DNA of 64,000 nucleotides, taken from assembly GCA_963556145.1 (NCBI GenBank), contig OY744469.1:3816767-3880766 (forward strand), read 5' to 3'. The notes under the pieces are model-generated. The model was not told the origin of the DNA. It made no database searches and saw nothing but the letters and a program-made list of their open reading frames with translations. This DNA is from Hygrocybe punicea (Eukaryota > Basidiomycota > Agaricomycetes > Agaricales > Hygrophoraceae). Every line of letters starts with the position of its first letter. Position 1 is the stretch's first letter. A program made the position numbers and the translations under genes. Shown one piece after another: positions 1-64,000 of this stretch.

Positions 1-390
1 ATGTGCAACATCGGTCCAGTTAAACAATACAGCTGCCTTCATGTTGTTATCTGTTGTACAGCATTTAAGGTCATAGAGATGTAGGGTTGAGCAAATGTCA
101 GTCAATCATACTGTTTAGGGGGCAGTTATGTTTGGCAGTTGACCTGTTGCTCCCTGAACCTTTCTTTTGTAGCTGAGAATATTGCATGATGATGCAGCAG
201 AAGACATGACAGTAAGAGAGAAGGTTAATAAAGACTCAAGACACTCTATGTAAGTTTTATTTTTTCTAATTTTTATGTTGCTGAGGTGAGAGGTGAGCTT
301 ATTAGAACAATTGGAACAATTTGCAAGATACAACATATGCTATATGTCTTATACCATGTGTAACAGGCTTTATGTCATTTACAGCCGTTT
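1..390. repeat. Fragment of dispersed AT-rich repeat
   Basis: This stretch is an inverted, roughly 85-90% similar copy of the segment at about 8830-9150. Both contain the order: tip of an acquired TGTACAGCATT block, GTAGGGTTGAG, CAGTTATGTTTGGCAGTTGACC, and an AT-rich tail with ATGTTGCTGAGGTG. A shortened version lies at 12140-12230. It therefore looks like the outer part of another copy of the foldback element that occupies 8728-12311. No credible gene is present. The 234 bases after it (391-624) show nothing recognisable. Confidence 0.7.
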
Positions 391-624
391 GCATGTATCT
401 TGACAATTTTTGGAAATTTTTGAATTGATTAAACAATATGGACTTAGACAAAATTACTGTACTCAATCTTGTATCTCATGAAATACTGCATGGATTGAGA
501 TTGTTGTAGAGGGAAAGTTGTACTATTTTCTAATGGCTATCAGCTCCTGTAATTACATTTGAACAATATTTAGTGTATGATGAGTTGTGGATGAAGTAAG
601 AGGTGACTAAGTGTTTTTTAACAC

Positions 625-2278
625 TGTTACGTTTCCAACTCCGCTTCCAACCCCGATGCCCATTCCGTTACCCACCATGACGATTCTGCACTGCACACCT
701 TCCTTTTTCATTTCATTTTGTCCTTTGTATTCTTTTCAACGTCGTTGTTTCTTCATTCGGACATCCTTGTATTTTCTTGTCCTTGTTCTCTTTTCTTCTA
801 GAACAATCCAGACTGACCATGGACACATCCCCACGTTACCTTGCTGTACCCGAATAGTCTCCTTGCCGACGGACATCATTGCTATTGTCTTTTCCCTCAC
901 CCTGACATATTGTTGACTTCACCCCACGACAAACCGATTTACAATGGCTGTACTCCCAACACAGCTAATTACCGTAATCATCATTGGCAGTATCGCCATC
1001 ACCTTCCTGATCGGTTTTTACCTTGTTATGATCTATCTTTGGCATCGGTACCGAAACCCTTCTGCCATCGATACTTCCGACTTCCACCTCGACAATATAT
1101 CGACACGTAATTGACAATTGCCATACCTGGATATATGGTTTCCACTTTCGTACCCTGTGCCTACCATTATCCTCCCTGACGATCCGACGACATTCCTCAC
1201 CTGCATGCGAACTCTGAACAATCCCCGATCACAAGACATTTCACTGTTCTCTCTAATCCGACCATCGCCGAAGCACATTCTTTTGGACTTCGACCACAGA
1301 CCATACGACTTCCCAAACAGTGAACCAACCCCTATCGCATATTGTTCGCACGACATCGCTTCATTGCAGTACCCGACGACTTGTTCCCACAGCTTGTCAC
1401 CTGTGCCATGACTCGAAACCTGGACCCACATTCATTTACCCTTTTCCATCTATAACCTTGATATCTCCCACACTCGTTTACAACAATACCCTTTCTTGGA
1501 TGAATACCAACATCAGGTGGACTGCATTGTTCCACAGACAGGACAAGACATCACCCCTCGATACGTCATTGTCATCCGGTACAGCTTATGCTGTTCACAT
1601 GTCTGACCTCGACTATCCCACCATCCTAGTTGGTTTTCCCTCCATACATTCCTTTGTTTTCCTTTATACCGACCTTGTCGCTATGTCCCTGCTACCTCAA
1701 GACACTCTCATCACCAATCCTACACTGGACGATACCCATCTTCGACCCGACAATGCAATGCACTTGCCAAACTGCGTACTTGCCCATTACAGCAAGTGTA
1801 GACCCCGAATTGGCAATTCTGCATGTCACATGATCCGATGACAAATCATCCGAATCATCTGGACCTCTTCTATCCTCAACGACACCCGGGCCTCCAGTTG
1901 GATCGCGAGAACATCGACATGAGGACGCCTCATGTATGCCTCATGGTGAACACATGGTAGAGTTGGACATGTTGTGGCTTCATGGTTGTATTCCTATTTA
2001 CCTCCCCTCAAGACCAGCCACTATATGTACTGTTCTTGTTGTTGGTTCGGACTTTTTCTTCTTTTCCTTTCTTTACGTTTAGTCTGGTTCTTGGGGCAGA
2101 CTCATCTTGTTTTGAGTAACCCCCACGGCTCGCAATGACATTAGACCTTGACCCCCCCCTTTTTAGCAGTGTTGTCTTAGCTGTAAGCAACAATGAAAGC
2201 TGCTGTTCTCCCCTCTGGAAGCCGATCCCCTGTTAAGTTGATTGTTGCCGGAGCCCGCTGCAGAAGCGATCCGTAACA
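625..2278 (+). repeat. 1.65-kb repeat, copy A (TGTTACG..CGTAACA ends)
   Basis: The block starts TGTTACGTTTCC and ends GGATCCGTAACA-like (CGATCCGTAACA). It is nearly identical to the reverse complement of 4831-6501, differing by a 12-base deletion near 1570 and scattered substitutions. The TG..CA ends with short inverted repeats are the form of a retrotransposon LTR, and 1.65 kb would be a long LTR. However the two full copies face each other rather than running in the same direction, and I found no target duplication, primer-binding site or polymerase gene. It may be an LTR reduced to solo copies or a long terminal inverted repeat of a DNA element. It contains the small membrane ORF at 944-1114. 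Confidence 0.75.
944..1114 (+). CDS. Small predicted membrane protein inside repeat copy A
   Basis: ATG at 944 opens a 56-residue frame ending TGA at 1112-1114. Residues about 4-33 form one long hydrophobic stretch (QLITVIIIGSIAITFLIGF is its core), followed by a positively charged HRYR stop-transfer segment and a polar tail ending NISTRN. This is the layout of a single-pass membrane peptide. The same frame continues open after the TGA for another 97 codons, then a second TGA, then more open frame, so the peptide could also be the head of a longer, broken gene. Both stops are shared by copy B. I do not recognise a family, and short hydrophobic frames arise by chance, so this is a tentative call. 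Confidence 0.3.
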   Translation: MAVLPTQLITVIIIGSIAITFLIGFYLVMIYLWHRYRNPSAIDTSDFHLDNISTRN

Positions 2279-4830
2279 TCGGTGTTGTTGACTGATCGTG
2301 GATTTCCTACACTCGAATGGTGTGCGAGATTTCTTCATATTCCATGAATGCAACAAGGTTTGATGTCGGCCAGAGGATGTTTGGGGATTCGGGATAAGGA
2401 AGGTGAAAGAATTGCCAGTTCCAAGTTGTACATTGGCAAAGGATTTCGGATGGGGATTCATTCTTCACTGTTTCTTTTTCTGGTGCATTTACTGCCATAC
2501 TGGTCAGCAGCACATCGGGTTCCTTTCCATATGGGATTGGAGGTCATTGGTTTGATAACCAGTATCCTTCTGGTTCAGTTCTGGTGTTCATAGACATCAA
2601 GGTTCATTCTACGGCTTATAGCGATCATGCATGCGTCTGGAAGTCATAGATTTTATATCATTTCGGATATTCATCTCTTACTTATATAGCTGGTGAGAGA
2701 ACCTGCTGCTTTGTCTCTTATTTGTATAGCTGGTGAGAGAACCTGCTACATGTTTCTCTATGGTCATGTTCCATCTGTCCATTCCTTTCTGTTTCTTCTC
2801 TTCTGTTTCTGGGTATTCTGTTTCTTCTTCTGGGTGTTTTCGTTGGTGTAAATAATGTCGAAGTTGTTCATATACAAGCGAAAGTCCATTTTACGAATCA
2901 TACATGACGGGGGTGTATCCTTTCACAAACAGCATCAATCTCCAATCCAATCCATGGATGTCATTCTCCTTCCCCTTCACCATACGCACATGCATTGCAC
3001 GAAACAAGGCATGACGATGATAATCAGGTTCTTTGGTCCCATGTCTCGAGCGTTTGTTCTGCATGTTATGGCCGTCAGAACGGTGTGCACGGTCGAGTTT
3101 CTTTTCCTGGGATTGGGGAAGAAGTGGAGAGCGGCGACGTGACTGGGTTTGGAGCGAGACAAGAGGTGGAGAATACAACCATGCTCGGTATTCATCATCC
3201 ATCTCTATATGCAGTCGGTGGGTTACTTTTCGAGGGGGTGTCGGAAGATCAGTGAGACTGTCCATGTACGCATCAAAGTCATCAATGGGGGGAGTCGGAT
3301 GTTCTTCACTGCAAATGTTCACTGCACCAAAATATAGCTCATTGTCCAGATCATCGAAGATCAAGGGTACGTCGAGACTCATTGTCGATGTCGACGGTGG
3401 GGACGGTGTCGAGGATGCTGGACGATACGTGTGTCACGATGATTCTGGGGTACGGGTGCAAGATGAGGAGCGGGGATCCAAACAACAAGTCGATGGAATG
3501 GTACGTCAAAATCGAGGAGAACTTGTAATTCGTGGATGAGGGTCTGAATGCGACGATTTCTTTGTGCGGTAGGCCGTAGACGGTTGCGAAGTCGATGTAG
3601 TTCCTGTAAGATAGGACCGAGGAAAATATCGTGGATGGTGACCAGGTGGGGGATACGAGGATCATTCCAACTGATATAGTCAACCCAGTCGTCAGGACGG
3701 TCGAGCAAACACCAAACGTAGGGGTCACTCCAGGACCGGCGGTCAGGCCATGGGTAGGGATGGTCTGGAGGGCAGAGGTTGGCCAGGGTGACGACAAATG
3801 GGTGGTTTAAAGAAGTTTTCCATCTTCAGTAATTACCATGCCTCGTTGTCAGCATCGTGTCGGAGTTTCCAGTGATCGGTCCATGTACCAGGGTTTTGGT
3901 TGCCTCGTGGATTCGTATGTATGATCGGGGATCAAAGTTCCAGAAAAAGAGGGTGTGTAGCGGGATATCACCTGATATGCCGATCCGCGCTATCCAAATT
4001 GGTAAGGAGTGGTATTTCGTATGTGTTCCGTTCATGACAATCATCATAGTCTTGGTGGTTCGTTCATCCATGTCAAACAAAGAGGGTCCCCTTTCATCTG
4101 TTCCAACAGACTACTAAGATCAACCACTTCTCTTTGTCACATGTACAGGTCATTTCAGGAATCAGGGCTTCATATGCATACTGGCTTTCTCTGGGCTTTC
4201 TGCATTTGGTGAGGAGATGGGAGGGAGGTGGTGGAAGGAAGGGTAGAAAGGCGGTTTGAAGGATTCATTGCTTTCGGTTCATCCATGGAGAGGGAGTCGT
4301 AATATGTCTGGTGCAACCAAAACATATTTGAGTCATGTAGGTGGGATACTTCCAGCGATTGGTTTGTCTAGCAGTGTCCTTCTGCATCTGGGACAATGAC
4401 AAGTCATGTCCATTGCATCATTTCATGTCGTAATTATTGTATTGAAGTAGCGGAATGACGGTGGTGACGTTAGCCAGGGGTTTATTTCGATTCGGGTTCC
4501 AGGATTGGGCTTGAGCAATTATTATGGATCAACCATAAATAATTCGCAGGGCGGCAGTCTTGAGGTTGACCATTCGGAGTATTCAACAATCATTCGGGGT
4601 CCGGGTGGCTAGTGTACATCAACAGATTTCAGGTCTGCATCAGTAACAGGCTAGCATCGTTCGTTCGTCCATTCGTGTGGGGTCAGGGTTGAGGGATGGA
4701 TAAAGTCGGGAGGAGAAGGAGAGGAAGAGGGTGTAGGGGAGGACGAGGGAGAGATTCGGGAGAGAGGAGGGGGTTCGTTCGTTCATGTCGAAAGTTGAAT
4801 GTCGGGGGAGTTGGGAAACGTTTAGTCTTT
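2279..4830. other. Interior between the facing 1.65-kb repeats
   Basis: This 2.55-kb segment separates copies A and B. It holds the broken reverse-strand reading frame at 2891-3815 and otherwise only short frames. A T-rich stretch at 2760-2850 (repeats of TCTGTTTC) and a G/A-rich stretch at 4690-4770 are low-complexity. Nothing resembling reverse transcriptase, integrase or a DDE transposase was seen, so if this is the body of a mobile element it is non-autonomous or from a family I do not know. Confidence 0.5.
2891..3815 (-). pseudogene. Broken protein gene between inverted repeats, family unknown
   Basis: Reading leftwards, one frame is open from about 3815 to 3379 (LDRPDDWVDYISWNDPRIP, then LHRLRNRLRPTAQRNRRIQ, VLLDFDVPFHRLVVWIP) and ends in TGA. 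An overlapping frame from 3382 to 2891 begins MSLDVPLIFDDLDNELYF and has an acidic, proline-rich start. Upstream, across a single TGA near 3825, the frame stays open to about 4080 with DIPLHTLFFWNFDPRSYIR. Amino-acid use is protein-like (many W, D, P, Y), and the fragments lie head to tail on one strand, so I read them as one decayed gene with at least one stop and one frame change. No catalytic motif is visible and I cannot name a family. Confidence 0.4.
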
Positions 4831-6501
4831 TGTTACGGATCGCTTCTGCAGCGGGCTCCGGCAACAATCAACTTAACAGGGGATCGGCTTCCAGAGGAGA
4901 GAACAGCAGCTTTCATTGTTGCTTACAGCTAAGACAACACTGCTAAGAAGGGGGGGTCAAGGTCTAATGTCATTGCGAGCCGTGGGGGTTACCCAAAACA
5001 AGATGAGTCTGCCCCAAGAACCAGACTAAACGTAAGGAAAGGAAAAGAAGAAAAAGTCCGAACCAACAACAAGAACAGTACATATAGTGGCTGGTCTTGA
5101 GGGGAGGTAAATAGGAATACAACCATGAAGCCACAACATGTCCAACTCTACCATGTGTTCACCATGAGGCATACATGAGGCGTCCTCATGTCGATGTTCT
5201 CGCGATCCAACTGGAGGCCCGGGTGTCGTTGAGGATAGAAGAGGTCCAGATGACTCGGATGATTTGTCATCGGATCATGTGACATGCAGAATTGCCAATT
5301 CGGGGTCTACACTTGCTGTAATGGGCAAGTACGCAGTTTGGCAAGTGCATTGCATGGTCAGGTCGAAGATGGGTATCGTCCAGTGTAGGATTGGTGATGA
5401 GAGTGTCTTGAGGTAGCAGGGACATAGCGACAAGGTCGGTATAAAGGAAAACAAAGGAATGTATGGAGGGAAAACCAACTAGGATGGTGGGATAGTCGAG
5501 GTCAGACATGTGAACAGCATAAGCTGTACCGGATGACGATGTCTGTGTCAATGACGTATCGAGGGGTGATGTCTTGTCCTGTCTGTGGAACAATGCAGTC
5601 CACCTGATGTTGGTATTCATCCAAGAAAGGGTATTGTTGTAAACGAGTGTGGGAGATATCAAGGTTATAGATGGAAAAGGGTAAATGAATGTGGGTCCAG
5701 GTTTCGAGTCATGGCACAGGTGACAAGCTGTGGGAACAAGTCGTCGGGTACTGCAATGAAGCGATGTCGTGCAAACAATATGCGATAGGGGTTGGTTCAC
5801 TGTTTGGGAAGTCGTATGGTCTGTGGTCGAAGTCCAAAAGAATGTGCTTCGGCGATGGTCGGATTAGAGAGAACAGTGAAATGTCTTGTGATCGGGGATT
5901 GTTCAGAGTTCGCATGCAGGTGAGGAATGTCGTCGGATCGTCAGGGAGGATAATGGTAGGCACAGGGTACGAAAGTGGAAACCATATATCCAGGTATGGC
6001 AATTGTCAATTACGTGTCAATATATTGTCAAGGTGGAAGTCGGAAGTATCGATGGCAGAAGGGTTTCGGTACCGATGCCAAAGATAGAACATAACAAGGT
6101 AAAAACCGATCAGGAAGGTGATGGCGATGCTGCCAATGATGATTACGGTAATTAGCTGTGTTGGGAGTACAGCCATTGTAAATCGGTTTGTTGTGGGATG
6201 AAGTCAACAATATGTCAGGGCAAGGGAAAAGACAATAGCAATGATGTCCGTCGGCAAGGAGACTATTCGGGTACAGCAAGGTCACGTGGGATATGTCCAT
6301 GGTCGGTCTGGATTGTTCTAGAAGAAGGGAAAGAAGAGAACAAGAACAAGAAAATACAAGGATGTCCAAAAGAAGAAACAATGACAATGAAAAGAAGACA
6401 AAGGACAAAAAGAAATGAAAAAGGAAGGTGTGCAGTGCAGAATCGTCATGGTGGGTATCGGAATGGGCATCGGGGTTGGAAGCGGAGCTGGAAACGTAAC
6501 A
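4831..6501 (-). repeat. 1.65-kb repeat, copy B, inverted relative to copy A
   Basis: Starts TGTTACGGATCGC and ends GGAAACGTAACA, the exact inverse of copy A with a few percent difference. It keeps a 12-base segment that copy A lacks (around 5545-5560). Copies A and B together form an inverted repeat with 1.65-kb arms. Bases next to the ends (TCTTT before, ACTGT after) do not match those around copy A, so no target duplication is evident. The small membrane ORF is conserved at 6006-6176. Confidence 0.75.
6006..6176 (-). CDS. Small predicted membrane protein inside repeat copy B
   Basis: Counterpart of the 944-1114 frame: 56 residues, same hydrophobic N-terminal half and HRYR segment, one visible substitution (Ser to Leu four residues before the end) and the same TGA. 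Conservation here only reflects that the two repeat copies are almost identical, so it is not independent evidence of function. Confidence 0.25.
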   Translation of the reverse strand: MAVLPTQLITVIIIGSIAITFLIGFYLVMFYLWHRYRNPSAIDTSDFHLDNILTRN

Positions 6502-6504
6502 ACT

Positions 6505-7159
6505 GTCCTAGTTGGTTTTTTCCTCTATACATTCCTTCATTTTCTTTCATACCAACCTTGTCGCTATATCCACGCTACCTCAAGAGACTCTCATCACCAA
6601 CCCCACACTGGACGATACCCATCTTCGACCCGACTGTGCAATGCACTTGCCAAACTACGCACTTGCCCGTTACAACAAGTGTAGACCCCCAAATTGGCAA
6701 TTCTGCATGTCACATGATCTGATGACAAATCATCCGAGTCATCCGAACCTCTTCTATCCTCAATGACACCCAGGCCTCCAGTTGGATCGCGAGAACATCG
6801 ACATGAGGACGCCTCATGTATGCCTCATGGTGAACACATGGTAGAGTTGGACATGTTCTGGCTTCATGGTTGTATTTCTATTTACCTCCCCTCAAGACCA
6901 GTCACTATATATACTGTTCTTGTTGTTGGTTCGGACTTTTTCTTCTTTTCCTTTCTTTACGTTTAGTCTGGTTCTTGGGGCAGACCCCCTTATCTTGGGT
7001 AACCCCCATGGCTCGCAATGACATTGTACCATGAACCCCCCTCTTAGCAGTGTTGTCTTAGTAGTAAGCAACAATGAAAACTGCTCCTCTCTCCTCTGGA
7101 ATCCGATCCCCAGTTAAGTTGATTGTTGCCGGAGCCCACTGCAGAAGGGATCCGTAACA
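6505..7159 (+). repeat. Truncated third copy (C) of the 1.65-kb repeat
   Basis: Begins at CTAGTTGG, matching the middle of copy A near 1625, and runs to the GGATCCGTAACA end. It is more diverged from A and B (roughly 8-10% by eye) and lacks the first 1 kb. It abuts copy B after only three or four bases, which suggests that copy B, or the element it belongs to, landed in or recombined with an older copy. Confidence 0.7.
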
Positions 7160-7384
7160 ACTATTCAACATTTATTGACATGTTTTTTGTCTTAGGAAAT
7201 GTTACTACAGGTCTTCAAGGACCAGGAATAACAACTCCCACATTGCCACCATTCACACAGCAAGAACAACGATGGAGAGTGAGGCCAGGAGGGTGGTGCA
7301 CCCACCTACCAGCCCCAGGTACATGCCACATATCTAACCCATCGCATCTACTAACTTAGCCATCCCCTCGCAAACATGAAAGGT

Positions 7385-7762
7385 CTAACGATGACAAAGA
7401 GAACATGGGTGTAGCCCACGTTCTGCCACCGGCCATATCACTTTGCAAACAGACACTGATGCGTAGATGTCATTCGTGAAGTATCCAGCACCAACAACGA
7501 CAACCTTGCCACCAGCCACCTCGCGAACACGGCCTGATGTGTCAACTGACGTGTAGGCATTGTTCGTGAGGTATCCAGCACCAAGGGCACCGGAAACAGG
7601 GAACGGCTCATCCAAGTCCCCACCCCATACATGATACCTCGCTAGGGTGACAGACACGTCAATTGATGTGTGTCTGGCCCGAGCGAGGTGTTGGGACCTT
7701 GGCTTGCCACCAGCAACGCACTCACAGCAGTGCTCAGGTTCATGGTACCTGCACAGTGACAC
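7385..7762 (-). pseudogene. Low-complexity ORF fragment with a repeated GAGY(L/F)TN unit
   Basis: A 125-codon open frame whose centre repeats a unit of about 35 residues: GAGYLTNNAYTSVDTSGRV and then GAGYFTNDIYASVSV. It is cysteine- and arginine-rich at its ends and lacks any motif I recognise. The flanks (7160-7384 and 7763-7980) are repeats of the ACCCATG / GGGTACAG type, so this is probably a piece of dispersed repetitive DNA rather than a host gene. Confidence 0.25.
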
Positions 7763-8727
7763 GGGTAACTGCTATACCCATGTCCAATGGCAGGTAATGC
7801 AGACCCATACCCATGACGGGTACAGTGTCTGTGGGTAAGGGTACAGTGTCAGGCTTAGGGACCCATGGGTCACCCATGCTACACCCTAGCTATAGGATCG
7901 TCTCCAGCCTCGCAACTAGCTTAGCAGGGACCCTTAGCCCCCGCTACACCATGCTACATGAGGCACTTTGAAGAAGAAGTCTCCTACTTGGATGGAGAAG
8001 AAGATAAAGACCTTGTTTCAGACCATCACATAGGAATAATGGTTTAATATGGAGGATGTTTCTGACACTCATTTCCACAGGAAAAACTCCAAATACACCT
8101 CAATCCATAATGAGGATGAAAACAGGGATCTCAATGACATTGACTTTGCTCAGCTGGAACAGTCAGCATTGGCATAGAAGAGTTTTACACCATCTCCTCT
8201 TTAGATGTTTCTTTCCGCAATTGTTGCTTTTCATAATAGTATTCAGATGACGTGACTTATCTTTGCGTGAATCAGAGTAAATCAGAGTAAATGAAAGTGA
8301 AGGAAAGCAGAAAAACCAGGCTTTCAGAGCACTCTGTACTACTCAAACAATGCTCTAAAGTGCTCTCAGAATGAAGAGCCTCAAGCAGGTTGCTCTCAGA
8401 GCCACTCAGAGTACTCTGGCAGCTTTGGTGCTTTCCTCACTCTGAGTGGCTCTGAGACCCTCTCAGAGTGTCTCAGAGCATTAGTGTTTTTCCTGATGTG
8501 GAATTTCTACAGGCATTCTGAGGTGTGCATTTGGGTTTTGCACAGCAAGATGCCCCTATTTCAAAGCAAAGGAATAATAGGTATAATAAACATCTGAATA
8601 GAGGGTTGAATGTGGATTTTGAAGGAGATTACAATGAAATCTATGTTTGCAATAAAAAATTGAAACTGAGGAGTTATTGTAGATTTACCAAATATATGTG
8701 TTTTTTTGGAAATGCACCTTATTACTT
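7763..8727. other. Gene-free stretch with short direct motifs
   Basis: 7780-7890 carries several ACCCATGGG / GGGTACAGTGTC words, similar in flavour to the GTACCCGT-rich ends of the hAT at 40056. 8260-8500 is full of CTCAGAG / CAGAGC words (at least ten), two of them in inverted pairs (GCTCTCAGAGCCACTCAGAG and CTCTGAGTGGCTCTGAGA). No gene is supported. Confidence 0.4.
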
Positions 8728-9389
8728 GTTTAGTGGGCCAGTGCTACGCATGGCATGAACGAGTTCTTTTTTCCCCCTTCCGACTTCCATGATGAAGTGA
8801 GCAATAAGATTAAGTTGCATAAAGCATTTTACATATAGTATGAGACATATAGCATATATTGTATATTGCAAATTGTTCTAATGAGTCCACCTCACACCTC
8901 AGCAACATAAAAAGTAGACAAAATAAAACTACATAGTGGGTCTTTAGTCTTCATCAACCTTCTTGCTTACTGTTATGTCTGCTGTGCTGTATCATCTTGT
9001 AATATTCTCAGCCATAAAAGAAATGTTCAAGGAGCAACAGGTCAACTGCCAAACATAACTGTCTCCTAAACAGTATAATAACAATTGACTTATATTTTCT
9101 CAACCCTACTTCTCCATGACCTTGAATGCTGTACAACAGATGAGTCATCAATATGAAGACTACTGTACTTGTTAAGTGGGCTAATATTGCACATAGCATA
9201 AACAAGTCTGTTTTCTTTCATTTTATTTGTACGATTGTTACTCACATTAATAAGTGATTAATATACAATTAACATATAAGATGATGTGCGATATCACATT
9301 GAATTTTATGTTTGAAGTAAAAATAATAGTGGATAATCAGAAATAAGCTCATTTCTGCTTATATGGCTGATATTTCCATATATAATAAT

Positions 9390-11870
9390 AGTGGTCACAT
9401 GTGACTGTGACTCATGTGATCAGCTCAAAATTTAGGATATATAGTGTAAAATTGCCTTATATGGTTAGACTGGTCACATGTGACTGTCACCATTGCGATC
9501 AGTAAAAGATTTGCTATACAATATCAGAAATTGCCTTATATGGTTAGAGTGGTCACATGTGACTGTCACATCTTGCCCGAAATGGTTATATTAGTCAGCG
9601 GTTCAATTTTCAGCTGATTCTGATAAGAATTGAGGCTAGTATAAATATTTTGAATATAATTGCATTTGTGTAATAAGGTTAGTATGCGATTTGGCATATA
9701 TTATACAAACTTACCATATTTGGTTAGACTGGTCACATGTGACTGTCACTGTTGAGATCAGCATAAAATTTGGTATATAATATCAGAAATTACCTTATAT
9801 GGTTAGATTGGTCACAGGTGACTGTCACACCTTGCCCGAAATGGTTATCTTAGTCAGCAGTTCAAATTTCAGCTGATTCTGAGAAGAAATGAAGTCAGTA
9901 TGAATATTTTGAATATAATTAGAAGGTAGTTTGTATTTTCTGAGACAACCCATATTTGGATGCTTATGTAAGCTTGTCCACACATGGCCCCAACTGCATC
10001 TTATTTTCCAGTATTAGAAGTAGAATCATATCTCTTGCACAAAAAAATTCTGTCTATAGGCGGTCAACTTTATTAATTAATCAATCAATTAATTAATTAA
10101 TTAATTACGAACCCTCACTGAACCAGGTCTGATAAAGAACGAGTCTTTTAATAAATTAAAAGAACTCGTAATAAGTTCCACAAATAGCAGTAAAACATTG
10201 CCAGTTCCTGACCCAGGACAAACCAATATGTGAGCTGGGACTAAGCATGAATAGACATGTAGGAGCATGGAGGTGCATAACACAGGAGATAGATGAGGAT
10301 TATTTGTGATCAAATAATATGGAGATATCCAGTCATATTTTGAAACTATTTGTGTTGTTATCTCAGTTGTGAAAAATAATATTATCTAAAGTGGTATTCA
10401 TACAGAAAACAGTACATACAGAAATTACCATTATTTAGGTCTTTATTGTTTTCATTATTATGAGTTCTTTATCAGACCTGGTTCAGTGAAGGTTTGTAAT
10501 TAATTAATTAATTCATTAGTGTTTTTCCATAGCCTATAGAGAACACTTTTTTGGGCAAGAGATATGAGTCTACTTCTCATGCTGAAATGTAACATAAAAT
10601 CAGGGCCATGTTTGGAGTGGCTTACATAAGCATCCAAATATGGTTTGTCTCAGACATATCAAATTACCTTTTAATTATATTCAAAATATTCATACTGGCT
10701 TCAATTCTTATCAGAAGCAGCTGAAAATTGTACTGCTGACTAATATAACCATTTCGGTCATGGTGTGACAGTCACATGTGACAGATCTAACCATATAAGG
10801 TAATTTCTGATATTGTATACCAAATCTCACAATAGTAACAGATACATGTGACCAGTCTAATCATATAAGGCAATTTTATATAATGTGTGCTAAATTTGCT
10901 ACTGATCATCATAATGTTTATTACATGGAACAAATCTAAATATATAACACAATAATACATATTTCATCGGATTATTCTATTTGACTCCCCAGGGTGCACC
11001 AAACTTCTCGCACATCCCTTGCCTTATAAGGTGATAGCTATGTAAAATGATTTTGACTAATCAATTTTAACTCAAGTTCTACTGATGATAAAATGACTGA
11101 AAAATTATTTCTATGCAGTGTGAAGACTAAGACATGCAAAAACTAATTCTTACCAAATTCAGTTTAGTTGGTGTTTAGATATAGGCATCAATTTCAGATA
11201 AGTTCTTTATTTCTATGCAACTATTCAATCAAAGCAAACCATTATTTTTCTATGAACACCCAGAAGTGTAACCTTACTCATCTATGATTTTCTATGATTT
11301 TATCACCAACAGGACTTAAATTAAAACTGATTCATTGGATGTATTTCACTTAGCTACCACTATATAAGGTAAGGGGTGCGTGGAAAGTTAGGTGCACCCC
11401 GGGGTGCCAAATAGAACTACCCTATTTCATCACGTATTATGAGTTAATAAATAAAGTTGATCACCTATAGATAAAGTTGTTTTGAGTAACAGATATGATT
11501 CTACTTCTGATACTGGAAAATAATACCAAGTTAGGGCCATGTTTGGACAAGCTTACATAAGCATCCAAATATAGAATGTCTTGCTCAAGACAAATTACCT
11601 CCCAATTATATTCAAAATATTCATACTACGTTCAGTTCTTATCAGAATCAGCTGAAAATCAACCTGCCAACTAATATGATCATTTCAGGCAAGGTGTGAC
11701 AGTCACATGTAACCAGTCTCATTATATAAGGTAATTTTTGATATTATATACCAAATTTTTTGCTGATTGCAATGATGATAGTCACATGTGACCACTCTAA
11801 TCATATAAGGCAATTTATACTATATATGCCATATTTTGAGCTGATCACAGGAGTCATAGTCACATGTGAC
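9390..11870. repeat. Array of GGTCACATGTGACTGTCAC subterminal repeats
   Basis: The 8-bp palindrome CACATGTG, usually inside TGGTCACATGTGACTGTCAC and next to CCTTATATGGTTAGA, occurs at 9396, 9475, 9554, 9734, 10773, 11783 and 11861. One- or two-base variants lie near 9813, 10844 and 11703. Left-arm copies and right-arm copies are in opposite orientation. Spacing within an arm is near 80 or 180 bp. Regular arrays of this kind near the ends of DNA transposons are commonly transposase binding sites; that role here is inference. Confidence 0.7.
10100..10510. mobile_element. MITE at the foldback centre
   Basis: Bounded by an inverted pair of about 44 bp containing CACTGAACCAGGTCTGATAA on the left (10115-10134) and its reverse complement on the right (10470-10490), with TTAATTAATTA runs outside. 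It has no coding capacity. A single copy of the same left end with its flank, including CTTGCC..TGTCTATAGGC, recurs at 33580-33725. Confidence 0.6.
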
Positions 11871-12311
11871 TACTTTGACTATATATAGAAATATCAGCCC
11901 TACAAGCAGAAATGAGCTAAACTTAGATGATGTACTGATATTTTTACTTACAACATAAAATTCAATATGATATCACTATATATACATATTATATAATATA
12001 CTAGTTATATGTTTCAAGCAAAATCACTTATTAATATTCATAACAAATATACAAATAAAAATCCAATGAAAGAAAATGAATTTGTTCATGTCATGTACAA
12101 AATTGATCTACTTAACAAGTACAGCTGTGTTATCATCTGTTCTGAAGCATTCAAGGTCGTGGAGAAGTAGGGTTGAGCAAATGTTAGACAATTGTTATTA
12201 TACCATGTGTAACATGCTTTATGCAATTTAATGTGATTGGTTACTTCACCATGGAAGTGGGGGGAAAAAAAAGAACTCGTTCATGCCATGCACAGCACTG
12301 GCCCACTAAAC

Positions 12312-13186
12312 ACGTTGTACATATTCAGAAAAGTGAAATGATTCAAATATTTAGGATTTCTAGACCAATATCTATGGCTTTTATTGTGAGGGCAGAGTTA
12401 TAGACTATTTGCTCCAGATAATCAGGACCTGGCTTGTGCCTGAATTATCTTGAGACTAAATATCTTGAAGATCTGCTTGAAAATCAGATGCACAGATATC
12501 TGGCCAGAAATCCTGAATATTTGGGTCTTTTTCTTTTGTCTAAATACATGGGTGACTTCCTGCAGCATTTAAATATGTTTTCAACATAAACAGGGTGCCA
12601 ATCAGAGCTGGAACCCCTAGCTGAGTCAGCTTCTCGCCACTGGCCTAATTTTTTCAGTGTCAGTTGAATCTGGTTGAGATGTTAGAATTTGACATGCTGA
12701 GACTTGGCAAAGGCACAATCAGGTTGTTCTGAGTGGGGTGGATCTCCAAAATTAATGCAGAAATAAATTTAATCTAGAAGGGGGGGTACCCCTTCCAGAT
12801 TTTGGGTTTATTCCACCATTTCAGGATGATAGAGCTTGAAGTTTTTTCTGGGGTCTTGGTGGCTGTTTGGCTTTGTCAATCAGAGTACTGCATATGGTGA
12901 TAATCTATGTTTTTAGATTATTTAAATGCTACAGGAAGTCACCTCATGTACACAATAATGAAAACAACAAAGACCTAAATAATTGTATTTTCTGTCTGCA
13001 CTATTTCATGTATGAATACAACATTTAGGCAACATTTTCTACAATATTTTCACAAGCAAGAGAACAATGCAAATAGTTTTAAAATGTGACCATATTATTT
13101 GCCATATCACAACAAATCCTCATCTGTCTCCTGTGTAAGATAATTTCAATGAATGACATGTGTAACCTTAAAGACGTGACACTTCA
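12312..13186. other. AT-rich intergenic region with one MITE
   Basis: No gene is supported. Apart from the MITE at 12519-12980, the segment 12585-12645 (GCCAATCAGAGCTGGAACC and GCTGAGTCAGC) recurs in opposite orientation at 56570-56630. Confidence 0.5.
12519..12980. mobile_element. MITE with about 58-bp inverted ends and AAT duplication
   Basis: Left end ATTTGGGTCTTT..GTGACTTCCTG..AGCATTTAAAT; the right end is its inverse with few mismatches (ATTTAAATGCT..CAGGAAGTCAC..AAAGACCTAAAT). Both outer flanks read AAT, a plausible 3-bp target duplication. It is 462 bp with no coding capacity. The 3-bp duplication fits Harbinger-type or CACTA-type mobilisation, but AAT in AT-rich DNA is weak evidence. 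Confidence 0.6.
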
Positions 13187-16100
13187 TTAAACAGGTAAAA
13201 ACGGTGCCATGAAATTCCGCCATGAGGCAGTGGGATCAGCAGGATCAGTAGAAGTTACACTAGTATTTTGTACAGCTGACTGTGACGGACTGGATAAATC
13301 ACCCCAGGAAGTAACCTCATGCAATCCTAAGTAATACTCTGGTGTGGGGTCCAATGGCCTGTACTGTGGGTTAAGGTAAGCAACTGGATAATCAAGCTGG
13401 GCAGAGTCCTGAACAACGGGATATGACACGAATTGTGCAGGATGCTGAACAGAGACGTTTTCCTGCCGAAGGTTCGGGTCTTGAACAACTGAATGAAAAG
13501 GGACGGATTTCGGAGGCGGGGTGGTGGTGAAATTGATTGGACTGGATAGAGAATGGACATCCCCGTTACAGGGCGATGCCGGGGATGCGGTTGTGGCAGG
13601 TGACGACTTTCTTGACACAAAGCGCGTCATTCCACCAAGCACCGACAGCTCATCGACCTCATTCTTGATTCTGCGGGTTGATGAAAATTGGGGCGAGGCT
13701 TCCAAAGCTACGCCAGTGAGTGAACGAGATATTGCGGCATAAGCCCGATCCTTTAATTTCCGGAGAATAGGCTGCGGCGCATTGAGCCTTCATTCTGTGC
13801 ATCCAATAACAGAACAGCCTTACCAAGACTTTGGCAGCTCTAGGATTTTCTCCGACTTGCTGGAATAGGTGATGAGCAGACTCAAGGTGAGACAGGGCGG
13901 ATGGTGCCAAGGCCATCCGGCTTTTCACTGCAATTGAGCCAAGCACAATCTAATCTCACCATGAAGAAGGAAAGTAGGGATCAGGAAAAATGGAGCTCAC
14001 CGCACAAGAGAAAACTGCTCAACCTTTTAGTGAAACGTTCTGATCGTGATAAAGGTAACACTTACCATGAGTGAATAAAAACCACATGCGCTCTGTAAGC
14101 GCTGGATGTTGCGAAAATAAACTTAAAATCAATCCGATAAAGGAGCATGCACTACTGTATGCAGCCAACAAGGACGGCGCATACTTGCTGCTTAGAGGAT
14201 CTCCAGGGTGGTCTTCTAGGGCTCGCGCGAAAAATCCCCGATGCATGTAGAAGATACCTGTAATATGTTGGATTAGTATAACATTGGACGACAGATACTC
14301 ACTTATCTCCCGGATAGCAAAAGCAATATGCCGTTGCATTGTAAGCTGAATAGATGGCTGCTCGAGCTCGAAACTGATCCCGGCACCGCCAAATCCGGGA
14401 ACTTGGAGAGCCGACGGGAGGGGAAATTGCCTGACCCTCTTCTCAAGCTCCTGTATAGTTTTATAATTGGGGGTCCTTGCACTGAAGGCTTTGTCATGAA
14501 CGATGCTGAGACATTGCGAGCAAAACCGGTGCTTCCATGAGGGAACTAAGCAGTCTTACTGAGCACCGCTGCAAAACGCGCGACATTAACGCACAACTCA
14601 TTTCCACATTGTCAGCTGAGTATGGCATTTGACAGTCAATATGTGCCAATGAAAAGGATGGAGGCCTGCCGAAGGTGAGACTCTAAACAATTTAGATGAG
14701 ACTCAACCAATTTTCTGATGAATCTTTCACTCACTTGCCACGAATCGTAGGTATACACTTCCCACATCAGCAAGCGTCGCTGCTGAGTATCTTCTGGGCT
14801 AAGATTCCATTTCCCGCTGTCGCGATCTTTTCAAGTGGTTCAGTCCATCAGCGTTATTCCGAACTTAGGAACGCAATTATCTTACGAAGGCCAACCTGGT
14901 GAACTATCATTAGCATTGTTATTTACGGCTGCAAGAAAGAGACTGACACTATGGGTCAACTTGACCACCAGACCAAAAACCATCCAACGGGGGCTTTCAA
15001 TACCCGAAAGAAACATGTAATGGCACATTAGAAGCTGCAAAATTGTGCAAATGACAATCAAGAAGCAACTACAATGCAAGACTTATTTACTCACTAATGC
15101 TTGTATTGCCAGTATTGACTGCTGTTCCAACACAGAATCCACAGATAAGATTACGCGGCCAAGTTGGTAATAATATGTTGCCTCCGGGGAATTGGATGGT
15201 TTGTCGAGGTCAAGTAACGTTCCGAGAGCTAGCATCATGTAGAGGATAGCGAGATTGTGCGATTCAAGAACATCGTGGGCTGGATTGGTATTATCGTGAT
15301 AAACTCGATGAAATATCTTCTGGTAAAAATACGATTCAGGAACCGGTGTATACCTGTTGTCGAAAATGATCAGAGGCAGAAACTAGGGCAACCCTAATGC
15401 TCGACATACATCCACGCTGCATGTCTATAGTAGATGTTGCAAATCTGGCGAGATGTCGATTCCGGAGGGAGGTGAGAGAAGGTAAGATCTCGAATGCGAC
15501 CAGGGGATGTGCAGGGAAAAGGAAAAGTAGACCCGAGCCGACTAATATCAAAGGGCACAATGTCGTCTATATTTCTATCATCTTCCCCATCAGAGCCTTC
15601 CTCATTCTGCAAAAAAAATAATAGAAAAAATACAACTAGTGTCCATTGATGTGACACTACCCACCCGCAGGAGATACTATAACATCTTTCAGCACATAAG
15701 ACTATGAAAATGATACGAGACCCACCCATGAGTTGGCAGTCTGACCAAAGAATGTTGTCCGACCATACGGAGAAATGGATCTGTGTAACATTGAATATTG
15801 AACCATCCCAGACAAGGTATGTCATAAATAAGTAACATACAACGATCCTAGAGCATCGATAGTCTCGGAAGGTTCGGTTCCTTCCTCTTGCAGGTATATC
15901 TCATTCGTTTCTCTCTCCAGAGGCCGCTTGATCGATAAAAGTTCGTCTCGGAGTAGAGGGTGAGGTTCCTGGGTGTGCAATGAATGAGAATAAGCAAGGG
16001 CATCCTCCAATTCCCGAACGCGGTTTGAAAGTTCCCCGATTTTCTCATGTAGAGCTTCGGTGTTGGCAAGAATAAATCGATTGCCCTTCCCAGTGGTCAA

Positions 16101-16449
16101 GGAGCCCTAAAGGGGAGACGCAGTTGATCAGGTGCTGGGTCTACGACTCGCTCCATACCTCGGGACAAATTGCCGAGACACCCTTCTTGACACAGTTACT
16201 ACACGGGAAGACGCGGCTGCACCTGTATCAAAGAATTTTGGTACACACGAGTTGTGGAAGGCAAGAAGGCTTCCCTCAGTTTCAACCTAAATTGAAGACT
16301 GAGCGTTACAGTTGACATTTGAATGCTGGGGACACAACAAACCTCCTACATTCTGCACAAGAGAGAGCAGTGTTTCTGCGTTTATGTCTGAGCACATGAG
16401 GCGCCAATTCATCTTGGCGCTCAAAATTCCGCAGAATGGAAGAAGCCAT
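13187..16449 (-). CDS. Zn2Cys6 fungal-specific transcription factor
   Basis: Probable nuclear DNA-binding regulator. ATG at 16447-16449 starts MASSILRNFERQDELAPHVL; the zinc cluster follows in pieces: SCAECRR, LKLR, then CSRVFPCSNCVKKGVSAICP after introns, giving the six cysteines of a binuclear cluster. Next comes a linker and coiled coil (GKGNRFILANTEALHEKIG, LSNRVRELEDALA), the usual dimerisation segment. Downstream exons give an acidic stretch (GSDGEDDRNIDDIVPFD), the fungal-specific regulatory domain around 15390-14000 (YRHAAWMYVEH, VYHDNTNPAHDVLESHNLA), and a serine/proline-rich tail ending WRNFMAPFLPV. It is split by many introns, so exact joins are not certain. The intron between LKLR and CSRVFPC would start GG instead of GT (see findings). 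The target genes are not deducible; basidiomycete homologues of this type are numerous. Confidence 0.8.
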
Positions 16450-16749
16450 TGCTGCTGAATTCGACCAGAATTCGCCAAAACTGGGGTCTTGTTTGTTCCT
16501 GTGTCTGACCACCACAGCTCCCCATCCTGGTTGGAAGTTCAGAGGTACGGCTCCCGATATTGTCGTCGATCTATGATGAGCCATATAGATGACGAGTCTG
16601 AATTGTTGGGTCCAAGTTTCTTTGCCCAATAACATTTGACGAATACCTCACCTTATATACCATTCATGCTTTGCTGATTTCACCTGGCCTACTAATTTCG
16701 CCCTTCGCTTCTCAAGGCTGATATTTCTTTCTAGAAGCAGTTTATCATC

Positions 16750-18279
16750 ATGCCTTTCGCACACGATGAATTCTCCTCAGATTCCGATGAGGAGTCGCAG
16801 GTAGAAACCTCAGTGCTATTGGGTGTTCCAGACGGTCCTGTTATGGCTGCAACCGACCTTCTAGATGCTGCGGTCTCTCGGATTGGAGGACACCCTGTAC
16901 GATTGTCTCCTTGCGCATCTCCTTCGCGAATTTAAGAGTAATAATCCTTGGTTTGCAAGGTGTTTTTGTCATCCACCATACCTTCTTTTTCTTCTTCTCA
17001 TTGCAAGAATTGTTCTCGTCCGATGGAACTACTCGTTCAAATGTGGTGTCCTTTCGAAAACAGCGCCATGGACAGAGTAATGTACATTTGGGGCTGCGCC
17101 AGAAGCCGATGCCAGAGGAAGGAGGGTAGGTGAGTCTGTGCGTAAGATTCAAGGATGTTTTGTGTATTGATCCAGTGCATGGACGGCAGCGTTCGTGCGT
17201 GGCGAGGGCTTCGCTTCAACGCCGACTATGCGAAGAAACTTGGGAAACAGCGGGCACGCAACGAGGATCGGGCTGAGAAATCTCGAAGCGGAACCAACAA
17301 TTCCCTTTCTAATCCTTTTTCTGTAAACCAAATTTCTGGCAACGCTACCACACATTTATTTTTTACCAACAGCTACAATCCGCGACGCCAAATCCGTTTG
17401 GTCTCGGCCCTCAGAACTTTGCTGATACTCCGTCAGATTCTGCCTGGCCTCCTTCCGCAGAAGACGACGCTTCTGACGCGGAGAGCGACCATTCCGAGTT
17501 TTTTGACAACGCTTCCTTGAGAACAGCACCTGCCTCTATGATGGCTGACACGTCGCCATGGGCATCTGCACCTTTGTACCCTCCACTGTATCTGTCAACT
17601 ATACAAGAATACTTTCCACTGCCGCCTAGCAATAAGCTTTCACCAAACTCCTATTGTCCAGATTCGGCGGAGGGGAAAGACTGGGCTTTTGAAAGCTATG
17701 AATATGCTTTGGACATCGATCGCGTCTTTGAACGTTTCGCTAAAAAGGTCAGCTATGAGGTTGAGCAGTGCGTTCGGTATGTAGAAACAATCAATCATAC
17801 TTTATAGGCATCCACTAAAACAACAGTGTAGGTATGAGGTCAACGGAACGCCGTTGTTTTTCGCATCGGACACAATCTTCGATAAACTGTTCCCGCTTCC
17901 ACCATCGCCACTACTTCCCGTCACAAAGGCTGCTTTCAAAGTCGTAGCCACTGCTAAACGAACTTTTCAACCAGCGTCTGTCTCTCCGTGTCCTTTCTGC
18001 CATTCCAGGCGTGTATTTGAGTGTCAATTGATGCCCAACCTGATCAATATTCTGGCCTTGGCGAGTGAAAAGACTGGTAGAAGCTCCAATCCAGACTTGG
18101 AGATGAGAAAGGATGTGGAAGAAACAATGAAGGGTAGTAATGATGTGAATGAGGAGCGTGGGATGGAATGGGGAACCTGCATGGTCTTCTCGTGTGAGAG
18201 GGATTGTTGTAGTGATGAGGGGAGGGAGGGCATGGAATGTTGGAAAGAGGAGATTGTACTCGTGCAATGGGACCAATGA
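16750..18279 (+). CDS. Tsr4/PDCD2-family ribosome-biogenesis protein
   Basis: Opens MPFAHDEFSSDSDEESQVET with the family's N-terminal ETSVLLGVPDGP and VSRIGGHP motifs. After introns follow CKNCSRPMELLVQMWCPF, the first zinc-binding half, and WGCARSRCQRKEG, then an insert with acidic serine-rich sequence (SDAESDHSEFFDN). The C-terminal PDCD2_C part reads YEVNGTPLFFAS, SPCPFCHSRRVFECQLMP, WGTCMVFSCERDCC and ends EIVLVQWDQ at 18277-18279. Known family role: a dedicated chaperone that binds ribosomal protein uS5 (Rps2) and feeds it into 40S assembly in cytoplasm and nucleus. Length near 400 residues is normal. At least four short introns are needed; no break seen. The next gene begins only 73 bp downstream in the same direction. 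Confidence 0.85.
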
Positions 18280-18352
18280 GACCTTGTACTTTAGAGCTTC
18301 ATTGCTCCTTTTAGGACTGACATTTTCACAATCAACTTTTGCCTCTGGTTCA

Positions 18353-21116
18353 ATGGAAGCGCTCACTAGTAGGAATCCTCACGTTCACCTCCGTGCTCAG
18401 CTGGGAAGCATTCATCGGCAATTCAAACCTTTGGAGAGCAATGAGGTCGAGGTCGAGACTGACGATTCCAGTCGCGTTAGTCCTCTGCTCGTTCAGCGAG
18501 TCGTAGGTCTTCTGGAAGGGGAACAGGAGGACGACCTCAAGACCCTCCTGAAAGAAACTTATACTATTGACGACGAGACGGTTCGTGCTGTCACTGGAAT
18601 CTGTATTTCGAAATTGACAGTCCCTGTATCCACAGCTTGAACAAAATGTACTTGACCTAATGCACAAACACAGGGATGATGTCGCTGGTGTCCCTTTCCT
18701 CTTTTTGACCCCAACACGCCGTCCAATGTCTCGGCCTTCATCTCGAGCCTCGTCCAACTCCAACCGCCTGCGACCGGACACCCCAACTTCTGCCCCGACT
18801 TCCCCTCTAGGCCTCGCCTTCCGAAGGCCGCACACGCCTTTGACATCGCCGTTGGCATTAGGGATGGCACAACCTTCGTCCTACACGACCGCTCGCAGCA
18901 TTTCTCCCCAATCGTCTCCAACCATGGCTCATACTCAAGCTACGTATTCTCACGCTCAATTCACAGCTAGCCTCCCGTCGTCTCCTTTGTCTTCCCCTCG
19001 CCTTCTGAATGCCAAAGCATCCGAATTCAAGCCGATCCTGCGCCCTCTCTCTGCCGCATCTTCGAATCCAAGCTCGTCAACAGCTCTGAGATCTGAAACT
19101 TCGTCTCCCGATCTATGGGCTCATCCGACTTGCCGAGCGACTTCTAACCTTGCTATTGCAGCGCCCTTACTTCCAGACCAGTTAGTCATTCCCCGTCCAC
19201 TCACTCCCAGCTCATCTCTGCGATCTTCTCTTCGTCCTGAAGATGATGACGAAGAAGATCCATTTGATCCATTCGAACCTAAATTATTTACTCGATCCTT
19301 CCACTCTATCACAGTCTCGGATTTTGATACTCCGTGGCCAAGTTCTTCCAACTCCAATTCCTCTCATTCCCCCGATGATTTTCGGTTCCTTGACCCGGCC
19401 CACCCTTCGAATCCTTATGGGTTAGACCCCAATACATATCCGGAAAGCTCCACAGAAATTGACCCAGAAGCGACTGCCCTGCTTACGGATGGCATGACGC
19501 CGTTCGACGTCCTCAGCTCTGTTTTCGGTTCAACGCTCGCCCCGTCAGAGTTGGAAGATGCATTGGCTGCAAATGGATATGAGTTTGAACGGGCAATGGC
19601 ATGGCTCGTCGACCGCGCGTTACCTGTTGCACCTCAGAGTCCTCCCATCAGAACGCAACAAATTGGCAGCAGAATAACACTGGTATCAAGGGAAGTCGGC
19701 TCAGGGCGTGGAAACAGGGCCGGATATCAAAATTCCAGTCTCCACGGTGTTAATCCACTACGGCATGTTAATGGTCGTCCTGCCCAAGGGGGTAATCGGG
19801 TGTGCCGATATTTTGTGGCCGGAGAATGTCTCAGAGCCGATTGTCGTTTTAGGTATGTCGGCCAACGTCCGGGGTCCCTGGCTTAACTTCCCATTTTGTT
19901 TCCAAGTCACGATCTTGAACGAGCCTTGTGTCGTTTTTGGTTGCGTGGCACTTGCGCGAAGCAAGATAGCTGCGAATTTCTGCATCATCTGCCAAAGAAT
20001 GTTGATGTTGCCAGTCTTACCGCGGCCGTGCCTTATGCAGCTCTAAGTTCTGTCCCCCATAGCCCACCTTCAGATGAGTTTCCCGTATTGGGATTTGATC
20101 ATTCCGTCGGAGGGAACATGAGGAGAGGGAGTTATTGCCGTGATGATAAGATATACTATGACCCCGGAAGGACACGATTTGCAGCTGCTGTCAAGAAGCC
20201 AACTAGCATTTCACCCGCATTGGCTACACACGCTTACAACGACCCCACACTAGCCGCTCGCCGAGAAGCCATGGGGAACTCAGCCGAATCTTTGCACCAC
20301 CGGTCCGCTATTGTTGCCCCCAGGTCGTCGCCCCGTCTCAAACTACGTCCTCCATCATTATTACCAACCTTAACTACGGGCGAATCCATCAATAACCTCT
20401 ACATGAATTATCGTTCTCGGGCTCTGCAACTTGGTGCTGCCCGCAACGCATGTTTATCGCGTGCCGCGGATGCATGGCGACGTGGAGATGGAGCAGCTGC
20501 TAAACGATTTAGTAGAGAAGGGCACGATTTGAACGCCAAAATGAGTATCGAAATGGCAGAAGCCGCTGGGAAACTTGTTCGAGAGCGCGCCAAGCTCTCT
20601 GAACAGGCCGTGAAAACCCGGGGCGCGAGTTGGTCTGATGAGGCGGGAGACAGGACGAGCAGAGGTCGAGTCTGTGGTGGTGGTCTGGGTGTCTGTCTGG
20701 GCATTGCCAGCAAGGATGTGGGCAGGGAATGCAAACTAACACCTGAAGAGCGAACGGAAAGCATGTTGGATTTACATGGGTTACATTCCAATGAAGCTAC
20801 TGATGTGTTAGAGGAATTTCTTCTAGCGGTGGGTTCCACCATTCTACAGAACCGTTCCGTTGACACATTTAACGCCTTCATTCAGCTAGAGCGAGAGAAT
20901 TATTATGGACTAGGTGGGTAGCATTAATACAGTTGTTATATATGGGACTCATTTTTATTGGTAGCTTATATCGTAGTTGGTGAAGAAAAGCATACTGGCA
21001 AATATGCGGGAAGTACACGGTTGGCCACTGGCGTGCGTGAGTGGCTCCATAGGTGGGGATATCCATGGAGTGAGCGTGATGGGGTAATTTGTGTTGATGC
21101 TTTGACACATTCATGA
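18353..21116 (+). CDS. CCCH zinc-finger, CUE-like and Smr-domain protein
   Basis: ATG at 18353. N-terminal part up to DDET, then an intron (about 18582-18640) into LEQNVLDLMHKHRDDVAG. A long serine/proline-rich region precedes a CUE/UBA-like helix set (DVLSSVFGSTLAPSELEDAL). Two CCCH fingers follow, CRYFVAGECLRADCRF and, after an intron, CRFWLRGTCAKQDSCEFLHH. A DUF1771 helix pair comes next (YMNYRSRALQLGAARNACL, RFSREGHDLNAKM) and last a Smr domain: MLDLHGLHSNEATDVLEEF, then two introns, YIVVGEEKHTGKYAGS and GVREWLHRWGYPW, stop at 21114-21116. Smr domains are often RNA-cleaving or RNA-binding; CCCH fingers bind RNA; related fungal proteins act in no-go mRNA decay. Total about 850 residues, apparently intact. 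Confidence 0.85.
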
Positions 21117-21823
21117 GGAACACTGTAGGAAGTAGAATCAGTGGTAAAATCACTGCTGATCAGAGAAATGGTGAATAAATCACTAGGTGCAAAAAGGGCT
21201 CACCTACTATAGGTGTGGGATTGAGAGGGCATAAAATAAATAAAATAAAAAGAGTTTGCAAGTTCAGATGCTCCAAGCCTTATGGCTCTCAAACAAGGTC
21301 CTAAGAAAAAGGCATAAGTATGCCATAATTTTACTAGTAGCTTCAAGTTTGACACTTTCACTGACATGGATGGCATGACTGAATTCAGCCACGCTAGTGA
21401 CCCTTGGTTCATCATGGATGACATTTTGGAAGAACTGTGCATGCGATGTGTAATGATGTCCAGGCATTTCTCATGAACAGCATCTTGTGCATGGGGGATG
21501 ATGGTAATGTACTTGAGGAGAGCCTTACTTATGAGTGCATTCATTTCCATGTAGACTGATCAATGATGGTGTTGACTCCTTACAGTGGCAGGAGAGAGCA
21601 TAGGGTGGTTCAGAGACTTTTTGGAATAGTGCTGCATTTAGCTGACTGACTTGTGGAATCCTCCAACGAAGATGCCATGGGGATAGCAGACTTAGTATGT
21701 AATTTCCTTCATCTGATTACTGTGTCATTCATACATTTAGATTCAGAAGGGAGTTTCCAGTGCAAGATCAGATGACACCAAGAGTTTGAAGGGCGCTGTC
21801 CTAGATTGGATAACCCCTCAAGA
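21117..21823. other. Intergenic, nothing recognised
   Basis: Short overlapping frames only, none with motifs. It separates the Smr gene from the Copia remnant. Confidence 0.5.
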
Positions 21824-22234
21824 TGTTGCATTGAATCCACCCCTCATGCAATGTCAAATTAACCATGGTTACCACCACGCTGTAGTGAATGTGGCCTGGG
21901 TAGCTGCGGAATCGTGCTTTGTGAGTCTGTTGTCGATGGGGTGAAAACCCAAAACTCTTCTTGTTTGTGACTATATTACAAAAGCCACTACATACTGTTA
22001 GATTTCGAGAGCTATAAAATGACTCAGTGTTTGCGGGAGTCAAACGGCTGAGGTGGGCGAGTATTCTACAGTAAGCTAAATAGTAAAATAGTCGCCTAGC
22101 GACGAAATGCAATGACTCTATCACTACGCGTGTAAAACTAATCATATGGTGAATAAATAACAAATGTCCATGTTAGATGAAAATGACCATAACAAATTTG
22201 CTTTGGGCTTTGGCATGAGCTTGTGATTCCAACA
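21824..22234 (-). mobile_element. Copia-type LTR (3' LTR of the remnant)
   Basis: On the minus strand it starts TGTTGGAATCACAAGC at 22234 and ends ATTCAATGCAACA at 21824, so TGTTG/CAACA ends, 411 bp. It is immediately preceded on that strand by a purine tract GAGGGGGAG, the expected polypurine primer site directly after the pol stop codon. The 5' LTR is missing from the window. Confidence 0.7.
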
Positions 22235-22241
22235 CTCCCCC

Positions 22242-22931
22242 TCAAGCCATGCGGAGGCCGAGTTCAGCAGCGAAGTGCTTCGCTTTAGCGGAGGGTAACG
22301 GTTTCGTGAGTGTGTCAGCAACCATGTCTTCGGTAGGGCAGTAAATGAGCTTGAGAGAACCCTTTTCAATGACCCAGCGAATAAAATGGAATCGGATGTT
22401 GATGTGCTTCATCCAGGCATGATACTGGTGGTCTTTCAAGAGCACGATGGCAGACTAGTTGTCTGAATAAAGGATGGTGGAATCCGAGAGGGAGCCAAAG
22501 GTTTCACTGATGAATGTGCGCAGCCATAAGGCTTCTTTTGCTGCATGAGTAATGGCAATGTATTCGGCTTCGGTTGTGGATAAGACAACAATTTATTGAT
22601 GCTTCGAGCTCCAGGAAACGGCTCCACCATCGATGAGGAATGCATAGCCCGAGATCGCGTGCCGGTCGTCTTGCATACTTCCATCCGCGTCAGCATAACC
22701 AACGAGGTCATGTGATCCAGTCGCGTCTCGCGTCTCGCGGCCAAAGGTGAGCCATAACTCAATGGTCCCTTTTAGATAACAAAAAACTCTCTTCACAGCT
22801 TCCCAATGTGCGCGGCCAGGGTTTTGCGAGAACCAGGACAGGATTGCAACAGCAAAAGTGATGTCAGGACGCGTGCCAACAGCAGCATACATCAATGAAC
22901 CAACAGCCTCGCAATACGGCACGTCTTGCAT
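22242..22931 (-). pseudogene. Copia pol fragment (RT end and RNase H)
   Basis: Reads YCEAVGSLMYAAVGTRPDI, the classical RT/RNase H connector of Copia elements, then YADADGSMQDDRHAISGYAF, VLSTTEAEYIAITHAAKEA, IRFHFIRWVIEKGSLKLIY and TLTKPLPSAKAKHFAAELGL. Two in-frame stops break it: TAA after SSKHQ (normally a Glu codon) and TAG after YSDN (normally Gln, CAG). Everything upstream of the RT connector is missing at about 22932. It would have encoded replication functions of the retrotransposon; it is now a dead 3' fragment. Confidence 0.85.
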
Positions 22932-25909
22932 GTCGGTGTAGATGCGGGTTCTTGGTGGCTTCGGAACAATATAAAGAAAAGTGATCCTAACCAGAGGGTG
23001 TCAGCATAGAAGTGATGGTGGATAAGTCAGTGTCGGTGATAGTAGTAAAGGAAATGGAAATAGAAGTAAAAGTGTAAGCCGCCATGTAAAACTGAACATA
23101 TAACGATGAATCCGGTGATGAACGGAGTGAAAACAGACTAATAACGATGAACCCGACAGTGAACAGACTGAAAACGAATGAACCCGACGATGCTGACGAT
23201 GTCGGGTACGGCGGGTCGGGTCAGGTCAGGCCAGAAACAATGAACAAATATATGGGAACAGCGATAAAGACAACGAGGTGAAGTATAAAAAGCTAAGGGT
23301 CTATGTGGACGAGCATTTGAAGGGATTAAAAGGTGATTCTGACTATATGGAAACGGGGACTAATGGTATATTATTTTTGTACGGTCGTCGGGGACTGTTT
23401 TTATAGTACAGGAAACAGTAATCTACTTTTGGACATGTCTATTTCGGCCAATGGTAAGCTACAAAGAAAGGTTGGAATGGGGATGTGGAAAGGGGGGTTG
23501 CAAAGTGACAAGGACAGGAAAATGGAGGGGAGAAGGAATATCCGAGAAAAAGATCTAAAATGTCCTATATATCTCCGAAAGGACGAGGGGATGCATAAAT
23601 AAAGTAAGTCCGAAGTCGGGGATTGAGTCCAATGAGATCCATCTTCTAGCATTGGAACTCTGGGGCTTATGAGGCTGCCAGATTTGGTCCGAGAGCGGCT
23701 GTGATGAAGCGGCATACGTCAGGTCACGTCGGTCACGTCGGGTCACATCACGTTGGGTTACGTTGGGTTGGAATGGGAATCGATTGGAGGCGTCGGGTTC
23801 GTCTGGATTTGTGATATATTGACGATACGGACTCATAGGAACATTGAGTCTCTACATCTCCAGGGTACTTTTAATAAAGACCATCCCTGGTTGATACTAC
23901 GTGGACTTGAGACGTGGAAGTGTAAGATGAGGCCGACGTGGCGGTTGCGGAATTGGGTTCGACAGGACAAGGCAGGTCGTGGATGACGTGAACGGGGACA
24001 ACAGATGGTGACTAGTGGAACTCGATGGATGGTTGGAGGCTGAGAGCGGGGAGTAGAGAACGAAACAAGTGAAGCTGGTGTCGAGGAAAAAGGAAACAAA
24101 GTACAGAGAACCGGAGGAAAAGGGAACTGAGCGAAAATGAAAGAGGAGATGGAAAGCTACAAAAATGGGACAAATAGAGAGTGGAAATGCAAATTAGATG
24201 AGAAAATAACTAAATGTCAGGTATCGGAAAGAGGGGTAGCGATAGAAATGAAGTCAGGATAAAATCAAACATGACATGGGATTGGGGGCAGGTGACGGAA
24301 ACGGTGAAGGCATGAGTGGAAACGAAATCAAACAAAAGCGGATGACAAAGACAATGTAGGCGGGTCGAGTTAGGGTCAGCAGCTTCGGTGGCTGTGTCAA
24401 TGGGCGGTGGAAACAGTGGCATAGGTTGCGGAAAGCATAAAACAGTAAGCTTGGTGACGTGGGCATAGAGATACGGTGACGACGGTAGACATGATATGAC
24501 GACGGCAGAGGTTCAATATGATATGACGACAACGGAGGTTCGATGGACGACAACGGAGGTTTGATATACGATGGTGGAGGTTTGATAGATGGCGGCAGAG
24601 GTTCGATATGTCAATACTAATATGGGGGCGATAATCAACAGATGTGAAATCAGCCTCATACTAGGCGGTTCAGCACCGGCTTGAACCCGTGGGGAAGCAT
24701 TCCCCCCCATGGAACTGAAATATAAAGTTGGGTGGGTTGGGAATTGAAGCCAAGACAGGGAATGTTGTGTCTGGGTTGAAACGGTGGCGGAAATGGTGGG
24801 TCATGGAAAACGGAGAACAATGTCAACGGGTTTAATGTGGGTGCATGAGCGGATGAGTCGGGTGCATGGGGAACGAGTGAAGCGACGTGTCGGGTTCATA
24901 AGCGGGTTCGTTGGGTGTGACGGGTTCATAAGCAGGTGTGTCGGGTACGTTGGGTGGATTATGCGGGTGCTGGATGTGTCGGGAACGAGTGTGGCGGGTT
25001 GCAGGGCTATCTCTTTTTATTTTTTCATTTTCTTTCTTTATATCTTTCTTTCTATTTATTTGATCTATCTATTTATATAATTCTTCTGCCGGTAGACGGT
25101 GATGGGGTTTTTGTAGGGTCGGGTTCGGTGGGTATGGGGGTGCGAAGGTGGCGGGTACAGGATGTGAGACCGGAACCGGAACCAGATGCTCGAATCGAGC
25201 ACCGGTGCTCGAATTGAGCCGGAACCGGGACCGGATGTCGCGGGATTGTTGGGAACATGTCCAGGTTCATAGTCGGGTGTTGGCTTTGTCAAAATGCGGT
25301 GGTGGTGTTATGTCGGGTGTCAGGTAGGTTGGGAACGGGTTGGAGGGCAGGTGTCGGGTCTGATGTCGGGTGCATATGGTGATGATAATGGGGCTAGGTC
25401 GCTGGCAGGGGCGGCATGGACATTGCAGGGCATTGGGTCTGTGCTTCGGGTACCATTGATGTGATCTGGGCGATCTGGGTGGTGGATCCGACAATGCAGG
25501 CGTCTTGACTAGCGGAGGGATTTGTTCTTGGGCGATGGAGGTGAACACGGGACTGTGCAGGGTCGACCGTGGTTACATAGGGCCGTTCATGGTGGCGAGA
25601 GGTCAAGGGAGCGGTAAACGGGTGGTCAGGTGTGGCGGTATGGCATAGGGTGACATTGGGTGACGGAGGCGGTGGAGTGGATCGGAGGCTGCTGAGGGAA
25701 CTGGCTGGGGAAGTCTTGCTGGAAAGCTGGCGAAAGGCTAGGATTGGGACTGACTACCACATCTGGAAGCTACTGACTACCAGGAACCGTGGGAAGGGGA
25801 TCACGTGACAGGACAGGCACTACTACTCCAAGTGCAGGTCTTGTCCAACCCAAAGCTATGAGAGCATGACTCAAATCACGAAGGTGGGGGTCACGATCCC
25901 AATCGAGAA
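22932..25909. other. GC-rich decayed low-complexity region
   Basis: Made largely of CGGGT / GGTCACGTCGGGT / GGGTTCATAAGC words. Read on the minus strand, parts look like degraded proline-rich coding sequence (AYEPVTPNEPAYEPDTS near 24900). 24485-24612 is a short tandem array of TGACGACAACGGAGGTTCG-like units. No intact gene. It may be the continuation of the low-complexity ORF at 25910-27215. Confidence 0.4.
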
Positions 25910-27215
25910 TCATTGGGTTGGTTGGTTTTGAGCTGGCAGGGACGAAGGGTCGTGTGATGATTGGCTGGCTGGGCCCAATGCCTTGGGGGTGGCTCCGAGA
26001 CCAGATGGGACCAATGGGGGCAGTGAAGGAATGTCGAGGGCGTGGGCAGTTGTGTCGTCGAGCACGGTGCCGTAGGGTGGAAAATGGTTGACTGGTGGTG
26101 TTGGAACAGATGGTGGAAATGTCGCGGGGGGTTCATGTTGGAAAGGTGGCATGGATGGGAATCGCGGCGGCTTCTTCGGCCCAGTTAAATCGCCCAGGTG
26201 GCGTTGGCCTGGACACTGGGGTGGGGTTAGATACATGAACAGGGCCGTTCTCGGCCTCCTGTTGGGCTGCCCTGTCATCCCGTCGCGTGTTCTCTGACCC
26301 GGTCATCTCCTCTGTCCTCATGGTATCCGTCTCCTCGTTCCTTGTGCCATCTCCCATTCTCCCCTCCCTCTCGTCCTCCTCAAACTTCGGGTACGTGTCA
26401 GCTCGCATTTCGACGCCGTTTGGCCTCGGCGTTCACAGTTGCGGCATGTGGATGGCGGCGTCATGATTCTGGGCTGATGTGGGCGTGCGTGGGCATGTAC
26501 TTGGGGAAGGGATGGGGTCTGGTGCGCATTTGGGTGCGTTTTGTTGTACGGGCACGCATTTCTGGGCTTGTGCAGGTGTGAATCGGCCGGAATTTGATGC
26601 TGGGGTGTTGGGCTTGTGGTTTGACACACGGACGGATGTGATCCTCGGTGGGGGTGGTTGTTCTCGGGAGGGCGGCGGCATTAATGCTCGCGCGCCTGCT
26701 TTAGGTGAGCGGGGACTGGTTGGGGCCGGTTCTGGTGACGTGGCGTGGTCTGGTGCAACGGCCATCGTCGTCGGTGAAGGCGGACGTGTTGGGGCATGGT
26801 GGGACGTGTATTCACGCGAGAACGTAGGTGTTTGGGTGGGCGTTGGCACGTGGTGTGTCTTGCGTTCAGTGCTGGGCCAGGGGGCGCGTGTTGGGACGTG
26901 CGCGGTTGTTTCAGGGGATGGTGAGCGTGTTGAGCCGTGCTGGGACGCAGTTTCATGCGAGGATGGGGATGCTTGGGTTGCCACTCTTTGGGTTGCGTCT
27001 GTCTGCGCTGAAGCGGATACACAGGTGGATGGCACTGTCTGGGTCGATGCAGAAATGCTGGATGCTGTTTGTGTCGAGATGAATGGCGTTTGTGTTGATG
27101 CACATGCACAGATGCGTGGCTCCATCTGCGTTGAGACGGAAGTGCTAGTGAGCGGCTCTGGCTGCGTTGCTGCGTTGGTCTGCGTTGACGCTGATATGTG
27201 GGTTGGTGGGGCCAT
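25910..27215 (-). pseudogene. Low-complexity ORF with STQT repeats, possibly LINE ORF1
   Basis: The minus strand has a 260-codon frame from 27215 (MAPPTHISASTQTNAATQPE) in which SASTQT or STQT recurs about seven times. A frame change leads to a cysteine pair (STCRNCERRGQTASKCE) near 26420 and another to RFNWAEEAAAIPI near 26160, then proline-rich sequence to about 25910. A low-complexity head followed by a cysteine motif resembles ORF1 of some fungal LINEs, and a LINE on the same strand lies immediately upstream (29-33.5 kb), but no polymerase follows. Several frame breaks, so not functional as it stands. The overlapping plus-strand frame is an antisense shadow. Confidence 0.35.
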
Positions 27216-27814
27216 TTAGGTTGATTCCCAACGCGCGCGTTCCTCCGCGATGCCTTGTAAGATCCCTTCAGCTCTGCCTTTTTTATTTTTATTTTTTATT
27301 TTCCTTGTTTATTCTCCTTTGTGGCAGACCATATGCTAGAGAATACATGCCTGTAAACTACTGAAGGTCACTGATAAAGTATGCAGAAGCAACAGGGAGG
27401 GCCGGCAGTGCCGGCCCAAGGGTGGAAAAGAGTCCATGAAATAGGGGTAACCTAGGGGTTATGGGTATGTAGAGTATCATTAGTGATAATGTCATGAGAA
27501 ATGAGAAATGAAAAATGGAAGATGAAAGGCCAAAAAACGGAATAGAGTAAGGTAAAAAATAAAAAAATAAAAAAACAAAAAACAAAAAATAAATTAAAAT
27601 TAAAAATTAAAAATAAAATAAAACATAAAATTAAAATTAAAATTAAAAATTAAAAATTAAACCAAAACAAGACAAGTGTGGAAGTGGACAAACAAGAGTA
27701 GAATGGTGTGAGGGGAGAGCGGAGAGCGGAGAGCGGAGTGTGGAGAGAGATAGTGACAAAGCAAGGTAGCCACAGGGATGACATGGGCGCCAATAAGCTA
27801 TACCTGGCTCTGAG
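27216..27814. other. Spacer with A-rich simple repeat
   Basis: 27540-27662 is nearly pure A/T (AAATTAAAATTAAAA units on the plus strand). 27715-27745 repeats GGAGAGC. No gene. The sequence right of it up to 27814, and resuming at 28988, probably is the 3' flank or untranslated tail of the LINE, which the hAT element has split. Confidence 0.45.
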
Positions 27815-28987
27815 TAGTGTTGCCGTAGTTCGGTTCTGAACCTAGCCGAACCCGGTTCAAACCCCGAACCGAACCCTAGGTTCAGTCTAAGTTCAGCCAA
27901 GTGCTGAACTGGACCGCGGGTTCAGTTCCAGGTTTCGAGGCCTGCCGGATTTCCTGAACGGCTCCAAACCGTGTCCAAACCGCGAATGCGGATATTTTTA
28001 AGGTATTTATTTCATTTGTTTTTCGTATTTCTTTTACTTACTTTTTCGTGGTAAACAGTATCATGTGACCATTACACGTAGGTTTTCTTCACCAACACTG
28101 CAACAACGCAAGGCCAATGAACGCGACACATTGTCGTGTTCATGAACACAGGTAAGTCTCATAAAATTTCTTAACTTTACTAATATTATCTGCCACAGGC
28201 AACTTGACCGCGACGCACACGACCCGGCACAACATGGATCCCAGCGCCAACGCAATGCCAACGGACGCGGGACGGCCGCAACACCACCACCACCACCACC
28301 ACCACCAGCGGTGGCAATGGCAATGGCATCAACGACGACGGCAATGGCCATCAGCAGTGCCGGCAGCAGCAGAAGCGCCTGCAACAGCAGCAGCAACGCC
28401 GGCAACAGCAGCAACGCTGGCAGCAGCAGCCGTGGCAGCAACACCACCGCAACCATACCACCACCCGAAGAGGACAACAGCAGCAGTGCCGGCAGCACCA
28501 AGCCATCCAATGCCAACGGACATGGGACAGCCGCAACACCACCACCACCAGTGGCGGCATGGCAACGACGACGGCGACGGCCAGCAGCAGCAGCCGTGGC
28601 AGCAACACCACCACAACCATACCACCGCCCCGATGAGGACAACGGTTGGCAGCAGCAGCGCCGGCAATGCCACGCAGGGACCACGGGACAAGACCCCATC
28701 CCTCCACATCCCTTGGGGACACCGGAGGGCTCCCCTGCACCCATCTACCTCGTGAAGTGCAGCGCCGTATCTATTGATACGTGCCTGCCATTCGCGAGGA
28801 GAACAGATGGGGTGAGCCCACCTCGGTCTGGGTTTCAGACCGCGTCTGAACCCAGACTGAACGCGAAGAGATGGTTCGACGCCGTCTGGGTCTGGGTTTG
28901 GCCATGCGCCAAACCAGACCCGAAGTTCAGTTCGTGGTTCCGCCAAAAAGGGTCGGAACCGGACCGAACTGAACTTCGGCAACACTA
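27815..28987. mobile_element. Non-autonomous hAT element, GC-rich interior
   Basis: Ends TAGTGTTGCCGTAGTTCGGTTC and, inverted, CGGCAACACTA. Flanked by a perfect 8-bp duplication GCTCTGAG (27807-27814 and 28988-28995), the hallmark of hAT transposition. The 1173-bp body has no transposase. Just inside the ends are GTTCGG/CCGAAC-rich, self-complementary stretches (27830-27960 and 28815-28980). The centre (28200-28660) is an imperfect CAG/CCA/GCAGCAACACC array. Long frames in all directions there are low-complexity artefacts. Confidence 0.85.
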
Positions 28988-29023
28988 GCTCTGAGCAGGG
29001 CGTGTCGGGATGGGTAGACCTGG

Positions 29024-30052
29024 TTATTGAGCGGGCTGCAACTCTGGTATGCTGCCGAACGTCTCTTTTAGTCTCCCTCTATCGTTGACGAAGCGGAATA
29101 AGGCTGGGAGGTATTTCGGCGCTGACAGCAGTTTCTTGATGTATCCGGCGTCGTGTCCCATCACGCGCTTCATCCTGTCGCGTGCATGTTCATGTGCCGG
29201 GCATTGGACAAGAAAATGTTCGACGGTTTTGTTGCTTCTTTGGCAGCACGGGCATACCGGGGAGTCTGCACGCTGAATTCTGTGCAGGTGGTGGTTCAGT
29301 CCGATATGTCCAGACCGGAGTTGCATAAGGATGGCCACGTGTTTCTTTGGTAGTGACCCTGTCATGTGTCGATATGTCGATGGTGTGAAGGTTGGGTCGA
29401 CGTCATTTACTCGTGCGAAATGGGTGGAGTCTCGCCAGTACTCCATTGCCTGATCATGAAGCCCAGCAAGGAAAGTGCGTCGCAATGCTGTCTTGCTAAA
29501 GGGCAGTTTCCTGCGTAGGTCTGCCGGTAGTCACTCATTCGAAGAGACTCTGCCTCTCGCCGCATTCTTTGCCTTCGTGTCTGCCTGCTCATTGCCTTCC
29601 GCCCCCTCATGTCCCGGCATCCATCGCAATACTAAGTTCATGTCATCATGTCTTCATCTTGTCATTTCCAGTCTTTTATGGAAGATGTCGAATATGTGAT
29701 GTGATGGCGCCGGTTTTGTGAGGGTCGTCGCCCGGATCGCTGCTTGGTTGTCTGTGTACATTGAGACGGTTGTGACGTTGCGCTCCTCCCTTATTAGTTC
29801 CAGCCCTAAGATCATGCCCACTCCCTCTCCTTCATATACGCCATGGTACTTTTCCGACCCCAGTCTATATGCTTTACCCTTCCAGCCCCTTCACCCCCTT
29901 CTGCATTGAATGGCTGCCACGCCGATCATTCCTTTGATCTCTGCCCCATCAGTGTATACCTTAATGTCCGCATCATCTGCTCTCTCGTCCTCCAAAGCCT
30001 TCTCCTTCGTTATATTAATTCGTATTTCTGCTGTAGAGACCCATTTGGGTCC
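29024..30052 (-). pseudogene. LINE RNase H and C-terminal cysteine domain
   Basis: Broken frames recover IKVYTDGAEIKGMIGVAAIQ and MYTDNQAAIRATTLTKPAP, the two active-site segments of RNase H (Asp in YTDG, Asp in YTDNQ), and LRWMPGHEGAEGNEQAD with the catalytic His region. After a stop the frame 29485-29024 continues with LQLRSGHIGLNHHLHRIQ and CPCCQRSNKTVEHFLVQCP, the CCHC-like motif found at the C-terminus of these LINEs. At least three stops. It normally removes RNA during target-primed reverse transcription. Confidence 0.75.
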
Positions 30053-32056
30053 TCATCGTACGTTTTGTATTGTTTCCATCTTCGCCGGTTCTATGTTGTA
30101 GGACCAGATGAGGTCGTGTAGCGGGGTTGGATGTCTTTTGACGTGATGCACCCATGCGTTCTTGACGGCTTTACTTAATGGGTGCGTCGGGGGTAGTGTA
30201 GCAATCCTCGCAGCCACGCATTGTCGCACTTTCTCCACTAGTAGGTGCATTGGAAGCAGGTTGGCATGCATGTCCAGGACATCCATCGCTGTCGTTGATA
30301 GTCCGCCTGTAATCATGATGGCTGCTTTGCGTTGTATGGATGCCAGTCTTCTAATGATCGCCCTCCCTCTGTCTCCTCGACTCCCTGCCCTGTCTGATCT
30401 TCTTCTATGTGATGTGAGGAAAACTTCAGCCGTGTACAGCATTTGGGGCACAGCAATAGCTAGGTAGAGTCGTCTCATGTACTTAGCTGCTATGCCTCCT
30501 GCGGCCCTTGACAATCTGGCAAATTGTAACACCCAGTCCTGTCCCTTTTTAATTGCGGCTGCCTCCTGCTCGTGCCAGCGGAGCTCACGGTCAATGAGGG
30601 CACCTAGTAGTCGTATGCTGGCCTTTGATTGAATTACGATGTCGCCCAGTAATATCGGATGTCTCTCGATGGGGATACGTTTCCTGGGATTGGCTGGGTC
30701 AATATGTTTGCGTCTGGACAGGTCTAGTAGTTGGAATTTTTCCAGCCCAAACTTGCAATTATGCTCTTTTGCCCACTGCAGTACTCCACCATCTCTCTCC
30801 ATCACATCTTTCAGCGTCGCGTGCATTTCATCGAAGTTTGCTTCTACCGCTATCACATTAGAGTCGTCAATATACAAGATGCTGGACTCCCCGTCCTTCC
30901 ACCTTAGTGAGTCGAGTTGACCGGCGTTGTATAGTATATAACATATCTGTGAGAATGGATCTCCTTGATCCAGACCATTGTCAATGTTGAATGTTTCTGA
31001 AGTGTAATCGTCAAATGTTAGTACCGTGTGCCGCTTCTCCAGCTGTCGCTCCATCCACTCGACAATTTCCACTGGTATACCCCTCTCTCTCATATTGTGT
31101 AACAGCCAGTCCACTGCTGTGCTGGGAAACACACCCTTTACGTCCAGTGACAGCACTGATACAACTTTGCCCTTTCGCCACGCATCTTTGACTATCTTGA
31201 CAAGGTGCAGCAGGGCATCCATTGCACTGCGCCCAGGTCTCCCTCTGAAGTGGTATGGTGGGATCAGCCCTCTCTTCTCGCACATGCATACCATGTCCTC
31301 CGTCACACATGCGTTTAGCAATCTGGCATACCCATTCGACAGTACGACCGGCCTCCATGCTCCTGGTATTGCGTAGTTTGGTTTCCCCGGTTTCTTCAAT
31401 ACTGGCATCTCCGTCTCTGCCCATTTTTCTGGGTATGTTTTGAGTGTGAACGTAGCCCTGAAGATAGGTCCAAGGTATGGCACGAGGAGCTCCCGAGCCT
31501 GTATGAAAACAACATTCAGGATCGTGCCTGTCTTCGTTGCCTTGTATGGTCTCATTTTCTGGATTGCACGGTGTATCTGTTTGTCAGTGATGAGCTCAAA
31601 CCTCCACACTGGTTGTGGGTATACTGGTTGTTCTGGCACTGACGACGTCAGTGGCTTTGGTGGGAAGAAAGTTTCATAGAACCATTTTCCTTTCTCCTTG
31701 TTGCTTACCGCTTCCCTCGTCACTCCTGTCATTACATTTGTCTCCCGCAGTGTTGGTATTCTTGCTTGTCCTCCATCTGAGGCTGTCCCTGTCACTAGGC
31801 GACTCACTGTCCACATATCAGATCCGTCAATTTCCTCTAGCCACTTGACCCAATGTTCCGTTTTCGCATGTCGTATTTGCTTGGAGTAGTCATTTCTTGT
31901 CCTCCGATATTCTTCATGTACAGGGTGTATGCGGTCCACGCAGTGGTGGTACGACTTTAGTCCTAGGTTCCTTACCTTCGTGCGCGTGGCTGATAGCTCA
32001 GCATTCCACCACCTTTTGCTGTAGGGGGATGGTTTCATCATTGGCACGGCCTCCAT
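30053..32056 (-). pseudogene. LINE reverse transcriptase
   Basis: 667 codons open. Motifs in order: linker WWNAELSATRTKVRNLG, TEMPVLKKPGKPNY and AWRPVVLSNGYARLLNAC (RT1-2), FRGRPGRSAMDALLHLV (RT3), VVSVLSLDVKGVFPSTAVD (RT4, first Asp), NGLDQGDPFSQICYILYN (RT5), SSILYIDDSNVIAVEAN (RT6, the YIDD catalytic pair) and IRLLGALIDRELRWHEQ (thumb start). The normally conserved LDVKGAFP-type segment reads GVFP and the usual QGSPLS reads QGDPFS. This domain is open, but the element around it carries stops, so it is part of a dead copy unless those are bypassed. Confidence 0.85.
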
Positions 32057-32191
32057 TGTTGCCTTTCGTGATACTTCATCCAGTTCCTGTATTGCCTTAT
32101 GTAAGTCCTCTGCCTCTGCCAGCTCTCCAGGTTCGCCCAGACCTCTTAACCCTTCCTCTAGTGTCTCATGAAATTTCTTCCAGCTTGCTTC

Positions 32192-32990
32192 TCAGTAATT
32201 CGGCCATGATTTGAATTTACTGTGCTGCACAGAAATGTCGAGCATGTACGCTATAGGGAAATGATCTGTTTTTGCTGGCCTTTCTTCTGGGCACATATCA
32301 CAGGATATAAAGTGGTCTAGTAGAGTCTCGGTGCAAAAAACGTTATCAACCCTTGTCAGGTTGTTGGTCGCCAGGGCCTGCAGCATAGGGATTCCTTCCG
32401 GCAACGCTATCTTCATGTTGTGCTGACCCACGAGCTCCAGTAATGTTGCTGCTGCCTCTAGGTTCGCATTGGTGAACAAATGGGAGTTTCTCTCTTTGTC
32501 CCATAGTGGGTGGTGCCTATTAAAATCACCTGCCCATATATATCGTAATGGCCTGGGTACCGCGCTGTTCGCCGCTTCGCTGCCAAGATATTGATCGAGT
32601 TCCCTTAGTGCACTGTTGTTGTCACAGTTATTGTATATGTTAATTATTCGTATAGTTCTGAAACGCCCAGTGAGCTGCACTGCTGTGATGTCCGTGGATG
32701 GTAAGAGTATTGGCGCCCATATGTTGGATGCTAACAATTTGCTGACGAGTATCACTGATCGGGTGGGGGTGGTGGCATGTGTGTCATGATGTCATTGGGG
32801 GTAGATGACAGTGTAATAGCTGTTAGCCCGCGTGAGGCCTTTGAAGTCGAAATATGGTTTCTGTATCAGCATGAAGTCATGTTGTTTCCCGATCGATTCG
32901 AGCATATCTAGCTGGGTGATTAGTGATCTGTTAACGTTTTGTTGCCATATCGAGACTTGTCTCATGAATGGATGTCTTCGGTCGGCTGTG
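32192..32990 (-). pseudogene. LINE AP-endonuclease domain
   Basis: From about 32990 the minus strand reads WQQNVNRSLITQLDMLE and IGKQHDFMLIQKPYFDF; the family's catalytic Glu (QEP) is Lys here. After stops, an open part (32755-32192) gives YIWAGDFNRHHPLWD (GDFN motif), NNLTRVDNVFCTETL and KTDHFPIAYMLD with the catalytic Asp-His. It would nick the target site for reverse transcription. Stops near 32800 and the Glu to Lys change make it inactive. Confidence 0.75.
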
Positions 32991-33489
32991 CAGGTGGTGT
33001 TTGTTTATGTCGCTGCTGGCTTGATGGTCCTGCGCTTGACGTAGCTATGGGTATTGGTTGTGACAGTGGCGGCGATGTTAGGATGTATGCTGGGCCTGAC
33101 AGCGGTTCATCGCCCCACCCTCCCGGCATTGCTTGTGGCTCTCTATCTGTTCCCCATATGGTGTCTAGGGTCTGTTGGGACATAGTACCTCCGCTGATTC
33201 CTCCTTGATTCCGTGCTGGGTATTGCTGTGAGGGTGCTGAGCCTATTTCTTTCCCGTACCCATTCATGATCCCCCACCCCCTACCTGTCCTAGTTGGTGT
33301 CCCTCTGTTTCTGCTCTCTCCTGTCCAGTTACGGCTTCCCACAGAATTACGGTCTTGCACGTTCTCTCGCCAGCCATTCCGCCCCTGATCTCTTTGGTCT
33401 TGCCTCGCCCCATCATTTCTCCATGCTTGATCGAAGTCATTCGCCTGCGGCCGTGATTCCTCCATACGCCCCCACGTTCTCACATACAC
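32962..33489 (-). pseudogene. LINE ORF1 remnant
   Basis: A 175-codon frame rich in Arg, Asn, Gln and Gly (GRNGWRENVQDRNSVGSRNW) ending just where the endonuclease frame starts. It lacks a coiled coil or cysteine knuckle and is best read as the 3' part of ORF1, truncated at 33489. Confidence 0.45.
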
Positions 33490-33564
33490 AAGATGGTAGC
33501 CACAAATTTTCTAAGAAATAGGAGGAAAACTGAGTGAGTTTTCCTTTAAGTGTATCAAGAAGTG

Positions 33565-33725
33565 AGTCAATACTGTACCAGAAGTAGAATCATATCTCTT
33601 GCCTAAAAAGGTTTTGTCTATAGGCAATCAACTTTATTAATTAATCAATTAATTATGAACCCTCACTGAACCAGGTCTGATAAAGAATGAGTCTTCTAAT
33701 AAATTAAAAGAACTCGTAACTTTAA
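33565..33725. repeat. Single end of the MITE seen at 10100-10510
   Basis: Contains AGAATCATATCTCTTGCC, a TTAATTAATCAATTAATTA run and CACTGAACCAGGTCTGATAA, collinear with 10018-10150. No opposite end nearby, so this is a truncated copy. It lies just outside the CACTA element. Confidence 0.6.
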
Positions 33726-34020
33726 ACTCAAGTAAACTTACAGTACAGTGTTCAATGGCTCCTTTGAACACTACCAGTCCTTTGAACACCATAATATAAT
33801 TGATTCTGTCCTGATTTCTACTGCTAAAAAGTATTCTAATTCCTTCAGTGCATCATCTGAACCCAACTGGATATTGTTTTTATTCAGAACCACCAATAAA
33901 ATTAGAAACTGAATGGGTGACTTTCAGTAGGGTATAAATAATCTGAGAAAGGTTGATTACAACCACAAGTGGTAAGTAGACCCTGCCACGGGATTGCTGC
34001 AAAGACCCTGGAAAATAATT

Positions 34021-34523
34021 CACTGCTGACACCGCACTATTTTGTGTGATGCAAAATGATTGCAAAATCTTTGGTAGCTTGTTAAAGTTTTGCATATGAT
34101 TTTAAACCATGCAAAATCCATTTAAATTTTCACATATAATAACCCATCAAATACTATCTAAACCAAAAAAATTGCAAGGATTTATGACGTGGAAAATTTT
34201 TAAAAATATGAATGCTTTGTTTTAGGTGAAAATGTAGACAAAAGTGAAACTATTCCCACACCTTGTTTGACTCTCCAAATAGTTGCAAAATGTATCAAAT
34301 TCAATCAATTTTGCAACGCATCTAAATATGATCAATTCAATGTCACCAAATGAAGAATTTTGCAGACAGATTTTGCATGTCACAATATTTCATATTTCAC
34401 AATAAGATTGCACCTTTGCAAAATCTTTCCGAAATAAAACATTTTGCAGACCACAAAATGCTTCGCACACTCAAGTGTGTCGCTTATCACACACTTAGCA
34501 CACACTTAGTGAACACTTGAGTG
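34021..34523 (+). repeat. Left terminal inverted repeat of the CACTA element
   Basis: 503 bp, inverse of 55857-56359. Starts CACTGCTGACACCGC. Rich in GCAAAAT/ATTTTGC words in both directions (for example 34044, 34060, 34303, 34359, 34419, 34440), which may be transposase-binding repeats. It ends in the palindrome-rich stretch CACTCAAGTGTG..CACACTTAGTGAACACTTGAG. No gene. Confidence 0.9.
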
Positions 34524-34573
34524 ACATTTATTGAACACTTGAGCGACATTTATTGAACACTTGAGTGACATGA
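34511..34573. repeat. Three tandem TGAACACTTGAGTGACATT units
   Basis: Three 23-bp copies of GAACACTTGAG(T/C)GACATTTATT in direct tandem at the inner edge of the left inverted repeat. The right end has one equivalent (ACTCAAGTGTTCAC near 55858). 34574-34835 after it shows no gene. Confidence 0.75.
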
Positions 34574-34835
34574 AGATGATATTTGTGTATGTATGACACC
34601 TCAATGACGACTACTAGTGCTAGCTTTTCGATACTGTTAGAATGCTGTTCAATACTCCTGAACTTGCATTAGAGCACACCACTTAAGACAGGTGATGCTG
34701 GCTTACCCGAGACATTGATATAACAACCGTGACGTCCTGCTCTTCCCATTTCAAGAATAAATAGGCAAAATGGGCTTGAATTTGGTCGACTGAGATGACT
34801 TCCAGATCAGCCAGTTGCATGCCCCACATTTGAGC

Positions 34836-37800
34836 TCAAAGTACAGGAAAGGGTTTAAACGGATCAAGGACGTTGTGCACAGGCCTAAGACGTCGGATGG
34901 CAATGTGGGTGGAAGTTCCTTCTGGGGTGGGTAGTTGCACAACACATTCTACGCGAGCAGGAACTGGATTGCTTGCCCCCTTTGTCCCTACAAGAATGCA
35001 AGAGTTGCCTTCGTGTTTAGATGACACAGCATAAGTGATGCCATGGACATTCAGGTGAGAGAGGAGCTGTGCCTTCTGCGGTGGGTCAAAGCCCAGGGAT
35101 GTAGCCAGGGCACGACGGAGGCCTGTTGGGATAGAATGAGCCGTGTTTTCATTCCAAGTAACTGCTTCATCGTGGGCCACATCCCAGCCCATGGATTCAC
35201 TGAGCATGTCGGTGATGAGCGTGTCGCGGACCTGGGGGCTCAAAAGCTTTTCAAACATTGCTTGACAATGTTGCAGAGCTTGTGGACAGTGTGATTTGCA
35301 TAAGAAGCCGCGTAGGTTTGCAGATCGAGTATATGACCTCGACATCGTCTGCTCTAATTCTCCTGGTATGTTTGCACAAATTGCTGCAGCACTGCTTACC
35401 CATTTTGCTGCTGGTAGAAATCCGCTGAAGCATACCAATAGCTCTCTCGAAAGGAAAGGTCCACCATGCATGGAGGGGGCCAAAGAGTAACAGGTACTCT
35501 TGTAAATGCAATGCCATGTGATGATTTGGGTGAAAATGGTACTCTGGGAACAAATCCCAGACCCCATTGAGGTACGACTGCATATGCTGAAGGTACAGGT
35601 TGGCATGGTGGTGGGAGGTCACTCGAGAGGCAGCAATGATGACCGCGGACAGAAGGGATATGGAAACAGAAAGAATCTTGCTACATCGCTCTGTTCGTTC
35701 ATTCCCCTCGTGAACTTTTGCCCAAAGGCGGACAAGTGAAATGGGCAAATAGGTCGTTCCCAGCATGCGCCATTGGTCTGCCTTCACCTTTCCATGTTTT
35801 GAAGAGCCCAAGTCCTGGGGAACAGAAGTTGCCCAGGATGGCGTCACCATGTTCCTGATGTCCAACCAAATCTCCTCCATTTCCTCCATTGTCACTACAT
35901 GGCCGTGGGCAGTTGATGTATCAGCGCCAGTTGTTCGCTTTTCTGGTTGTGCTTGATGCTGTGGGGTGAAGGTGGGTGGGCATGTGGTTCAGATGATCAG
36001 AAAGACCACTTACCCAGGCAAGGATGGCGTCAACCTGGTCACTTTTTGAAGCCCTTCGACATGAGTCCAAACAAGCCGCCATTGGACACTTTAACTCAGC
36101 ACAGATGAATTCGAGGGCACGCGCATGGCACCTCTTAAACTTGTTGACGATCTGCAAGTGGTTCTTGGCCAGTTCAGCTGCCATAGGGCCTTGGAGGTAT
36201 TTCTGTAGCTTTTTGACGCTAGTCTGCTCCTTGGGGGAGAATTCCTTCCAAGCAGAAGAAAGTTCGATGGGCACCACTGGCAATTCCTCTGCCTTTTTCA
36301 GACGAATGCCAAGAATCCCGTCGAAATGCTCTTTGATCAAGCCCAAGAAGAGGTTATGCATGCCATCGACCACCACGCAGTGGGCCGTGTCAAAGTAAGG
36401 TAGTCGGAGTAATTCTGACCAACAGACCCCAGAAGTGTCAAAGAGCGCATGTCTCACCCCCTCGCTGTGTGCGTCGTTGTACTGGTCAGCACAAGCCTGG
36501 CAGTCAGCATTGGAGCGTCGGATCCAAGAATTATAATCTGTATTTCCATAACCATGTGATGATCGAGTACAATGGCAGATTGAACAGAAGTGATTGTGAG
36601 AGTGGGCAGCAAACCCCCCAACTTTTCTTGCCGCAGGGAGGTCGCAGATCACCGCAACCAATGCACAGCGAACCAGTCGACCACAGGGATAGCGGTGAGT
36701 GCGTGAGAATCTGACCCCTGGCACCCAAAAGTCTAAGAAGTCATTGATGAGTGGGGTCAGGTAGTGGTTGATGGCTGTGAGTGGTGGTTCCTGGGGGCCA
36801 GGAATGATCCCCGCCAAAAACATGTTCTCGGGCTTGTAGCGTAATTCAGGGGGGAGGTTGAGGCAAACCAGGGATATGAGGCCAATGGAAGCCTTCTTTC
36901 CTGCCTGTTTATTGGTGTATGGGTTGAAGAAGTCAACACAAAGACTAAATACATAGCGGCCTTCGTCGCCGCCACAGCTGAATGCTGCTTATCAGGGCCT
37001 TGGAATTCGCAAAGGAAAGCACCATCAAAAATGTCCTGCATGTCATCCGTGCTGCTGGCAGCATTTGTCTTCCAGGCGGAATCCATGCATTCCTCAAACC
37101 CAGGTCGAGCTGTCAAACTGGCTACCCAGTCCTTGAAGTCGAAGGAAACAAAGGTTTTGATAGGCACCTGGATCTCCTCACCCATGATCACCTGGGGCTT
37201 GGTCAGGCGTTCCTTACAGCGTGGGCCTCCATGAAACTCCCAGTGAGTGCAATGGTTGGGGTATTGGGCAATAGGGGAGTCACCTTCGAAGGTGGGTTCG
37301 TACGTGCGGTGACATTTCTGGTTGGGGCAGACGGCATAGATGATGCTCTTGCCATCCAGATGAAACTGGTCGGCGGCTGAGCGAGGATCGACAGGGAAGT
37401 CCGACATGAGCTTTTGTTCTCGAGGCGATAGGTGGGGGGCAGTTCTCATCAGCGCAAGCTGGACAATGTATTGCAGCATGGAAAGCATGAAATGGCATCT
37501 GCGACGCCTGACATTCAGCACCACCTGGCAGGCGACCACTAAAAAGAGGGAAACTTGAAGGATGGGATCAACGTGCTGAAGGAAGGGCGTGAAGTGGTGA
37601 TCTGTTTTCATTTCATTGCCCAACGCAGCGCCGTGTTGGGCTAATTTCTGTTTCCACTCCCGTTTTGCCTGGTCCAGCTGACACTGGACTTCATCCAGTC
37701 GCTCGCAGATGGATCTCTTGGTTTCTACCACCGCGGCTTGCCTGCCTTTGATAGCATCTAGCTGATTTTGAAGGTCAGCGCAGGCTGAACGCAGTGAATT

Positions 37801-38340
37801 CAAAGGAGGAGGCGAAGACTCCCCAGAGTGATGTCGCAGTTCAGCCAGTGCTTGGGAGACTTTCTGAGCCAAGTCCACCACGGCTGCCTCGATTCCCGCC
37901 AGGTGACAGATGTGGGAATCCACTCTGCTCCGCTGAGAGGGCTGCGAGCTGGAGGTGCTGGGTGCTTTTGGAGCGCAGGCGTCAACCTTTGGGTGGACTG
38001 TTTCAATGGAGGGTTCTTGCGAGCCAAGTGACAAGTTCTGCAACATCGTTGCCAAATCTTGGGGGTCTGGGTCAGATTTGGACCAAAGCCGTCCGCCTTG
38101 TTGAGTAAATGCCCCAGAAACTTTGTCCACCAGTGTCATCGAAGCCATGTAGTGAGCAATGTCCACGTCGCGGGCATCTATGGCACGCCTTGAGGCATCG
38201 CGAGCAACAGCAGCGCGGTCTTGCAGCTGGTGGGACTTGAATGTGCGGCAGTCCACTGAAATTCCTCGTGGAGAATTTGTTGCGCTGTCGAGCCCTCCCT
38301 TTATGGCGCACCCAAAGGAGGTGCAGAAACAGGTCGGCAT
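34836..38340 (-). pseudogene. Tnp2-family (CACTA) transposase, one frameshift
   Basis: Transposase of the host element. Exons about 38340-36016, 35958-35400 and 35362-34836 (introns 57 and 37 nt), roughly 1130 residues. N-terminus MPTCFCTSFGCAIKGGLD then CRTFKSHQLQDRA, the usual Tnp2 start; a coiled coil follows (SICERLDEVQCQLDQAKRE). The DDE core: FSLCVDFFNPYTNKQ with the first Asp region, FLAGIIPGPQEPP, INHYLTPLINDFLDFWVPG, YPCGRLVRCALVAVICDLPA with the second Asp, FCSICHC, and LPYFDTAHCVVVDGMHNLFL with the third. C-terminal FPFERAIGMLQRI. Near 36983 one base is missing between DKQH and FS-CGGDEGRYVF, so the core is split into two frames. This could be a real mutation or a sequence error; every other part reads through. 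Confidence 0.82.
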
Positions 38341-38801
38341 GAGCTGATGAGCCCAAGGTCGTCGTCTCTGCTCAGAAGAAAGACCCTGCGGTGAATGCAG
38401 GGGAAGCAGTCGTTTGAGAGGCGGGAGGCTGATCTGCTGAGGGTTAAGAGAAAGTTAGGTCCTTTCTTCCTCCAAGGGAACTACAAGACTCACCGTCTCC
38501 AGGCACCGACGTTGCCCTTCATCCCAAAGGGTGAAAACAAGAAAGGCTGTTCCTTGTTGCCAGGCAGCCGTGAGCTGAAGAAGCCCCCCAAAGGCTGAAT
38601 GGATCTGGCCCATTGACTGGTGGCGGCCTGCGTCTTCAAGTCATCGCCTATGACAAATTTCCGCCCAAAGTCCTGCAGGTGTGCTGGCAAGAGGAGGTTG
38701 AGATTAAACCCCAGGTGCTCAGGGAGGCCGGGTCATCTAGAGGTGAAGCCCATGAGCTCAGGCATTGGCCCTCAGCAAACAATCTGCCCGCGTCTTATCG
38801 T

Positions 38802-39367
38802 TCGCTGGTCCACTTGGCCCCAGGGTTGATTCCTGAGTGGCCCAGCGAGCGGTGAGGCGCCGGCAGGGAATGGAGGACTTATGTGGCACTAGTGGTAGGA
38901 AACGATGCGTGTCTGGGAACCCAAGAACACGCCTAGACGAGGAGATGCCAGAGGTACGAAAGAACACGTGTCTGGGAGCCTGAGAACACGCCTAGACGGG
39001 AGACCAAAGGTAAAACTGAGCGCAGAGGAGGAAGTGCTGGGGTAGGAAAAAGCCATGTGTCTGGGAACCCAAGAACACGCCAGTCGCAGATACGAGAGAA
39101 AGGGAGAGAGCGTGTGTCTGGGAGCCCAAGAACACGCTGGAGAAGACAAGGGAAACAATGGGACGAATAAGTGTATAAGTCACAAATAAATACAAATAAA
39201 TAAATACAAATATATCCGAACAAGGTCGGACATTGTGCGACTTCTAAGTTCATCAGCGTCTTATGGGTTCCCTGAGACACTGAGCTGGTACTCTCAATTT
39301 CCCTCGTCTTTTGGGTTGCCCAGAGACGTTCGTTGTTGGCCATGTGTTTTTGGGCTCCCATACACAT
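38802..39367 (-). promoter_or_regulatory. Hairpin module upstream of the Tnp2 gene
   Basis: Starts with long hairpin B at 38802-38850: outer stem CGCTGG/CCAGCG, inner stem CCACT/AGTGG, loop with CCCAGGGTTGATTCC. Then seven hairpin-A palindromes at 38907, 38966, 39055, 39111, 39257, 39304 and 39342, of the form CGTGTCTGGG..CCCAAGAACACG or GTCTTTTGGG..CCCAGAGAC. It lies 460-1030 bp upstream of the transposase ATG. The same order occurs upstream of the TET/JBP gene and of the gene at 53247. I infer a shared promoter or leader. The long frames across it are by-products of the repeats. Confidence 0.6.
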
Positions 39368-40055
39368 CCCTGCTCTTGCTTCTCTCATGCTCCTCTTCAC
39401 ATTGTTCGTCAGGTCCTCAAATTTCACTGCTGTGCTGTGGTTCATTGGTTGTACGACTATTGGCCCTGGAATGGACTACGCTCCCTCAATCTCCGGGAGT
39501 TCAATCTCCTTCTTCACTCGAAGTTCTTTCTTCTCTCGATTCATCAGCTCTGCGTACCAGTCACGGTCATAGAAATTCAACGGCAGGCCAGGTGGCGCCT
39601 CACGCCTGCTCTCCTTTCCCCCGCAAATGCTGCGACGGCGAGGAGGGTTCCCAGCCCAGGTGTTACCATAACAATTGGTGGTGTTGTAATCACGATCAAC
39701 TAACCTCAGGAATCTTGTGATGTCTTTGTTGCGCCATGCCTTTTTTCTGATCGTGTAAATCCTCCTGCTGTCGTCATCATCGTCACTTTCATCCGAGCTC
39801 ATGCCCTCCGCATTAAGTAAATCGACGACCTTGAACAGGCTATTCCAGGCTACGTCAATTTCTCCAGTGGGAGCCATCCTATTGCTCAGGGTGATTTCGA
39901 GCCGGGTGATTTCGAGCCAGGTGTCAAACAGCTGTGGTTGTGGTGGGGATGTAGGCCTAACCAACTGCTAGGGTTTGCTCACCTGCTTTCATCTTGTGTT
40001 TGGTCATTGCCACTCTAATGCAGCCTTCTTGGCCCAGGAAAGTCGTTCCCTGGTT

Positions 40056-43000
40056 TAAGGTTGACCACGGGTGTGGTACGGGTTGACTCGGCTAACACCG
40101 TACCCGTACCCGTTAACACCGCACCCCTTATGGGTTCACATATAAACCGTACTAAAACATATAAGGGTTGACACAAAACCGTGGATACCCGCGGTGTATT
40201 GACATTCTTGGGCGTAGTACACGAAAATACTATACACTACTGGTACAATGAGGCTTTCCCAAGCCCAAACTACACCTCCACAGACTCTTGAGATGCTAAC
40301 TTCCTCTTCTTCGTTCCAGAGTTGACCGCTGCCATTACATCGGCCATCAATACCAAATCATTCCTAGACCAGGAACCGAGGCACAGGGAAGCTCAAACCA
40401 TCTTTGGCGAGAGGCGATTGCGGCTAAAGCTGAGGAGATGACGGCCCTGGGAAAAGATCCACTCAACAGAAGTCGAGGTAGCTAGTTGTGCACCTAGATT
40501 AGTCCTAGTTTTATTGATAGAATGACCAACTCACCGGGAATGCTTAAAAAATCCATGGCCATCCGTGACAGATCTGGATAGACCTCACGGTGCTGCACCC
40601 ACCATTTCAAGGGTTCTTTGATGTTTTCGATAGGCCGGTGAAGATATTCGTCGAGTTCGTGGGACGGCAATTGAACTATGTTCGGCCCAATGGAAATGTT
40701 CGCGAAGTTGTCATCACTCCCGGGCATCTGGTACCGGTTATCTATCAGCCAGATGACAGTTCATCAAGGAGAATACACACCGTTGCACTCGAAGACGTTT
40801 CGCTCGACACCTGACCCTTCTCTCCCTTGTTTGCGTACTTTGCAATGAACTCCTCACGAACCAATTTCTCTGCCTGCTCAATCCATTCCTTCTCCCACTC
40901 GTGCCGCTTGAAATATTCGAGTTTGAGCCCAGGGTGCAACACTGTGAATGAGTGAGTCAGATATGACAAAAAAACTAGACTCTGGAGCGGAAAAACCCAT
41001 GGCAATGCGATAGATCGGCGACGAGTCAGTGAGGGAGTAGTATTGGTCCATTTTCTTGCGTGCTAAAGTCATGGCGGCGAGAAGTGCAGGGTGGTAGGAT
41101 GTCTTCGACGTTGGATTGAGTGCACTGGTGATCTTGTCCATGGCGGGAATGATGGACACGACACTTGCAGAGGCACCCGAGAAAAAGATTGTTGCCTTCT
41201 TGTATTGCTAGAAAAACACAGCGTTAAGAATAGTACAAGAGCGACAACGAAAGAGACTTACCCGCAGAAGGGCGAGGAGATCTTGAATGATCAACCAGTC
41301 TTTGTTATCCAACTCATAGCAACGCAGCTTCAACTTCTTGTTGGCCGTAATTTTGTCAATGGGTTTGCGATACTTCCAAGCAAAATCCATCATATCGAAT
41401 GTAGAGTTCCACCGAGTGACGACATCGCGAGGAATGAGTCTTGGCTTGAGGTCATGCAATGTGCAGGCACGTCGCCAGGCAGGGAGAACAATGGTGGTGG
41501 AATGAATTACAGCGAATGACAGCTTTCGAAGCTGGCAAATCATATGTGAGAAGTAACAGACAAAGAGCCCCAAGTTTGTCACACCTTGGTAACCGTCTCG
41601 CAAACAGCAGCTGTCTTGGTCAAGATCTCCTCACATTCTTCTTCAGTAAGCTCGGTGAAATTGTTATTGTCATCGCGATCATCCACATCCTCATTGTCTG
41701 ATCCACCTGCCTCTTCTTCTCCTTCGTCTTCCTCATCGCTCACACCTTCAAGTTCGGGGATTTCGTCGATATCGATATCGTTCTCTTCAGTACTGTCGGG
41801 AGGCGCCGAAGATGAGAGGGCAGGATTAAACGGTGCAAGGAGTGTCTTGGCCGAGAGCTGTATGGTATGGTTGAAGCAGCGTATGTGGTTATCTTCTTCA
41901 TATGAATTGTTGCGACGAGCGAGCGATGTAGATTGGGTGTTATTTGACGACGCATTATCTGCGTTAATTGCATGTATCTGACCGATCACGTTAGTTTCTA
42001 TAGTACAATGGTATATTGATATAACAACTGTACCACGTGAACTACTGAATAGCACTGAACTGACCTTATGCTGAATTCCATGCTGCTTGAGCATGTCCTG
42101 GAAAGCAGATGCGAGTGCCACACCAGTGTGAGACTGCCAGAATGTTAGATACTCGATCAGTGTGACCCAGTCGCCTGGCTCACCTCAGGAACCTCGTTGA
42201 TGTCAATCAACACCCCAAGCATCTCGCCTTTGTACTGAAAGTGCACGGTCCACGCGGCAAAGGCACGGTGATTCGGCGAGGTCCATGCATCGGTGGCAAT
42301 GTGTAGACGGCCTGGGTATGCCTGTTGCAATGTATCGGTGGCAGGTAAACGAAAGATTGAATTGGTACTCACACAGAGGAGGGTTGTGACCCTCTTACGG
42401 CACTCGAGATAGGCAGCGTTGACGTCGCGTACAATGGTTGTGCGTCCTGGAAGGGAAAGATGCGGCCATCCAGCCATGAGAAGCTCGTGATCGTTGATGA
42501 TATTGGTTCGTCGGTTGTTCTCGGTGAGCCATCTCACGAGATGCGCACTGTGTGAGTTTTAATGTTAGTTGAACGCTGTAAAACTAATAGTATACGATCT
42601 TACCGAACCTCCGTGTTTGTATGCGGGCGATGGGAGCGCTGTTGAGGTTGCTGGCCTTGTAAAGCGAAAGCGGCAAACACAGAGCCGTTCTGGGCACTCT
42701 TGGCACCAGTCCCAAGCTTCACCGCGTCTTCACTGAAGCACTTGATTGCGTGGCCCTTGAGATTGGCTGTAGAAGCCCTGTCCTTCGAATCTTGGAAGCG
42801 TCGCACTCCACCAATCGGGGTCTTGCACAGGCGAGCAGCACAAGGGAAGAAATGGCAAAGTCGGCCATCGTGGTACTGAATGGTGACGTCGGGCTTAAAA
42901 AAGTTGTAGATGGGCGATCTCCACGTCTTCTGTAGTGCCTCTAGACAGAAGTTAGGATATGAGAGAGAAAAACCAAAGATTACTCACTAAGCTGCTCCTC

Positions 43001-43578
43001 CAGGGACTCGGATTCATGCTCTGAGTTTGTCGCATTAGCTTCGGTGTCTGGGTTACTGGCCGCTTCATCAGGTTGAGAATTGTCGGTGGCGATAGCGGGA
43101 TTAGAGCGGCTCGGCAAAGAGGAGGTCTTCTTGGTAGCTGAAGAAGCCTGTGAGACGGAAGATTTCTTAGATTTAGTGGATCATTTCGCCATTGGGGGAT
43201 GAACTCACCGGGAGAATCAAGACCTCTTATATACGCTAGCCATGAAGAAGATCCGGGCTTGACATTGTGAGAGTCAGAGATAAAAGAGAGTCGAAATAAA
43301 GGAGTGTGGGAGGAAGAGCGAGTCAACGCGAGGGAGACAGAGTCAGTCGCAGGAGTAAGGAGACCAACAAGGTCATTCACAGTCAGACTCGGACCGAGAA
43401 CAAAGAACAATAACAGATCGACGATGATGGGATCTGTACGTCACACCCGTATCAGACCCGTACACCGTGCCCTCGGGTCACGGTCTAGCCTCGGGTATGG
43501 GATCCCGAAACCGTACCCGTACCTGATCAACCCGTATAAGGAATACCGCGGGTGAACCCATACCCGTGGTCAACCCTA
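40056..43578 (-). mobile_element. Complete 3.5-kb hAT transposon
   Basis: Inverted ends TAAGGTTGACCACGGGT (left) and TAGGGTTGACCACGGGT (right, inverted), flanked by a perfect 8-bp duplication CCCTGGTT (40048-40055 and 43579-43586). Subterminal regions are full of GTACCCGT/ACGGGT words. It carries one transposase gene on the minus strand and sits inside an exon of the surrounding cargo gene, so it arrived after that gene. Confidence 0.93.
40270..43192 (-). pseudogene. hAT transposase with nonsense and CpG-type mutations
   Basis: ATG at 43192, then MAK followed by TGA at codon 4 and STKSKKSSVSQASSATKK. Next a BED-like zinc finger region (YNFFKPDVTIQYHDGRLCHF, CKTPIGGVRRFQDSKD, NLKGHAIKCF), the catalytic core (AYPGRLHIATDAWTSPNHRA, FAAWTVHFQYKGEMLG; HAINADNASSNNTQ; an acidic insert; IPRDVVTRWNSTFDMMDFA) and the C-terminal dimerisation domain (HELDEYLHRPIENIKEPLKW, SRMAMDFLSIP). 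After a 53-nt intron: ATSTSVEWIFSQGRHLLS. The family consensus there is ERVFSRGR, so Arg became Trp and Gln. A second TGA follows SPKMV, before ASLCLGSWSRNDLV. Stop at 40270-40272. About six introns. It cut and pasted hAT DNA when intact; now dead. Confidence 0.85.
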
Positions 43579-44950
43579 CCCTGGTTTGGTGGCCTCTCTC
43601 GCCTGGTTTGGGGGAAGCAGCCTGGATCTCTCGCTTGAGGCAATACAAGCGTCCAAAGAACATCTCATGGATTTCGACATAATTTTCATCGGTCAAGGTG
43701 TGTCCACCGCCATCGGGGGTTGGCGCTTCCAGATAAGTGATGAACAATTCATATAATCGGTAGTTCCATTCGCCATGGAGATTGCTCCAGTCAGGCAACA
43801 TGGGGTATAAAGAGGGTCCTGGTCCCCCCCCGTTGTCTTCATACCAGTCAAAGTCATCCTGTGGAGGAGGAGGGATGCGTAATGCATCCTTGTCATGTTC
43901 AATGCCAAACAGTTTGTTCATGGCAGCTCGGACCTCTTTCTGCAAGGCCTGGTTTGGCATTTCGTCACTTGTAGCACATTTCAACTCACCAGTTTTCCAG
44001 TCCTTGAGGGGCTGTGGTTCCTGATTGGTGCTGGCTTAAATCGGCAGGGTGGCAATCTTCGGGTTGTTTGAGGCCTTTGAGGGCCTGGCTGAGGCTGCCC
44101 AAACTTCAGTTCATCTAAGTTGGCAAGCAACAAGTCAACCTTGTCCTCCAATGTTACCGGCTAGCGGCTCGTCTATCAGCAGTGATTAACATGAAGAGTT
44201 GGAGCCACCCGCCTGTTTTGATGACAACCCGTTTGGCTCAGGTGAAGCTGAAGGTTGCAAGGGCGGCTTCGGCTTGAATGTGGCCTTGAGGGTTGGTCCT
44301 GCTCCTGCCCGTGGTCTTGAGAACCGCATCGGCAGCGGCACATTTTGGGTTGCAGGGTTCTGAGTTTCCTAGGTAGTCAATTAATTACGTGTGGGCAGGT
44401 TTCAAAACGCTTTTCTTACCAGTCCACTGTCGTCGTTTGACTCGTCCTGGGCTTGCTTCTCCTGCTCCTTGCTTTCACTTTCTGTGGACAATTGCATCAT
44501 GACATCCTCGCCGTCGCTGGCATTCCTTGTCTGCTGAAGATTCCTCAGCAGCTGTTCAGCTTGCTGTGCTCGCTTTTCAGCGAGTTGAGCCGCTGCCTCA
44601 GCAAGTCTCACTCGCTCTTCGAGTGACTGAACAAATGCCAGGATGTGTTGGGTGCCGTGACTTTCTTCTAGCTGGTTTAGTTGGTAAGGAACTATTTTTG
44701 ATACAGGGCATGACAGCTTACCTCGAGACGTAGCTTTTCAATTGTTGCAGTGTTCTCTACCAACAAAGTCTTTGTTTGTAAACTCTCTTGTTCGACAAGC
44801 AGAACCTTCTGCACTGAACCCTGTCGGCTGCTATTACCGGGTTCCCTTGCTGCTGGGCTAGGGCATCATAATCTTCCGCCTTCTTGAACAGTGTGGAGGG
44901 ACGGAGTCAGCTGAGAGAACTGGGATGGAATCGAGTGATGATAGTGATGA

Positions 44951-45501
44951 TAATCCTACAACACGAGATCTGTACTACTAAGGAAACACAACCGTGGGAA
45001 TCCTAGTCACGTGACTGTCCAGGTACATCTACTACAACGGTGGTCCCATCACATGCCTCGTTGACAGGATCCATTTGTACTGGATCAGTTGGCGCAGCCT
45101 CATGGCTAAGTGACAGTGGCTGCTGTGAGATTGGACGCATTAGACTTCGGGTGGCATCCGTCAGCTTATGGGATTTCATTCGCACCTGGACTGTTTCCCC
45201 AGCTGGTGCAGCCGTCGAAAACCTCAACATACCAAACATCTTTGGAGAAAGGGAGATCCTCTCATTCTCTTTTTCTACCGCTGACTTTATTGTTGATGGA
45301 CGACACAAATTAGAATAATCTTTTATTGTACCTGTATAGTAATTGTGATGAATTCGTGCACTCATGCAAAGGAGTTGACAATTGCATCCTAATTGTGATA
45401 AATTTCTTCAAGACATAAGTGTGCTCATCCAAATAATAATAACGCAATTGTCAGCGCCAGCATATAGGGCCCATCGGGTGGCCGTCCATTCTGCCCACGA
45501 A
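44951..45501. other. Spacer between cargo genes
   Basis: A 120-codon minus-strand frame at 45003-45365 (KMFGMLRFSTAAPAGETVQV) and an antisense frame overlap here. The minus frame could be a further 5' exon of the split cargo gene, but I see no convincing splice join, so I do not call it. Confidence 0.3.
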
Positions 45502-46120
45502 ATGCCTTCACTCTGCATGCCCACATTGCCTACCAGTAAAGTACGTCTCCATGTGGCTGTTAAGTCGGCAAAGGCTCAACAAGTATAGGATAACTACCTG
45601 CAAATCCGCGCACGTCTGTACGCCTCAATGTCACGCCGTCCTGTCTTCACCAAAATCCAGACGCATGAATGCGGCATTAACCGATTTCCTCTGCTTGAGG
45701 GGGCAATAGCCCATTTACGAACCCAGCCATTCATCCATGACTGCCCAGTCATCATTTGCAAGGCAAACCGCTCCCATGTGTTCCACGTATTTTGTAAGAA
45801 CCACCTACTTCTACCAATCAACGACGTCATCAAATACATGGCGCCTGGCTATCCATGGAAAGGTGATCTTGTGGTCATGCGAGTTGGCAAAACTCGGGCA
45901 GTGGTCAACATGCACGGCAGAGATGCGGCCTTAGCAGATTTTGCTGTAAAAAGGTGAATCATCCCAGCTATGACGCACCCACTCATATCAAACCAAGGCC
46001 TTCAGGTTTGTGGAACATGTTCAGCAAAAGACGCCCTTCCGGTTCCCAAAGAAGCTGGTGTTCAGAATGGGTAGCATGGCGGAGCAGGCCAGAAGGTTGC
46101 GTTCTAGTAAAAAGTTTTAA
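45502..46120 (+). CDS. Small cargo protein of unknown function, intact
   Basis: Three exons: 45502-45540 (MPSLCMPTLPTSK), 45589-45953 and 46006-46120, with introns 45541-45588 (GTACGT..TATAG) and 45954-46005 (GTGAAT..TTCAG) that keep the frame. About 172 residues. The protein reads DNYLQIRARLYASMSRRPVF, THECGINRFPLLEGAIAHLR, GYPWKGDLVVMRVGKTRAVV and NMHGRDAALADFAVKRFVEH, ending LRSSKKF. It is basic at the C-terminus, with no signal peptide and no motif that I can name. It converges on the TET/JBP gene with 70 bp between the stops. No stop codon or frameshift seen. Confidence 0.6.
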
Positions 46121-46190
46121 ATAGTTTCTCAGTACCGCGTGGAAACAAGGCAGCGTCTAAGTTGTTATCAAATTGCATTACAAAAACCAG

Positions 46191-47707
46191 CTACTTTTGC
46201 TCTTCTACTCGGGTCAGCAAACCTTCCAGGGTGCTGAAAAGCCCAAGCCCCATTTTCCACCGGGTTTTCTTCTTTTCAAGCACCTCCACAAATGCAGCGG
46301 GATCCTCTTCAGCCAATTTGGCTTCCGTTCGGAAACCATTGTCCACGTAGCGAAGCAGGCCACCTGCACAATACTGCGTGAATGAAACACGAGTATCACC
46401 TTTCTGTACCAGGATGTTTGAATGGGTGAGGGTGGCGGAGGGGATCAGGATGAGGGCTCCAGGAGGGAATTCAATGACCAACTTGAGGTCCCAAAGAATG
46501 AGGTGGCCTCCAGCTCGTGGGTCAAAGTGGCCAAGTGCCTGTATGGCACACCAGCCAAATGGGCAGTTCATGTTATCCCGGTGCTTGAAAGTCCAGACGT
46601 TTGGACCAAAATTGAATGTGGCGCTGGGAAAGATGCTGTGTTGAAAGTTTTGGCGAAGATGGGGCATCTTGACATAGAGTGACTCCAAATGGTTTCGGTA
46701 ATAATTGTATATCTCGGGGGCCCACAGAGTGAAAGATGCTACAGAACCAGGCCATGAGGCCATTTTCTAGAAGCGTGGATAAAAACTTACCGCTGGTGAA
46801 GGCGGCGAGCCGCTGGATGTCTGGGTTGCCCAACAGGCTCTCGGCCAAGGCATTGTATGCACCGTTGTTCAACCTAATGGGCATCTTGGTGCCCTTGTTG
46901 TGGGTAATCCCCACATTGAGGACAGGGAAAAGTCCACGTGAGTGTAAATTGGGCTTTAGCTGAGCCCGGTCTGCCAGGTGCGTGAAGAATTGATAGCTGG
47001 CCTCCACAGCAGCTGCAAATGTCGAATCACGCGGTTGCCCAACAAGACAGGCAATTATTCTTTTCTGGAGGTCATAAATGGGCCTCAATTCACTTTCAGA
47101 AGTGGTCAGCTCCTACCGCCCTGCACAGGGATGAAAGGCTCACTAGCCATCCCAAGCCACCAGCAGAAACCCAATGCCCAACAACTCCAGCAAAGTGTAG
47201 GGTTTGCGAGTACCCAAAAACTTCTGCGGAATAGCTTGGTAGCCACAGGAAGTGGCAGGAAGGCCCTCTGTTTCCAGCGAGGTGAAGAGTGGAGTGGCAG
47301 GCTGCATGTGTGCTTTGACAGTTTTGGCTCACGGCAAGTGCCCGTGGAGCTGCCAGGCTGCCTCTCACTGGCGGCGGCGTTTCACGTGTTGCCGAGTGAG
47401 TTTTTCTGGTGTAGGAGGGTCATTCCCGCGAGCGCGTTTTGCTGAAGGTGCTTCTGGAATGGGGGTTCGCCTCGCCATATCTGGCGCCTCCTCATTCTCA
47501 GTCAGCTCTTCCTCCTCTGCTTCTTCATTTTCTCTTGAAAAAGCGGCTTCCAGGAGCAGTCCGAAATCCAAAGATCCTGGACATTGGAGGGAGGAGACGC
47601 CATAGGGAGAGAAAAGTTTGCCTGAGCGTGTCTGCACCCACAGCATCAGTGAGCTTCCGAAAAAAAATTGGGTTGCTCACCTGTTGAGCTTTGGGGAACC
47701 AGATCAT
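46191..47707 (-). CDS. TET/JBP-family 2-oxoglutarate/Fe(II) dioxygenase
   Basis: Fungal TET/JBP enzymes oxidise 5-methylcytosine (and thymine in JBP). Proposed exons: MIWFPKAQQ (47707-47681), 49-nt intron, TRSGKLFSPYG with acidic run and the basic KRARGN (likely nuclear), intron, GTRKPYTLLELLGIGFLLVA-WDG, 54-nt intron, YELRPIYDLQKRIIACLVGQ, GLFPVLNVGITHNKGTKMP, 52-nt intron, FTLWAPEIYNYYRNHLESL and the double-stranded beta-helix core. Core residues: iron ligands in FKHRDNMNCPFGWCAIQ (HxD) and SATLTHSN (distal His), oxoglutarate Arg in DTRVSFTQYCAGG; GGHLILWDLKLVIEFPPGA is the typical strand pair. Stop at 46191. About 420 residues, no stop or frameshift with these joins. Gene order and orientation match the transposase gene. 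Substrate activity is inferred from family only. Confidence 0.85.
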
Positions 47708-47770
47708 CTAAAAGCAGATGGAATGAGTAGAAAACGAGCCTTCGGCTTTGAACGGACATGTGCTTTAATG

Positions 47771-48068
47771 CCCGCTGGTCCTCTCGGACCCAGGGTTGAT
47801 TCCTGAGAGGCACAGCGGGTGTTCAGACACTGGTCAAAAATGAGGCTTACCGGGGCCGGAGAATGGGAAATTCGGCGACAAAATGACTGGAAAACCTGAT
47901 GAGAAAGCGACGAGGTGCTGGGAACGAAGCGCGAAGGCCGCGTGAGAAAGGCAGGAGAGGGCTGAACCAGAACACGCAGCGAAGAGGAGAGAAAGCGTGT
48001 CTGGGAGCCCAAAAACACGTAGCAAGAGGAGGACTAGAGAGCGTGTCTGGGGAACCCAAAAACACGTG
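47771..48068 (-). promoter_or_regulatory. Hairpin module upstream of the TET/JBP gene
   Basis: Hairpin B at 47771-47819 with outer stem CCCGCTG/AGCGGG, inner stem CCTCTC/GAGAGG and loop CCCAGGGTTGATTCC; it lies 64 bp upstream of the proposed ATG. Two hairpin-A palindromes follow at 47995 and 48041 (GCGTGTCTGGG..CCCAAAAACACG). Same order and orientation relative to the gene as at Tnp2. Probably promoter or 5' leader; function inferred from repetition. Confidence 0.6.
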
Positions 48069-48767
48069 TGAGTGAGAGGGAGAGAAATGTGACAACGCGA
48101 CGCAACAATTCGGCCACACATGGACAAACACACTCATACATCCACAATTGAGTACTTAGTGATCAATAACTTTTTTCAATAACTTTGTTTTTGAAGTCTT
48201 TGTTTTCATGAACCAATAGCAGCTATACATGTATGTAAATAAGTGCTTTCCAGTGTGCAATACAATGCGCATGCAATGAGCCCCCCATGCTCAATGTTGC
48301 TCATCCCCACACTTACCCCCCATGAACAGGTCCTGCGTGCCCGCCTCAAGCGTGTGCTGCACGCTGGCCACAGTGCAGTGCATGCAGAGAGCCGTGAACG
48401 TACCTGCCAGCAGGGTCACCTGAGGAGCTCTCAGAGTGCAAGTGATGAGAGTGACAAGGCTGGGCCGCATTGTTTCCTTGGGGAGGGACAAGGATGGGGG
48501 ATGGGGACACGGAGATGGCATAGCATGTCTGCGGAAGCACACTCAAGATGAGTTATTACTTGCTTCCCATACTCACCACATCTGGCAGCGGTCTTTTGCT
48601 CCCTCTGTACACAGTCATCTGGTGACTGTGCATCTCCTCACCACCCTTCATCGACATCTTATGGGTTGCCCAGAGACATGGTGTTGGCTCCATTCCTCAT
48701 GCGTTCTATTTGCTTGCTATCACTACTCTGCATCCTCATCCTCGTCCTCCTCATCTTCCTCGTCCTC
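48069..48767. other. Spacer, no gene supported
   Basis: Contains one isolated hairpin-A copy at 48655-48677 (TCTTATGGGTTGCCCAGAGA) and a T/C-rich run at 48715-48775 (TCCTCxTCCTC). Overlapping short frames on both strands have no motif. Confidence 0.4.
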
Positions 48768-49619
48768 CTAATCGTCATGCCCTTTTTTCTCTGGCACAGC
48801 CCATTTCTTTCTTGGAGCTCCCTTCCTGGCAGCGACCGCCTGTCTCACTGCTTCCTCCACCTTCCTTGTTATGGCCTTCTCCTTTGCGCGCCGAGTGCTT
48901 TCCGAGGTATATTTCAGGTGGAGCTTCAACATTGACCTGACTGGCCAATGGTCAATGTATTGGTCCACAATTGGATGTCTCTTGGCTGTCTATGTGACTG
49001 GTGAGCAGCTCAGCGGGCATAGGCAGCACATTTGCTTACTTGGCGACAAATGGTGCGTATTGCATGATCTTTTTGACGTGCAAAGCTGATGCCTCAGTCA
49101 AGCTTCTCATTGGCTCAGGAACGGACATATTTCTATGACTTGAGGTCAATTACCACACCCTTTGTTATTGGCTGATGTTTGCATCACCTGCACTTTCTCA
49201 AATTCTGTTTTGGGCCATCCAAGTACGTCCTTCAAGTTGTAACCACCGCTGCCCGGGTGTCCTGCCTCACCTGGCAGCTTAGGAATTTTGCTACTGCCAA
49301 TGGTTTCCTCCTCGCTTTCTAGAGCGGATAGTTCCGACATGGTTTCATCACTGCATTCACTCTCTTCGTGGTTGTTTGTCCAAGAGTTCATGTCTTGTTC
49401 TTCCTCGTCAAAATTGATCCGTGGGGTAATCATGGGGGGGTCAGGAAGTTCCTGAGTGGTGAATATGATGCATCCGGTGATAAGTGGCAGGTGTTGGCGA
49501 ATAAAAGCAGCAGTCTCCATTATTTCTGATGGCTTTCGTGTAGCCATATTTATTATTATTTGTGGTCCTTTTATTTTGTGGTCCTTGTTCCCTTCGAGTC
49601 TCTTCCATATACAATGCAT
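48768..49619 (-). CDS. Small acidic cargo protein, family unknown
   Basis: First exon from 49619 (possible later start MATRKPSEIMETAAFIRQHL): ITGCIIFTTQELPDPPMI, an acidic Ser/Glu run, then PKLPGEAGHPGSGGYNLKDV and LGWPKTEFEKVQ. Introns near 49190-49110 and 49050-48985 lead to PMRSLTEASALHVKKIMQYA and PIVDQYIDHWPVRSMLKLHL, ending with a basic tail (AARKGAPRKKWAVPEKKGHD). I recognise the PKPPGE-GRPGSGGY..LGW pattern only as a mushroom lineage-specific protein that accompanies transposons; no biochemical role is known to me. Exact splice joins are not settled, so I cannot say whether it is intact. Confidence 0.5.
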
Positions 49620-49907
49620 GACTCTTGTCCCTCTAATAGAGTGCCCCTTGTCCTTTGTCCTTATTGTCGCATCGTCTCATAAGCGTGCCCACGTCACGTC
49701 ACAATTACATGGAATATGAAGTCTTCACAAAAGGATGGTGCACACAATTATATATTTGAGTACATAATACTGAGCCTTAGCATCATACCTGTGAAAATTT
49801 TCCTGTGTTATTCACGCGTACATCACATCCATGCCATCAAGCATTCGACAAATGTGGGACCATATTTTTGTGTTGAAAGATGTACGCCAGGTTGAACCCC
49901 CAAGTTC

Positions 49908-52309
49908 ATGCCTGGCCTGACTTCCAGACAGCAATATCGACTAGCTCGACGGCTTGCTGGCCACACTGCAGCCATCAACTGCTTTGCCTTCGCACGCGAT
50001 GGCGAGCAACTTGCAAGCGGAGGTAAGGAGACTGGCGACTTGGGACGACGACGCTGACGGCGTGTGACGTAGGCGATGACGAAACGGTTCGCATTTGGAC
50101 CTTGGAGAAATACAAGTGTGTTCAGGTGATTCATGACAATGGAAAGTGGGGGCAAATCACCTGTGTAAAGTGGCTAGCCTCCGAAGCTGGAGTCATGGGT
50201 GAAACACTTTGCTTCAGAACTGGGAGAGGAATGGTGTCATGATCAGTATATCGCCAAAGCAGGCTTGGGGTGAGTCTGCGTCTTGTTTCATTCAATAGCA
50301 GCGCTGATGATGGCCAGGGCAAGTTCGTGGAGTTATCAAACACTCGCACGTTTGCTGTTAGCGACAGCGTTGAGGCCCTGGCATTTGATCCAACATGCAG
50401 CTGGCTGGCAGCGTCAAGTCACTATGGCCAGGTTCATATTTATTGCCTGGAGAAGAATGGTGAGTTGAGAATTTGAAGAGGTGCCTTCGAAAGAATACTT
50501 ACGAAAACAAAGGCACTCTGGTGAGCATATGGAATAAGCACTTGCTAGACGTGACCATCCCTCGTGCTATCCACTTCATGGGCGGCTATCAGAGCCTTTT
50601 GGTGTTCAGTTTGGAGTCAGGAGAAATGTGAGTCAACGCATGAGTCAACGCATACCAGCCACAGCATGTTGCTAATTTCCATGTGGCCAGTTCCTGTCGA
50701 GATGCGGAGACTTCCATAAAGAAGTGGTCCAAGGTGTTGAAGTCAGGCATGTGAGTTATTTGACGGAAAGAAGTCCGTGGAACTGAGGTGGTTTTTGTAG
50801 AGGGAATGCCAGCATCTGCCCATCGGAGAAATTCCTTCTCATCGACAACTTGACGACTGGATTTGATCTATACAACATTACTCAGACTTCTCCTGTGCAA
50901 TCCTTCAGCGTACCAGTCACTCGAAGATACATCAAGAAAGGGGTTTTCGCAGAGCAAGCCAGTGCGGTTGTATGCGGAAGCGATCACGGTGGTGTCTACG
51001 TTTTCAACACAAACTCAGAAGGAGTGGTCCAAACCTTGCATCACGATGGAGGTGAGTTTGTCCACTTTCCAAAATATGGGGATGGTGTTGAATTTAGATA
51101 TTCAGGTCAAGTATTGGTTCAGACAGTCGAGGTACATAAACAAACAAGAGGTCGACTGAGTCTCAGTATTGGATTTAGGCCGTCTCTTCTCCTGAGTGCC
51201 ATCTCATTGCCTCGGGTTCATCGGAAAATTGTTTCGACATATGCATCTGGGAGAAACCGGTGAGCATCAAAGCATGCCACATACATGTTCAGTACTCACC
51301 ACTTCCCAGACCAAGCAGGCCATCAACAAGCGTGAAAAGGTGGACCATTGTAACGGCGAGTTCTGTTGTAGACCCGGAATAGGAATCTACGGAAAGGGTG
51401 ATCAGCTAAGAAGTGATCAGAGGAGTAAAGTCTTTGTAGTCTAGTCAATCCAACCCGAATCCAGGGTTCCGGATCAGAGGGGAAGTGAAGGGAGTGGAGT
51501 ACGAAGACTAATATGGAGACGATACGAAGCGAGGACTAAGAAATAGAACTGAAGGGATGCAATATGATGGGATGCAATGTAATAATGTGATATGGTGGGA
51601 TATAATAATATGGTTGTAGTATAAGGGTACATCTTTTATACTACTGGGAGTGATCCTGTGCTGTAGTAACTATGTACTACAACCGAAGGCTGTAACTGAT
51701 AGGAGTGGAGTGGAGCGGAGTATAGGAGGAATGGTGCTATGTACTAAGTAACGGGAAATGAAGATATATCATATGTAACTATATACATACTGATTCCGGG
51801 TCGTTAGAGACATCGCATCTTGAGTAGGAACAATTCCGGAGGTGGAATCTGGAGTGGAATCGACGGAGAGGACCGGAATCGGGCAGAATCGACGATACGT
51901 GAATGGGAATGGACGGGGACGAAGTGGGATATGAAGAGGATTCGGGTCTAGAGGGCCCAGAGCCTCTACACCATGCACTCTCCGACTGGTTGGTGATGCT
52001 AAATGGGTTGGTTTTGTTCTTGATTCTTTACTTGACGTCAAAATTTTGGACGCCAGCGTTGGTCCAGGTATGTGGGTCGCCCTTTTGTCTTTCTTGATCT
52101 GACAGTATGAGCAGGGCACCGAGTCGATCACCGCCGTCATTCAGAAGAGCCTGGAATTGCACAGGATGCCAACCTTTGAAAAGACACCCGAGGACCCCTG
52201 GGCATGGTTTGCTGACCTAGATGACACCAAACTGAGGCAACTTTTGGGCATGAAAAAGATGACGATTGAAGATGTACGAGGGGAAGTACGAGGGGAAGGC
52301 CCCGACTAA
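49908..52309 (+). pseudogene. WD40-repeat protein with C-terminal membrane segment
   Basis: ATG at 49908: MPGLTSRQQYRLARRLAGHT, then AAINCFAFARDGEQLASGG, intron, DDETVRIWTLEKYKCVQVIH and GQITCVKWLASEAG, classic WD40 blades ending in a GH..WD-like pattern. Later exons give VEALAFDPTCSWLAASSHYG, IPRAIHFMGGYQSLLVFSLE, CPSEKFLLIDNLTTGFDLYN and VFAEQASAVVCGSDHGGVYV. The last exons contain a hydrophobic span (WLVMLNGLVLFLILYLTSKF) and end at 52309. The whole resembles a propeller anchored in a membrane by its tail. Breaks: an in-frame TGA after TGRGMVS (about 50237), and an inserted sequence at 51364-51812 in the 3' part. Cargo of the CACTA element; ligand unknown. Confidence 0.65.
51364..51812 (-). 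mobile_element. Probable solo LTR inside the WD40 gene
   Basis: Read on the minus strand it starts TGTCTCTAACGACCCGGAATC and ends ATTCCGGGTCTACAACA, so TG..CA ends with an inner GACCCGGAAT/ATTCCGGGTC inverted pair, 449 bp. It contains a TATA-like AGTATAAAAGATG near 51625-51640. The A/G-rich sequence is unlike its coding flanks. No matching 5-bp duplication was found, and similar non-coding sequence continues to about 51890, so the boundaries are provisional. Confidence 0.4.
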
Positions 52310-52441
52310 AAAGTGGAAGGATTTTGTATGAGTAGACGAACTTTGAGGCACTAAATAACAGAATAACTTGCCTGAGAATGAAGCACATGCACGCAGGAGG
52401 AATGAGTGCGGGCTTCAGCCATGAGATGGGCGATTTAACAT

Positions 52442-53133
52442 CCACTGGTCCTCTCAGACCCAGGGTTGAGTCCAGAGAGGCCCAGCAGGCAGGAAGGGCT
52501 GGCCAAAAACTAGGCTGATGACGTGCGAGGACGCCACGAGAGGTGCATGAGAGGAGCAAGAGCAGGGATGTGCATGGGAGCCCAAAAACACACAGCCGAC
52601 AACGAACGTCTCTGGGCAACCCAAAAGATGAGGGAAATTGAGAGTACCAGCTCAGCGTCTCAGGGAACCCATAAGACGCTGATGAACTTAGAAGTCGCGC
52701 GATGTCCGACCTTGTTTGGATTTATTTGTATTTATTTATTTGTATTTATTTGTGACTTATACACTTATTCGTCCCATTGTTTCCCTTGTCTTCTCCAGCG
52801 TGTTCTTGGGCTCCCAGACACGCGCTCTCTCCCTTTCTCTCGTATCTGCGACTGGCGTGTTCTTGGGTTCCCAGACACGCGGCTTTTTCCTACCCCAGCA
52901 CTTCCTCCTCTGCGCTCAGTTTTACCTTTGGTCTCCCCATCTAGGCGTGTTCTTGGGCTCCCAGACACGCGTTCTTTCGTACCTCTGGCATCTCCTCATC
53001 TAGGCGTGTTCTTGGGTTCCCAGACACGCATCATTTCCTACCACTAGTGCCGCGTAAGTCCTCCATTCCCTGCCGGTGCCTCACTGCTCGCTGGGCCACT
53101 CAGGAATCAACCCTGGGGCCGAGTGGACCAGCA
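52442..53133. promoter_or_regulatory. Double hairpin module between WD40 gene and last cargo gene
   Basis: Hairpin B in plus orientation at 52442-52489 and in minus orientation at 53088-53133, with seven hairpin-A copies between (52569, 52606, 52655, 52799, 52856, 52944, 53003). 52530-53190 is an inverted near-copy of 38770-39400, that is of the Tnp2 upstream region. The minus-oriented hairpin B lies about 115 bp before the ATG of the plus-strand gene at 53247, the same geometry as at Tnp2 and TET/JBP. The plus-oriented copy would serve a leftward gene, but none is present. TTTATTTGTATTTATTTG lies in the middle. Confidence 0.6.
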
Positions 53134-53246
53134 AACGCTAAGACGCAGGCAGATTCTTTGCTGAGGGCCAACACCTGAGCTCATGGGCTTCTCTTTTTAG
53201 CCACCCACTGCCTTTCTCACATCTCGAACACATCCTCTTGGCCCCA

Positions 53247-55788
53247 TGTCCGCTCCATCAAAGTCGCTGGACCACTCCGAAGGACATGTGCATCTCCTGA
53301 ACAGAGTGCTCTATTACTCCCCAAATTCGTCACGGAACATATCACCCCCCCACCCAAACCGCCTCACTTCCTCACGACCAATGTTTTCCAGACCCGATCA
53401 CCCGGCCGCCTGCAGGATTACCAACATCCCCGTTGGTGGACTTCAGCCTTCGGTTATCTGAGCTTCTTGCCAGTCCATCCCTCATTCAGTGGCTACCCAT
53501 TCGACCGCCTCGCTCACATACCACCCCTCGAGAAGGAGGAGGGGGGATTCCGCCTTTGTCCCTACCTCGCAAGCCATTGGCTTCGGCTCAAGCAAAGGCT
53601 GGTCCACGCCATCGCCTTGTTGTCGCAGAAATACCCCGTTGCCGTCCTAATGCCTTGGTACCCCTCCGCATGGGGTTATGGATGACCTCACAAAAGTCAC
53701 TACATTGCGCGATGGCGTGCCATCATTTCGAGGGACTGGTTTGTCGTCTTCATGGCCACCCTCTCCTTTCTCATGGCTGCAGGGGAGTCGCACTTCCGCA
53801 ACGCCCTCGTCCCGGACTGGTTTACCTGGTTGGCAGAGGCTGGCTATGACCAGTCCTGGTTGGCAGGGGTCGCTTCGTCTTCTGTCCACACCTTTTCATC
53901 ATTTGTTCCCCACGTAGGGGTCTTCCTAGACCTATTGGATCCCGAAAAAACGGAACCAGCAGTGGAGTGGTTCTGTCATTACCACATCCCTGTTTGGTAT
54001 CCTTGGAGAGCAGAAGAAGCACAAGCCGTTCACCAGCAAACCTGGCTCCAGGGTTTGGCTCCTCCTCCCCATAAACTGCAGGACGCAACTACTTTCTTCA
54101 CCTCTGCTCCCTCAGCATCTTCGCATCTCCTCACCACGGTGCCTTCAGCTTCACAGGACCCACAGGACCAAGCAAGCCCAGCTCTTTCCAGCACCCATCC
54201 TACGAAGGCCCACCCCACGTGGAGAGACTTCTTTGCTGAGCGTGAAAGGATGAATGCTCAGAAGCTGGAGAAGGAATCCCCTTCAGCCCGTCAGACTCGG
54301 TTGAATCGTGAGCGCAACCCACCCACCGTTAGCGCGAAAGTATTTGAGTGGGTCAAAAGCGAGGAGATTCCTTTGCAGCTCGTACGTAAGGCGGTCCTGC
54401 GGAGTGCTAGAGAAGAAACATTAGGGAATTATGGGGCAAATCAGCGACGCTATGATGCGTTCTGGAATGAATGGGACTGTTGTGAGGAGTTTGGGCCGGA
54501 GGATGACCATGACAACGAGGACAATGATTATGATGAGGACTTCTGGGGGCCACGGCAAGAGGAGATTCAACCAGATCCAGATCACAACCCTGGAATCCGA
54601 ACCCAGAGGTCACCATCACCACCCCTCATGGCAGATGACATTCAGCCTATGCAGGAAATGCCGGACATGTACGAAATCGTGCACCTCCTATCCATGCATC
54701 ACGGATTCGTGCCGCCAATACCTGTTCCCCACCAGGCTCGCCACATGGAACCCCAGGCCATACAGGCCTTCCTTCGCGTGGTCGGATTGACACAACAGGA
54801 TGATCTCATCTTCGCGATGGGTCTCGGCGCGATTGCCTTAAACTTTGTTGAAGTCCTCGTCTCGGGTCTGCAACCTGAGCAACCTTTGTGGGACTTGAGT
54901 CGGGACAGCCGCCAGCCTCTGGTCCTCACAGATCGCATCAAGCACCTTTGCCGTCTGCCTTCTGGGCTTTACTTCTTTGACTTTGGGCGAGCTGCGACCG
55001 TCCCGTGGAAGATCGCTGTCTCTCAACCTGCTGATGTGCTTTACATCTGCAGATTGGATGCTGGGTGTCAGGAAGTAGACATCGCTCGAAACCTCCTGCA
55101 GAGGGGAATTCAATTCCGAACTCTTCACCCCCTTAGGGAAATTCCTGGCTCGCTGTCATTCTGCACCTCCACCGTTCCCATTCGGCTCTCCGGGTACAAA
55201 TTCTCAAGAAGAGACTATGATGCATATCTGCACCAGCGTGCTGTGATCTTGAGTGGCCGTGGGGGTTGAGCAGCACTTCTCTGAGGAGGGGTTTTGTGGC
55301 GTCTCGCTGTGCAGGAAACAAGCTTCCACACCGTCTTACAAGGCCCGTCATCTGTGGTACTCCTGCATCAGGATGGGTTTTCGGTTCAAGATAGCAATTT
55401 GGTTGATTGCCTCTGGGATGATGACTTGAGCGAGGATGAGATCCTTTTACTTTGTGGGACATATATTTGTTATACTGGTACGTTTGTGCTTTTAATGCTC
55501 TTACTTGACCAACCTGATGGGCTGTTAGGCAATGGCGCCCAGACCACCACTGTGTCTTGGTTTCCCCTGCCCTGGACGTATGATGCAAGTGGAGAAAACT
55601 ATGGACATTGGACTGAGTGGTCTGAAACAGTTTACCAAACGTGGTTGACCAGAGTTGAGAAGGGAGAGCCACCACTTCCTCAACATCGATGGCGAGATCG
55701 ATTAAGGGGGCACCACAAATCTCGCAAGCTCAAGCAGGCCATGTCTTCCATTTCCAAAGGTTTCCTCAAAGATCACAGCGGGTTGTAA
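53247..55788 (+). pseudogene. Large cargo protein of unknown function, three TGA stops
   Basis: The main frame runs from about 53200 to 55480, then a 48-nt intron (GTACGT..GTTAG) and a last exon to 55788. Recognisable segments: PSFSGYPFDRLAHIPPLE, HYIARWRAIISRDWFVVFMA, VPHVGVFLDLLDPEKTEPAV, HIPVWYPWRAEE, HPTWRDFFAERERMNAQKLE, ERNPPTVSAKVFEWVKSEEI, RRYDAFWNEWDCCEEFGPED, ALNFVEVLVSG, KIAVSQPADVLYICRLD, LLCGTYICYTG and TYDASGENYGHWTEWSETVY. I know this as a recurrent, transposon-associated mushroom protein without assigned function. In-frame TGAs stand at 53683, 55267 and 55282, each at a place where CGA (Arg) would restore the frame (AWGYG-PHKSHY, GRGG-AALL-GGVLWRLAV). The N-terminal start is uncertain. 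Confidence 0.65.
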
Positions 55789-55856
55789 ATTTTAGTCCTC
55801 TTACTTAGTGAATAAAATAAAAAGTCTTTACTCCACTCAAGTGCCTTCTAGGCTTG

Positions 55857-56359
55857 TACTCAAGTGTTCACTAAGTGTGCGCCAAGTGTGTGATAAGTGA
55901 CACACTTGAGTGCGCGAAGCATTGTGCAGTCTGCAAAATGTTTTATTTTGGAAAGATTTTGCAAAGGTGCAATCTTATTGTGAAATATGAAATATTGTGA
56001 CATGCAAAATCTGTCTGCAAAATTCTTCATTTGGTGACATTGAATTGATCATATTTAGATGTGTTGCAAAATTGATTGAATTTGATACATTTTGCAACTA
56101 TTTGGAGAGTCAAACAAGGTGTGGGAATAGTTTCACTTTTGTCTACATTTTCACCTAAAACAAAGCATTCATATTTTTAAAAATTTTCCACGTCATAAAT
56201 CCTTGCAATTTTTTTGGTTTAGATAGTATTTGATGGGTTATTATATGTGAAAATTTAAATGGATTTTGCATGGTTTAAAATCATATGCAAAACTTTAACA
56301 AGCTACCAAAGATTTTGCAATCATTTTGCATCACACAAAATAGTGCGGTGTCAGCAGTG
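55857..56359 (-). repeat. Right terminal inverted repeat of the CACTA element
   Basis: 503 bp, inverse of 34021-34523 with about 5% differences; ends ..GGTGTCAGCAGTG followed by the duplicated ATT. Carries the same GCAAAAT/ATTTTGC words. Confidence 0.9.
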
Positions 56360-56362
56360 ATT

Positions 56363-56760
56363 TGAGCTCCAACAGCCTAAAATGATTGCATAAACACAAC
56401 TTCAAAGAAGGGGTTCACGACCCCATCTTTGGATTAAAACTATTTCTAGTAAACTAGCCAAGATCCTTAGCACTCAAATTCACCTGATGGTGCCTGTGTG
56501 CCACACTCTGATAGTTATCTAATCCAAATTCAACATAGAATTGATCAAATAGGTGTTTAAAAAAGTGTTTGCCCAGCTGACTCAGCACGAGGTTCCAGCT
56601 CTGATTGGCACCACCTTTATGTTGAAAATATATCATTTCCCTATGGAAAGTCACCCAATATTCATGAAGCAGAGAGAAATCTGATCACTCCTTTGAACAC
56701 TAATGTTTTAATCATAAAACATTCAAATATGAACAGATTTCAAAATTGGTAGGAGAGGTC
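56363..56760. other. AT-rich flank of the CACTA element
   Basis: No gene. 56570-56635 (GCTGACTCAGC..GGTTCCAGCTCTGATTGGC and ATGTTGAAAA) is an inverted relative of 12580-12645. Confidence 0.5.
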
Positions 56761-57474
56761 TTTATTTGCTGTTGGCAAAAGTGTTGGCACATCACATGAT
56801 TTTCATAAAAGTGTGCATAACTATGTTTGATTTATTGCTTGATAAATGTGTATCAGAGCACTACAACTTGTATGTAAAACTTGTAGAGGTTATTTTTCTG
56901 CATAGAATGGCTGAACTAAAATAAGAATTTGACATATAAATAATTTGAAATACCTAAATTACTCCAAAATCACTGTTTGAATTTTTCTGAGTCATTCTGT
57001 CTGGATTTATGTGTATTTATATGCTAGAAAAGTAGCATGTTATGTTCTTTGTAGTTTTGTATAGATATGAACCAAAATTAATCCTGTGAATTATGTGTGG
57101 TCCAATAACATGATATTGATTAACTCAAGATATTTATAATTCTTGAACCAAGATTTGAAATGGTAATTCTTCTTTGCAAAACCATCAAGAACATTGCATG
57201 CTACTTTTCTAGCATATAAGTAAACATGAATCCAGACAGAATGACTCAGAAAAATTCAAACAGTGATTTTGGAGTAATTTAGGTATTTCAAATTATTTAT
57301 ATGTAAAATTCTTATTTTAGTTCAGCCATTCCATGCAGAAAAATAACCTCTATAAGTTTTACATACAAGTTGTAGTGCTCTGATGCATATTTATCAAGAA
57401 ATAAATCAAACATAGTTATGCACACTTTTATGAAAATCACGTGATGTGCCAACACTTTTGCAAACAGCAATAAA
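56761..57474. mobile_element. Foldback/MITE-like palindrome
   Basis: Left arm 56761 to about 57045 starts TTTATTTGCTGTTGGCAAAA; the right arm, about 57180-57474, is its inverse at over 90% identity and ends CAGCAATAAA. The loop is about 130 bp. No coding capacity, AT-rich. Target duplication not evident. Confidence 0.65.
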
Positions 57475-57758
57475 TATAAGAGCAACTTTCTGTCTACTCA
57501 GATTTTGTTCAAGATAATTTGGCCACTTGTGGCATTTTAGGTTAATTTTTGTGTTCAAAGCAACCATTAGCCCACCTCAATTGTATTTTTACACTGTTTT
57601 TCAATGGTTTATCAGTGATCAAATCTGACTTGATCTGATGAGAGTGTGGGCAGATTACCTTTTTTGACCGTGGTTGTGAAGAAACAGAGAAACACGTCGA
57701 ACGATGGTTTTCATGTTTTCTGGCTGTCTGAGCTTTAATATCATTGTTCTTGTCTATT

Positions 57759-58929
57759 ATGGCTCGCCACCATCATGTACGACCTAGGCGCACTACTCAT
57801 CCTATGAACCCATTGGCAGTCACTGCAGTCTATCTCTTATCTATGGCTGAAGATGAAGATGAAGAATTTGTCGGCATTATGATGGCTACTTTAGCCCTAG
57901 AAAATTGGAAGAAGCAGAAGTTTTCAGGAAAATATGGGCATTGAGGGCCTTATGACCATGTAAAGTCAAATGATTTCTTTGAATTACTCCTCCATCACTT
58001 CACAGACTGGCAGTTCAAGAACTGGTTATGGTGAGTAGTACTACTACTACCAGCATGCAACCCATATCCGACTACAACTCTAGGATGTCATGGGAAGCAT
58101 TCGATCATCTTCTCAGCCTCATCAAGGATGATCCCATTTTTGTCAGCACATCACACAAACCCCAGCATCCAGTTAGATATCAACTCGCTTCATTTTTATG
58201 TCGGGCTGGGTCTGAAGATGCCCTCAAGACTGCAAGCATTATCTGCATTGCCGAAGGGACCATTTATGGCTATAGTTCACGCATTTTTTGGGCCATCAGG
58301 AACATCAGAGAGGATCATTTGGCCTGGCCTGGCCCCTCACACCGAAATTTCTTGAAAGAGGAGATGTTTGAATGGGGGTTTCCTGGCTGTATTGGTATTG
58401 GAGATGGAACACTAATTTGGATGGTAAAAAAGCTGTTAATTAATGGTTGGGCTTATTGGTGCTGCAAGAAGTACTATGCAGTGAGTAAGCCAACGTTCAA
58501 CATACATGGTCTCCTACTGATGGCATTACAGCTAGTTGTACAAGCTGTTTGTGATCACTATGGCATTTTCACTGCATATGAGTTGGGTTGGCCAGGCTCA
58601 GTCTCCGACAGCACAATATTTAAGGAATCAGATATGTGGAAAAATCGGCACAAATACTTTTCAGATGACAAGTACATTCTCGTGGATAAGGATGAGCTCT
58701 TGTTACATCTAAGTGAAGTTAGTAACTCAGTGACATGACAATTTGGCAGGCTATCTGCTCACAAAATACTCCATTCGTCCATTCAGTGATTATGATCTCA
58801 CTGATGATCCTGAGGAAGCTCATGAGCACAAGATCCGAGCTTCATGTTCCTCTCGGCGACTCTCCATTTCCAGCCGAGATTGCTCTAACTTTATCTGGGC
58901 TGTGTTGCAAGCACCACTGTCTTGAATGA
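57759..58929 (+). pseudogene. Harbinger/PIF DDE nuclease, decayed
   Basis: ATG at 57759 (MARHHHVRPRRTTHPMN). After LSMAEDEDEEFVGIMMATL and KYGH comes TGA, with GPYDHVKSNDFFELLLHHF continuing in frame. A 54-nt intron (GTGAGT..CTCTAG, about 58030-58082) joins KNWLW to MSWEAFDHLLSLIKDDPIF. The DDE core: GFPGCIGIGDGTLIWMV (first Asp), FTAYELGWPGSVSDSTIFKE (second Asp) and KYILVDK, then a broken stretch to LTKYSIRPFSDYDL and the C-terminus at 58929. Homologues would have Arg where Trp or Cys now stands (NWLW-MSW, GTLIW, WCCKKYY). It would have excised and inserted the Harbinger DNA together with the minus-strand partner gene; it is now inactive. Confidence 0.75.
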
Positions 58930-60123
58930 CTTGCTGGAGGAGATCAAGTGTTGCATCATCAGTCTTTTTCTTCTTTTTCTTCACCAAATCATCTTCAATG
59001 TCATCTGTATCAGAAATTGGAGTTGTAGTTGTGAACGCGGACAACAGCTGAGTCGTCGTGGGCACTGGTCCAGATGGAGAGGGTTCAAAAGCAACTTTAA
59101 AGGGTGCACAGCGACTCACACATCATCAATCATAGCATAATACGCTGATTCCTCAAAAGCATCAAGTGTTTTCTTCAAGAATCTTGCTTTTGCCATCTTC
59201 ACAGGTCTCTTCCGTTTCCCTTCGACACTGGTGCTTGCTTCGGGCATGCCCTTATCTGCATCCTCATTGTCTGCATTGTCTCCCTCTTCATCGCTATCCT
59301 CATCACCATCCTCTCCTCCTGTATGCTCTTGGCGATGGCGCACAGCTTTGTACATATCCCAAAAGCAATTCCACAAGTTTCTCACTTGCTCGGCATCCTT
59401 TTTTCCTTTTAGGAGAACTTGAGATATCTAGAGAAGTTAGTGAGTGCAGGTGATTTCATGCAGTGATTGGAATCTTACATGGATAAAGTCCTTAGCCTTG
59501 GAAGCACGGAAATCCTTCCATACTTTCTCGCAAGTAATATACTTTACAACAAGTGTCTTTTCATCATCCATCCATTGCCCTTTGACATTGTCTGCTGCCT
59601 TTTTGACTTGATTTGGCTTTAGTTCTTTGACTTCATCATCTGATCTGCCCTACTTTCGTCTGTTCAGTGGTCTGGATTTGGCCCCAGCACCCTTCTTTTT
59701 TCTGGCCTTAGCAACTGGTTCCTCATCGCGATGACCCTGAACTGGAATATCTTCCTTCTCGACATCCAGATTCGATGGTATCTTGTCATGGTTCAGGTTC
59801 AATGGCCTCTCTCTGACAAGGTATGGATCATGTGTTGCAGGCAATACTGGTGTGGCACTGAGACTACGACTTGGACCTTGCACAGGTGAAGGTGCTAGTA
59901 GGGGATGCTGGCCTTGGGGCAATGCCAGCAGATGATGGGGAACAGGGTGATTGCCTGAGGGTTGGAATGGGCCTGGATGGAACTGGTATGGTTGTGCAGC
60001 ATGCCCTGTGGCAGTAACTGGATGTTGACGGTGCTGCACTTCAGATTGTGTTCCTGAGATCCTTGGGAGTTGCTGAACATGAGAAAAGCCATTCGGATAT
60101 GATAGTAGTTGTGGAGGGTTCAT
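58820..60123 (-). pseudogene. Harbinger accessory DNA-binding protein
   Basis: From 60123: MNPPQLLSYPNGFSHVQQLP, a Gln/His/Pro-rich region, a basic segment (ARKKKGAGAKSRPLNRRK), then across a possible stop and introns WMDDEKTLVVKYITCEKVWK and FRASKAKDFIHISQVLLKGK, a Myb/SANT-like tri-helix region, QVRNLWNCFWDMYKAVRHRQ, acidic linker, KMAKARFLKKTLDAFEESAY and a C-terminal coiled coil (AQIKLEQSRLEMESRREEHE) ending at 58820. A one-base frame change follows MIDDV near 59115. Harbinger elements normally encode such a partner that takes the nuclease into the nucleus and onto the ends. It overlaps the convergent nuclease gene by about 110 bp. Confidence 0.65.
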
Positions 60124-60523
60124 GTCTGGAGTTGTGAGCGGTATACTTCTCTTTCTGCTACCTACTTACTACTCTACTACAAGGCCACAAGCACCCATAT
60201 TTCACGTTCTGACCACTCAAGAATAGGTTTGAAAACAGACATCTCAATTGTCATGATGTTTTTGGTTCGCTGATCCACAGTTTACTATAGCATATTTGAA
60301 ATAAAAAATATTTTTGCGAAAACATAATTTAGGGCTATTGAATACTGGGTGACTTCCCGCGGGGTAAATTTAAGATAGAATGACTTTATCCTGATGGTCC
60401 CAGCAGTCTGGACATGAAATAGTAGTTATCTTTATTCTGTTCTCTAAACCACAGCATTAAAATATGCTTTAGTTAGCATAAATTCAAGTCCCAATTAAGC
60501 GTATCAGCGCAGTCACCGTCTAC
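60124..60523. other. Spacer between two Harbinger units
   Basis: No gene. The ends of both Harbinger elements should lie here or near 57500, but I could not pair a convincing terminal inverted repeat. GGGTGACTTCCCGCGGGGTA at 60344-60363 is the most end-like word. Confidence 0.35.
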
Positions 60524-61886
60524 ATGAATGACGTTCACCATTACCTGCTTGAACAACAGGAGATTGAGAATGATCACCAGGACAACCGTAGGGCACAGCT
60601 TAATCTGGCCGTTGCATTTGTAATCGATGGTGCGGACCAAGCACGGCTCCAACGAATGAGACATCGACACCCTTCCCGCCTCTACTTGTGCCGACCCCAG
60701 CTCCTCCCCAACCCTCGCATCGCTACCCCATGGATCCAATTACGAGAAAGTAGAAGTGACCGTGCATACGTGACCACGATGGGTTTTGATGTTGCGAGCT
60801 TTGAAGCTCTTATAGCCAAGGGTTTTGGACAGCACTGGTACAAGACAGCGATCCCCCGAGGAGATATTCGTGATGGAGCTGAACCACGTCCTGGGCGCTG
60901 TTCGTTGGATGCCGATGGCGCATTGGGTCTCATACTGCATTACCTCAACTCAACCATGCGTGAAATCAGTCTGCAACAGATATTTGCATTGATTCCGACG
61001 ACGGTCTCGCGATATATTACTTTTGGTCTTCACATTCTCCTCGACACCCTCCACAAAATTGATGACGCCAAGATTGTCTGGCCTCGCCAGCTTTCCGAGT
61101 TCCAGTATGACAATGAACTTGTCCTTGCGCGTCACCCTCTTCTAGTCAGGGCATTTGCCACTATTGATGGACTCAATCTGCCTGTGCAGGTTTCAGATGA
61201 CTGTGAGATTGAGAACGCAACGTATAATGGCTGGAAGTCAGATCATTTTGTCAGCTCCGTGTTTGTATTCTCTCCCCGAGGTCAGTTGCTCTAGTGCTTC
61301 CTTTGTCTTTCAGTCTCATATAATGTGCATAGGGCCTGTCATTGCTGCCCACGTGAATGCACCAGGCAGTTGGCATGATTCTCGGGTTGCCCTGCCCATA
61401 TACGAGAAGCTGCGAACACAGACCCCCGCTGGGTATTATATTGTCGGAGATACAGCCTTTTCCCGTGGTGGAAATGGCCTCACAGGAGGCCGTATCCGTG
61501 CCCCATTGAAGTCAGGGGACAAGCTCCATGTAACACCACTCGCAATGGAGGAGCGGTTAAAGATTAACCGTCAGCTTTTGTCTTATCGCCAGACTGCAGA
61601 ATGGGGCAATCGAGCCCTGCAAGGATCTTTCGGACGGTTACGGATACCCCTCGAGGCTAAACATAAAGATGATCGTGCGGACTTGCTGGAGATATGTCTC
61701 AGGTTACACAATCTCCGCTGCCGATGGGTAGGGTTCAATCAGATCCAGTCTGTCTATGACAAGCAGTGCGATGGTAATCCTGATGAGTTACATATATGGC
61801 AACAATTTGAGGACATTCTTTTTTCGGAGCAGAGGAGGATGGATAGGGTATCAAGGTTTCACATTGTGGCAGAGTACTACGAGTAA
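60524..61886 (+). CDS. Harbinger/PIF DDE_Tnp_4 transposase, apparently intact
   Basis: Two exons, 60524-61280 and 61333-61886, with a 52-nt intron (GTCAGT..GCATAG) that preserves the frame, giving 436 residues. N-terminal helical DNA-binding part (ARLQRMRHRHPSRLYLCRPQ, helix-turn-helix around LHYLNSTMREISLQQIFALI), then the DDE nuclease: FATIDGLNLPVQ (first Asp), VNAPGSWHDSRVALPIYEKL (second Asp), YYIVGDTAFSRGG, and AEWGNRALQGSFGRLRIPL with the catalytic Glu, closing LEICLRLHNLRCR. All three acidic residues are present and there is no stop. Known role: cut-and-paste transposition into 3-bp TWA-type targets with a Myb-like partner, here the convergent gene at 62053-63976. The start is the first in-frame ATG (MNDVHHYLLEQQ). 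Confidence 0.85.
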
Positions 61887-62052
61887 GGACAGTGTACATT
61901 ACGAAGTAATGTAACAGAGGTGTTGTTACGAAACTTGTGAGAAAGGACAGTTTTGAGACAGCATAACAAGTGAGATCATAGACATTTTACGAGTAAGGAC
62001 AGTGTGAGGCCACCGTGTTTGGGCCAGTAAGGGTTAGACAGATCAGAGGAGG

Positions 62053-63976
62053 TTAGATTTTCATCGGAGAGATGGGAGGCACTTTACTGGGACTAATCAG
62101 GAGAGATAAGCCTAACCCGTGCGATGGGGTCAGTGTGAGTTCAAACGTGTCTTCAGTTGGATTGAGAGTGGGTTGCTCGAGTTTCGGCACAATGTCCAGG
62201 GTTTGCATCGGTTGAACAGCTGCGACAGAGGGTCTGTGCAGTGGAGAAAGAGCGCTCTTGAATGCATAGGTGCGTGAGAGGGCACGAGAGGGTAAGGGCT
62301 TGATTGCCCTCTCGTGGGGATCCCCATCACTCGATTCGTTGTCTGTAATCCAAATGACACTCCCACCGCCATCAGCGTAGTGGGTCTCATTGCGAAACTT
62401 GTTGCGATAGGTGCCACGGGAATGGGGCTGAGCACGGATGAGGCCTCTGGGACCATTGCTATTCATGCCCATCTCAAGCTTCAACTGCAAGAGATCTCGT
62501 GCTCGATCGGCTTCATAAACACGGCCCTGGAGTGCAGTGAGCTGTGTGCGCAAGGATTCAATAAGGACCTGAGCATCACGATGCTGCTGTGACACAACCA
62601 ATGCTTGAGTACTTGCGAGTACTCGCTGTGATCGTTCATGGTCTCGAGCCACCTCGGCAGAAGGATCAAATGCCTGTGCGATCTTGTGGACTAGATCTGC
62701 ACCATCACCTCCACGAGCATTGCGCCGAACTGGTACCTGTCCCCGAATGCCGCGCATAACAACCGGGCCTGGTTGCACCCGATCTGCTGGATTAACCGGA
62801 TCATCCTGATCACTGTTCAGGCTGATGACACTCTCATCATCACTCTCATCCTCGTCGTCTGCGATGTCCGCATCCTCTTGATCAGAGTCATCAAGATTGC
62901 GTGTGCCACCCTTGTTGTTTATCATAGCATCAATCTTCCAGCTGCACTCAACGTGAGGTGGACAAACACCATCTCCAGTCGGCTTTGGAGTCCTAACCAA
63001 CTGAAGAGACATCAGTATGGTCATTTGTCCCAGGCAGGAATAACGTACCGAACGAAACTTCTTCTCCAGTGAATCCTGAGTCCTCATTGCACGGTTATGG
63101 TTCCTCAACCAACGCGAGAAGCGCCGATGCACGGTGATCCAGCCATTCATGCCTGTAGGCAACCTCTTCTTGACCTCGTCTAGAAGAACCTTGATATCAT
63201 GCAAGGTGAAGTTTACCGCACCTTTCGGTCGTCCACGTTTCGCTGTAGGCCTAAGGCTGTCTTCATCAGAGTCGGCATAAGCCTTGCGCTTAGTACCTTG
63301 TTTACGGGACCGCTCGTTCACAGCCTTTTTCTTTGCAACAGGGCCACCTGATGCTTCTCTCCCTTTGCGTCGTGCACCAGCCACCTTTTCAGTTGCAGCA
63401 CGACGGGGGGCTTTCGAAACATGCTCCACATCACATGCAGCGCCTCCATTGGTCACACTCAATTGAGCAATAGACGTGTACGGCAGAGAGGTCATGCTGC
63501 CATTTCCATGCATGGACATTGAGCTGTCACAGTCGTATGGCGCCTGTGCTGACATTGAGCACATATTCTCCCAATCGTTATGGCGAGTCTGGAAGCTGCA
63601 AATCAGATGGGAAGATATAGAGTAAAGGAACACATACGGGGTAATGATCCCATTGATTAGGAAGACCGCCATACTGGGCATTCAACGGATTGTGCACCTG
63701 ATATACTATTAGCAGGTGTATGGTGTATAGTGTACGACTTACCGTAAGAGGTGTGAACGGTTGCCGATCTAGAGGGTGATGCGGCGGAGAATCATTACGT
63801 ATCTGCAAAGGCTTCAGCTTTATTCTTGTATTGTAAAGAGCATGACGTACTGGGGCAAGAGCCATGGGTACGGCACCATTGTATGGCACCCAGCGGTTGC
63901 GGGAATTTTGGTAAACCGAGTCGGCTCTGGTTTCAAATGGACGGGCAAGCTCATGAAGAGTCGGCAAAGGGAGCAA
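62053..63976 (-). CDS. Harbinger accessory protein with Myb/SANT-like (DUF6818-type) domain
   Basis: Probable DNA-binding partner of the nuclease at 60524. First exon from 63976 (MLPLPTLHELARPFETRADS; could start beyond the window), introns near 63741-63697 and 63640-63590, then TRHNDWENMCSMSAQAPYD. A basic nuclear-type region (KRKAYADSDEDSLRPTAKRG) precedes the tri-helix domain NFTLHDIKVLLDEVKKRLPT, GWITVHRRFSRWLRNHNRAM, SLEKKFR, intron, VRTPKPTGDGVCPPHVE, then acidic (DSDQEDADIADDEDESDDES) and a coiled coil (SQQHRDAQVLIESLRTQLTA). Stop at 62053. No break recognised. It converges on the nuclease with 166 bp between stops, the same layout as the decayed pair at 57759-60123. Confidence 0.7.
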
Positions 63977-64000
63977 GCTTGAGGGATTGGGTGTGGAGGA
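63977..64000. other. Window end
   Basis: The right terminal repeat of the second Harbinger element is not visible and probably lies beyond the window. Confidence 0.3.

What the first reader, a model, noticed from the sequence alone, without database searches (positions are those of the whole stretch)
34021..56359. A 22.3-kb CACTA transposon with target duplication carrying a TET/JBP dioxygenase and other cargo
Seen: 503-bp inverted ends beginning CACTGCTGACACC, ATT on both outer sides, a Tnp2 transposase and at least six other genes inside. Known: TET/JBP genes in basidiomycetes have been linked mainly with KDZ transposons; a DNA-methyl-oxidising enzyme as cargo of a Tnp2/CACTA element is to my knowledge not a standard observation. 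Inference: the element may alter its own or its neighbours' cytosine modification, which would help it escape silencing.
Basis: partly seen in the sequence, partly recalled or inferred. Interest (0 to 1): 0.88.

Follow-up and report, generated by a model that had tools for sequence, protein, structure and literature searches.

The report
Fungal CACTA transposon with TET enzyme
This is a genuine large mushroom transposon that carries its own DNA-demethylase-like enzyme, and its main genes share one repeated control-like sequence with a motif seen only in this transposon family, which makes it a testable case of a transposon that may undo its own silencing.

Summary
Of 8 copies read, 5 have perfect 3-bp duplications and 6 carry the TET gene. 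Without nested insertions (a hAT-type element, a solo-LTR-like piece) the core is about 18 kb.

The claimed novelty fails: TET-bearing EnSpm and Plavaka elements are in print (Kojima 2025). This TET is HxD and not detectably CcTET-like, so it fits neither Agaricomycete type described there.

Beyond the finding: transposase, TET and ORF527 stand behind copies of one module R in fixed orientation (29 of 30 cases listed). R holds a palindrome with 50 exact matches in 92 Mb, all in this family's stretches. Blocks between R copies are inverted or lost; two copies lost TET so. A shared control module served by the TET is the boldest open reading; CpG decay inside R speaks against constant protection.

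The parts
34018..34020 (.). target-site duplication ATT, left
   Evidence: empty sites
34021..34523 (+). left terminal inverted repeat with 10 TGCAAAA motifs (subterminal-repeat type)
34989..38340 (-). Tnp2 transposase gene, several exons; start codon at 38340 is inferred
   Evidence: PF02992; dN/dS 0.20-0.23 (core) between subfamilies, exons
38745..39396 (-). R1: shared 5' module upstream of Tnp2; 95% identical to R3 over 653 bp
39488..44865 (-). gene hX of unknown function (pieces about 39488-39931 and 43553-44865), split in this copy by the hAT-type insertion
   Evidence: dN/dS 0.09-0.46 by piece; no confident Pfam match
40056..43578 (.). nested hAT-type insertion, 8-bp duplication CCCTGGTT; not part of the element
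   Evidence: hAT-like RNase-H only at E 0.032, below cut-off
45589..45954 (+). conserved 122-aa open frame; which strand codes is not settled
   Evidence: dN/dS 0.27, antisense frame 0.26
46197..47631 (-). TET/JBP-type dioxygenase gene: exons 46197 to about 46751 and about 46795-47112; upstream exon(s) within 47146-47631 inferred
   Evidence: fold of a homologue
47996..48066 (-). r2: diverged R module upstream of TET, two palindromes left
48774..51345 (.). segA: block with conserved short open frames of unknown function
51349..51969 (.). nested solo-LTR-like insertion (TGTA..TACA), 4-5-bp duplication; not part of the element
52539..53191 (+). R3: shared 5' module upstream of ORF527 with four palindromes
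53365..55785 (+). ORF527 gene, family of unknown function (some relatives carry PF28437 in precomputed annotation)
55857..56359 (-). right terminal inverted repeat with 10 TGCAAAA motifs
56360..56362 (.). target-site duplication ATT, right

Best explanation
It is a large CACTA/EnSpm element (core about 18 kb) of a mushroom-type fungus. Shown: it moves as one unit with 3-bp duplications; both of its subfamilies carry a TET/JBP-fold dioxygenase that evolved under purifying selection; its copies show CpG decay of the kind cytosine methylation leaves; transposase, TET and ORF527 stand behind copies of one module R with a palindrome private to the family. Inferred: R is the common promoter or leader of the three genes; the host silences the element by CpG methylation; the element's TET oxidises methylcytosine on element DNA and so keeps or reopens expression, in cis or in trans for the family. 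Also inferred: the internal inversions and the loss of the TET block are by-products of recombination between R copies.
Against: No methylation, expression or enzyme data. TET-less copies E7 and E8 have perfect duplications, so TET in cis may not be needed to move, or it was lost after insertion. TET's synonymous divergence between subfamilies (1.15-1.6) is about twice that of Tnp2 (0.61-0.64), so separate uptake of related TETs is not excluded. CpG decay is not clearly lower in TET+ copies, and R1 decays at CpG faster (0.069 per CpG cell) than the adjacent Tnp2 part (0.042), so R is not shielded in resting copies. Within subfamilies dN/dS of TET is 0.71-1.29 (exon 2) and 0.22-0.73 (exon 1), as for relaxed copies; E2's TET is split by a 12-kb insertion. 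In group A the R copy before TET is only a remnant. Copies are related, so 29 of 30 are not independent tests. Substrate (5mC, 6mA or other) unknown.
Confidence: 0.72

Rival explanations
1. The TET gene is passive or drifting cargo: captured by the element, not needed for its spread, and lost readily. (The rivals here do not exclude one another, so the odds need not sum to one.)
For: 2 of 8 copies read lack TET yet have perfect duplications; a relative at C39:4713-4737k has ORF527 and Tnp2 relatives but no TET match; dN/dS 0.71-1.29 in exon 2 among recent copies.
Against: dN/dS 0.10-0.11 in exon 2 between subfamilies means long-kept function; TET is present in both subfamilies.
Confidence: 0.15
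2. The TET serves the host or the whole transposon community (global demethylation), not this element in particular.
For: About 30 places with more distant TET relatives (42-52% identity) elsewhere in the genome.
Against: 12 of 16 places with close TETs have this element's ends on the same stretch, and in group B the gene has the element's R module.
Confidence: 0.1
3. R is not a promoter but a recombination or transposase site, or an RNA hairpin leader.
For: Block rearrangements in E3, E6, E7 and E8 break at R; the motif folds as a short RNA hairpin (-7.7 to -8.3 kcal/mol, z -1.6 to -2.4).
Against: R lies at gene 5' ends in fixed orientation, not at the element ends.
Confidence: 0.3
4. Two unrelated ends flank the span by chance.
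For: E2, E3 and E4 have no matching 3-bp duplication.
Against: Empty sites of E1 and E7; the same end pair around Tnp2 and ORF527 in 8 of 8 copies read.
Confidence: 0.01

Closest known systems
TET+ EnSpm and Plavaka elements of fungi (Kojima 2025, PMC12730594)
   Same: CAC..GTG ends and 3-bp duplication (EnSpm), CACTA-type transposase plus TET/JBP gene; Agaricales among the hosts
   Different: There the TET of Agaricomycete EnSpm/Plavaka is the PE type (HxE). Here the motif is HxD, and CcTET, which stands for the AG type, is not found by sequence or profile. No shared 5' module or block shuffling was met in the parts of that text read; its supplements could not be read.
Maize En/Spm with TNPA
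   Same: CACTA element; TnpA activation correlates with demethylation of the element (passage in PMC10398659); repeated motif near the ends (recalled for En/Spm)
   Different: TNPA has no known oxygenase activity (recalled); here an oxygenase gene is encoded and a second repeated motif lies at gene 5' ends.
Arabidopsis VANDAL/VANC anti-silencing (PMC10398659, passages)
   Same: Element-encoded anti-silencing; repeated short motifs in noncoding parts that evolve in concert and differ between families
   Different: VANC is not known as an oxygenase (recalled) and VANDALs are MuDR-type (PMC12730594); whether TET or another protein reads the palindrome here is unknown.
KDZ transposons with TET/JBP
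   Same: Transposon-borne TET in mushrooms
   Different: Tnp2 with 3-bp duplication here, not a KDZ transposase.

Membership tests
CACTA/EnSpm transposon | ends starting CAC, inverted | tested here: met
   CACTGCTG..CAGCAGTG; the name-giving CACTA is CACTG here
CACTA/EnSpm transposon | 3-bp target-site duplication | tested here: met
   5 of 8 copies read; empty sites
CACTA/EnSpm transposon | Tnp2 transposase | tested here: met
   PF02992 over cut-off; CxxC and HxxxxH seen by eye in the translation
CACTA/EnSpm transposon | short repeated motif near both ends (recalled as a family trait) | tested here: met
   TGCAAAA 7-10 times per end in 8 of 8 copies, 0 in the rest of E1, 1-7 in the rest of the others; Markov expectation 1.03 per end, maximum 6 in 1000 simulations
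Plavaka | CATCA..TGATG or TGT..ACA ends | tested here: not met
   definition from PMC12730594
TET/JBP dioxygenase | TET-like double-stranded beta-helix fold | tested here: met
TET/JBP dioxygenase | HxD...H iron site and R | tested here: met
TET/JBP dioxygenase | Pfam PF12851 above cut-off | tested here: not met
   16.2 bits against 34.9; highest of the relatives tried 20.2
TET/JBP dioxygenase | oxidation of 5-methylcytosine | not testable with these tools
   needs an enzyme assay
AG type (CcTET-like) of Kojima 2025 | close sequence relation to CcTET | tested here: not met
PE type of Kojima 2025 | HxE in place of HxD | tested here: not met
   HRD
PU type of Kojima 2025 | grouping with rust TETs | not tested
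   its sequences are in supplements not available here

The most novel reading that the evidence does not exclude
The element is a self-contained anti-silencing regulon: transposase, TET and ORF527 are driven by one promoter module that evolves in concert and carries a palindrome private to the family and bounded by CpGs; an element protein (ORF527, hX or TET itself) reads the palindrome and brings TET to demethylate only this family's promoters, a DNA-oxidising counterpart of VANC and Spm TnpA. Recombination between the modules reshuffles gene blocks while each gene keeps a module.
Probability: 0.22. Interest if true: 0.85.

Novelty: new variant of a known kind. Interest (0 to 1): 0.62.

Why it matters
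The role of transposon-borne TETs is a guess that has not been tested. This family offers one genome with TET+ and TET- copies of one element, a defined candidate target (R with a private palindrome) and a visible methylation scar, so the guess that such elements demethylate themselves becomes directly testable. It also shows a transposon whose main genes share one homogenised upstream module and whose inside is reshuffled at it.

Tried and rejected
Chance ends: rejected by empty sites. TET inside a nested element bounded by the inner repeats 38745-39396 and 52539-53191: considered first; rejected because these repeats (R) recur in this family at gene 5' ends. hAT-type genes as cargo: rejected, nested. 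R protected from methylation: looked for and not seen. KDZ partner for the more distant TETs: in the KDZ list (150 of 429 candidates scored, list cut) I saw no general pairing by eye. ORF527 fold: not obtained. Cross-species copies: not tried; genome contigs is described as bacterial and archaeal, viral contigs was not scanned, the metagenome cap was 0, and the protein search gives no context. Empty site in another strain: not available.

Dropped or weak rows: the 'Tnp2N' rows were read in a wrong frame (many stops, dN/dS 0.6-3.1) and are not used. One search failed in its tile table (a missing value) and was repeated. For some searches the hit lists were copied by hand, with neighbouring R pieces merged; weak relatives (TET near 48%, distant Tnp2 and ORF527, some fragments) were left out. 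The one 'opposite' case (C3:5687153) is a Tnp2 piece beside a split R. R3 had 12 CpG cells and is not used. Besides the long same-direction R matches, one search lists short inverted matches (42-58 bp). One search scored 40 of 50 candidates, one search scored 40 of 61, so counts are lower bounds. Synonymous divergence differs by block (ORF527 0.15-0.18, Tnp2 0.61-0.64, TET 1.15-1.6); I read the low value as exchange of the right block between subfamilies, not proven.

Literature: claims of absence rest on the capped listings and the parts of PMC12730594 read. Iyer et al. 2014 was not read (recalled, and cited in PMC12730594).

Full report
Observation. The window lies in a 92.2-Mb genome of 42 contigs. 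The ends 34021-34523 and 55857-56359 are 98% alike inverted repeats beginning CACTGCTGACACC, with ATT outside both. The end sequence has 43 matches from 40 scored candidates of 61, in two groups: 93-100% (A, with the window) and 77-84% (B). By eye these give 13 plus/minus pairs on one contig, one of them a 0.8-kb foldback; I read 8 in full (E1 the window, E2-E8). Perfect 3-bp duplications are present in E1, E5, E6, E7 and E8 and absent in E2, E3 and E4. Joined flanks of E1 match across the junction at 8 places over about 330 bp and at 2 shorter ones; joined flanks of E7 do so in 40 of 40 scored candidates of 491. I did not read the letters of those sites. It is one inserted unit.

Anatomy. E1 against the other copies shows later insertions in E1: a hAT-type element at 40056-43578 with 8-bp duplication CCCTGGTT and a solo-LTR-like piece at 51349-51969. 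Without these the core is about 18 kb, as in E5 (18.6 kb). The core has Tnp2 (PF02992), a gene hX split by the hAT-type insertion, a short conserved frame at 45.6-45.95 kb, the TET gene, a block segA with conserved frames, and ORF527. Between subfamilies dN/dS is 0.10-0.11 for TET exon 2, 0.15-0.20 for exon 1, 0.20-0.23 for the Tnp2 core and 0.24-0.31 for ORF527; within subfamilies TET exon 2 gives 0.71-1.29 and exon 1 0.22-0.73. TET's dS between subfamilies (1.15-1.6) is about twice that of Tnp2 (0.61-0.64), so its history may differ from that of the transposase.

Methylation scar. In three blocks (8.7 kb) aligned over six B copies, 402 private substitutions comprise 243 CpG transitions, 63 other C-to-T or G-to-A, 34 reverse transitions and 62 transversions (summed). 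Per site, CpG positions change about 6 to 40 times as often as other C/G positions, copy by copy (one copy has no other C-to-T in one block). The genome has 5 matches to the DNA methylase domain PF00145. This fits CpG methylation of the element in the germ line. TET-less E7 and E8 are not clearly worse than TET+ copies.

The module R. 38745-39396 and 52539-53191 are inverted copies, 95% over 653 bp. E5 has three copies, upstream of Tnp2, TET and ORF527; measured back from the first conserved codon they share 876 bp (Tnp2/TET, 95.5%) and 363 bp (all three, 98.9%), in the same direction relative to the gene; short inverted matches of 42-58 bp also occur. In group A the copy before TET is a remnant with two palindromes. 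Genome-wide, 30 of 48 close gene copies have a listed R within 4.5 kb upstream, 29 in the fixed orientation and 1 opposite; the copies are related and not independent. Between subfamilies R aligns only in short pieces, while Tnp2 and ORF527 align throughout at the DNA level (TET exon 1 only as protein), so R copies appear to evolve in concert. What persists is a palindrome, CGTGTTCTTGGGYTCCCAGACACG in group A (CGTGTTTTTGGG.. before TET) and CGTGTTTTGGGYTCCCAGACACG in group B. The pattern CGTGTN{1,3}TTGGGYTCCCAGACACG has 50 exact matches in the genome and none for its reversed control; all 50 lie in stretches that also carry other hits of this family, the one at C39:3470k most loosely. 40 of 50 point in sense to a listed gene start within 4.5 kb, none in antisense, 10 have no listed gene near. 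R3 also has a TATA-like run before the palindromes (by eye). The ends carry a different motif, TGCAAAA, 10 times per end in E1 and not at all between.

Rearrangement. Order after Tnp2: E1, E2, E4 and E5 are hX-TET-segA-ORF527; E6 has the whole hX-TET-segA part inverted; E3 has segA first and TET-hX inverted; E7 lacks hX-TET and has segA inverted; E8 lacks hX-TET with segA in place. The break points fall in R. E8 fits recombination between the direct repeats R1 and R2. Five arrangements in eight copies follow from recombination between R copies.

Mechanism. Shown: unit, selection on TET, CpG decay, shared module. Inferred: R is promoter or leader, TET acts on element DNA. R1 decays faster at CpG than the next part of Tnp2 (0.069 against 0.042 per CpG cell): R looks like a methylation target in resting copies, and any protection must be transient or limited to active copies.

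Known and new. Kojima 2025 (PMC12730594) already describes TET+ EnSpm and Plavaka elements and suggests escape from silencing. The Agaricomycete types there are AG (CcTET-like) and PE (HxE); as far as tested this TET meets neither. VANC of Arabidopsis binds repeated short motifs in noncoding parts that evolve in concert, and Spm TnpA is linked with demethylation (PMC10398659, passages). Within the listings and the parts read, I met no TET-bearing transposon whose genes share one private-motif module and are reshuffled at it. I file it as a new variant of a known kind.

Noticed in passing
L010-L011 (about G000:C39:5545599-5557611, 12-kb insertion in TET exon 2 of copy E2): A 12-kb insertion with ends TAGTGTTGCCAC.. 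and an apparent 8-bp duplication (one mismatch) carries its own gene of the ORF527 family, so ORF527-like genes also ride on a second kind of transposon.
   Followed up: partly
G000, about 30 places: A second TET family (42-52% identical to the window's TET) is present in many copies outside this element and not clearly next to the listed KDZ transposases.
   Followed up: partly
window 53221-55900 against E3-E8: The ORF527 block is 86-97% identical between subfamilies by 300-bp tile, the rest mostly 72-90%, and its dS is lowest: likely recent exchange of the right-hand block.
   Followed up: partly
G000:C41:2476269-2608137 (copies E3 and E4): The 3 bases right of E3 (GAG) are the reverse complement of those right of E4 (CTC), as if an inversion between the two copies had swapped flanks; three bases only.
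   Followed up: no
G000:C1:5534600-5535413: Two ends lie back to back as a 0.8-kb foldback: a likely short nonautonomous derivative.
   Followed up: no
copy E6, element positions about 1116-2046 (L022): An insertion of about 0.9 kb in Tnp2 has short matches (65-69 bp, 82-83%) to the ends of the window's hAT-type insertion: perhaps a nonautonomous relative.
   Followed up: no
window 625-7160 and 56761-57474: Other long inverted repeats in the window (arms up to 745 bp, 99%; a 0.7-kb palindromic unit right of the element, 88%).
   Followed up: no
L029 (G000:C1:2546001-2556000): A TET relative (about 75%) with no Tnp2 or ORF527 match nearby but R-like pieces upstream: perhaps a relic of a further subfamily.
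   Followed up: partly
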